Source of the DNA: Flavobacteriaceae bacterium CG2_30_34_30
GTDB lineage: Bacteria > Bacteroidota > Bacteroidia > Flavobacteriales > Flavobacteriaceae
Direction of reading: 5' to 3'
DNA length: 37,302 bases
Assembly: GCA_001873105.1 (NCBI GenBank)
Contig: MNYN01000063.1
Span: 1-37,302, forward strand
Position 1 is the stretch's first letter; each line of letters opens with the position of its first letter. The translations under genes and the position numbers were made by a program. The notes under the pieces are model-generated. The model was not told the origin of the DNA and did no database searches. It was given only the letters and a program-made list of their open reading frames with translations. Below, piece by piece: positions 1 through 37,302 of this stretch.

Positions 1-12
1 GTTTATATCAGA

Positions 13-98
13 CATGTCGTATATATCGCTTATCCACAACATGCCCATTTTTTAATATCATGTCGTATATATGCCTTATATGGCATATATACGACATG
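13..98. repeat. Three-copy AT-rich repeat with a perfect 17-bp inverted repeat
   Basis: The 14-mer CATGTCGTATATAT occurs at 13-26 and 59-72 on the plus strand and at 85-98 on the minus strand. The second and third copies form a perfect inverted repeat, CATGTCGTATATATGCC at 59-75 against 82-98, with a 6-base loop. The two direct copies are 46 bp apart and remain alike for seven more bases apart from a swapped GC/CG. No T-run follows, so it does not look like an intrinsic terminator. It may be an operator array or a small intergenic repeat. The window starts here, so the full extent is unknown. Confidence 0.75.
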
Positions 99-620
99 AA
101 ATGGTAAAAGATAGTAGTATAAAGTTTGTTTTTACAAAAAAACTCCACGCCTATTCTTTTCAAATATACCTTTTTTTTAACAACATCCATTGGTGTTTAT
201 ATAGGTTAATTTTTTAATGCACTACTCGTTTTTATCCGTTTAAAACGGCTAAGAAACCTTACATATTTGTTTATTGACTTCCAAAAACCTATATAGCATA
301 GGTATATCATGCCTCACTTACTTTTAAAAAACAAACCTAAGCAATGCCATTAAAACTTCCTTGCGGAAATCCGCAATTGGGATAAACTATTTTTTTATGG
401 AATTGTGTATCAAGTATTTATAAATTAAAAAATATTGATTTTTATTCCTAAATAAAAATAGTGTTACTTCCATACTCGTAAATTAGAAAAGTATTTTAGA
501 TTTTTTTGGAGAGGCAACTAATGTGGGAACTCTGTAACATTTTATAAAATAGATGTAATGCAATACCCTTTGTTGTGGGGTACCTTGGTGCCAAGACATT
601 AAACCCAAACACACGAAATC
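99..620. other. Gene-free region upstream of the cupin gene
   Basis: No convincing coding frame lies here. Three short inverted repeats are visible: CCGTTT/AAACGG at 236-248, TTGCGGA/TCCGCAA at 361-376 with a 2-base loop, and CTTGG/CCAAG at 584-595, shortly before the cupin start. The last could be an operator for the cupin gene, though its arms are only 5 bp. I found no TGA-N6-TCA palindrome and no clear TAnnTTTG box here. The rest is AT-rich spacer. Confidence 0.5.
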
Positions 621-995
621 ATGGACTCACAAAAACTAGAGAATTTGCCTACCAACGGTGGGGAAATAAAAAAAGGGAGTGCCCACATTGTCGTTGAACT
701 AATTGAATATGAACACAACACTATGGTAAGCAAATCTATACTAAAAAAGGCCACCGGCTCTATCCTGGCAATGGCTTTTGAAAAAGGGGAAGGTCTGAAT
801 AAAAAAACCATTCCTTTTGATTCCTATGCCCAAATAATTGATGGAAGTGCTATTATTGAAATTGCCGAAAACAGAAGCACATTGAAAACCGGTGATGGTA
901 TATTAATACCTGCACACTCCTCAAGCCAAATAATACCTAACGGCCGATTTAAAATGCTGCTTACAGTTATAAAAAGTGGCTATGAAGATGTATAA
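621..995 (+). CDS. Small cupin-fold protein
   Basis: This 124-residue protein looks like a single-domain cupin. The central part has the cupin cadence: a stretch around residues 70-80 (SYAQIIDGSAIIEI), then GDGILIPAHSSSQI near residues 92-105, matching the second cupin motif G-D-x-x-x-x-P-x-x-x-x-H in reduced form. Metal-binding His residues are few, with one in the PAHSS motif, so enzymatic activity is uncertain and a binding or regulatory role is possible. No signal peptide or membrane segment is seen. It stands alone, ends in a hairpin terminator, and points towards the opposing gene at 1067-1738. Start at the first ATG. The family call is by fold pattern only. Confidence 0.7.
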   Translation: MDSQKLENLPTNGGEIKKGSAHIVVELIEYEHNTMVSKSILKKATGSILAMAFEKGEGLNKKTIPFDSYAQIIDGSAIIEIAENRSTLKTGDGILIPAHSSSQIIPNGRFKMLLTVIKSGYEDV

Positions 996-1019
996 GTAGT
1001 GTGTTGCCCCTTTTGAAAA

Positions 1020-1062
1020 AAAAAGGAGAGAATTATTGAAAAAATGGTGTTCTCTCCTTTTT
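1020..1062. terminator. Bidirectional intrinsic terminator
   Basis: A perfect 13-bp stem, AAAAAGGAGAGAA at 1020-1032 against TTCTCTCCTTTTT at 1050-1062, encloses a 17-base loop. It lies between two convergent genes. In the minus direction the stem runs into a long U tract (the A-run at 1016-1024 on the plus strand); in the plus direction it ends in five T. It should terminate both the cupin gene and the 223-residue gene. Confidence 0.85.
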
Positions 1063-1066
1063 GATT

Positions 1067-1738
1067 TTAGTCTTCGTCCACTTCTTCTTCAAAAGGAGTA
1101 ACGGTTGCTTCAAATTGCATTTCTTTAAAGTCGTCTTTTTTAATCCATTTTTCGGAAGTGGTGATTTGGTAGGTAGCATTGCCTTTGCTTTGCAAGTTCC
1201 AAATAATGCCATCGGCTTCGGGAAATGCAACTTTGCCTTCAAGCTGTTCTTCAAAAAGACGGTGTAGCAAATTACTATCGGATAGTCCGGCACTTAATGC
1301 TTGTAAAACAATATCCTTAGTAATTTCTATAGCCTCCTCACCTTGTAATTCAAAAGTGATGATGGTTGCTTTGGTTAATGGAAACTTGCCGTTGTATGCT
1401 TTATAAAGCAATTGGTTGGTATTAAATAATGCTTGATGTAAAAAAATATCAGAATAGTTTTCCGCTACTTTTTCTCTTGTCATTTCGTGCGAAAGGTTAT
1501 CAATTTGTCCTTCTACTAATGCTTCTGAAAGTTTGTATTCTAAAACAATGGCTGCTGCCTCGTTCGTTTCATAATCGGCTATCGCCATGTATAGATAGTC
1601 TTTTAACTCCTTTTCATTTACCTGATCGGCCTCAGCATATCCAAATAGTTTTAAAAGTTGGATATAGTCAGAAGTCTTCCAAGCGTTTTCTAATTCTTCT
1701 ACTGTTTTTAAGCTATTAATTTTTACGATGTATTGCAT
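1067..1738 (-). CDS. Hypothetical protein, 223 residues, acidic C-terminus
   Basis: I do not recognise this protein. It has no signal peptide, membrane helix or catalytic motif. The sequence suggests a mostly helical first two thirds (roughly residues 10-155) and a beta-rich end with several Trp, finishing in an acidic tail (EEEVDED). The ATG at 1736-1738 gives a clean N-terminus (MQYIVKINSLKT). It is transcribed alone, with a repeat-bearing spacer upstream and a strong terminator downstream. Codon use looks like its neighbours, so it is probably a resident soluble cytoplasmic protein rather than a recent arrival. No function is proposed. Confidence 0.75.
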   Translation of the reverse strand: MQYIVKINSLKTVEELENAWKTSDYIQLLKLFGYAEADQVNEKELKDYLYMAIADYETNEAAAIVLEYKLSEALVEGQIDNLSHEMTREKVAENYSDIFLHQALFNTNQLLYKAYNGKFPLTKATIITFELQGEEAIEITKDIVLQALSAGLSDSNLLHRLFEEQLEGKVAFPEADGIIWNLQSKGNATYQITTSEKWIKKDDFKEMQFEATVTPFEEEVDED

Positions 1739-2049
1739 GGTTATTTTTTAATATTTATTTAAATTAAAAATTTTCGACCCCTGGGTTGAACCTGCCTGCC
1801 CGCCTTGCACTTCAAAACTACTTTTGACGAAGCAGTAGGCAGGGTCTCCTATTTCACCTCTCCTTAGTGAGGTCGAAACTGCCTTTTCCAGCAGTTTCGG
1901 GTGAGGAAAAAAATTTAAGCATTTGCAAAGCTATCCCATATTTTAGGGCATGCAATGCAAATAAAGAAATTTTTAACGTATTTTATTATGAAAACTTGTA
2001 CCCTGTTTACCTGTCTAATCTAGGAGCATTAGGTTATGATATTTTGTAT
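1739..2049. repeat. Spacer with nested inverted repeats
   Basis: This 311-bp spacer between two minus-strand genes is unlike the surrounding AT-rich spacers. It holds a perfect 9-bp inverted repeat (CGAAACTGC at 1874-1882, GCAGTTTCG at 1891-1899) and an imperfect pair CCTGCCTGC at 1791-1799 with GTAGGCAGG at 1835-1843. CCTC/GAGG-rich segments flank the inner hairpin. The patchwork of locally GC-rich hairpins resembles dispersed intergenic repeats seen in Bacteroidota genomes, but multiplicity cannot be judged from one window. The part at 1910-2049 is plain AT-rich sequence. Confidence 0.55.
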
Positions 2050-2892
2050 TTATGCTTCATTGCGATGTATGCTTAAAACAGGAATGTCTAAATGATTAAT
2101 CAGACTTTCGGTTAGACTTGGTGTAAACAATTGTACAAAACCCGATTTTGCAGTGGTTGCTATGGAAAAAAGATCTATTTCGTTATTTTTTATAAAATAC
2201 TTCACACCACGTTCTTCATTTAAAGCGTTATAAACGTGCTTTATACAAGGTTTTAAGCAAATATTGCAAAACGATTTTAGACGTTCTTCTATTTCAAAAT
2301 TTTCTACAAAATGATAAGGAGTATTAATAAATAACAAATGCAATGTTGCGTCAATTTGTTCTGAAAAAGCTGCTATTTGCTTGAATGCATTTTTTTGGTC
2401 CTCCTCAAAAGTGGATGCAAAAACTATATTTTTGATGGTATTGCTCCGATGTTTGTTTTTTACCACCAAAGTAGGAATTGGAACTCTTCTTACAATTTTT
2501 TGGGCATTGGACCCTATGGTTACTTCCTTTATTCCTTTTGTGCCATGCGAACCCATAATGAGAAGGTCAAACTCTTTGTTTTTTATGTGTCCTGCTATAT
2601 TTTCTACACCCAAATTAAAAACTAGCGATTGTTGTGCTTCTATTCCTTGACTGTTAAATTTTCTAGTAAGTTCGGTAAGATTAAATTTAGCCATTCCAAT
2701 TTCTGCTTTCGTTTCCGGATAGAGCTTTTCGTTTTCTAACGAAATTTTTACCCAGTCCACCGGTGTGTTTAGAACATGCAATATATGCACGTTAGCTTTG
2801 GTCTTTGCTGCAATTAGCATGGCATAAGATGTTGCGTTTTCTGATACTTCTGAAAAATCGGTAAGTAAGAGTATTTTATTTATTTTTTTCAT
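2050..2892 (-). CDS. Tandem-domain universal stress protein
   Basis: A 280-residue cytoplasmic protein with two UspA domains. The first (about residues 4-145) starts with KILLLTDFSEVSENA and carries the nucleotide-binding loop G-S-H-G-x9-G-S-N near residues 114-127, so it should bind ATP. The second (about 150-280) keeps the fold-like pattern and ends in IPVLSI but lacks the glycine loop. It is the last gene of the cbpA-cbpM-osmC-usp run, 80 bp after osmC. Usp proteins support survival in growth arrest, hypoxia or oxidative stress; the precise ligand effect is unknown. Three related proteins lie at 24216-28903. Confidence 0.9.
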   Translation of the reverse strand: MKKINKILLLTDFSEVSENATSYAMLIAAKTKANVHILHVLNTPVDWVKISLENEKLYPETKAEIGMAKFNLTELTRKFNSQGIEAQQSLVFNLGVENIAGHIKNKEFDLLIMGSHGTKGIKEVTIGSNAQKIVRRVPIPTLVVKNKHRSNTIKNIVFASTFEEDQKNAFKQIAAFSEQIDATLHLLFINTPYHFVENFEIEERLKSFCNICLKPCIKHVYNALNEERGVKYFIKNNEIDLFSIATTAKSGFVQLFTPSLTESLINHLDIPVLSIHRNEA

Positions 2893-2972
2893 TGTGGCTG
2901 TGTTTTTGTTGTCTCATTTTTTCTACAAAAACCAAATAGATTTTATAAAAATTTAGCAGATTCTAAACCATA

Positions 2973-3410
2973 TTATGCTACTATAATTTTTGTTTCTAAA
3001 CTAATTTTAGTGGTAATAGAATTAGAAATCAAACAGTTTGCTTCACTCTTTTGTACAATACGTTCTGCTCGATCAGCATTCATTGATGAAGGAATAGTAA
3101 CCACTGGTTTTAAAATTATTTCTGTTACTTTAAATTTTCCATCTACTTGTTCTACGTTGCCTACTGCATTGCTTTCAAAACGAATAAAGTCTAGCTTTGA
3201 ATTTTCTGCAATAGCAAGAAAAGTGGTCATCAAACAACTGTTTACTGCCGCCACAAATAAATGCTCCGGCGACCAAATATCAGGCATACCTTTTGGAAAA
3301 TCAGGCGGTGTTGCTACTTCAATCTTTAAGGGTAAAACGGGCGATTGTATTATTCCTTTTCTGTCTTGAACCCATTGTAGGTTTACTTCATATTGATGAT
3401 TTGTTTCCAT
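2973..3410 (-). CDS. OsmC/Ohr-family peroxide-detoxifying protein
   Basis: A 145-residue OsmC-fold protein. The two family cysteines are visible: Cys59 in AAVNSCLMTTF and Cys126 in SEANCLISNS, the pair that reduces organic hydroperoxides by a thiol cycle. The segment SPEHLFVAAVNSCL is diagnostic for the family. The length is normal. It follows cbpM by about 20 bp and precedes the usp gene, so a peroxide-handling function is co-expressed with a chaperone module. Whether it is closer to OsmC or Ohr cannot be settled here, so no symbol is given. Confidence 0.88.
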   Translation of the reverse strand: METNHQYEVNLQWVQDRKGIIQSPVLPLKIEVATPPDFPKGMPDIWSPEHLFVAAVNSCLMTTFLAIAENSKLDFIRFESNAVGNVEQVDGKFKVTEIILKPVVTIPSSMNADRAERIVQKSEANCLISNSITTKISLETKIIVA

Positions 3411-3431
3411 GACTTTTTATTTTAGAAAGTT

Positions 3432-3734
3432 TTATTCTGCTTGTTCTTCATACAATTGTAATCGCATTTTTAATTGGGTGATTTGTTGCTGCATGAGTTC
3501 TAAGCGTTGTATTAAATGAAAAATAGCACTTAATCCTTCCGAGTTTATTTCTAAATCGTTGTGTAATCGCACATATTTTTCTACTTCTGCCAATTGACTT
3601 TGAAGAATGCATGGCTCATTATTAATGACTTGAATATCTATCAATTCAAACTCACCAAGCGATAGAATAAAAGCAGTTGTTACCTTGTGGTACTTGCAGA
3701 TGGTGTCTATTGATATAAAGGTTTGCTTTTCCAT
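3432..3734 (-). CDS. cbpM: Chaperone modulator CbpM family
   Basis: A 100-residue protein directly downstream of the CbpA-type gene, with only 9 bp between them. CbpM is the MerR-HTH-like inhibitor that binds the J-domain of CbpA and blocks both DNA binding and co-chaperone action. The sequence fits: an N-terminal helix-turn-helix-like region (ISIDTICKYHKVTTAFILSL) and a C-terminal amphipathic or coiled-coil helix rich in Leu and Gln (HLIQRLELMQQQITQLKMRL) at about residues 68-92. Gene order cbpA-cbpM as in Enterobacteria supports the call; sequence similarity is weak by eye. Confidence 0.8.
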   Translation of the reverse strand: MEKQTFISIDTICKYHKVTTAFILSLGEFELIDIQVINNEPCILQSQLAEVEKYVRLHNDLEINSEGLSAIFHLIQRLELMQQQITQLKMRLQLYEEQAE

Positions 3735-3743
3735 AACTTGTAC

Positions 3744-4628
3744 TTATTTGGATAGTTTTTTCAGTTCTGTAAACAGTTGTTTTTGCTTTTCATTTAACTC
3801 TTTAGGGATAACAATTTGATAGGTTACATACAAATCGCCAAATTGATTTTCCTTTTTATATACAGGAAATCCCTTTCCTTTTAATCGCACTTTGGCAGCA
3901 TTTTGTGTACCCGGACTTACTTTTAGTTTGAGTTTTTCTTGCAGCGTATCTAGAGTGATTTCGCCTCCCAAAACAGCTGTGTAAAGATCAATTTCCTTTG
4001 TGGTAAACAAATCGTTACCTACACGTTTAAATTGAGGGGTGTTGTTTATGGTGAAGGTGATGTACAAATCGCCATTGGGTCCGTTATTTACCCCTTTTCC
4101 ACCTTTTCCTGACAGTTTGATGGTTTGCCCATGAGCTATTCCTGCCGGTATGGTGATACGGATGTTTTTTCCGTTTATGGTAAATGTCTTTTGGTGGGTG
4201 GTGTATGCTTGCTCTAAAGAAATTTGCAACTCAGCTTGTATGTCTTGCCCTCTGTAACTTGTTTGTGCCCTTCTTCCGGATTGCCCTCCAAACATGGAGG
4301 AAAAAAAGTCTGAAAAATCACCTTCGCTAAATTCACCAGAAAAGGATTGTTGTCGGTTTCCGGGTTGTCTTTGTGCTTGTTGGTATTTTTCAAATTCTTC
4401 ACCACGCTCCCATTCTTCTCCATATTTATCGTATTTTTTTCTTTTTTCGGGATCGCTTAATACGGCATTGGCTTCATTGAGTTGTTGAAATTTTTTTTGT
4501 GCCTCCTTGTCATTTGGATTCAAATCAGGATGCAATTTACGTGCTAACTTCCGATAGGCTTTTTTAATGTCTTCGGTGGTGGCTTTTTTATCCAAGCCTA
4601 GTATGTTGTAATAATCAATAAATGCCAT
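3744..4628 (-). CDS. cbpA: CbpA-type DnaJ co-chaperone without zinc finger
   Basis: A 294-residue class II J-protein. The J domain covers residues 4-70 with the HPD tripeptide at 33-35, which stimulates DnaK ATPase. A G/S/F-rich linker follows (about 85-125, with SSMFGG). Two C-terminal beta-sandwich substrate-binding domains follow (about 130-290, with [19 protein letters not shown] and VRLKGKGFP). There is no cysteine-rich zinc domain, which separates CbpA from DnaJ. It is first in an operon with cbpM, osmC and usp. A TGA-N6-TCA palindrome centred 60 bp upstream suggests activation by a Crp/Fnr-type regulator. Confidence 0.92.
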
Positions 4629-4651
4629 AGGAATGCGAACAATTTACCCCA

Positions 4652-4696
4652 TAAAGGTACTTGTTTTAGAAGCGGTCATCTATGACAAAAATCAAT
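4652..4696 (-). promoter_or_regulatory. TGA-N6-TCA site plus -7 box, cbpA operon
   Basis: On the plus strand TGACAAAAATCA lies at 4683-4694. On the minus strand a -7-like box TACCTTTA lies at 4652-4659, one base off TAnnTTTG. The centre-to-centre distance is 33 bp, the same as at five other promoters here. The start of cbpA is about 24 bp beyond the box. I infer a class II activator site centred near -41. Confidence 0.7.
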
Positions 4697-4727
4697 AATT
4701 AGGAAAATTTGAAAATAAAATTCGGGT

Positions 4728-5111
4728 TTAAAGTCCGCGTGCTTCAAAAATATTCAAATACAAATGTGATGCCATTTTACGGGCATTGCTTTTGGCGCGG
4801 TTGGCGAGTTCGCCTGCAAAATGTTCGTCTATGGTTTCTAACCAAAGGTTAATCCATTCGCCAAAATGTTCCATTTGTATGCCGTGGTGAAAATTTTTAT
4901 CCACCCGGTTATGTGTTACCACAGGATTGCCTTTAAATTTGGCTTTAAAAAAAAGGTTGCTTTCCCAAAAATCGGTTAGTTTTTCTAAATGCGCATCCCA
5001 GTCGGTAATGGTGTCGTTAAAAAAATGTCCAATCCCTTCACTTTTGCGTACTTTGGCGTAAAAAGAAGAAACCAATAAAAAGACGTCCTCTCTATTTTTA
5101 AGGTCTTGCAT
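4728..5111 (-). CDS. Group III truncated haemoglobin
   Basis: A 127-residue truncated globin of the group III (trHbP) type. The proximal haem ligand is His82 in GIQMEHFGEWINLW, followed by the Trp residues of helix G (86, 90). Tyr18 in SSFYAKV suits the distal B10 position. FWESNLFF at 48-55 is typical of the group. Such globins bind O2 or NO and are linked to microaerobic respiration and nitrosative stress, as Ctb is in Campylobacter. It is the third gene of an operon whose promoter carries the TGA-N6-TCA palindrome shared with the cbb3 oxidase operon. The start ATG is 11 bp after the upstream stop. Confidence 0.92.
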   Translation of the reverse strand: MQDLKNREDVFLLVSSFYAKVRKSEGIGHFFNDTITDWDAHLEKLTDFWESNLFFKAKFKGNPVVTHNRVDKNFHHGIQMEHFGEWINLWLETIDEHFAGELANRAKSNARKMASHLYLNIFEARGL

Positions 5112-5122
5112 GAAAAGTTTTT

Positions 5123-5569
5123 TTATTTAAAATAGGTAGTGTACTGCATAAGGTGGTTTTCTAATTTTGTAAACCCTTTCTTTGCTTCTTGAATATCTGA
5201 AGCACCTAAGCTATTAAAATATTCCTTCATTGGCATCAAATAATTATGTAATTGGTCGTGGGCTTCTCCGGTCATCGTACATTTAGCTACAAGGGTAGCA
5301 AACTCATTTTCCAGCTGAGTTTTTAAGTTTTTATAACCCCTTATTTCTTCTTTTTCGGTAAAAGCCTTCATTGCATCTTGCATAGCAATTATGCCTTGTG
5401 TGGTTTCCATATTTGCCTCCCAAGGTTGGTTATTGTGTAATTGTATTCCCATAGATTCCGATGCTTTGTGGGTTTCATGGTTGGTCATAGTATGGGTTTC
5501 TTTTTTTGAATTTTTACAGGAAAAAACAAGCAGTATAGCAAAAAGAAAACCAAATTTTAATAGTTTCAT
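5123..5569 (-). CDS. Small helical lipoprotein
   Basis: A 148-residue lipoprotein of unknown function. The signal peptide ends in the lipobox FSC with Cys18, so it is probably anchored in the periplasm or outer membrane. A short His/Thr/Met-rich linker follows (ETHTMTNHETHKASESMG). The mature part is helical, with MTGEAHDQLHNYLMPMKEYF near residues 98-117. His and Met clusters could bind metal, and the pattern loosely resembles the DUF3347-type helical domain found with copper and haem systems. It lies between a small membrane protein and a truncated haemoglobin, so a role in haem, copper or NO handling is an inference only. Confidence 0.75.
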   Translation of the reverse strand: MKLLKFGFLFAILLVFSCKNSKKETHTMTNHETHKASESMGIQLHNNQPWEANMETTQGIIAMQDAMKAFTEKEEIRGYKNLKTQLENEFATLVAKCTMTGEAHDQLHNYLMPMKEYFNSLGASDIQEAKKGFTKLENHLMQYTTYFK

Positions 5570-5578
5570 TGGTTTGAA

Positions 5579-5872
5579 TTATATAAAAATTAAAAGTAAA
5601 TGATACACAATGGCAAATATAGAAGCAAGAACGCTGATGAGTAGGGAATTAAACACAAATTTAGGTTTCATTTGTGCTAAAACGGCGGCATTATACCACA
5701 TGGCTACAGCTACGATAATAAATAATTGTATCATTTCAAAAAACCCGGTACCGCTCATTAAAATAAGCATTGCGGCGATAGAACCTAAACAGCTAGAAGC
5801 AATGATACCTAAAGCGGCGTTAGCATAATACAATTCTTTAAAATCGGAAAGAGTAGATTGGTAAAGTTTCAT
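5579..5872 (-). CDS. Small integral membrane protein, 97 residues
   Basis: First gene of the three-gene haemoglobin operon. An upstream ATG at 5893 would add seven residues, but it lies too close to the inferred promoter box (5896-5903), so the ATG at 5870-5872 (MKLYQSTLSDFKELYY) is preferred. Three hydrophobic segments are visible, about residues 15-35, 38-60 and 70-95. There are no redox motifs and only one Cys. I do not recognise the family. Its context (lipoprotein, truncated haemoglobin and a TGA-N6-TCA promoter) suggests an inner-membrane role in low-oxygen physiology. Confidence 0.75.
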   Translation of the reverse strand: MKLYQSTLSDFKELYYANAALGIIASSCLGSIAAMLILMSGTGFFEMIQLFIIVAVAMWYNAAVLAQMKPKFVFNSLLISVLASIFAIVYHLLLIFI

Positions 5873-5895
5873 AATTATAATTTTTGGTTTCAAGG

Positions 5896-5940
5896 TAAAA
5901 TTAGATAACTTCCCTTTTTTAAAATATGACCTAAATCATA
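5896..5940 (-). promoter_or_regulatory. TGA-N6-TCA site plus -7 box, haemoglobin operon
   Basis: The palindrome TATGACCTAAATCATA occupies 5925-5940 (core TGA/TCA 5927-5938). A minus-strand -7-like box TAATTTTA lies at 5896-5903, centre-to-centre 33 bp. The site lies just past the end of the Crp/Fnr gene and about 60 bp before the first gene of the operon. Confidence 0.7.
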
Positions 5941-5956
5941 AACTTATTTGGTGTAT

Positions 5957-6553
5957 TTAACGAAATAGTTTTCGGCTTTTTATCTTTAATTCTCCCTTTT
6001 TTTCTAGCGATTTTGTGGCTCTAATGACAGTTTCTACACGCAATCCGGTAAGGTCAGCTATTTGTTGTCTGGTTAAATCGAGTTCAAAAGAAAAAGGTTC
6101 TTTTAGATTGTGCACGTGGTCTTTCAGATAATCTAATATTCTAAGAATACGATGTTCGGGTTCTTGGCTTGATAATTCAGAAGCCATTATGGCTTTGTAA
6201 TACAATCGTTTGGCAAGTGCTGCAGTAATTTTTAAATGTTCTTCAGGATGTTCTTTAAGAAGCTCCAAAAAACGATCTTTATTTAGTCGAAGGATCTCGC
6301 AATCGGTTAATGCTTCGGCATTTGCAGGATATTTTACCTCAGCAAACAAAGGTGGCTCGCCAAAACTCTGTCCTTTAAGGAAAATACCTTGGATAAATTC
6401 TTTACCATCGTCATTAAAATTATTCATCTTTACTTCGCCTTTAGCAATTTGATAATACGAAATAGCCTGTTGCTCTTCATTAAATATTTGCTCTCCTTTG
6501 GGGTAAAACAACTTTTCAGCTCCAAAGAGGTAAAGTAAATGTTCTTGAATCAT
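5957..6553 (-). CDS. Crp/Fnr-family transcription regulator
   Basis: A 198-residue regulator with a cyclic-nucleotide-binding-like beta-barrel (about 10-100), a dimerisation helix (about 103-130) and a winged helix-turn-helix (about 155-198). The recognition helix LRVETVIRATKSL has Glu174 and Arg178, spaced as the residues that read TGA half-sites in Crp and Fnr. The phosphate-binding cassette is FGEPPLF without the Arg needed for cAMP. The only cysteine is Cys85, so there is no FNR-type iron-sulfur site. The signal is therefore unknown. It is preceded by thioredoxin with 5 bp between them, suggesting co-transcription and possibly redox control. A strong candidate to bind the palindromes described here. 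Confidence 0.9.
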   Translation of the reverse strand: MIQEHLLYLFGAEKLFYPKGEQIFNEEQQAISYYQIAKGEVKMNNFNDDGKEFIQGIFLKGQSFGEPPLFAEVKYPANAEALTDCEILRLNKDRFLELLKEHPEEHLKITAALAKRLYYKAIMASELSSQEPEHRILRILDYLKDHVHNLKEPFSFELDLTRQQIADLTGLRVETVIRATKSLEKKGELKIKSRKLFR

Positions 6554-6558
6554 TTCAT

Positions 6559-6858
6559 TTAATTAAAAGATTGGATAATTTGCAGTAGCTCGGCCTTTTG
6601 TATAACGCCAGATTGGCGCCAAAGTTGTTTTCCGTTTTTAAATAAAATAAGTGTAGGCACTCCTCGCACTTGATATTCAGAAGCAAGTGGCTGGTTTTTA
6701 TCTACATCCATTTTTACAATTTTTATAGCTTCTCCTAGCTCTGCTTTTACTTCGCTTAAAATAGGTGCAAGCACTTTGCACGGTCCGCACCAAGTAGCAA
6801 AAAAATCGACCAATACCGGCTTGCTATCATTAATAATATCCTTAAAATTGCTTTTCAT
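6559..6858 (-). CDS. Thioredoxin
   Basis: A 99-residue thioredoxin with the active site WCGPC (Cys24, Cys27) and the cis-proline loop RGVPTL (Pro68). It has the length of classic cytosolic thioredoxins and no signal peptide, so it should reduce cytoplasmic disulfides. It is first of a two-gene operon with the Crp/Fnr regulator. A minus-strand -7 box TATCTTTG at 6933-6940 would give a leader of roughly 70 nt. Pairing with a regulator that has a single Cys raises the possibility of a redox link, which the sequence alone cannot show. Confidence 0.93.
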   Translation of the reverse strand: MKSNFKDIINDSKPVLVDFFATWCGPCKVLAPILSEVKAELGEAIKIVKMDVDKNQPLASEYQVRGVPTLILFKNGKQLWRQSGVIQKAELLQIIQSFN

Positions 6859-6932
6859 TTTTTTATAAGTTTCAAATTGCCATAAAAATACATTTCCTTA
6901 TCTATTACTCCTAGACAAGTAACGCTTCCCTA

Positions 6933-6940
6933 CAAAGATA
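6933..6940 (-). promoter_or_regulatory. -7 box of the thioredoxin-crp operon
   Basis: The minus strand reads TATCTTTG, an exact match to the Bacteroidota -7 consensus TAnnTTTG. It lies 75 bp before the thioredoxin start. No TGA-N6-TCA palindrome precedes it, so this operon appears not to share the class II control. Confidence 0.55.
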
Positions 6941-6989
6941 ACACACAAAAAATTAATAAAACTGTACAAAACTTAAATACCTAAAGAGC

Positions 6990-6997
6990 TATCTTTG
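6990..6997 (+). promoter_or_regulatory. -7 box just before the RluA-like gene
   Basis: TATCTTTG is followed after four bases by the ATG at 7002. A transcription start about seven bases past the box would make the mRNA leaderless or nearly so. The same arrangement occurs at 21818-21830. Confidence 0.5.
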
Positions 6998-7001
6998 CTG
7001 C

Positions 7002-8672
7002 ATGCCAACAAATCCTTTTCAACCCTTTAAAATAGATGTTTCAGCTATACCTTTACCTGAAAAATTTACGTTTCCATTTTACTACCAGCCACACAAACTA
7101 AGTGCAATTGCTTCAGAAGCTTTGCAACAATATCTAAAAACCCAATCCGATTTTGAACACAATTTTGGGTTACAAAAAAACCAAAACGGATTAGTTATAG
7201 GCAAAATGTTCGGCGTTTTAGTGTGTCAAGACAAGACCGGTCAACTGGGATATTTGTGGGCTTTTTCAGGCAAGTTGGCAGAAACCAATCACCACAAATA
7301 TTTTGTGCCTCCTGTTTTTGATATGTTAGAGCACAATAGCTTCTACAAAAAAGAAGAAAATATACTCAATGCGATAACATTAAATTTAGAAGTCCTAGAG
7401 CAATCAGAAACTTTAAAAAATGCTACTAAAAACGTTCAAAAAGTTCAGATAGATGCCGAAAAGGATATTCAACGCCATAAAGAAACTATAAAAACCCAAA
7501 AAGCGATTCGCGATGCAATAAGAAGTGCTGCACAAAACACCGTTACCTTTGATGCCTACAAAAGTCTTCAAAAAGGGCTGAGTGAGGAGAGCAAAAAAGA
7601 AAGTATTCTTTTTAAAAAAATGACCATATACTGGAATTATCAAAAGGGAAATGCTGCTGCAGAACTTCAAAAAATTAGATCTGAAATACAGGTTTTAAAA
7701 GAACTTCGAAAACAAAAATCAGCTGCGCTACAACAGCAACTTTTTGATAAATATTCTTTTTTAAACCTCTTTGGAATTCAAAAAAGTATAGGTGAAATTT
7801 TTAAAAACAATCCTCCAGCCGGAGCAGGCGAATGTGCAGCTCCTAAACTGTTGCAATATGCATTTACACACCAATTAAAACCTATTGCAATGGCAGAGTT
7901 TTGGTGGGGTCAATCGCCAAATTCTGAAATTAGAAAACACAAACATTTTTATCCTGCCTGCAAAAGTAAATGCGAACCCATTTTAATGGATCATATGTTG
8001 GATGGTTTGGAGGTAGATGACAATCCTTTTCTAGAAAATCCTTCGGAAGTTATGCAATTGGATATTGTGTATGAAGACGATATCCTTTTACTTATCAATA
8101 AACCACCGGAATTTTTATCGGTACCCGGTAAAATTATTACCGATTCGGTGCTTGAGCGCCTTAAACAAATGTATCCTGATGCCACGGGGCCTTTACTTGT
8201 GCATCGGTTAGACATGTCCACCTCTGGTTTGTTGCTTGTGGCAAAAAATAAAGAAACCTATGTGCACCTGCAAAAACAGTTTATGAAACGAACAATTAAA
8301 AAACGATATGTGGCGCTACTTGACGGAATTGTCAAGCAAAAAGAAGGAATTATTAATTTACCGCTTCGAGTAGATTTAGAAGACCGACCAAGACAATTAG
8401 TTTGTTATGAATACGGTAAACCGGCACAAACCAAATGGGAAGTAATTGCCATTAAAAATAAACAAACACGAGTATATTTTTATCCTATCACCGGACGCAC
8501 ACACCAGTTGCGAGTGCACGCCTCACACGAATTAGGACTAAAAATTCCGATATTAGGCGATGATTTGTATGGCAAAAAAGCAAACCGACTACACCTACAT
8601 GCAGAACGTTTAACATTCATACATCCTACCACCAGAGAAGAAATAACCATTTCTGTAGATGCAGCATTTTGA
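7002..8672 (+). CDS. RluA-family pseudouridine synthase with long N-terminal extension
   Basis: A 556-residue protein. The C-terminal part (about residues 345-556) is an RluA-type RNA pseudouridine synthase: LLVHRLDMSTSGLLLVAK holds the catalytic Asp404, and GRTHQLRVH is the conserved later motif. The first 340 residues are not the usual S4 domain. They comprise a beta-rich start, a charged coiled-coil stretch (about 130-250, rich in Lys, Glu and Gln), and a Cys/His segment around 275-330 (GAGECAAPKLLQ, then HKHFYPACKSKCEP) that could bind zinc. Such long RluA homologues occur in Bacteroidota and some Gammaproteobacteria. The substrate RNA position is unknown. Confidence 0.9.
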   Translation: MPTNPFQPFKIDVSAIPLPEKFTFPFYYQPHKLSAIASEALQQYLKTQSDFEHNFGLQKNQNGLVIGKMFGVLVCQDKTGQLGYLWAFSGKLAETNHHKYFVPPVFDMLEHNSFYKKEENILNAITLNLEVLEQSETLKNATKNVQKVQIDAEKDIQRHKETIKTQKAIRDAIRSAAQNTVTFDAYKSLQKGLSEESKKESILFKKMTIYWNYQKGNAAAELQKIRSEIQVLKELRKQKSAALQQQLFDKYSFLNLFGIQKSIGEIFKNNPPAGAGECAAPKLLQYAFTHQLKPIAMAEFWWGQSPNSEIRKHKHFYPACKSKCEPILMDHMLDGLEVDDNPFLENPSEVMQLDIVYEDDILLLINKPPEFLSVPGKIITDSVLERLKQMYPDATGPLLVHRLDMSTSGLLLVAKNKETYVHLQKQFMKRTIKKRYVALLDGIVKQKEGIINLPLRVDLEDRPRQLVCYEYGKPAQTKWEVIAIKNKQTRVYFYPITGRTHQLRVHASHELGLKIPILGDDLYGKKANRLHLHAERLTFIHPTTREEITISVDAAF

Positions 8673-8728
8673 TTTTTTCAAATCGTAAGGTGGCGCAAGC
8701 ATAATCCGTAATTTGTACAAATTTCTTC

Positions 8729-10000
8729 CTAATTATTAAACCTATCGAATGCCTGTCGTTCTAATTCTTCTTGATGGTCAGGATGTGCTATAGAAATAAG
8801 AGCATCTGCACGCTGTTTTAAATTTTTTCCATATAAATTAACTACGCCATTTTCTGTAGCAATATAATGCACGTGCGCTCTTGTAGAAGTTACTCCGGCA
8901 CCTTCTTTAAGGAAAGGAACAATTTTAGAAATTCCTTTATTTGTAATAGAAGGTAATGCTATTATGGCTTTTCCACCTTCCGAAAGGGATGCACCGCGAA
9001 TAAAATCCATTTGTCCTCCCACACCGGAATATTGTATTTTTCCGATAGTATCGGCACAAACTTGTCCGGTAAGGTCTATTTCAATAGCACTATTAATAGC
9101 AGTAACTTTTGGGTTTTGACGAATAATGGCAGTATCGTTTGTAAAGGAAGCTTCTTTAAAATGCACCATTGGGTTGTCGTCTAAAAACTCGTATAATTTG
9201 GGCGATCCAACTGCAAAACAAGTGACTAATTTTCCTTGTTTTATAACTTTATCTTCACCAGTAATGACCCCTTTTTCTACCAAAGGAAGAATACCGTCTG
9301 AAAACATCTCCGTATGAATACCCAAACGTTTGTGGTGTATTAAATTGGCTAATACCACATTCGGAATACCTCCAATTCCCATTTGAAGCGTTGCGCCATC
9401 TTCAATCAATTGGGCTACATTATACCCAATCCTTTTTTCTATCTCGGTACTTTCTTTCATTACATTACTATGGATGGGTTGGTCCACTAATACCGCTGCA
9501 TTAATGTTATTTATGTGAATAATCCCATCGCCGTGGGTTCTTGGTACCTTCGGATTTACCTGTGCGATAACTATTTTTGCTGTTTGAATAGCAGTTAAAG
9601 TAACGTCAATGGAAGTTCCTAGGGAACAAAAACCGTGTTTATCTGGCGGGGAAACCTGAATAAAAGCCACATCGAGAGGCAGAATATTTCGCTTAAAAAG
9701 CAAATGCACTTCACTTAAAAAGATAGGTATGTAATCCCCTCGATCAGAGTTGACCATTTTTCGCACATTGCCACCAACAAAACAACTGTTTACATTAAAG
9801 GTGTTGCTGTAGGGTTCTGAGGCATATATTGCTTCGCCTTCAGTGTGCATTTGAATGATTTCAATATTTTTTAATTCGAGATACCGGTTACAAAGGGCTG
9901 CAATTAATATTTTAGGTGTCATAGCCGCACCTTGAAAAAAAATACGGTTGCCCGATTTTATTAATTTTACAGCCTCATCAGCAGAAGTATAATGTGTCAT
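8729..10000 (-). CDS. Acetyl-CoA hydrolase/transferase family CoA-transferase
   Basis: A 423-residue class I CoA-transferase of the acetyl-CoA hydrolase / 4-hydroxybutyrate CoA-transferase family. The glycine loop QMGIGGIPN is at about 207-214. The catalytic glutamate is Glu231 in GIHTEMFSDG, which forms the glutamyl-CoA thioester. YSGVGGQMDFIRGA near 330-343 is the second family signature. It would move CoA between acetyl-CoA and another short-chain acid, or hydrolyse it; the substrate is not readable. It starts 38 bp after the last gene of the cco operon on the same strand, and with the ADP-forming synthetase at 17203 it suggests acetate or short-chain acid metabolism tied to oxygen limitation. 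Confidence 0.9.
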   Translation of the reverse strand: MTHYTSADEAVKLIKSGNRIFFQGAAMTPKILIAALCNRYLELKNIEIIQMHTEGEAIYASEPYSNTFNVNSCFVGGNVRKMVNSDRGDYIPIFLSEVHLLFKRNILPLDVAFIQVSPPDKHGFCSLGTSIDVTLTAIQTAKIVIAQVNPKVPRTHGDGIIHINNINAAVLVDQPIHSNVMKESTEIEKRIGYNVAQLIEDGATLQMGIGGIPNVVLANLIHHKRLGIHTEMFSDGILPLVEKGVITGEDKVIKQGKLVTCFAVGSPKLYEFLDDNPMVHFKEASFTNDTAIIRQNPKVTAINSAIEIDLTGQVCADTIGKIQYSGVGGQMDFIRGASLSEGGKAIIALPSITNKGISKIVPFLKEGAGVTSTRAHVHYIATENGVVNLYGKNLKQRADALISIAHPDHQEELERQAFDRFNN

Positions 10001-10038
10001 ACGTGTTTTTTATTTGAATGGAAATATATTGAATTTTA

Positions 10039-10743
10039 TTAGGAATGGCAATCGATATTGGAGGAAACTAATTCTACAACCGGTTTTGGAGATAGATAAG
10101 GAATTCCTAATCCTAAACCCCTAACAATAAATAAAAGACCTATAATAACGACAAAAACCGGAATGGCCTTGCGAAATTTTTCTCTGGTGTTTTGTTGTAT
10201 TATGGTACTAAAATAAATAGCCGAAGTCATTAAAGGCACAGTACCCAAGCCGAATAGAAACATATAGAAACTACCTTGTAATAATCCTGCAGAGGCAATT
10301 GCCCCAAAAACGGCTATATACACAAGTCCGCAAGGAAGGAATCCGTTGAGAAAACCAATGGTTAAAAAAGTGTCGGCAGTTTTCTTTTTAAAGGCAGCTC
10401 CCATAGCTGTTTTTACTTTGGAAACTGCTTTGTATATAGGTTTTGTAAAACTAAAACGTGCTGTAAAAGTAGAAGGAAGTATTACAATTACAATCATAAG
10501 GATGCCTATGGCAATAGATAATTGCTGCTGTAAACCAAACAAATAAAACCCTTTTCCTAAAATGCCAAATACCAAGCCAATTAAAGAATACGAAAACAAC
10601 CTTCCAAAATGGTAACTGCCAATTTGCAAAGCCTTTTTAAACGAATTAGAACGATCTACAGGAAGCATAAATGCTATGGGTCCGCACATACCAATGCAGT
10701 GCAAACTTCCTAACAATCCTAGTAAAAAAGCAGTTAAAAACAT
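10039..10743 (-). CDS. SafE/DsbD-like membrane protein of the cco cluster
   Basis: A 234-residue protein with about six membrane helices, of the TauE/SafE-like group related to the DsbD/CcdA core. The N-terminal helix has LGSLHCIGMCGP (residues 11-22) with a Cys pair, and a later helix carries GFLNGFLPCGLVYIAV with another Cys-Pro-type motif (PCG). These intramembrane Cys suggest metal or thiol transfer. Homologues routinely close cbb3 operons in Bacteroidota, probably serving copper supply or cytochrome maturation. It follows fixH by 8 bp. The sulfite-export name is historical and not supported by this context. Confidence 0.83.
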   Translation of the reverse strand: MFLTAFLLGLLGSLHCIGMCGPIAFMLPVDRSNSFKKALQIGSYHFGRLFSYSLIGLVFGILGKGFYLFGLQQQLSIAIGILMIVIVILPSTFTARFSFTKPIYKAVSKVKTAMGAAFKKKTADTFLTIGFLNGFLPCGLVYIAVFGAIASAGLLQGSFYMFLFGLGTVPLMTSAIYFSTIIQQNTREKFRKAIPVFVVIIGLLFIVRGLGLGIPYLSPKPVVELVSSNIDCHS

Positions 10744-10751
10744 GGGCGTAA

Positions 10752-11198
10752 CTAATAATTAATTTCTTGTTTGGATAAAAAGGTTTTATTTTTTGTTTCC
10801 CATCTCACGCTAATATTCCACCTACCTTCAAGGACTTCAGAAGCTGGAATTTGCATTTGGTTATTTTCTAAAATTATAGTTTTTTCAAAATCCATATTTT
10901 TATCAGAAACTCTATAAAAAGAGATAATACCTTTTTGAAAGGAATTGGCAATTTCTTGTGGAAAAACAAGTAGAATGCCCTCTGTACTTTTTTGGATGCG
11001 TATTTTATACGGCAAGTTTTCAGCGTTTTGTTTGGCATTTAACTCGTCCTGAAATCCTATTTCTTGTTTGTAATATTCTTCTACTACCAAGTCGTGGTTG
11101 TACTCTTTGTTTGTAATCATTGTAATGACAAAGTACATAATAAAGCATATAAATGCTGCAAGTGCTATAACTAATCCTGTTCCCCAGTTTATTTTCAT
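10752..11198 (-). CDS. ccoH: FixH/CcoH cbb3 oxidase assembly protein
   Basis: A 148-residue protein with a single N-terminal membrane helix (about residues 6-28) and a periplasmic domain. FixH proteins typically have this layout, with the helix followed by EYYKQEIGFQDELNAKQNA, matching the family motif Y-Y-x-x-x-x-x-[FY]-x-x-x-x-x. It stabilises assembly of the cbb3 oxidase together with the copper ATPase FixI/CcoI. It lies between the cytochrome b561-like gene and the SafE-like gene in the cco operon. Confidence 0.88.
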   Translation of the reverse strand: MKINWGTGLVIALAAFICFIMYFVITMITNKEYNHDLVVEEYYKQEIGFQDELNAKQNAENLPYKIRIQKSTEGILLVFPQEIANSFQKGIISFYRVSDKNMDFEKTIILENNQMQIPASEVLEGRWNISVRWETKNKTFLSKQEINY

Positions 11199-11225
11199 TG
11201 GTGTTTCTTTTATTATAGTAAACTA

Positions 11226-11816
11226 CTAACTACTAGTTGCTTGTTTATTTTTTGTTCCACTTACCATTCTAGAAATAATTCCTTGTTGGTTGGTTAATTC
11301 TGCAATAACAATTCCTCCTATATGTAGTATAATAAAAGCAATTAAATAATAAATGGAAAGGACATGTATTGATTCCATTGTAGCTTTAAAGGTTTTTGGT
11401 CCCAACTCAATAATTAATCCTGTGGCAAGTGATATAGCAACACACCCATAAAAAGCAAGATACAGCCAATATTGAAATTTCATTTTTTTAGTCAACTGTT
11501 TTTCTAAAGGATTGGAAAATTTCATTTTTCCAATCAAAGGTAATGCCATCCGCAAGCCATATAAACCTACTAAAACATAACCAGTATAAACGTGCCAATC
11601 CCACATTGGTTTTCTTATTTGTTTGGCTAAAATAATCAGCTGCTCTCGCGATAAAGAAGTGTCAAGTGTGGCTATATAATTTTGAATAATATCGGCCACA
11701 TGCTCTTTATTCATCCAAGTTAATCTCAAGAAAATGGTAATAAGCATAAAAATCATACAAAGAGCTATTGCCCAGTGCATGACACGGTAGATTGTTGTAT
11801 AATTTCTTTCTTCCAT
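11226..11816 (-). CDS. Cytochrome b561-like membrane protein in the cco operon
   Basis: A 196-residue four-helix membrane protein. Candidate haem b ligands are His14 in YRVMHWAIAL, His75 in MWDWHVYTGY, His149 in MESIHVLSIYY and His164 in FIILHIGGIV, the four-His pattern of prokaryotic dihaem cytochrome b561 and Ni-Fe hydrogenase b subunits. A 40-residue loop (about 35-72) separates helices 1 and 2. It sits between ccoG and fixH on the same strand with small gaps, so it is part of the oxidase unit here. It is not one of the classical ccoNOQP/GHIS genes; it may deliver electrons or help maturation. Confidence 0.82.
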   Translation of the reverse strand: MEERNYTTIYRVMHWAIALCMIFMLITIFLRLTWMNKEHVADIIQNYIATLDTSLSREQLIILAKQIRKPMWDWHVYTGYVLVGLYGLRMALPLIGKMKFSNPLEKQLTKKMKFQYWLYLAFYGCVAISLATGLIIELGPKTFKATMESIHVLSIYYLIAFIILHIGGIVIAELTNQQGIISRMVSGTKNKQATSS

Positions 11817-11840
11817 TATTAAAATGCTTCTTTTACTTCT

Positions 11841-13256
11841 TTAATTATAACTTCTAGGCCCTAGAAAAGTTGTGCTAGTGGTTTCAATAAGTTCATCGTT
11901 GTTATAGACACCAATCTTAATTTTATTTTTGTCGCCCGATAAAGCACTGGCGTTTATTTCTATAAACAGCGTTCCTTGTGATAATCCTTGCGCAGGAACG
12001 TTTATTTCATGGTCACCTACAGTTTTTAGAGTGCCCGTGTGCGACAAAAGTTTAAAAGTAATGGGAGCAATATCTTTATTTGTTTTATTTATTAATTTAA
12101 ATGTATAAACATTACTTATTATATTTCCATCCTTATGCTCATAAAGCTGTCCTGGCAGACGTAAAATATTAGCTTCTACATCGTTTCGTAAAAAAAGCAT
12201 TCCTATTAAAATTCCCATTAATATAAAAAGTACAGAGGCGTAACCTTTTAGTCTAGGTGTGAATTTGAATTTTACTTTATTAACAATATTTTCTTCACTG
12301 GCAAAGCGAATAAGACCTTTAGGCAAATTAACCGCCTCCATAATGGTATCGCATTCATCAATACAAGCTGTACAGTTTACACATTCTAATTGGGTGCCAT
12401 TACGAATATCGATACCTGTGGGGCAAACGTGCACACATTGAAAACAATCAATACAATCGCCATAACCAAGGGCTTTTCTGTCTTCGTCTTTCCTAATTTT
12501 TTTTCTACCGTTTTCTCCTTCTCCTCGTTTGTGGTCGTAGGCTACTACAATTGATTTAGTATCTAACAAAACACTTTGCAATCTTCCGTAAGGGCAGGCA
12601 ATTATACACACTTGCTCTCGGAATGAAGCAAAAATAAAGTAGAATACTCCGGTAAAGATGAGTAAGGAAATAAAGGAACTTAAATTTTCTAAAGGGCCTT
12701 CTGTAATGAATTCAAAAAGTGCATCGCTGCCTATTAAATAAGCTAAAAATACATTGGCAATTAAAAAAGAAATAATAAAAAATACCAACCATTTTAAAAC
12801 GCGTTTTCTAATTTTTTCAGCGTTCCAATCCATTTTAGCAAGGCGCATTTGTTTTCCTCTGTCGCCTTCAATAGCATATTCTATACGACGAAAAACCATT
12901 TCCATAAAAATAGTTTGCGGACAAATCCATCCGCAAAAGATACGACCAAAAGCTACGGTAAATAGGGTGATAAAAACAACCCCAATAAGCATAGAGATGA
13001 CAAATAAATAGAAATCCTGAGGCCAAAAAGGAAATCCAAATATATTGAATTTACGCTCTATAATATTGAATAACAAAAACTGGTTACCGTCTATTTTTAT
13101 AAAAGGTGATGCGAAAAGAAAAACAATAAGAAAATAACTAACCCATTTTCGGTAAGTATAAAATCTGCCGCTCGGTTTTTTTGGAAATATCCATTTTCTT
13201 TTTCCCTTTTCATCAATTGTTCCTAATGTGTCTCTAAATTTTTCTTGGTTTTCCAT
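11841..13256 (-). CDS. ccoG: CcoG/FixG iron-sulfur copper reductase for cbb3 assembly
   Basis: A 471-residue membrane ferredoxin. Several membrane helices lie in the first half and one near residue 340. Cys motifs include CGWICPQT (about 109-116), CIIACPYGRLQ (about 216-226) and two 4Fe-4S clusters in CIDCFQCVHVCPTG and CVNCTACIDEC (about 268-305). The C-terminal 120 residues form the periplasmic Ig-like domain typical of the family. In Rhodobacter CcoG reduces Cu(II) to Cu(I) for CuB insertion. It follows ccoP by 23 bp. Length and architecture are normal. Confidence 0.95.
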   Translation of the reverse strand: MENQEKFRDTLGTIDEKGKRKWIFPKKPSGRFYTYRKWVSYFLIVFLFASPFIKIDGNQFLLFNIIERKFNIFGFPFWPQDFYLFVISMLIGVVFITLFTVAFGRIFCGWICPQTIFMEMVFRRIEYAIEGDRGKQMRLAKMDWNAEKIRKRVLKWLVFFIISFLIANVFLAYLIGSDALFEFITEGPLENLSSFISLLIFTGVFYFIFASFREQVCIIACPYGRLQSVLLDTKSIVVAYDHKRGEGENGRKKIRKDEDRKALGYGDCIDCFQCVHVCPTGIDIRNGTQLECVNCTACIDECDTIMEAVNLPKGLIRFASEENIVNKVKFKFTPRLKGYASVLFILMGILIGMLFLRNDVEANILRLPGQLYEHKDGNIISNVYTFKLINKTNKDIAPITFKLLSHTGTLKTVGDHEINVPAQGLSQGTLFIEINASALSGDKNKIKIGVYNNDELIETTSTTFLGPRSYN

Positions 13257-13279
13257 TTTGGGGTCTAGTACTAATTGCT

Positions 13280-14251
13280 TTATTCTATTTTCTTAGTGGC
13301 TTCTTCAGGAACAATAGGTGATTTTACCAAAGTAGAATCTTCAACGGCAGCGGGAATTTCTTCAGTAGTCGTGCCGTCGGGTTTCCACAACTCCCCTTCC
13401 GGAGCTTTTGCATCCGGAGGATTTGTGCCTTGAAGCGATAAAATATAGCTACCCACTTGTGCTATTTGTAGAGGTTTTAATTCGTTTTTCCAAGAAATCA
13501 TTCCTTTTCCGGGTCGTCCTCCCTCTGAAATAACCTTAAATATGGCGCTAATTTCTCCGGCAAATATCCAATAGGAATCGGTTAAGTTTGGACCAATTCC
13601 GCCACCGCCATCAATTCTGTGACAAGCCACGCAGGTGCTTTCAAAAATTGATTTTCCGGCAGCAAGGTCTGCAGCATCGGTTAATAAAGTTACCGAACTT
13701 GCATCCACTAAATTTTTTGCGGTTTTTCTATATTCGGCAATAGCTATTGTAGCCTCTGCTACTTCTCTATTATACTCGTCTGCTTGTGTTGGTCCATCAA
13801 AAACATGAAATCGAACCATATATACTACCGCAAAAATTATAGATGCGTAAAAAGCATACAACCACCAAGGAGGTAAATTATTGTCAAGCTCTTTTATGCC
13901 ATCATAATCGTGGTCTAAAAGAATTTCTTGCTCTGATCTTATTTTTCTTCTTCCTACTAATTTGTTATAGAGACTTCGCAACCAAGAAAAACGATTTTCA
14001 TTTCTTTCCGCTTCTTTAGTTAGATACTTTTGTTTTGCTTCCTCTGGAAGTGTATGAAACAACAACCGTTGCAGGGAAGCTACACTTACTTCAATAGCAA
14101 TACTAAACAAAATAATGCCTAACCAAACAAAAAGTAACACCGGGTTTTCAATTATTGCCCATTGGTTTGCAGTAGCCGCTGTTTTTTGTAGTACAAATAA
14201 TGCTATTAGTGCAATGATTACTACTCGTAAAATAGATGGTAATGTTTTCAT
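13280..14251 (-). CDS. ccoP: cbb3 oxidase subunit CcoP with a single haem c
   Basis: A 323-residue subunit III. Hydrophobic helices lie at about 8-22, 33-53 and 131-148. The CcoP signature HDYDGIKELDNNLPPWW is at 114-130. Only one haem c motif is present, CVACH at 207-211, with Met251 as the likely axial ligand (GKGMISW). Proteobacterial CcoP has two haems c, so this is the monohaem form. A Pro/Glu-rich tail of about 45 residues closes the protein. Its start overlaps the ccoQ stop by 4 bp, which argues for translational coupling. It accepts electrons from soluble or membrane c-type donors and passes them towards CcoO and CcoN. Confidence 0.94.
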   Translation of the reverse strand: MKTLPSILRVVIIALIALFVLQKTAATANQWAIIENPVLLFVWLGIILFSIAIEVSVASLQRLLFHTLPEEAKQKYLTKEAERNENRFSWLRSLYNKLVGRRKIRSEQEILLDHDYDGIKELDNNLPPWWLYAFYASIIFAVVYMVRFHVFDGPTQADEYNREVAEATIAIAEYRKTAKNLVDASSVTLLTDAADLAAGKSIFESTCVACHRIDGGGGIGPNLTDSYWIFAGEISAIFKVISEGGRPGKGMISWKNELKPLQIAQVGSYILSLQGTNPPDAKAPEGELWKPDGTTTEEIPAAVEDSTLVKSPIVPEEATKKIE

Positions 14252-14442
14252 AATTTGGTATTGTTTTCTTCCTCGTCACTTTCCAGAGGAATATTACTTA
14301 CTTGTTCAATATATTTTTTATTTGCAGAAATTACCCAAAGAAATAACACCACAAAAAAGACGAAAAAAATAAGCAGTGAAATAATTGGGTATATTTCTAT
14401 ACCGTCAATACTTTCCATATGCCCTTTTATAAATTTTAACAT
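14248..14442 (-). CDS. ccoQ: CcoQ-like small cbb3 oxidase subunit
   Basis: A 64-residue protein with one membrane helix (about 18-39, IISLLIFFVFFVVLFLWVIS) and an acidic cytoplasmic tail. The position between ccoNO and ccoP and the size identify it as CcoQ/FixQ, which stabilises the complex. It begins 4 bp after the ccoNO stop and overlaps the ccoP start by 4 bp. Sequence conservation in this subunit is low, so the call rests mainly on position and topology. Confidence 0.85.
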   Translation of the reverse strand: MLKFIKGHMESIDGIEIYPIISLLIFFVFFVVLFLWVISANKKYIEQVSNIPLESDEEENNTKL

Positions 14443-14446
14443 ATTG

Positions 14447-16651
14447 CTATTGGTTTTCAGTATTAGTAGATTCTTCTATATTTTTCACCTTGATATCGGT
14501 GCCAAGGCGTTGTAAATAAGCGATTATAGCTACTATTTCTCTATTTTTCATTTCAATGAAATCCATGCCATTTTCATTAGCATAGGCTTTATCGGCCTCA
14601 TAGTTTCTTACAAAATCCGGGTCGGAATATAAGTTTTCTTCTATTTTTGTACCTTGCTCGAGCATCCACTGCTGTGCTCCTGCAATTTCTTCATCGGTAT
14701 AAGGAACACCAAGTTTTACCATCACTCGCATTTTAGCTTCGGTATTTGATTTGTCCAATTCTGAATTTATCAGCCATTTATAGTTAGGCATTATAGATCC
14801 CGGCGAAGTACTTCTTGGGTCGTAAAAGTGATTTAAATGCCAATTGTCAGAAAACTTACCGCCTACACGCAATAAATCAGGGCCTGTTCGTTTGCTTCCC
14901 CATAAAAAAGGATGATCATATACAAACTCTCCGGCTTTGGAATATTCACCATAGCGCTCTACTTCACTTCTAAAAGGGCGAACCATTTGTGAGTGACAAC
15001 CTACGCAACCTTCTCTTATATAAAGGTCACGGCCTTCTAATTCTAAAGGTGTGTATGGATGCACACTGGAAATAGTAGGAATATTTGATTTAATCACTAT
15101 AGTAGGTACGATTTGCACTATACCACCGATAAGGATGGCAACCGTAGCAAAAATAGTTAACTGAACCGGTCTGCGTTCCAACCAAGAATGGTAACCTTCA
15201 CCTGAAACACGTTTTTTGGTTACGTGCTCAAGTGGAGCAGCTTCGGCTAATTCATCGGTTACCTCACTACCCGATCTTATGGTTTTGATTAAATTATAAA
15301 GCATTACAAAAGCACCGGTAATGTATAAAGTGCCTCCTATGGCGCGCATCCAGTACATCGGCATGATTTGAGTAACGGTTTCTAAAAAGTTACCATAAAC
15401 CAACGTTCCATCCGGGTTAAATTGTTTCCACATGGAAGCCTGTAAAAACCCTGCAACATACATAGGTAGGGTATAAAGAATAATCCCTAAGGTTCCTATC
15501 CAGAAATGGAAATTAGCCAATCCAATAGAATATAATTTTGTTTTAAATAATCTTGGCAGTAACCAATAAATCATACCGAAAGTAAGAAATCCGTTCCAGG
15601 CCAATGCACCCACATGCACGTGTGCTACAATCCAATCCGTAAAATGCGCAATGGCATTCACATTTTTAAGTGAAAGCATTGGTCCTTCAAAAGTTGCCAT
15701 TCCATAACCGGTAATGGCTACTACCATAAACTTCAAGGTTGGGTCTGTGCGCACTTTATCCCAAGCTCCACGCAGAGTTAATAATCCATTAATCATACCA
15801 CCCCATGAAGGCATTAACAACATAACCGAAAATGCGACACCTAAGTTTTGTGCCCAATCTGGCAAGGCAGAATACAACAAATGGTGAGGTCCTGCCCAAA
15901 TGTAAATGAATATTAAGGACCAGAAATGCACTATTGATAACCGGTAGGAATATATGGGTCGGTTAGCAATTTTAGGAACAAAATAATACATCAACCCTAA
16001 GAAAGGTGTTGTTAAGAAAAAAGCTACCGCATTATGCCCATACCACCATTGCACCAATGCATCCTGCACTCCTGCATAAACCGAATAACTTTTTAAAGCA
16101 CTTACCGGAAGTGCTAAACTGTTAAAAATATGAAGTACTGCTACAGTTACAAAAGTAGCAAGGTAAAACCATATGGCTACATACAAATGTCGTTGTCTTC
16201 TTCGTAAAATTGTACCTATCATATTAATACCAAATACAACCCAAATTAATGCAATAGCAACATCAATAGGCCATTCCAGCTCTGCGTATTCTTTTGAAGA
16301 ACTAAATCCTAAAGGAAGTGTTATCGCCGCAGCTACAATAATAAATTGCCAGCCCCAAAAGTTTATAGTGGTTAATGCATCGCTAAACATTCGTGCTTTT
16401 AATAACCGCTGCAACGAATAATAAATACCCGCAAAAATAGCATTCCCAACAAAGGCAAAAATAACAGCATTGGTATGTAAGGGTCTTAACCTTCCGTAGC
16501 TAAGCCACGAAATACCGTCTGTCATGTTTGGAAATAAATATAAGGTTGCAAGAAAAAGCCCTACGGTCATCCCGATAAGACCCCAGAAAATGGTTGCGTA
16601 AATAAACTTCTTAACGATTTTATTATCGTAATAAAATTGCTGTACTTCCAT
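14447..16651 (-). CDS. ccoNO: Fused cbb3 oxidase subunits CcoN and CcoO
   Basis: A 734-residue fusion. Residues 1-460 are CcoN, the haem-copper subunit, with ligand candidates His59 (RPLHTNAV), His206 (WWYGHNAVAF), His256-His257 (AGPHHLLY), and His344 and His346 (IVAHVHVGALAW). A linker at about 461-495 leads to CcoO, whose membrane anchor lies at about 498-520 and haem c site CVGCH at 549-553, followed by MVRPFRSEVERYG. In Proteobacteria these are two genes; the fusion is usual in Bacteroidota. It catalyses O2 reduction with high affinity and pumps protons. It starts 2 bp after ccoS. Confidence 0.96.
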   Translation of the reverse strand: MEVQQFYYDNKIVKKFIYATIFWGLIGMTVGLFLATLYLFPNMTDGISWLSYGRLRPLHTNAVIFAFVGNAIFAGIYYSLQRLLKARMFSDALTTINFWGWQFIIVAAAITLPLGFSSSKEYAELEWPIDVAIALIWVVFGINMIGTILRRRQRHLYVAIWFYLATFVTVAVLHIFNSLALPVSALKSYSVYAGVQDALVQWWYGHNAVAFFLTTPFLGLMYYFVPKIANRPIYSYRLSIVHFWSLIFIYIWAGPHHLLYSALPDWAQNLGVAFSVMLLMPSWGGMINGLLTLRGAWDKVRTDPTLKFMVVAITGYGMATFEGPMLSLKNVNAIAHFTDWIVAHVHVGALAWNGFLTFGMIYWLLPRLFKTKLYSIGLANFHFWIGTLGIILYTLPMYVAGFLQASMWKQFNPDGTLVYGNFLETVTQIMPMYWMRAIGGTLYITGAFVMLYNLIKTIRSGSEVTDELAEAAPLEHVTKKRVSGEGYHSWLERRPVQLTIFATVAILIGGIVQIVPTIVIKSNIPTISSVHPYTPLELEGRDLYIREGCVGCHSQMVRPFRSEVERYGEYSKAGEFVYDHPFLWGSKRTGPDLLRVGGKFSDNWHLNHFYDPRSTSPGSIMPNYKWLINSELDKSNTEAKMRVMVKLGVPYTDEEIAGAQQWMLEQGTKIEENLYSDPDFVRNYEADKAYANENGMDFIEMKNREIVAIIAYLQRLGTDIKVKNIEESTNTENQ

Positions 16652-16653
16652 AA

Positions 16654-16848
16654 TTAATCTAGTTTGTTTTTGGTTGGTAATGGTTCAGTGTCCGGCTTTT
16701 CTTGTACGAGTTCGTCATCAAAAAGCATTCTGACGGAAGGTGTATAGGTGTCATCAAATTGCCCTTTTTTTACCGAAATAATAAAAGCTAAAAAAAAGAA
16801 AATTGCTACTACTATACTAATAGTGAGTAGGATGTAAATTACACTCAT
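16654..16848 (-). CDS. ccoS: cbb3 oxidase maturation protein CcoS
   Basis: A 64-residue protein with one N-terminal membrane helix (about residues 4-25) followed by KKGQFDD, the typical CcoS pattern (x-x-G-Q-[FY]-D-D). CcoS is needed for cofactor insertion into the cbb3 complex. Here it leads the operon and is 2 bp from ccoNO. Its promoter region carries a TGA-N6-TCA palindrome with a TACTTTTG box, about 46 bp upstream in the spacer shared with the divergent acyl-CoA synthetase gene. Confidence 0.93.
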   Translation of the reverse strand: MSVIYILLTISIVVAIFFFLAFIISVKKGQFDDTYTPSVRMLFDDELVQEKPDTEPLPTKNKLD

Positions 16849-16865
16849 GTGGGATTTATTTATTT

Positions 16866-16910
16866 CAAAAGTATTGTACGCTTAAAAAGCAAAATATGAT
16901 TTTAGTCATA
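16866..16910 (-). promoter_or_regulatory. TGA-N6-TCA site plus -7 box, cco operon
   Basis: The palindrome TATGATTTTAGTCATA spans 16895-16910 (core 16897-16908). A minus-strand box TACTTTTG at 16866-16873 is a perfect TAnnTTTG match, with centres 33 bp apart. The usp-usp promoter at 27105-27149 has the same box sequence and spacing. A second minus-strand TACCTTTG at 16942-16949 has no palindrome and may be a basal promoter. Confidence 0.8.
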
Positions 16911-17137
16911 AATTGTGTCTTTATTGCAAATTTATCTTAGCCAAAGGTATTAAAAAATGGAAAACACACCTTTTAATAGAAATCAAATTTTTCTTTTTTT
17001 ATCAACCTAAATGCAACTAATAAGTTTTATCGGACACTAGTGTAAAAAAAATAAATAATATGAATATTTTCGCATACAAATAATTAGTATTATTACCCTT
17101 AAAGATTTTCCTTTCCTTGTTTATAAAAAATGGTAAG

Positions 17138-17181
17138 CTGACTTTGATCAGTTTTTTAATTACCTATAAATAATACCTTGC
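17138..17181 (+). promoter_or_regulatory. TGA-N6-TCA site plus -7-like box, acyl-CoA synthetase gene
   Basis: CTGACTTTGATCAG at 17138-17151 has the TGA/TCA core at 17139-17150. Downstream TACCTTGC at 17174-17181 is a degraded TAnnTTTG, the weakest of the six, yet again centred 33 bp away. Together with the cco site it makes the 354-bp spacer 16849-17202 a divergent control region. The middle of that spacer (about 16960-17130) holds nothing else I can interpret. Confidence 0.6.
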
Positions 17182-17202
17182 TCGGTCAAAATAGGAACTA
17201 AT

Positions 17203-19257
17203 ATGATTTCAAACGCTTTATTTAACCCCTCAAGTATTGTTGTGGTGGGTGGTTCAAATGATTGCTCAAAACCTGGAGGCAAAGTACTTTATAACCTCCT
17301 AAAACAGGAGTACGAGGGCGAATTATTTGTTGTGAATCCTAAAGAAACTTTGGTTCAAGGCATTCCCTGCTATATTTCTTGCAGCGAGTTACCCTCTGTT
17401 TCCCTTGCCATCATTGCGGTGGCATCAAAATATGTAGAAGAGGTTATTCGTGTTCTTGCTAATGAAAAAAATTGTAAAGCTTTTATATTGTTTTCTGCTG
17501 GTTTTAGTGAAACTGGTGCTGCAGGAAAAGAACTGGAAAAAAAATGCGTAGAAATCATCACCAAAGCTGGCGGTACTTTAATCGGACCCAATTGCATAGG
17601 TGTAATTACTGAAAAATATAAAGGCGTTTTTGCAGGACCAATTCCTGAATATGACCCAATGGGTTGTGACTGTGTTTCCGAATCAGGAGCAACTTTGGTG
17701 TATATTTTAGAAATGGCTTTGCCACGAGGATTAAAATTTAGAGATATTTTTTCCATTGGCAATAGTGCGCAAATAGGCATAGAAGACATCCTTGCATATT
17801 GGGATCAAACCTTTGATGCAAAATCAAGTTCTAAAATAAAATTGCTTTATATGGAGAAGGTTTCTGATCCAAAACGATTTTTAAAACACGCTAGGTCATT
17901 GGTGAATAAAGGATGCCGTATTGCTGCAATCAAGTCAGGCTCTTCAGATGCGGGTTCAAGAGCTGTTTCCTCTCATACAGGATCGCTTTCCGGCTCAAAT
18001 ACTGCCGTTAGTGCGTTGTTTAGAAAAGCCGGCGTTGTGCGCTGTTTTAGCCGAGTTGAACTGGTATATATGGCTGCTGTTTTTACCTATCCCCAATTGA
18101 AGGGAAACCATATTGCCGTTATCACTCATGCGGGTGGACCCGGTGTTATGCTTACCGATGTATTAATAAAAGGAGGCATGAAGGTTCCAATAATTGAAGG
18201 TCCTGATGCCGATTCGCTCTTGGCAGAGTTGTATGAAGGATCTTCCGTTTCAAATCCAATAGATTTTTTAGCTACAGGCACTGCGCAACAGCTCGGTAAA
18301 ATATTGGATTATGTGGAGGATATTTTTGACTTCATTGATGCTTCTGCGGTAGTTTTTGGTACCACAGGCATGTGGAAGGTAGATGATGTATATCAAGTAT
18401 TGCACGAAAAAATGAAAACCAGTAAAAAACCTATTTTCCCAATATTACCCTCGGTTATTCAGGCTGCAGAAGAAGTGAGCCAATTTCACACTATGGGACA
18501 CGTAAATTTTACAGATGAAGTGAGTTTTGGTTATGTCTTATCCAGAGCATATAAAATGCATAAACCCTTTTCAGAACCTGTATTACCTAAAATTGACAAA
18601 AAAATTATCAGGCAAATAATAGATGGTGTTCCTAATGGATATTTATCTGCTGAAGATATTGAATCGGTATTCAAGGCAGTAAATATTTCATTAACAAAAC
18701 AGAAAACAGTTACCTCGACTAGCGAAGCTATTAAGGCTATAGAAAACCTTAGTTTTCCTTTAGTAATGAAAGTAAATGGTCCTGTACATAAATCGGATGT
18801 TGGAGGGGTAGAACTAAACCTTAAAAGTAAGGAAGCGGTACTTAATACTTTTCAGAAATTAATGAAAATACAAGGTGCCGAATCGGTTTTGATGCAACAA
18901 CAACTATCAGGTATGGAAATATTTTTAGGTGCTTCCAGAGAAGATGACTTTGGTCATTTGCTATTTTGTGGTCTTGGAGGTGTTTTTGTTGAAGTATTTA
19001 AGGATGTGAAAGCGGCTCTTGCTCCTGTGGGAAAAGAAGAAGCATTGACCATGATAAGAAATCTGAAATCGTATCCTCTTATCCAAGGATTTAGAGGAAA
19101 AGAAGGCATAAATGAAGCATTAATAGTAGCATCTATTTTAAACCTTTCAGCGTTATTAGAGGCAGCACCTGAAATCAAGGAATTGGATATAAACCCATTG
19201 CTTGGAACTATGCATTCCCTTGTGGCTGTAGATGCAAGAGTGCTTATTTCGAGATAA
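17203..19257 (+). CDS. ADP-forming acyl-CoA (acetyl-CoA) synthetase, alpha-beta fusion
   Basis: A 684-residue single-chain NDP-forming acyl-CoA synthetase: CoA-binding Rossmann domain (about 1-135), two ligase domains (about 150-450) and an ATP-grasp domain (about 465-684). The phosphorylated His258 lies in SSHTGSLSGS, matching His257 of the archaeal ACD1 alpha subunit. His529 in HKSDVGGVEL matches the second phospho-His of the beta subunit. The reaction is acyl-CoA + ADP + Pi to acid + ATP + CoA, giving ATP from acetyl-CoA when respiration is limited. No acetyltransferase domain is fused, so it is not a Pat-type regulator. It is divergent from the cco operon and its stop lies 2 bp from the end of ccoI. 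Confidence 0.9.
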   Translation: MISNALFNPSSIVVVGGSNDCSKPGGKVLYNLLKQEYEGELFVVNPKETLVQGIPCYISCSELPSVSLAIIAVASKYVEEVIRVLANEKNCKAFILFSAGFSETGAAGKELEKKCVEIITKAGGTLIGPNCIGVITEKYKGVFAGPIPEYDPMGCDCVSESGATLVYILEMALPRGLKFRDIFSIGNSAQIGIEDILAYWDQTFDAKSSSKIKLLYMEKVSDPKRFLKHARSLVNKGCRIAAIKSGSSDAGSRAVSSHTGSLSGSNTAVSALFRKAGVVRCFSRVELVYMAAVFTYPQLKGNHIAVITHAGGPGVMLTDVLIKGGMKVPIIEGPDADSLLAELYEGSSVSNPIDFLATGTAQQLGKILDYVEDIFDFIDASAVVFGTTGMWKVDDVYQVLHEKMKTSKKPIFPILPSVIQAAEEVSQFHTMGHVNFTDEVSFGYVLSRAYKMHKPFSEPVLPKIDKKIIRQIIDGVPNGYLSAEDIESVFKAVNISLTKQKTVTSTSEAIKAIENLSFPLVMKVNGPVHKSDVGGVELNLKSKEAVLNTFQKLMKIQGAESVLMQQQLSGMEIFLGASREDDFGHLLFCGLGGVFVEVFKDVKAALAPVGKEEALTMIRNLKSYPLIQGFRGKEGINEALIVASILNLSALLEAAPEIKELDINPLLGTMHSLVAVDARVLISR

Positions 19258-19259
19258 GT

Positions 19260-21659
19260 TTACTTCAAATTTCTGCCCATAATATTTGTAGCAACCGTAG
19301 TAAAAACTACCACACTTATAGAGCTTAGAGGCATAATAATGGCTGCCACTACTGGAGCCAATTGTCCCGTAACTGCAAAATAAAGTCCAACTATATTATA
19401 TAAAAAAGAAATGACCATACTCGTTTTAATGATACCGATAGCTTTTTTAGTCATGTTTAAATAGCTAGGTAATTCTGCCAACTTTGACGCATCTAAAATA
19501 GCATCACAAGCTGGAGAAAACACATTTACATTTTCAGAAATAGCAATACCCACATTACTTTGTTTTAAAGCACCCGCATCGTTAAGTCCATCACCAACCA
19601 TTAAAATGGTATGACCATAATTTTGCAAGTCTTGAATATAAGCTAGCTTATCTTCCGGTTTTTGATGAAATAATAAGGTTGTTTTTTTTGGTAGTTTTTG
19701 ATGTAAATATGCTTTTTCTCCTTCATTATCTCCGGAAAGTATGGCCAGATTGTACTGCTTTTCCAGCTCTTTAAAAACATTTTCGACACCCTTTCTATAG
19801 TTGTTTTTAAAAATATATTTACCTTTGTAACAGTTATTTATGCTTATATGTATAGAAGTTCGTTTTTCTTCACTTTTAGATTGTACTCCTTTATTGTCCA
19901 CATAATTTGCAGAACCAATTTTAATTTGGTCACCATTCCATTTGGCTAGGATGCCTTTGCCAGAATATTCCTTAAATACATCTGGAGTAATACTGTCTTG
20001 TTCCTTCAAAAGTGTATATAACATCCTGCTAAGAGGATGATTAGAAGCACGTAAGGCATTTTTCAACAACCCTTCTTCCTTTTGGGTTAAAGGAATACCG
20101 TCATAGTAAATACTGTTTTTAGTAGTCGCTGTAATCGTCCCTGTTTTATCAAAAATAACCGTGTCAATTTTTGACAGTTGCTCAATAACCGTTGCATTTT
20201 TTAAATAGAATTTTAGTTTACCAAAAATTCGAAGCGTGTTTCCAAGAGTAAAAGGCGCTGACATAGCAAGTGCACAAGGGCAGGCAATAATCAACACAGC
20301 TGTAAATACTTGCATTGCCAATGCTTGATTTACAAAAAACCAATACGTTGTAGAAACAAGAGCAATCGTTAAAATAACGATAGTAAAATATTTACTAATG
20401 GTGTTGGTAAGTGTGGTAAACGCCAACTCTTTATCTTTACTAAAGGCATCATTACTCCATAATTGGGTTAAATAACTTTGGGAAACCGATTTTAAAGTCT
20501 CTACTTCAATGGCACCGGATATTTGTTTTCCTCCTGCAAAAACTTTATCACCGGATTGTTTTTGGATAGGATCAGACTCTCCGGTAACAAAACTGTAATC
20601 TATAAGTGCATTGCCTTTTATTAAAATGCAATCTACAGGAATAAGTTCCTGATTACGAATAAGAAGTCGATCACCCTTTTTTACATCATAAACTTGTACA
20701 GACTCTTCTTTTCTTCCGGAAGTGATTCGTGTAACGGCAATGGGGAAATAGGATTTAAAATCGCGTTCAAAAGAAAGAAAGTTATAGGTTTTTTGTTGAA
20801 AGTACTTTCCTAATAAAAGAAAAAACACCAAACCTGTTAGGCTATCAAAAAATCCGGCACCATGGTCAAAAATTATTTCATAAGTGCTTCTAGCAAAAAG
20901 CACAATAATTCCAACTGCAATAGGCACATCAATATTTAAAACTTTGGCGCGTAAACCCTTAAAAGCAGAAATAAAATATCCCGAAGCAGAATAGAAAAAA
21001 ACAGGCAGGGCAAAGGAAAACATCAACCAACGAAAGAGTGGTTTGTATTGTTCTAGCCAAAACTCATTCATTTCAAAGTATTCAGGAAAGGAGAGAAACA
21101 TGACATTGCCAAATGCAAAACCTGCAATGCCCAATTTATAAATCAAACTTCGGTCAATAGGTTTTTTTGCAGACGCATAATCATCTAAACTTATGTAGGG
21201 CTCATAGCCTATACTGCCTAGCAAAATCACAACTTCTTTAAGCGAAATTTCCTTCGCATTAAAATGCAAACGAACTGTTTTTTTAGGAAAAACTACTTGC
21301 GATGCTTTGATGGATTTATTAAGTTTATTCAGGTTTTCCAATATCCATATACAAGAGCTGCAATGGATATGTGGAATGTACAGGGTAATGATTTGAGTAG
21401 TACCGTCGTTAAATTCTAAAAGCTTTTCGGCAATGGAAGCATTGTCTAAAAAATCGTATTTACCCTCCATTTCTTTTGGAATAGCTCCGGGAGCATTTTG
21501 CAAGTCGTAGTAACAAGTCAAATCGCTTGATGAAAAAATTTCATAAACCGTTTTGCAACCATTGCAGCAAAACGATTTACCATCGGCTACAATGGCATCT
21601 GTTTTACAAGAATCGCCACAGTGATAACAGGTGGTTTTTATATCAGATATTGCCGCCAT
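19260..21659 (-). CDS. ccoI: Copper-transporting P1B-type ATPase CcoI/FixI
   Basis: A 799-residue heavy-metal P-type ATPase. The N-terminal 45 residues hold a Cys-rich segment (CYHCGDSC, CCNGC), a CcoI trait, then an HMA domain with HCSSC at 99-103. Eight membrane helices are expected, with the ion-binding CPC motif (IIACPCALAMSAP, near residue 460). DKTGTIT (near 500) contains the phosphorylated Asp, and TGES and GDGLND are present. In cbb3 systems this pump delivers Cu to the periplasm for the CuB site. It is split from the cco operon by the convergent acyl-CoA synthetase gene. Promoter box TATCTTTG at 21729-21736. Confidence 0.94.
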   Translation of the reverse strand: MAAISDIKTTCYHCGDSCKTDAIVADGKSFCCNGCKTVYEIFSSSDLTCYYDLQNAPGAIPKEMEGKYDFLDNASIAEKLLEFNDGTTQIITLYIPHIHCSSCIWILENLNKLNKSIKASQVVFPKKTVRLHFNAKEISLKEVVILLGSIGYEPYISLDDYASAKKPIDRSLIYKLGIAGFAFGNVMFLSFPEYFEMNEFWLEQYKPLFRWLMFSFALPVFFYSASGYFISAFKGLRAKVLNIDVPIAVGIIVLFARSTYEIIFDHGAGFFDSLTGLVFFLLLGKYFQQKTYNFLSFERDFKSYFPIAVTRITSGRKEESVQVYDVKKGDRLLIRNQELIPVDCILIKGNALIDYSFVTGESDPIQKQSGDKVFAGGKQISGAIEVETLKSVSQSYLTQLWSNDAFSKDKELAFTTLTNTISKYFTIVILTIALVSTTYWFFVNQALAMQVFTAVLIIACPCALAMSAPFTLGNTLRIFGKLKFYLKNATVIEQLSKIDTVIFDKTGTITATTKNSIYYDGIPLTQKEEGLLKNALRASNHPLSRMLYTLLKEQDSITPDVFKEYSGKGILAKWNGDQIKIGSANYVDNKGVQSKSEEKRTSIHISINNCYKGKYIFKNNYRKGVENVFKELEKQYNLAILSGDNEGEKAYLHQKLPKKTTLLFHQKPEDKLAYIQDLQNYGHTILMVGDGLNDAGALKQSNVGIAISENVNVFSPACDAILDASKLAELPSYLNMTKKAIGIIKTSMVISFLYNIVGLYFAVTGQLAPVVAAIIMPLSSISVVVFTTVATNIMGRNLK

Positions 21660-21728
21660 GAGTCTGCTCTTTCATAAAAATTAATATCCCTATATTTCTT
21701 AAAGGAATCGTTTTTTGTTTAAGAAACG

Positions 21729-21736
21729 CAAAGATA
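21729..21736 (-). promoter_or_regulatory. -7 box of ccoI
   Basis: The minus strand reads TATCTTTG, giving a leader of about 60-70 nt to the ccoI start at 21659. No TGA-N6-TCA palindrome lies 33 bp upstream, so ccoI seems to be controlled apart from the oxidase operon. Confidence 0.5.
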
Positions 21737-21817
21737 TGGATTATTAAAACAAGGTTAATTATTCGTAGAACTCGAAATAAGAAATAAAAAACAGGTGTAG
21801 AAGAAATGAGATTTAGT

Positions 21818-21825
21818 TATCTTTG
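21818..21825 (+). promoter_or_regulatory. -7 box just before the histidine kinase ATG
   Basis: TATCTTTG ends four bases before the ATG at 21830, the same spacing as at 6990-7002. It overlaps the start of the longer reading frame from 21806, which argues that 21830 is the true start and that the mRNA is nearly leaderless. Confidence 0.5.
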
Positions 21826-21829
21826 GGAC

Positions 21830-23059
21830 ATGAAAATTTTTGAGGAAGACAATGCCATTCTTAAAATGCTATCTGAAGCAGTTTCAGAAGGTTTAGTTAT
21901 CGTTGATGCAAGTCAAACAATTGTGTCCACAAACAAAGCCGCTGAGGAAATGTTTGGCTATACCGGAAAAGAACTTATAGGGCAGCATTTAGATATTTTA
22001 ATTCCGAAAAACTATCACCACAGCCACCACACCTATGTGGATGAATTTATTACCGATGCCGACAAAAGGAAAATGGGTCATGGATCAGATTTATATGGGG
22101 TGCGGAAAGACGGAAGTATTTTTCCTGTGGAAGCCGGTTTAAATCCATTTAAAATTAAAACCAATATATTTGTGATGGCATTAGTTGTAGATATCACAAA
22201 ACGTAAAGAACAAGAAAAAAGAATACTGGATCTTAATTCTGATTTAGAAAAACGTATTAAAATAAGAACCAAAGAGCTCGAAAAAACAGTAGAAGAATTA
22301 GAATGTGAAATTATAAAAAGAACAGAAGCTGAAAAAAAAATAAAACAAGCTCTTAAAAGGGAAAAAGAACTCAACGAACTCAAAACTAAGTTCTTATCGA
22401 TGGTGTCTCACGAATTTAAAACCCCATTAAGCGGTATATTAACCTCCACCATTTTATTAGGAAAATACCAACTAACGGAACAACAAGATAAAAGAGACAA
22501 ACACATTAGAACCATATCAGAAAAAGTACATTATTTAAATAACATTTTAAACGATTTTCTATCTATAGAGCGATTAGATACCGGAAAAGAAAATTACAAA
22601 ATGACTACATTCAAATTAAGCAAAGTGATTAATGAGGTTGTTTACAATGCAAATATGCTTTTAAAAAGTGGCCAAAATATTTATTTTCCACCAGAAGTTG
22701 ATGATTATCAAGTAACTATGGATGAAAAAATATTAGAACTGTCTCTATCTAATTTGGTACATAATGCCATTAAATATTCACCGGAGAATACCCCAATCGA
22801 AATAGATTTTGAAAAAAACAACAGTCACTTAACCATACACGTTAAAGACTATGGAATTGGCATACCAATAGATGCTCAAAAAAATATTTTTAGCAGATAT
22901 TTTAGAGCAGAAAATGCCCTTCACAACCAAGGCACAGGAATTGGGCTTAATATTGTGCAAGGCCATTTAAAAAATTTAGGTGGAACTATAAGTTTTAAAA
23001 GCGAAGAAAATAAAGGCAGCATATTTACTTTAAATATACCTATGAATTGTTCATCTTAA
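21830..23059 (+). CDS. PAS-domain sensor histidine kinase, soluble
   Basis: A 409-residue kinase with no membrane helix, so it senses inside the cell. Order: PAS (about 8-122), coiled coil (about 125-185), HisKA with phospho-acceptor His194 (MVSHEFKTPL), and HATPase with N box around Asn312, G1 DYGIGIP at 340-346 and G2 GTGIGL at 368-373. The PAS resembles the FixL class in its VRKDGSIFPVE end, but by eye the FixL haem-ligand His position is held by Arg (DKRKMG), so haem binding is doubtful. The adjacent HSHH (63-67) and MGHG are unusual. It lies 15 bp upstream of the REC-Crp gene, its likely partner. Start chosen at 21830; an ATG at 21806 is the alternative. Confidence 0.92.
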   Translation: MKIFEEDNAILKMLSEAVSEGLVIVDASQTIVSTNKAAEEMFGYTGKELIGQHLDILIPKNYHHSHHTYVDEFITDADKRKMGHGSDLYGVRKDGSIFPVEAGLNPFKIKTNIFVMALVVDITKRKEQEKRILDLNSDLEKRIKIRTKELEKTVEELECEIIKRTEAEKKIKQALKREKELNELKTKFLSMVSHEFKTPLSGILTSTILLGKYQLTEQQDKRDKHIRTISEKVHYLNNILNDFLSIERLDTGKENYKMTTFKLSKVINEVVYNANMLLKSGQNIYFPPEVDDYQVTMDEKILELSLSNLVHNAIKYSPENTPIEIDFEKNNSHLTIHVKDYGIGIPIDAQKNIFSRYFRAENALHNQGTGIGLNIVQGHLKNLGGTISFKSEENKGSIFTLNIPMNCSS

Positions 23060-23074
23060 AAATAGCATTTACCC

Positions 23075-24124
23075 ATGAAGAAAGTATTATTGATTGAAGA
23101 CGATACCGCAGTAAGAGAAAATACCGCAGAAATCATTGAACTTTCTGGCTATAAAGTGGTTACTGCTCCCAATGGAAAAATTGGAGTTATGATAGCCAAA
23201 AGGGAATTGCCCGATATCATAATTTGTGATATAATGATGCCTGAAATGGATGGTTATGCGGTCTTAAAATCACTAGCATCAGAGCCTTCTACTCAATTTA
23301 TTCCTTTTATTTTTCTGTCAGCAAAAACGGAATATAAAGACATAAGAATTGGAATGGACCTAGGAGCCGATGACTACCTTACCAAACCATTTAACGAAGA
23401 AGATCTCTTAAATGCCATAGAAAGTCGATTAGCTAAAACATCTATTCTTCACGATCAAAGAATGAATAAACCAATTGTGGATGAAAAAGATGGAGATCTT
23501 CATACCCTAAACGATTTAAAAAACTTTGTAGATGACCACGGCAAGGAATTTCATTTTAAAAAAGGGGAAATTATTTTTCAACAAGGGAAAAACTCTAACT
23601 ACATTTTTCTTCTAAAAAAGGGCATTGTTAAAACTCATAAAATTGATGAAAACGGTAAAGAATTAACCACAAGTTTACTTAAAGAAGACGATTTATTTGG
23701 GTATGCTTCCTTATTACAAAATATTACATACCAAGAATCAGCCACCGCTGTAGAAAATTGTGACCTTGCAGGTATTATAAAAGAAGAATTGAAAAATGTT
23801 TTACAAAAAAATCACAAAGTTACCCTTGAACTCTTTGAACTCTTATCGGACAACCTTTCTGAAATGAAAGAGCAACTATTGCAAATGGCATATGGTTCAG
23901 TAAGAAAAAAAACAGCCGCAACCATTCTACAATTTGCCGAAAAAATGAATCCAAAGAAGCAAGACCAAATAAAAATATCCAGAAATGACCTTGCAAGTGT
24001 AGCCGGTATTGCAACCGAAAGTTTAATAAGAACCCTATCTCATTTTAACAAAGAGGGATTAATAGAAATTAATGGAAGAAATATTAAGATTTTAGATCTC
24101 GCCTCTTTAAAACAAATTCAATAA
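23075..24124 (+). CDS. Response regulator: REC fused to Crp/Fnr-type DNA-binding module
   Basis: A 349-residue fusion. A CheY-like receiver (1-120) has the acidic pair Asp9-Asp10, phospho-acceptor Asp52 (ICDIMMP), Ser82 and Lys104. A cyclic-nucleotide-binding-like barrel follows (about 155-245, GEIIFQQG, then DLFGY without a cAMP-contacting Arg), a dimerisation helix, and a Crp-type winged helix (about 295-345). The recognition helix ATESLIRTLSHF has Glu315 and Arg319, spaced like Crp/Fnr residues that read TGA. Phosphorylation by the upstream kinase thus could control a Crp-like activator. The next gene, usp at 24216, has a TGA-N6-TCA promoter site. It is the second candidate activator of the regulon. 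Confidence 0.93.
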   Translation: MKKVLLIEDDTAVRENTAEIIELSGYKVVTAPNGKIGVMIAKRELPDIIICDIMMPEMDGYAVLKSLASEPSTQFIPFIFLSAKTEYKDIRIGMDLGADDYLTKPFNEEDLLNAIESRLAKTSILHDQRMNKPIVDEKDGDLHTLNDLKNFVDDHGKEFHFKKGEIIFQQGKNSNYIFLLKKGIVKTHKIDENGKELTTSLLKEDDLFGYASLLQNITYQESATAVENCDLAGIIKEELKNVLQKNHKVTLELFELLSDNLSEMKEQLLQMAYGSVRKKTAATILQFAEKMNPKKQDQIKISRNDLASVAGIATESLIRTLSHFNKEGLIEINGRNIKILDLASLKQIQ

Positions 24125-24147
24125 TTAATTTCATCCATTTTTATTAT

Positions 24148-24192
24148 TATGATTTTTGTCATATTTTTAAGAATCCCATACCAATATATTTG
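24148..24192 (+). promoter_or_regulatory. TGA-N6-TCA site plus -7 box, usp at 24216
   Basis: The palindrome TATGATTTTTGTCATA lies at 24148-24163 (core 24150-24161). A perfect -7 box TATATTTG lies at 24185-24192, centres 33 bp apart. No TTG-type -33 element is visible, which is consistent with activator dependence. Confidence 0.8.
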
Positions 24193-24215
24193 TTTCTTAA
24201 TAAGAAGTATTGGTA

Positions 24216-25055
24216 ATGATAAATATTTTAGTTCCTACAGATTTTTCTGAAAACTCATGGAATGCTATTACGTTTGCGCTTGCCATGTATGCAAGCGCTA
24301 GGTGTAATTTTTATCTTGTACATGTTATTAAAGAAAACTCACCAACCCAAGAAAATTTTACAGAGGGAACTACAAAAAATAGTATAGAAAACCACTCGCC
24401 TACAGAAACAAGAAAAAAATTAATCGATTTAGCACAGAAAATTGAACAATCACCGCGTATTAAATACCACCGTTTTTTTATAGTAACCGCACAAGGAAAT
24501 TTTGTAGAAGCCATAAGAAAACAAGTCCTTGAAAAAAAAATTGACCTAATTGTAATGGGTACAAAAGGAGCTTCAGAACTTCATAATAACGGTGTAGGCA
24601 ATAATACTTCCGATGTAATTACTAAAGTAAAGTGCAATGCATTTGTGGTGCCAGATAAAGCAAGTTATGTTGGGATAAAAGAAATTGCATTTCCTACAGA
24701 TTATAATTTGTTTTATCCCGCCTCTATTTTAAGAACTATATCTTCATTTGCAAATAACTTAAACGCCAAAATAAGAATTGTTCATTTATCAAAAACAAAA
24801 CAAAAGTTAATTGCAGAACAACTACAAAATAAGGAACTACTTCAAGATTATTTTCAAGGGGAACCCCATAGTTTTCACAAATTGACTAATCAGAATATCG
24901 AAATAGGCATCCAAAATTTTATAGCAAAAAATAATATAGATTTAATTGCTATGGCAGCAAAAAATATTCATTTTTATCAACAATTACTCTTTAAATCTTC
25001 AGAAGACAACGGCAGTTACCACTCCAGAATTCCATTTTTAGTATTACACGAATAA
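24216..25055 (+). CDS. Tandem-domain universal stress protein
   Basis: A 279-residue protein with two Usp domains. The N-terminal one starts INILVPTDFSENSWNA and has a loop GTKGASELHNNGVGNNT (about 107-123), close to the ATP-binding G-x2-G-x9-G-x-[ST]. The second domain begins around EIAFPTDYNLF (about 153) and has no glycine loop, so it is degenerate. A TTG at 24210 opens the frame two codons earlier, but the ATG at 24216 gives the normal Usp start and is preferred. It follows the REC-Crp regulator by 91 bp and has its own palindrome-type promoter. Confidence 0.9.
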   Translation: MINILVPTDFSENSWNAITFALAMYASARCNFYLVHVIKENSPTQENFTEGTTKNSIENHSPTETRKKLIDLAQKIEQSPRIKYHRFFIVTAQGNFVEAIRKQVLEKKIDLIVMGTKGASELHNNGVGNNTSDVITKVKCNAFVVPDKASYVGIKEIAFPTDYNLFYPASILRTISSFANNLNAKIRIVHLSKTKQKLIAEQLQNKELLQDYFQGEPHSFHKLTNQNIEIGIQNFIAKNNIDLIAMAAKNIHFYQQLLFKSSEDNGSYHSRIPFLVLHE

Positions 25056-25157
25056 AGTATTTTTTATATTCAAATATTTTTATTTCTAAAAAACTGTTTT
25101 TTAAGTAGGGTAAAAAACATTTGACTTGTTTTACTTTCATAAACAATAAAAATTAAA

Positions 25158-25901
25158 ATGAAAATTATGAAAAAACCAGTCTTATTTATCCTGGCAATGT
25201 TTGTTACTACATTAATGATATTAACGTCTTGTAGTAAAGATAATCCAGCACCTAATTCAGAAACCGCAAGTACTTCTATAGGTGCAAAAGCAACTTTCAA
25301 TTTAGGAAGAGCCGTTAATGATGTGACTATAACCAAATTTATGGTTAATGTTAAAAATATTGAATTAGAGTTTGACGATGATGTAAACGAAGGAAGTGGT
25401 GGCGACGATAACAATGGAGGTTTTGGTCCATTTTATAATGACATTGAGCTTGATGGCCCATTTGAATTAGAATTTACTACTAATGGCATTGTAATTCCTT
25501 TTGTCAATGTAGATCTTCCTGTTGCACAATATGAAGAATTAGAATTTGAGATTGCCGAAAGCAATAACCAAAGTAGTGTTCTTTTTCAAAAATCCATTTT
25601 AATTGAAGGAACCGTAAACACCATTCCTTTCCTATTTTGGCACAATTTTGAAGAAGGAGTAGAAGTAGATTTTGAAGATGCAAATACTGATATTATCATT
25701 GAAAACAATGGTAACAGTATCTTGATAAATTTTGATCTAAACTTCTTGTTTAATACGTCCATTATTGACTTATCCACTGCTACTGATGGCAATGCCGATG
25801 GTGTTATAGAAATTAGCCCTAACGACAATGATGGTAACAATGCATTAGCAAACACTATCAAAAATATCATCAAACAAAGTATCGATTTACTAGACGATTA
25901 A
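25158..25901 (+). CDS. Asp/Asn-rich lipoprotein
   Basis: A 247-residue lipoprotein. The signal peptide ends in LTSC with Cys25. The mature part is beta-rich and very acidic, with a low-complexity Gly/Asp/Asn loop at about 75-90 (EGSGGDDNNGGFG) and a C-terminal stretch with Ca-binding-like spacing, DGNADGVIEISPNDNDGN (about 206-223). The N-terminal mature segment (NLGRAVNDVTITKFMVNVKNIELEF) resembles DUF4382-type surface lipoproteins, without certainty. It is probably exposed at the outer membrane or periplasm. A second ATG three codons in is an alternative start. It is monocistronic with an intrinsic terminator. Confidence 0.78.
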   Translation: MKIMKKPVLFILAMFVTTLMILTSCSKDNPAPNSETASTSIGAKATFNLGRAVNDVTITKFMVNVKNIELEFDDDVNEGSGGDDNNGGFGPFYNDIELDGPFELEFTTNGIVIPFVNVDLPVAQYEELEFEIAESNNQSSVLFQKSILIEGTVNTIPFLFWHNFEEGVEVDFEDANTDIIIENNGNSILINFDLNFLFNTSIIDLSTATDGNADGVIEISPNDNDGNNALANTIKNIIKQSIDLLDD

Positions 25902-25924
25902 CCCCCTTTAATCTGTAAATCCCC

Positions 25925-25958
25925 AAAGCCTGAAGATTTATTCTTCAGGCTTTTTTTA
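25925..25958 (+). terminator. Intrinsic terminator after the Asp-rich lipoprotein gene
   Basis: A perfect 12-bp stem, AAAGCCTGAAGA at 25925-25936 with TCTTCAGGCTTT at 25942-25953, encloses a 5-base loop and is followed by a run of T. It also faces the end of the opposing gene at 25984, though its A-run on that side is short. Confidence 0.9.
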
Positions 25959-25983
25959 TAGGCATAAAAGATTATTTGTAATA

Positions 25984-26850
25984 TTAATTTTCCACCTTGT
26001 TAAACTGCATTAAAACCCGAGACGGGTTTTTTAATTTAAGGGTGGCATTTGACACAGTGTAGGATGTAACTTGCTGTAAAGCCTCTAAAAACTGATCTTC
26101 TATATTGGCCTGATTACAAATTTTCTTCGGACTTTTAAGATTAGTAAACCTTAACAACTCCCATTCAGAAAATAAACTTCCATGTATTTTATTACAACCC
26201 GCAAAGCCGAAAAAAGTATTTGCTTGGGTTTGAATTTCTATATGTGGAAAATTAATTTCAAATAGAGAATCCTCTAATTTGTTCTCTCCAATTTTTTCTA
26301 AAGCCCAATAGCCTTGTAAGTTGGAATCAATTGTATAAGAGCCACAACCTAGAAACGATAAAAAATCTTTATCGGTATTTCTTTTTAAATTCACTTCCAC
26401 CTTATAGGCTGAAATAGCTCCAGACATAGTATTTATACATTCTTCTTCTGAAATAGAAATAAGCATTTCCATCTGCTCTGTTTTTAGCTTATAGGTTTTA
26501 ATGGTAGTATCGTCTGCTCTTATAGGATACCTAAAAGGAGCCGAAAACTGGTTTGTTATGGAATCTAAAAAAGTAAAATTAATGTCCTTCTCTGTTATTT
26601 CCAAACCCCAAAAAGGCTCATTTCCTGCGGCAGTAAAATACACCCTATTTACGCTAGCTTCTAAAAAAGTATCTGAGCTATCCGCTGCAACACTATTTTC
26701 GTCTATTTCTTCATCAATAGGATTCTCCTCAAATTCTTTTTTTTCACCTGAAGATGTTTGCCTATATTTCTCTGTTTCTGTTTTATTATTTATGTTCATA
26801 CAACCTGAACAAATAATAAAAAATAATAAATAAAAAACACCTATTTTCAT
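25984..26850 (-). CDS. META/HslJ-like lipoprotein with COG3650-type domain
   Basis: A 288-residue lipoprotein, signal peptide with lipobox CSGC (Cys17). An acidic linker (about 20-60) precedes a COG3650-like domain beginning FTAAGNEPFWGLEI (about 67-80). A META domain follows (about 175-285, QGYWALEKIG and FFGFAGCNKIHGSL), related to heat-shock protein HslJ. The motif A-G-N-E-P-F-W and the later G-C-N-x-[IM]-x-G are clear. The function of this pair is not established beyond cell-envelope stress associations. The preferred start is the ATG at 26848-26850, because it opens directly on the signal peptide; the frame extends ten codons upstream. Monocistronic. Confidence 0.85.
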   Translation of the reverse strand: MKIGVFYLLFFIICSGCMNINNKTETEKYRQTSSGEKKEFEENPIDEEIDENSVAADSSDTFLEASVNRVYFTAAGNEPFWGLEITEKDINFTFLDSITNQFSAPFRYPIRADDTTIKTYKLKTEQMEMLISISEEECINTMSGAISAYKVEVNLKRNTDKDFLSFLGCGSYTIDSNLQGYWALEKIGENKLEDSLFEINFPHIEIQTQANTFFGFAGCNKIHGSLFSEWELLRFTNLKSPKKICNQANIEDQFLEALQQVTSYTVSNATLKLKNPSRVLMQFNKVEN

Positions 26851-26884
26851 ATCGCTACGTGAGTTCCTTAGAGAGTACAAATAT

Positions 26885-26892
26885 CAAAAATA
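26885..26892 (-). promoter_or_regulatory. -7 box of the META lipoprotein gene
   Basis: The minus strand reads TATTTTTG, a TAnnTTTG match 35 bp before the start at 26850. In the rest of the 331-bp divergent spacer 26851-27181 I see a plus-strand TAATTTTG at 27050-27057 without a nearby start and the palindrome promoter at 27105-27149. The remainder is AT-rich. Confidence 0.45.
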
Positions 26893-27104
26893 ATTAGTTT
26901 AATTATCCATATTTTATTAAAAATTAAAACGTATCAATTAAATTAATAAAATAGTAGTGTTAAAATTATATAGATATTGCTTTGAGTACTTAGGTAGATT
27001 TTAAAAAGAAAGAAAACTAAATAATTTCTAATCCTAAAAAGGCTTTATCTAATTTTGTGTTCTAAAATTTAAAGTCTCCAAAATCCTTAAGCAAGTATTT
27101 TTTT

Positions 27105-27149
27105 AATGACATTGGTCATTTTAAAAACAAATATAAAGTTTTACTTTTG
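27105..27149 (+). promoter_or_regulatory. TGA-N6-TCA site plus -7 box, usp-usp operon
   Basis: AATGACATTGGTCATT at 27105-27120 is a palindrome with 6-bp perfect arms around a 4-bp centre. The -7 box TACTTTTG at 27142-27149 is a perfect match, centres 33 bp apart, the same box and spacing as the cco operon promoter. Confidence 0.8.
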
Positions 27150-27181
27150 TTAGGTACTAATTTTCAAAAACAATCCCTGTT

Positions 27182-28030
27182 ATGAAAAATATTCTTCTTC
27201 CCACCGATTTTTCCGACAATGCATTTGGTGCTATTCGGTACGCCATCTCACTATTTAAAGATGAAAAATGTACTTTTTATATTTTAAACACCTATATCCC
27301 TGTAATTTTTGACACCGCTTATTTAATGAGTATGCCGGGTATGGATGCTATGGAAGATGTTTACAAAGAAACTTCTCTAAAAGGATTAGCAAAAACAAAA
27401 GTAAAAATTGAAAAAGAATTTTCGGATAACCAAAGTAAGTTTCACTTAATTTCTTCCTTTAACTCTTTGCAAAGTGGAATTTTAGAGACTGTTGAAGAAA
27501 AAAGTATCGACCTAGTTGTTATGGGCACCCAAGGAGCTACCGGTGCCGCCGGAGTTCTTTTTGGGAGCAATACTGTTCATGTCCTTAGTAATTTAAACTG
27601 CCCACTTATTGCAGTTCCAAGCGAGTATACTTTTAAAGGCATCAATGAAATTTTGTTCCCAACCGATTATGGACTACAATTTACTGAAAAACATCTATTT
27701 TGGATGAACCATTTAGCTTCAAAATTTAAAGCTAAAATTAATATCTTACATGTTTATTTTTATGGATATGAACTAGATAAAGAACAAATAAAACAAAAAG
27801 AAATACTGTATAATTTTTTGGGGAAAGCTAAAAAAGAGTTTATTAGAATGGACAATGTAGATGTAGTAAAAGGCATAGAAAAATTTCAAAAAGAAAATCC
27901 TGTTGATTTATTAATGCTTGTGCACAACAAACGTTCCTTTTTTGATAATTTATTTTTCAAACCGGTTGTAAAACACATAGGTTTTCACTTAAAAAACCCA
28001 ATGTTAGTAATTCCATCAAAAATTAAATAA
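27182..28030 (+). CDS. Tandem-domain universal stress protein
   Basis: A 282-residue protein with two Usp domains. The first begins MKNILLPTDFSDNAFGA and has the ATP loop MGTQGATGAAGVLFGSNTV (about 115-133). The second starts at about INEILFPTDYGLQF and ends NPMLVIPS; it has no glycine loop. It is first of a two-gene operon with the Usp at 28052, 21 bp apart. The pair probably arose by duplication. Its promoter has the strongest form of the shared palindrome, so expression is likely to follow the oxidase operon. Confidence 0.92.
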   Translation: MKNILLPTDFSDNAFGAIRYAISLFKDEKCTFYILNTYIPVIFDTAYLMSMPGMDAMEDVYKETSLKGLAKTKVKIEKEFSDNQSKFHLISSFNSLQSGILETVEEKSIDLVVMGTQGATGAAGVLFGSNTVHVLSNLNCPLIAVPSEYTFKGINEILFPTDYGLQFTEKHLFWMNHLASKFKAKINILHVYFYGYELDKEQIKQKEILYNFLGKAKKEFIRMDNVDVVKGIEKFQKENPVDLLMLVHNKRSFFDNLFFKPVVKHIGFHLKNPMLVIPSKIK

Positions 28031-28051
28031 AAACGATCCAAATATATTTAA

Positions 28052-28903
28052 ATGAAAAACATTCTATTACCAACCGATTTTTCAGAAAATGCTTGGAATG
28101 CTTTAAAATATAGCGTAAAGCTTTATGAAAAAGTGCCGTGTACATTTTATTTACTCAACACTTACCAAATCGCTCCTACTATAGGTGCAAATCTAGTAAA
28201 TAGAGAAAACAGTAATCGATTAGCAGAACTTTTAAAAGAGGACTCTGTGAATGGATTGCAACAATGGATTGCAAAAATTGAAAAAACATTTAAAAACCCA
28301 AACCATTCTTTTGAATATCTATCTGATGCAGAATCTGTGCTAAACAGCATTCGAAAAAATGTGGCAATTTTAGATATAAGCCTCGTGGTTATGGGCACAA
28401 AAGGAGCTAGTGGTTTGAAAGAAATTTTTATGGGAAGTAACACGGTAAGAGTAATTCAAAGCATGAAACTTTGCCCAATACTAGCCGTTCCTGAAAATGT
28501 GAAATTTGTAAAACCTAAAGAAATAGCTTTTCCTACAGATTTTAATCGGTTTTTTAGTGAAAGTGAACTAAAACCTTTAGTGGAACTAGCAAAACTTTTT
28601 GGTTCCTCGATTAAGGTAGTCCATATCAATAAAGAAGAAACTTTGAGTGATGTACAACAATACAATTTAATGATGCTTAAACGACACCTAAAAACAGTCG
28701 ATCATTATACCTATTGGTTGCCGGATTCCAAAAAAATAGCCAATGCCATCACTATTTTTATAGAAGATTTAGACATCGATTTACTTGCAATGGTAAACTA
28801 CAACCACAGTATCATAGAAAAAATAACCCATGAACCCGTTATTAAAAGTATTGGATTTAAAGTTACTATTCCTTTTTTAGTGATTCCGGAAGCTGGATAT
28901 TAA
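28052..28903 (+). CDS. Tandem-domain universal stress protein
   Basis: A 283-residue paralogue of the preceding gene. The first domain, MKNILLPTDFSENAWNALKY, carries the loop MGTKGASGLKEIFMGSNTVR (about 114-133), an intact G-x2-G-x9-G-[ST] nucleotide site. The second domain (from about 150, KEIAFPTDFNRFF) lacks it. It is closer to the first protein than to the one at 2050 in start and length. Last gene of the operon; an AT-rich hairpin overlaps its stop. Confidence 0.92.
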   Translation: MKNILLPTDFSENAWNALKYSVKLYEKVPCTFYLLNTYQIAPTIGANLVNRENSNRLAELLKEDSVNGLQQWIAKIEKTFKNPNHSFEYLSDAESVLNSIRKNVAILDISLVVMGTKGASGLKEIFMGSNTVRVIQSMKLCPILAVPENVKFVKPKEIAFPTDFNRFFSESELKPLVELAKLFGSSIKVVHINKEETLSDVQQYNLMMLKRHLKTVDHYTYWLPDSKKIANAITIFIEDLDIDLLAMVNYNHSIIEKITHEPVIKSIGFKVTIPFLVIPEAGY

Positions 28904-28933
28904 TAAAGAAACGTGTTTAGCTCTTTATTTTTT
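28902..28933. terminator. Probable AT-rich terminator between convergent genes
   Basis: AATAAAGA at 28902-28909 and TCTTTATT at 28922-28929 form an 8-bp stem with a 12-base loop, followed by T. The stem starts in the stop codon of the usp gene. It is AT-only apart from one G-C pair, so strength is doubtful. Confidence 0.45.
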
Positions 28934-28953
28934 CTGAAGAAATAAAAACAGTT

Positions 28954-29814
28954 TTACCCTTCTGAAATACATTCCGATAGTCCTTCCTCCCAACTTGGTA
29001 TGTTAAGATGAAAAACTTCTTGCAATTTTTGACTATCTAAAACACTATATGCCGGACGTTTTGCCGCAGTAGGAAAAGAAGCAGTTGCTATTGGGTGTAC
29101 ACCTATTGCAATTTGTTTTTTTTCAAAAATAGCGATTGCAAATCCATACCAAGTAGTGGCTCCGGTATTACAAAAGTGATAGATTCCTGAATTTTCTTTG
29201 GTGAGTTTTGTTGCTATATCAAGCAGTGCATTTGCTAAATCTACAGCATACGTTGGGCATCCTTGCTGATCATCAACTACTGATATTTCTTTTTTTATTT
29301 TAGCTAATTGCAGCATGGTTTTATAAAAATTATGCCCAAAATTGCTGTATAACCAAGAGGTTCTAACAATTGCATATTCTTTTAATGACGATTGTATTAT
29401 TTGCTTTTCGCCGGCAAGCTTGCTTTTACCATATTGGGTAATTGGGTTTGGAATATCTGTTTCTTTATAGGGTAACTTTGCTTTACCATCAAACACATAA
29501 TCTGTGGAAATATGTATCAATTTACTACCAAAAATTTTACAGGTTTCTGCTAAATTTTTTACCGCTTCTGCATTAACTAAAAAAGCGAGTTCTCTATTAC
29601 TTTCTGCGCCATCCACCTGAGTATAGGCTGCTGTGTTTATGACTATTTGTGGTAGGTGATTGTTAAAAAAAGAATATACTGCATTGGCATCGGTAATATC
29701 TAATTCCTTTTTTCCTGCAAAAATAATATTAGCGCTTTTCCCAACTAGTATTTTAAGGCATTTTCCTAATTGACCTTCTGCACCTGTAACAAGTATTTTT
29801 GCATAGTTCAGCAT
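28954..29814 (-). CDS. rmlD: dTDP-4-dehydrorhamnose reductase
   Basis: A 286-residue short-chain reductase of the extended type. The NAD(P)-binding motif GAEGQLGK is at 11-18, the catalytic Thr104-Asp105 lie in STDYVFDG, and Tyr128-Lys132 in QYGKSKLAGE. It reduces dTDP-4-keto-L-rhamnose to dTDP-L-rhamnose for O-antigen or capsule. It overlaps rmlC by one base. rmlA and rmlB are not in the window, so the pathway is completed elsewhere. Confidence 0.93.
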   Translation of the reverse strand: MLNYAKILVTGAEGQLGKCLKILVGKSANIIFAGKKELDITDANAVYSFFNNHLPQIVINTAAYTQVDGAESNRELAFLVNAEAVKNLAETCKIFGSKLIHISTDYVFDGKAKLPYKETDIPNPITQYGKSKLAGEKQIIQSSLKEYAIVRTSWLYSNFGHNFYKTMLQLAKIKKEISVVDDQQGCPTYAVDLANALLDIATKLTKENSGIYHFCNTGATTWYGFAIAIFEKKQIAIGVHPIATASFPTAAKRPAYSVLDSQKLQEVFHLNIPSWEEGLSECISEG

Positions 29815-30374
29815 TATCGTTTATACAGTTGTTTTACTGCCTCTTCAAAATTAAGGTTATTTTTATCTTTTTCAGAAAGCAGTTGCTTGCCTTTGGGTAT
29901 TTTCCAATCGATTGCAAAATGAGGATCGTTATATGCAACACCTAGTTCACTTTCTTTATGATAATACCTATCGCATTTATAGATAAAAATGGCTTTCTTG
30001 CTCAATACGGAAAATCCATGGGCAAATCCGGTGGGAATATACAATTGTAATTGATTTTCGGCACTTAATTCTATGGCAAAATGTTTTCCAAAAGTGGGTT
30101 GGTCTCTACGCAAATCTACGATTACGTCTAATACTTTTCCTTGAACACATCGCACTAATTTTGCTTGTGCATGCTTGCCTCCTTGCAAATGCAGCCCGCG
30201 AATTACGCCATAAACCGACATAGATTGATTGTCTTGCACAAAATCAGTACACAAACCGGTTTCATTTTTAAATAAGACTGCGTTGAATGATTCATAAAAA
30301 TAACCTCTTTCATCTTCAAATAACTTAGGTTTGCAGATAATTACATCTTTAAATTCGGTATGTTGGTATTCCAT
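29814..30374 (-). CDS. rmlC: dTDP-4-dehydrorhamnose 3,5-epimerase
   Basis: A 186-residue cupin-fold epimerase of normal length. His62 in VIRGLHLQ is the catalytic base, with Lys73 and the Asp87-containing VDLR segment close by, and IPTGFAHGFSVLS is the family signature (113-125). It epimerises C3 and C5 of dTDP-4-keto-6-deoxyglucose. It is first of the rmlC-rmlD pair. A minus-strand TATATTTG box at 30392-30399, 18 bp before the start, is a good -7 element, and TTG on the minus strand at 30423-30425 may be its -33. Confidence 0.94.
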   Translation of the reverse strand: MEYQHTEFKDVIICKPKLFEDERGYFYESFNAVLFKNETGLCTDFVQDNQSMSVYGVIRGLHLQGGKHAQAKLVRCVQGKVLDVIVDLRRDQPTFGKHFAIELSAENQLQLYIPTGFAHGFSVLSKKAIFIYKCDRYYHKESELGVAYNDPHFAIDWKIPKGKQLLSEKDKNNLNFEEAVKQLYKR

Positions 30375-30391
30375 GAAATCTTGTATATATG

Positions 30392-30399
30392 CAAATATA
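30392..30399 (-). promoter_or_regulatory. -7 box of rmlC-rmlD
   Basis: The minus strand reads TATATTTG, with a short leader of about 10 nt to the rmlC start at 30374. A TTG on the minus strand 23 bp upstream is a possible -33 element. Confidence 0.5.
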
Positions 30400-30506
30400 G
30401 GTAGTTTTTGCTAAAAATAAGGCAATAGAAAATAGCAGATTTTATTGTCTAATGAAGTTGCAAATAAATTTATTTTATAAATGAAGTTATATAACTATCT
30501 ATAATT

Positions 30507-31811
30507 TCAAGAAAGCACCTCTCTCATTGCTTTCGCTTTTAACAAACATTCCTCATACTCCTTTTTAGGAATAGATTGTGCAGTAATGGCACTACCCACT
30601 GAAAAACTCACATACTTTTCAGCAGCATTATACAAAATACTTCGAATAACCACATTAAAATCAAAATCGCCTTCGGGTGTAAAATAGCCCACAGCCCCAC
30701 TGTACAAACCGCGTTTTACATCTTCTAAAGATTCAATAATTTGCATGGCACTTATTTTAGGTGCACCGGTCATACTCCCCATTGGGAAGGTGGTTCTTAA
30801 AATTTCTACAGGCTCGGTCTCTTTTGAAACTTGTGAAGTTATGGTAGAAATCAATTGATGCACTTGCAAAAAAGAATACAATTGGCAAAGCTCCTCAACT
30901 TTAACACTTCCTTTATTGGCGGTACGCGACAAGTCATTGCGCACCAAATCGGTTATCATAATATTTTCAGTACGTTCTTTGGGATCGTTACATAAAGTTG
31001 CTGCAAGTTTTTTGTCTTCTACAGCGTCTTTGGAACGGCGCATCGTTCCTTTAATTGGTTGTGAAATGACTTTATTTCCTTGCTTTTTAATATACCTTTC
31101 AGGGGAAGCAGAAAGTAAAAAACGGGTTTCTAATCGTAAAAATGCAGCAAATGGTACTTTTGATATGATATTCAATTTTTCAAAAATATCTAATGGATAT
31201 ATCGCGGTATTTTCTGCATAAAATTCTTGACATAAATTAGCTTCATATACATCTCCTTTATGGATATGTTCTAGCATTTTCTTCACTTTTTCAAGATATG
31301 CTGCTTCTGAAGTTCTTGCTTTTATTTCAACTTTTGACGCATAATTTTCTGCCGGAAAGCCTCTTATAGTATTTTTAATAGCTTCTACATCTACTTCTAT
31401 TTCCTCTTGCACAAAATTCAAATACTGTACTTCTAGGGTACGCCCTCGAAACAAAAATATTTTTTTTGGTTGAAAAAAGCACAAATCTGGAAAATGCAAT
31501 TGATCGTGATTAGTAGAAGTGAGATTTTCTAAATCGTTTTTTAAATCGTACGAAAGGTATCCAAACAGCCAGTCATTAGTAATTTTTCGGTATTCTTCCA
31601 ATTTTTCAAAAGCATTGTACCAATCTGTTTTTATGCAGGTAATTGCGTCAACAGCTAATATGGCGTCATAACTACCATAGGTTTGTGTATCACTATTCGT
31701 TTTCGAATTAGAATCTAACCAAACGACTTCTTCAAACTGTTGTGCCCAAAGCAGTAATTGCTTTTTAAACTGCTCCGGTAGCTCTATTACTATTTGTTTT
31801 ACAACTCGCAA
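30507..31811 (-). CDS. pabB: Aminodeoxychorismate synthase component I
   Basis: A 434-residue chorismate-utilising enzyme. Lys254 in QPIKGTMRRS is the lysine nucleophile typical of PabB (anthranilate synthases have Ala there). SASPERY at 234-240, TGAPKISAMQIIE and YSGAVGYF are family signatures. It makes 4-amino-4-deoxychorismate for folate. The start appears to be TTG, placed immediately after the TAA stop of the FMN reductase gene with no spacer, so translation is probably coupled. The glutamine amidotransferase partner PabA is not in the window. Confidence 0.92.
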   Translation of the reverse strand: MRVVKQIVIELPEQFKKQLLLWAQQFEEVVWLDSNSKTNSDTQTYGSYDAILAVDAITCIKTDWYNAFEKLEEYRKITNDWLFGYLSYDLKNDLENLTSTNHDQLHFPDLCFFQPKKIFLFRGRTLEVQYLNFVQEEIEVDVEAIKNTIRGFPAENYASKVEIKARTSEAAYLEKVKKMLEHIHKGDVYEANLCQEFYAENTAIYPLDIFEKLNIISKVPFAAFLRLETRFLLSASPERYIKKQGNKVISQPIKGTMRRSKDAVEDKKLAATLCNDPKERTENIMITDLVRNDLSRTANKGSVKVEELCQLYSFLQVHQLISTITSQVSKETEPVEILRTTFPMGSMTGAPKISAMQIIESLEDVKRGLYSGAVGYFTPEGDFDFNVVIRSILYNAAEKYVSFSVGSAITAQSIPKKEYEECLLKAKAMREVLS

Positions 31812-32354
31812 TTACAAGTTTATTTGGTGTTGGAAGTTTTGAAGCACATCAATAAATCCCAATTCCAGTAACTCATTGGTAATTTTGTTTTCCTCTAAAG
31901 AAAAGTTTTCCGGAAAGGAAGGAAAACTAAAACTTTCCACCACTTCCCCATCAAAACGTGGTATCACATTTTTTACATACTCAAGAGAGGAAGCAGCGCC
32001 TCGTTTTCCGGTAGAAGTGCTCATCAACAGTATTTTTTTACCTGCTAAAAATTTATATTCTATGCGCGAAAGCCAGTCTAAAACATTTTTAAAAAAAGCA
32101 GAAGATCCTCCATTGTGTTCGTTTACCGAAATCATCAAAGCATCAGCCCCTTTAATTTCATTCAGCAATAAACGAAGGTCCACACTAAAACCTCGCTCTT
32201 TTTCGAGATCTTCACTAAAGAGTTCCAAAGGAAAATCAGTTAACTTAATGACTTTTACTTCATGAGCTGTAATTTGCGATGCCGCAAAACTTACTAAAGC
32301 ATGATTGATGGATGTGCTACTGTTTGAACCTGCAAATGCTACAATTTTTTTCAT
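31812..32354 (-). CDS. NADPH-dependent FMN reductase family protein
   Basis: A 180-residue flavodoxin-fold oxidoreductase. The phosphate loop for FMN is GSNSSTSINHAL at about 9-20. Typical later segments are ADALMISVNEHNGGSSAFFKNVLDW (in two parts, about 71-95) and LMSTSTGKRGAA. It probably reduces FMN, quinones or azo compounds with NAD(P)H; the substrate is unknown. It is the first gene of a pair with pabB. A minus-strand TATTTTTG box at 32414-32421 is a candidate promoter with a leader of about 50 nt. Confidence 0.88.
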   Translation of the reverse strand: MKKIVAFAGSNSSTSINHALVSFAASQITAHEVKVIKLTDFPLELFSEDLEKERGFSVDLRLLLNEIKGADALMISVNEHNGGSSAFFKNVLDWLSRIEYKFLAGKKILLMSTSTGKRGAASSLEYVKNVIPRFDGEVVESFSFPSFPENFSLEENKITNELLELGFIDVLQNFQHQINL

Positions 32355-32413
32355 AGTATAAAAACCCTATAAAGAGGGAATATCTTATTTAACTGTTTCC
32401 TAATTTTCTTTTG

Positions 32414-32421
32414 CAAAAATA
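32414..32421 (-). promoter_or_regulatory. -7 box of the FMN reductase-pabB pair
   Basis: The minus strand reads TATTTTTG, matching TAnnTTTG, about 60 bp before the start at 32354. No clear -33 element is seen. Confidence 0.4.
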
Positions 32422-32506
32422 CCTAAAAAGGGATGTTCATTTACTATTTCTGCATTAAAAATAGTGCTTTTTAAAAGTAAGTCTCAACAGAACAACGAAA
32501 TAAGCT

Positions 32507-32514
32507 TACCTTTG
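32507..32514 (+). promoter_or_regulatory. -7 box of the helicase gene
   Basis: TACCTTTG lies 24 bp before the GTG start at 32539. It matches TAnnTTTG and leaves a short leader. This supports GTG rather than a start further upstream. Confidence 0.5.
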
Positions 32515-32538
32515 CAGCCATAAAAAAAATTAGCCGCT

Positions 32539-33897
32539 GTGACTTTTGAAGAATTAAAATTAACCACACCATTATTAAATGCAATATCCGATTTAGGTTT
32601 TGTAACGCCTACGCCTATTCAAGAAAAATCCTTTTCTGTGGTTTCTTCCGGAAGAGATATGGTGGGCATTGCACAAACCGGAACCGGAAAAACGTTTGCA
32701 TATATGCTTCCCCTGCTGCGCATGCTGCCTTTTTCAACACAAGAAAATCCAAGAATTTTGGTTTTAGTGCCCACGCGCGAATTGGTAATTCAAGTGGTAG
32801 ATGAAACCAAAAAACTTGCCAAATATACCAATATTAGAGTGCTTGGAGTTTATGGAGGCACTAACATAAACACCCAAAAAAAAGCCGTAGCTGAAGGGCA
32901 GGATGTAATTATTGCTACACCAGGTCGCTTGTACGACTTAGCGGTAAGTAGGGTGCTGCAATTAAAATCCATTCAAAAATTAGTGATTGATGAAGTTGAT
33001 GTTATGCTTGATTTAGGATTCCGGCACCAACTGGTCAATATTTTTGATATCCTTCCTAAACAACGACAAAATATTTTGTTTTCAGCGACTATGACAGAAG
33101 ATGTGGAAGAATTACTTTCTGTTTTCTTTAAAAATCCAGAAAAAGTTTCGGTAGCTTTAAGTGGTGAGCCCCTAAAAAATATTGAACAACAAGTGTATTT
33201 GGTGCCTAATTTTTATACAAAAGTTAATTTATTACTTGATGTACTGGCAGATACCAAAACCTTTTACAAAGTATTGCTTTTTGTGAAAAACAAAAAAACA
33301 GCCGATTTGCTTTTTGAATTGCTTGACAAACATTTTAAAGAAGAATTGTGTGTTATTCATTCCAATAAAACACAAAATTATAGAATACGCAGCATTCGGC
33401 AATTTGAAGCAGGCGAAAATCGAATTTTAATTGCCACCGATGTCATGGCACGAGGACTGGATTTTGACAATATTTCACATGTTTTTAATGTGGACACACC
33501 TGAATATGCTGAAAACTACATACACCGTATTGGTCGTACAGGTCGTGCCGAGCGAAAAGGACATGCTTTTGTGCTAACTGCACCTACTGAAGAAAAAAAC
33601 CTTGACGCTATTGAAAATTTAATGGATATGCAAATAGAGCGAGTGGCATTACCCGAAAATCTGGAAATATCAGAAAAACTTACCTACGAAGAACGCCCTG
33701 TAATAAAGGAGATAAACAATCCCAACAAGCGAAACCCAAACGATGAAGATGCTCCTGGACCAGCATTTCATGAAAAGAAAGAAAAAAATGCAAAAGAAAA
33801 TTTGGGAGGTTCATACCGCAGAGAAATCGCTAAAAAATATAAAAAACCATTGACCAAAGGCGATAAAAATTACAACAAGAGAAATAAGAAAAAATAG
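32539..33897 (+). CDS. DEAD-box-family RNA helicase with a DEVD motif
   Basis: A 452-residue RNA helicase. Motifs in order: Q motif (TPTPIQ, 23-28), Walker A AQTGTGKT at 45-52, PTRELV at 78-83, TPGR at 127-130, DEVD at 151-154 in place of DEAD, SAT at 182-184, and HRIGRTGR at 329-336. The C-terminal 70 residues are Lys/Asn-rich and disordered, as in cold-shock and ribosome-assembly helicases. The start is GTG. A glycosyltransferase gene follows by 13 bp and may be co-transcribed. Which RNA it acts on cannot be told. Confidence 0.94.
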   Translation: MTFEELKLTTPLLNAISDLGFVTPTPIQEKSFSVVSSGRDMVGIAQTGTGKTFAYMLPLLRMLPFSTQENPRILVLVPTRELVIQVVDETKKLAKYTNIRVLGVYGGTNINTQKKAVAEGQDVIIATPGRLYDLAVSRVLQLKSIQKLVIDEVDVMLDLGFRHQLVNIFDILPKQRQNILFSATMTEDVEELLSVFFKNPEKVSVALSGEPLKNIEQQVYLVPNFYTKVNLLLDVLADTKTFYKVLLFVKNKKTADLLFELLDKHFKEELCVIHSNKTQNYRIRSIRQFEAGENRILIATDVMARGLDFDNISHVFNVDTPEYAENYIHRIGRTGRAERKGHAFVLTAPTEEKNLDAIENLMDMQIERVALPENLEISEKLTYEERPVIKEINNPNKRNPNDEDAPGPAFHEKKEKNAKENLGGSYRREIAKKYKKPLTKGDKNYNKRNKKK

Positions 33898-33910
33898 TTC
33901 CCAATTAAAA

Positions 33911-34558
33911 GTGAAAGATACTCCTGTAATTTCCGTTTTAATGTCTGTTTTTAACACCGATTTCACCTTGGTGAAAAGGGCAATTGATTCTGTTTTACAA
34001 CAAGACTATACCAAATTTGAACTTATTATAATAGATGATGGTAGCAATAATGACGTTCAAAATCAATTGTTCAACTACATAAAAAAACACGAAAACAAGA
34101 TAACCTATCTCTGGCATACCAATCGCGGTCAATCAAAATCCATAAATAGAGGAGTAATTCTTAGCTATGGAACCTATATTACCTTTTTGGATGCAGATGA
34201 TGAATACCAACCAAATCATTTGTCATCCTGTTTAAAAGAAATTTCAGGATTCGATTTAATGGCCTCCGCCACACATACTATTGTTGAAAAGGAAGACGAT
34301 TATTATGTGCCTGATAAAGAAGACAGTTCCCAACTAATTCATGTAGATGACTGCATTTTGTTTGCAACTCTTTTCGGTAAAAGAGAAGTTTTTTTAACCA
34401 CAAAATTTCAAGGACACTATGCCGCCGATGCAAAATTTTATGAAGTTGCTTCCAAAAAATATTTGGTAAAAAAAGTTAATTTAAGAACCTACACCTACTA
34501 CCGAAATAACCCAAATAGTGTAGTTGCCAAATTCAAGGCAAAAAACAATTTCAAATAA
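33911..34558 (+). CDS. Family 2 glycosyltransferase, single GT-A domain
   Basis: A 215-residue GT-A glycosyltransferase. VISVLMSVFNTD (5-16) opens the nucleotide-sugar-binding fold. IIIDDGS (about 38-44) and FLDADDEYQ (about 94-102) provide the metal-binding acidic residues. No membrane helix is present and the protein is short, so it is cytoplasmic. The start is GTG, 13 bp after the helicase stop. It may serve polysaccharide or glycan synthesis, as do rmlC and rmlD nearby, but acceptor and donor are unknown. Confidence 0.88.
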   Translation: MKDTPVISVLMSVFNTDFTLVKRAIDSVLQQDYTKFELIIIDDGSNNDVQNQLFNYIKKHENKITYLWHTNRGQSKSINRGVILSYGTYITFLDADDEYQPNHLSSCLKEISGFDLMASATHTIVEKEDDYYVPDKEDSSQLIHVDDCILFATLFGKREVFLTTKFQGHYAADAKFYEVASKKYLVKKVNLRTYTYYRNNPNSVVAKFKAKNNFK

Positions 34559-34592
34559 AAAACTATTTCTGTCATTTTTAAAAGCAAACAAG

Positions 34593-34600
34593 TACTTTTG
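34593..34600 (+). promoter_or_regulatory. -7 box of the CDF transporter gene
   Basis: TACTTTTG covers the TTG at 34598 that opens the longest frame of the transporter. A promoter here excludes that TTG and points to the ATG at 34637, leaving a leader of about 30 nt. No TGA-N6-TCA palindrome lies 33 bp upstream. Confidence 0.5.
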
Positions 34601-34636
34601 AAAAATAAAAAATCAGATTTCCTCTTCCATTACGCA

Positions 34637-35506
34637 ATGACCAACGAAGAAAAAGCCATAAAAACCACCTATTTAAGTATTGCCGCCAATACTGGATTAG
34701 CCATTGTTAAAGGTCTAGCTGGCTTTTTTGGAAATTCATTTGCATTAATTGCAGACGCTATAGAATCTGCCACCGATATTTTTTCATCTTTTTTGGTTTT
34801 GTTCGGACTAAAATATGCAAGTCGTCCGGCAGATGACAACCATCCCTATGGCCATGGCCGTGTGGAGCCACTTATTACCTTTATGGTGGTTGGATTTTTA
34901 ATTACTTCTGCACTTGTTATTGCTTACCAAAGCATTAAAAATATTAATACCCCACATGAATTACCAAAAGCGTGGACACTTTTTGTGCTTGGTGGCATTA
35001 TTATTTGGAAAGAGCTTTCCTATCGGTTTGTAGTTAAAAAAAGTATGGAAACTAACAGCTCTTCATTAAGGGCAGACGCTTGGCACCACCGCAGCGATGC
35101 CATCACTTCAGTTGCTGCTTTTATTGGCATTTCCATTGCCATACTTTTAGGTGAAGGCTATGAAACAGCAGATGATTGGGCGGCACTTTTTGCGGCAGTA
35201 TTTATTCTTTACAATAGTTATTTGATTTTTAGACCTGCCCTTGGTGAAATCATGGACGAGCATGTGTATGATGATTTCATTGTGAAAATCCGAAAAGTTT
35301 CCCTTACTGTAGAAGGCATTTTAGACACCGAAAAGTGTTTTGTCAGAAAATCCGGAATGAAATACCATGTAGATCTTCATGCCATTGTAGATGCCACTAT
35401 TTCTGTGAAAAAAGGTCACGAGATTGCACATGTACTGAAAGACACTTTGCGCAAAGAAATTCCTCAAATAGGTCGCGTTTTAATACATATTGAGCCTAGT
35501 AGATAG
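34637..35506 (+). CDS. Cation diffusion facilitator (Zn/Fe/Mn efflux)
   Basis: A 289-residue CDF transporter with six membrane helices. Site A is visible: ADAIESATD in helix 2 and HHRSDAITS in helix 5 (H-x-x-x-D), with HPYGHGRVEP in the loop between helices 2 and 3. The cytoplasmic C-terminal domain (about 210-289) is present and includes His residues in KYHVDLHAIVD. It uses proton antiport to export divalent metals; the His/Asp pattern is compatible with Zn or Fe. The ATG at 34637 is preferred over a TTG at 34598. Another transporter pair follows after a 240-bp spacer. Confidence 0.9.
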   Translation: MTNEEKAIKTTYLSIAANTGLAIVKGLAGFFGNSFALIADAIESATDIFSSFLVLFGLKYASRPADDNHPYGHGRVEPLITFMVVGFLITSALVIAYQSIKNINTPHELPKAWTLFVLGGIIIWKELSYRFVVKKSMETNSSSLRADAWHHRSDAITSVAAFIGISIAILLGEGYETADDWAALFAAVFILYNSYLIFRPALGEIMDEHVYDDFIVKIRKVSLTVEGILDTEKCFVRKSGMKYHVDLHAIVDATISVKKGHEIAHVLKDTLRKEIPQIGRVLIHIEPSR

Positions 35507-35746
35507 CAATTTAAAGAGAACACCATAAACTTGGAGACATAAGCAATAAACCCAACAACCCTTTTAAAGTACCCTCTCACTATTCGTTGCAAACCACCAT
35601 ACTTTCAAAAATATTCCCTAATTTTCTGCTTTAAAACTCGGTATCGAATTTGGGTTCAGATTCGTCTTAACTACCGCAGCTTGCTCTTTGTAATGTAACT
35701 AGAAATTAGTTTGCCAAAAAGCATATTCAACCCTTATTTTATATTT

Positions 35747-36925
35747 GTGAAATACATTACCCGTACTGTTTGGATTTTATCGATTGTTAGCCTATTGACA
35801 GATACTGCCAGTGAAATGCTATACCCTATTTTGCCTATTTACTTAGAAACAATCGGTTTTTCCATGCTGCTGATTGGCGTCCTTGAAGGCGTGGCAGAAG
35901 CTACTGCCGGACTTAGCAAAGGGTATTTTGGCAAACTATCTGACAGTACGGCTCGACGTGTCCCTTTTGTACAATTGGGCTATGCCTTTAGCGCCATTTC
36001 CAAACCAATGATGGCGGTTTTTATTTTTCCTTTGTGGATTTTCTTTGCCAGAACCCTAGATCGTTTTGGAAAAGGTATAAGAACAGGAGCCCGCGATGCT
36101 TTACTTTCTGATGAAGCCACCCCAAAAACAAAAGGGAAGGTGTTTGGCTTTCATCGGTCTATGGACACTTTAGGTGCTGTGCTCGGTCCTTCCCTTGCTT
36201 TGGTGTATTTGTATTTTTATCCCCAGAACTATAAAACCCTCTTTTTTATTGCATTTATACCGGGTATGTTTGCTGTTTTTGCTTCCTTTTATTTAAAAGA
36301 CAAAAAAACCAATCGGCTTCAACCAAAAACCAAAACTTCTTTTTTTTCCTTTTTAAAATACTGGCGTTTAAGTCCTTTGGCATATAGAAAACTGGTCATT
36401 GGACTTCTACTTTTTACGCTTTTTAATAGTTCGGATGTTTTTCTTTTACTTAAAGCAAAAGAATCCGGACTAGAAGACACCATGGTCATTGGTGTGTATA
36501 TTTTTTACAACCTTATGTATGCTTTGTTTGCTTTCCCTTTAGGTATTTTGGCAGATAAAATAGGTTTAAAAACCATTTTTATAGTTGGGATTTCCCTTTT
36601 TACCTTCGTATATTTTGGCATGTCGGTTTCCATTAATCTGTATGTTATATTCGGGTTGTTTTTACTTTATGGCATTTATGCCGCTGCAACCGAAGGGATA
36701 TCCAAAGCTTGGATTACGACAATTTCCGATAAAAAAGATACTGCAACCGCCATCGGGACCTATGCCGGACTGCAAAGTATATGCACCATGCTAGCAAGTA
36801 CGTTAACCGGATTTCTTTGGTATCAATTTGGCTCTGCTATTGCTTTAATGACTTCTGCTATAGCCTCTTTACTTGTACTTGCTTACTTTTTGAGCGTTCC
36901 AAAACCAACGATAGAAAAAAACTAA
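35747..36925 (+). CDS. MFS transporter
   Basis: A 392-residue major facilitator with about 11-12 helices. Motif A-like LSKGYFGKLSDSTARR (about residues 63-78) marks the cytoplasmic loop 2-3, and its counterpart PLGILADKIGLKT lies in the second half. The RTLDRFGKGIRTGARDALLSDE segment (in two parts, about 107-128) is typical of a Bacteroidota MFS subfamily found near metal transporters. Substrate unknown. A GTG at 35747 fits homologous N-termini (KYITRTVWILS); a TTG at 35711 would add 12 residues. It is 6 bp from the next gene, so the two are probably one operon. Confidence 0.86.
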   Translation: MKYITRTVWILSIVSLLTDTASEMLYPILPIYLETIGFSMLLIGVLEGVAEATAGLSKGYFGKLSDSTARRVPFVQLGYAFSAISKPMMAVFIFPLWIFFARTLDRFGKGIRTGARDALLSDEATPKTKGKVFGFHRSMDTLGAVLGPSLALVYLYFYPQNYKTLFFIAFIPGMFAVFASFYLKDKKTNRLQPKTKTSFFSFLKYWRLSPLAYRKLVIGLLLFTLFNSSDVFLLLKAKESGLEDTMVIGVYIFYNLMYALFAFPLGILADKIGLKTIFIVGISLFTFVYFGMSVSINLYVIFGLFLLYGIYAAATEGISKAWITTISDKKDTATAIGTYAGLQSICTMLASTLTGFLWYQFGSAIALMTSAIASLLVLAYFLSVPKPTIEKN

Positions 36926-36931
36926 AAAATT

Positions 36932-37302
36932 ATGGCAGCTATACTCGTAACAACCGACAAAAAAGTTCTTTATAAATGGGCGTTTGCGCTAGCCATTTTT
37001 ACCATCATTTATAATTTGGCTGAGGGAATCATCGCTACCTATCTTGGTTTTGAAGATGAGAGTTTGGCATTATTTGGTTTTGGGGTGGACAGTTTTATTG
37101 AAGTCATTTCAGGACTTGGCATTGCCCATATGGTACTTCGCATACGGCAACACCCGGAAAGCAACCGCGATACTTTTGAACGAACCGCTCTGCGAATAAC
37201 AGGTTTTGCATTTTATGTATTGGTACTTGGTCTTGTAACCTCTAGTTTGTACAATATATACATTGGGCACAAACCCGAAACCACCTTTTGGGGAGTTATC
37301 AT
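36932..37302 (+). CDS. CDF-like cation transporter, truncated by window end
   Basis: The ATG at 36932 opens a frame that runs through the window edge (123 codons visible). At least three membrane helices are visible: about 17-38, 48-66 and 88-112. The motif FGFGVDSFIEVISG in helix 2 resembles the D-x-x-x-[DE] metal site of the cation efflux family, and ERTALRITGFAFYVL opens helix 3. It belongs to the small cation-transporter group related to CDF. It is 6 bp after the MFS gene and in the same operon. The C-terminus is not in the window. Confidence 0.8.
   Translation, partial: MAAILVTTDKKVLYKWAFALAIFTIIYNLAEGIIATYLGFEDESLALFGFGVDSFIEVISGLGIAHMVLRIRQHPESNRDTFERTALRITGFAFYVLVLGLVTSSLYNIYIGHKPETTFWGVI

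What the first reader, a model, noticed from the sequence alone, without database searches (positions are those of the whole stretch)
4652..27149. Six TGA-N6-TCA palindromes share an exact 33-bp spacing to -7 boxes: an oxygen or redox regulon
Sites: TGACAAAAATCA (4683), TGACCTAAATCA (5927), TGATTTTAGTCA (16897), TGACTTTGATCA (17139), TGATTTTTGTCA (24150), TGACATTGGTCA (27107). In every case the centre is 33 bp from the centre of a TAnnTTTG-like box on the proper strand: TACCTTTA, TAATTTTA, TACTTTTG, TACCTTGC, TATATTTG, TACTTTTG. Three boxes are perfect, two differ in the last base, one is degraded. I searched upstream of other units and found -7 boxes without the palindrome. Identical geometry at six of six sites is unlikely by chance and predicts class II activation at about -41. 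The targets (cbb3 oxidase, truncated haemoglobin, acyl-CoA synthetase, CbpA chaperone and Usp proteins) form a coherent low-oxygen programme.
Basis: partly seen in the sequence, partly recalled or inferred. Interest (0 to 1): 0.88.

Follow-up and report, generated by a model that had tools for sequence, protein, structure and literature searches.

The report
Low-oxygen promoters handed to new regulator
Six predicted gene promoters in this flavobacterium, and 11 more by a strict rule elsewhere in its genome, carry the same palindrome at one exact distance from the start box; relatives show the same layout, and control likely passed from the oxygen sensor FNR to a kinase-driven Crp protein predicted to bind there.

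Summary
All six palindromes sit 23 bases from their box. In the window's own genome, 16 of 40 strict palindrome-box pairs fall at gap 23 out of 31 gaps allowed, 11 of them outside the window. In 79 related loci the strict count is 96 at gap 23 and at most 3 at any other. With the box at -12 to -5, as mapped in Flavobacterium psychrophilum (PMC9723704), the palindrome centre lies at -41.5, the class II position. Further targets are hemN, nirK, a nosZ run and a NiFe hydrogenase. In its family, 53 of 63 genomes have an FNR-like protein. The window's draft genome has none; a PAS kinase and a receiver-Crp fusion lie beside ccoI instead. Nine of the ten FNR-less genomes carry this fusion and keep 7-22 sites; the tenth lacks both and has none. 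One base of the half-site differs with FNR presence. Likely reading: an FNR-type regulon now driven by a two-component Crp fusion. Binding, start sites and the oxygen signal are untested, and a second Crp in the window is not excluded.

The parts
4652..4694 (-). Site 1: palindrome 4683-4694 (TGATTTTTGTCA on the minus strand), 23-base gap, box 4652-4659 (TACCTTTA); upstream of a DnaJ/CbpA-like gene (3744-4628) and a MerR_2/CbpM-like gene
   Evidence: in G204 a site also follows the haemoglobin gene
5896..5938 (-). Site 2: palindrome 5927-5938, box 5896-5903 (TAATTTTA); upstream of a small membrane protein, a lipoprotein-like gene and a group III truncated haemoglobin
   Evidence: haemoglobin by PDB 2ig3, E 2.8e-10, no Pfam or NCBIfam match
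16866..16908 (-). Site 3: palindrome 16897-16908, box 16866-16873 (TACTTTTG); upstream of a 65-aa CcoS-like ORF (label recalled), then ccoNO, ccoP, ccoG, a cytochrome b561 gene and a FixH-like gene
   Evidence: same site in 25 of the 26 genomes with a ccoNO orthologue, of 30 searched
17139..17181 (+). Site 4: palindrome 17139-17150, box 17174-17181 (TACCTTGC, fits TAnnTTGY not TAnnTTTR); upstream of an ADP-forming acyl-CoA synthetase
   Evidence: palindrome kept but box not kept in L216
24150..24192 (+). Site 5: palindrome 24150-24161, box 24185-24192 (TATATTTG); between REC-Crp and a universal stress protein gene
   Evidence: a strict site within 400 bases downstream of REC-Crp in 48 of 80 named loci
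27107..27149 (+). Site 6: palindrome 27107-27118, box 27142-27149 (TACTTTTG); upstream of two universal stress protein genes
   Evidence: kept in L216
21806..23059 (+). PAS histidine kinase without an obvious membrane segment (by eye); His74 aligns with the haem-ligating His of FixL; phosphoacceptor motif SHEFKTPL starts at residue 201
23075..24124 (+). REC-Crp: receiver domain (Asp52) fused to a Crp sensor/HTH domain, recognition helix TESLIR; best-supported regulator of the sites
5957..6553 (-). 198-aa single-domain Crp (called wCrp here), helix VETVIR; rival or co-regulator
19260..21659 (-). CcoI-like P-type ATPase; in 7 of 8 fnr-bearing cco regions read, fnr lies divergent directly beside this gene; here the kinase/REC-Crp pair does
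14447..16651 (-). Fused cbb3 oxidase subunits I/II (ccoNO), main respiratory target
24210..25055 (+). Universal stress protein; Usp genes accompany REC-Crp in 80 of 80 named loci
27182..28903 (+). Two universal stress protein genes behind site 6

Best explanation
The six sites share one predicted promoter design, an FNR-type palindrome at one fixed distance from the Bacteroidota -7 box, and they are likely class II activator sites that in this lineage would be bound by the receiver-Crp fusion at 23075-24124, driven by the PAS kinase beside it, in place of a lost FNR. Shown by sequence: the geometry, its conservation across the family, and a low-oxygen gene set. Also shown: none of the six cyclic-nucleotide-domain proteins found in the window's draft genome has an N-terminal CxxC, and the kinase/REC-Crp pair stands beside ccoI, where the relatives read keep fnr. 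Inferred: low oxygen, perhaps through haem in the PAS domain, turns on the kinase; phosphorylated REC-Crp binds the palindrome at -41.5 and touches RNA polymerase to activate cbb3 oxidase, stress proteins, chaperone, truncated haemoglobin, and (elsewhere in the genome) hemN, nirK, nosZ and hydrogenase. Inferred: the handover left a mark, since FNR sites prefer TGAYA in the half-site far from the box, whereas sites in FNR-less genomes and beside REC-Crp mostly do not.
For: Geometry. Family-wide: 701 sites in 63 family genomes against 13 for the reversed pattern (sum of sites, of controls by hand). Position -41.5. Regulator: of 63 family genomes, 10 lack an FNR match better than 1e-40, the other 53 reach 1e-61 or better. 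Nine of the ten carry REC-Crp (E <= 1e-103) and keep 7-22 sites; the tenth, G248, has neither and is the only one of the 63 with 0 sites. In G080 and G143 REC-Crp is the only PF00027 protein found with an ExxIR helix, and they keep 9 and 13 sites. Mean sites per genome: FNR and REC-Crp 23.3 (n=11), REC-Crp alone 11.9 (9), FNR with a more distant REC-Crp 12.3 (10), FNR alone 6.7 (32), neither 0 (1); wCrp makes no difference, 8.4 (20) against 7.7 (22). FNR loss: 9 of 20 genomes with REC-Crp, 1 of 43 without (p 6e-5). Locus: of 8 cco regions read that hold fnr, 7 have it directly beside ccoI; in the eighth (G236) the kinase, REC-Crp and a Usp gene lie between ccoI and fnr; in the window the pair lies beside ccoI, and in G061 and G176 about 1 kb upstream of ccoI, with no fnr in the stretch. 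Half-site base: ccoN 16 of 18 A with FNR, 1 of 7 without; hemN 13 of 14 against 0 of 5.
Against: No binding, expression or start-site data. wCrp also has an ExxIR helix, lies beside site 2, and is present (E <= 1e-40) in all 7 FNR-less genomes with cbb3 oxidase while absent from all 11 genomes with both FNR and REC-Crp, so it may serve some sites. G080 and G143, the clean REC-Crp-only cases, have no cbb3 or hemN orthologue, and G248 has none either, so its lack of sites may reflect lack of targets. G061 and G176 hold an unexamined FNR-like relative that scores better (E about 1e-37) than their REC-Crp would. Only 9 of 80 named REC-Crp loci are linked to cco genes; the constant neighbours are stress proteins. 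In the window's genome 7 of 16 strict sites still have A at position 5. Outside the family, FNR-like hits (E about 1e-45 to 1e-50) do not always go with sites: for example G096, G125, G144, G148, G185, G261 and G295 have 0. Genomes are related, so p values overstate independence.
Confidence: 0.6

Rival explanations
1. The 198-aa Crp (wCrp, 5957-6553) took over from FNR at the respiratory genes, and REC-Crp serves only the stress-protein promoters.
For: ExxIR helix. Beside site 2, and within 1.5 kb of a truncated haemoglobin gene in 16 of 20 loci read. Present in 7 of 7 FNR-less genomes with cbb3 oxidase, absent in 11 of 11 genomes with FNR and REC-Crp. Its neighbouring palindromes in nine genus-g2 genomes have T at position 5 in both halves, and so do the ccoN, hemN, cytochrome c, fasciclin/nosZ and nirK sites of the window's genome.
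Against: No effect on site number (8.4 against 7.7). Those nine palindromes stand 24, not 23, bases from the box, although beside wCrp in G000, G204, G036, G200, G188 and G224 the gap is 23. The one genome seen with wCrp but neither FNR nor full-length REC-Crp (G021) has 0 sites. wCrp is only 18-31% identical to the REC-Crp and FNR proteins it was aligned with.
Confidence: 0.23
2. An ordinary FNR, missing from this 91%-complete assembly, binds the sites; REC-Crp is incidental.
For: The genome is a 91% complete draft; FNR is the rule in the family (53 of 63).
Against: The same-genus genome G204 (99% complete) also lacks it. The ccoI-adjacent place of fnr is assembled here and holds the kinase/REC-Crp. 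The FNR-type A at position 5 is lost at ccoN and hemN.
Confidence: 0.08
3. The palindrome is a -33 promoter element or a repressor operator rather than an activator site.
For: It abuts a T-rich stretch where a -33 element would lie.
Against: Control palindromes do not show the spacing. A repressor would not need one exact distance (inference). One palindrome serves two divergent promoters at the same distance in the hydrogenase/hyp region. cbb3 oxidase is induced, not repressed, under oxygen limitation in F. psychrophilum (PMC9723704, passage).
Confidence: 0.08

Closest known systems
FNR regulon with class II promoters (E. coli FNR, Anr, FnrL)
   Same: TGA-N6-TCA core, predicted centre at -41.5, targets cbb3, hemN, denitrification, hydrogenase
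   Different: TCA is followed by T, often TA, rather than the A of TTGAT-N4-ATCAA (FNR consensus recalled); promoter box is the Bacteroidota TAnnTTTG; no cysteine-bearing FNR found in this genome
FixLJ-FixK cascade of rhizobia
   Same: The kinase's PAS domain is most similar to FixL haem-PAS among solved structures; a Crp-type protein would act on cbb3 oxidase
   Different: Receiver and Crp domains are one protein, so one transcription step is missing; haem binding untested; FixL distal Arg is Ser94 here
DosSR dormancy regulon of mycobacteria (recalled)
   Same: Two-component system with universal stress proteins as targets, predicted hypoxia signal
   Different: Output domain is Crp/Fnr-type, not LuxR-type; sensor is PAS, not GAF
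DNR/NnrR-type nitric oxide regulators (recalled)
   Same: Crp family, nirK and nosZ targets
   Different: The set here is wider than denitrification; wCrp beside truncated haemoglobin might be the local counterpart

Membership tests
FNR-type class II activator sites | Palindrome with TGA..TCA core in front of genes | tested here: met
FNR-type class II activator sites | Centre about 41.5 bases upstream of the start | tested here: inconclusive
   Follows from the published box position; start sites not mapped in this organism
FNR-type class II activator sites | Low-oxygen target genes | tested here: met
FNR protein family | N-terminal CxxC plus a later Cys for the Fe-S cluster | tested here: not met
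   REC-Crp and wCrp lack it; the relatives' protein L057 has CxxC at 4/7 and Cys106. The Fe-S cluster itself was not tested
FixL haem-PAS kinases | Axial His in the PAS domain | tested here: met
   His74 aligns with the FixL His; kept in all 16 PAS domains that aligned over it at 33% identity or more. In 4 of the 20 loci (G065, G139, G114, G244) no such alignment was found. Many PAS domains without known haem also carry it (recalled)
FixL haem-PAS kinases | Distal Arg | tested here: not met
   Ser94 in the window; Arg in 13 of the 15 other PAS domains aligned there (counted by eye)
FixL haem-PAS kinases | Binds haem and oxygen | not testable with these tools
   needs purified protein
Two-component response regulator | Receiver with phosphoacceptor Asp and partner kinase | tested here: met
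   Asp52; kinase adjacent in 79 of 80 named loci
Bacteroidota primary sigma promoter | TAnnTTTG box | tested here: met
   Of six boxes, 3 exact, 2 ending in A, 1 TAnnTTGY

The most novel reading that the evidence does not exclude
In flavobacteria a whole FNR regulon has been handed, several times over, from an iron-sulphur FNR to a two-component Crp fusion: same promoters, same spacing, with one base of the half-site retuned, and with a living intermediate (G236) that keeps both regulators side by side at the ccoI locus.
Probability: 0.48. Interest if true: 0.8.

Novelty: new variant of a known kind. Interest (0 to 1): 0.66.

Why it matters
It would give flavobacteria a defined oxygen-response code (palindrome, exact spacing, target set); ten literature searches listed no paper that by title or opening of abstract describes one. 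It would also be a clean natural case of a global regulon changing its sensor while keeping its promoters. The single-base difference and the genomes with both regulators make the swap directly testable.

Tried and rejected
The palindrome count alone was rejected as evidence (16 against about 10 expected). Reversed patterns and 12 other palindromes gave no peak at gap 23; the reversed patterns gave 12 matches over the 31 gaps against 40. Genome size as the cause of site number was rejected (Spearman 0.08). wCrp as the main regulator was weakened, not excluded. A general 'REC-Crp replaced fnr in place' story was rejected: only 9 of 80 named loci are linked to cco genes and none has fnr in the stretch held (at most 10 kb each side, some shorter). 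FixL-type haem sensing could not be settled, because the distal Arg is Ser here. The position-5 difference was first noticed by eye in the ccoN list, and the hemN list came from the same call, so hemN is not a fully independent test.

Dropped or partial rows. One search used 93 sites of 8 FNR-only genomes and 37 sites of G000, G204 and G061, keeping only TGAYN4RTCAT with box TAnnTTTR; the 93 sites round REC-Crp genes had box TAnnTTTG only. One search left out one G204 site (corrected: 16 of 38 A) and one mirrored G000 site. Place lists were cut off by the tool; the counts per genome are whole. In one search the typed comparison '13 of 15' was wrong; the count is 11 of 13 (p 0.015). hemN counts leave out 7 of 26 genomes without an exact site. 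Without G061 and G176: ccoN p 0.008, pooled ccoN and hemN p 5e-6, FNR loss p 5e-4; without G061 the genome-wide position-5 test gives p 0.013.
Full report
OBSERVATION. The palindrome itself is common (16 in the window, about 10 expected). The spacing is what stands out. In the window, TGAN6TCA followed by TAnnTTTR is found 5 times at gap 23 and 3 times in total over the 40 other gaps from 5 to 45; 300 random windows drawn from the same dinucleotide frequencies gave 0.03 on average and never more than 1. The sixth site (17139) has TACCTTGC, which is not TAnnTTTR but fits TAnnTTGY, the box of motif SM5 in Flavobacterium psychrophilum (PMC9723704, passages).

GENOME-WIDE. The window is contig 53 of a 2.54-Mb, 91% complete draft. 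TGAN6TCA-N23-TAnnTTTR gives 20 matches, the reversed pattern 1. With the stricter palindrome TGAYN4RTCA and the gap left free from 8 to 38, 16 of 40 matches are at gap 23; outside the window, from which the rule was taken, 11 remain, against 0.8 per other gap. Genes behind sites outside the window include hemN and copper nitrite reductase nirK (both over NCBIfam's cut-off), a fasciclin gene followed by a nosZ fragment (cut by the locus end, below cut-off), a cytochrome c, and a NiFe hydrogenase small subunit (over cut-off) divergent from hypA/hypB (labels by eye), with one palindrome serving both promoters. A few matches (for example L001 and L007) lie in coding sequence or lack a sensible downstream gene and are probably chance.

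ACROSS RELATIVES. In 296 genomes of the order, 165 have at least one TGAYN4RTCAT-N22-TAnnTTTR; in the 63 genomes of the window's family the sum is 701 sites against 13 for the reversed pattern (sums and by hand). Small genomes of other families mostly have none. In 79 loci round REC-Crp genes from named Flavobacteriaceae and related records (1.56 Mb, the closest relative left out), strict palindrome and TAnnTTTG lie 23 bases apart 96 times and at most 3 times at any other gap from 0 to 60; 12 control palindromes, tested at gaps 15 to 31, show no peak at 23. The ccoNO operon has the site in 25 of 26 genomes that carry it, of 30 searched, and hemN in 19 of 26.

POSITION. F. psychrophilum places the TAnnTTTG box at -12 to -5. 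A palindrome starting 35 bases before the box is then at -47 to -36, centre -41.5, the class II position of FNR and CRP (recalled). The same paper reports strong up-regulation of cbb3 oxidase, and of haem synthesis enzymes, under oxygen limitation (passage).

WHICH REGULATOR. The window encodes two Crp-type proteins: a 198-aa one (wCrp) and a receiver-Crp fusion next to a PAS kinase. The PF00027 search found six proteins in the own genome and none has an N-terminal CxxC. In the family, 53 of 63 genomes match the FNR-like protein L057 at 1e-61 or better; the 13 family members that I read are about 225 aa with an N-terminal CxxC and a TATES.IR helix, and solved relatives of L057 include FNR proteins. 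The ten without it are G000, G204, G036, G200, G061, G176, G080, G143, G252 and G248. Nine carry the REC-Crp and keep 7 to 22 sites. G248 carries neither and is the only family genome with no site; it also lacks cbb3 oxidase and hemN orthologues, so lack of targets could explain it. In G080 and G143 the REC-Crp is the only PF00027 protein found with an ExxIR helix; these two also lack cbb3 and hemN orthologues, yet keep 9 and 13 sites. Absence of FNR was checked protein by protein only in G000, G204, G080, G143, G252 and G248; in G061 and G176 an unexamined FNR-like relative scores better (E about 1e-37) than the REC-Crp does. Site numbers roughly add up: 23.3 with both regulators, 11.9 with REC-Crp alone, 6.7 with FNR alone; a more distant REC-Crp type goes with 12.3 beside FNR; wCrp makes no difference. 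FNR-less REC-Crp carriers fall in four places of the REC-Crp gene tree, so FNR was probably lost more than once.

LOCUS. Ten cco or REC-Crp regions and the window were read. Eight hold fnr. In seven of them (G027, G216, G256, G232, G065, G280, G139) it lies divergent directly beside ccoI. In the eighth, G236, the kinase, REC-Crp and a Usp gene lie between ccoI and fnr. In the window the same kinase/REC-Crp/Usp run lies beside ccoI and no fnr follows; in G061 and G176 the pair lies about 1 kb upstream of ccoI-hemN-ccoN, without fnr in the stretch. This linkage is not general: of 80 named loci, 79 have the kinase adjacent and 80 have Usp genes, but only 9 have ccoI or ccoNO and none has fnr within the stretch held. 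The constant partner of REC-Crp is therefore the stress-protein cluster.

CIS MARK. At position 5 of the half-site away from the box, A is found in 16 of 18 ccoN sites with FNR and 1 of 7 without, and in 13 of 14 hemN sites with FNR and 0 of 5 without (pooled p 5e-7). Listed sites overall: 68 of 93 in eight FNR-only genomes, 16 of 38 in three FNR-less genomes, 14 of 93 distinct sites round REC-Crp genes. In genomes with both regulators, sites downstream of REC-Crp have A in 4 of 13 and their ccoN/hemN sites in 11 of 13. In the window's genome 7 of 16 strict sites still have A. These tests ignore relatedness; within genus g3, ccoN has A in 3 of 3 with FNR and 0 of 2 without.

SENSOR. The PAS domain of the kinase matches FixL haem-PAS best among solved structures (E 3e-17), then DosP. 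The FixL axial His aligns with His74, which is kept in all 16 PAS domains that aligned over it; in 4 of 20 loci no such alignment was found. The FixL distal Arg is Ser94 in the window and Arg in 13 of the 15 others. Haem and oxygen sensing are therefore predicted, not shown.

LITERATURE. Ten searches listed no paper that by title or opening of abstract deals with this motif, this spacing or a REC-Crp fusion in flavobacteria. I saw listings, plus passages of PMC9723704 and PMC8510549. The latter assigns Flavobacteriales Crp/Fnr homologues to a MalR-like group by phylogeny (passages), a different proposal from this one.

VERDICT. An FNR-type class II regulon is well supported; the REC-Crp as its present regulator is likely but unproven.

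Noticed in passing
window:5896-6858: wCrp lies near a small membrane protein and a group III truncated haemoglobin gene in many genomes; in nine genus-g2 genomes the palindrome behind wCrp stands 24 bases from the box and has T at position 5 in both halves, a possible second spacing class.
   Followed up: partly
window:17174-17181: The box of site 4, TACCTTGC, fits the SM5 box TAnnTTGY of F. psychrophilum, hinting at an alternative sigma factor at the acyl-CoA synthetase promoter.
   Followed up: partly
L008/L009:1501-1543: One palindrome between hypA/hypB (by eye) and the hydrogenase small subunit serves two divergent promoters, each at gap 23; similar shared palindromes appear in G061, G284 and G012.
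   Followed up: no
window:17203-19257: An ADP-forming acyl-CoA synthetase gene lies between ccoNO and ccoI here and in L216, but not in the ten other regions.
   Followed up: no
L018:1-1500: A palindrome site on the minus strand precedes a small membrane protein followed by an OmpR-type response regulator (by eye), so the regulon may feed a second two-component system.
   Followed up: no
G061 and G176 (places not listed by the tool): Both hold an FNR-like relative at E about 1e-37 that was not examined.
   Followed up: no
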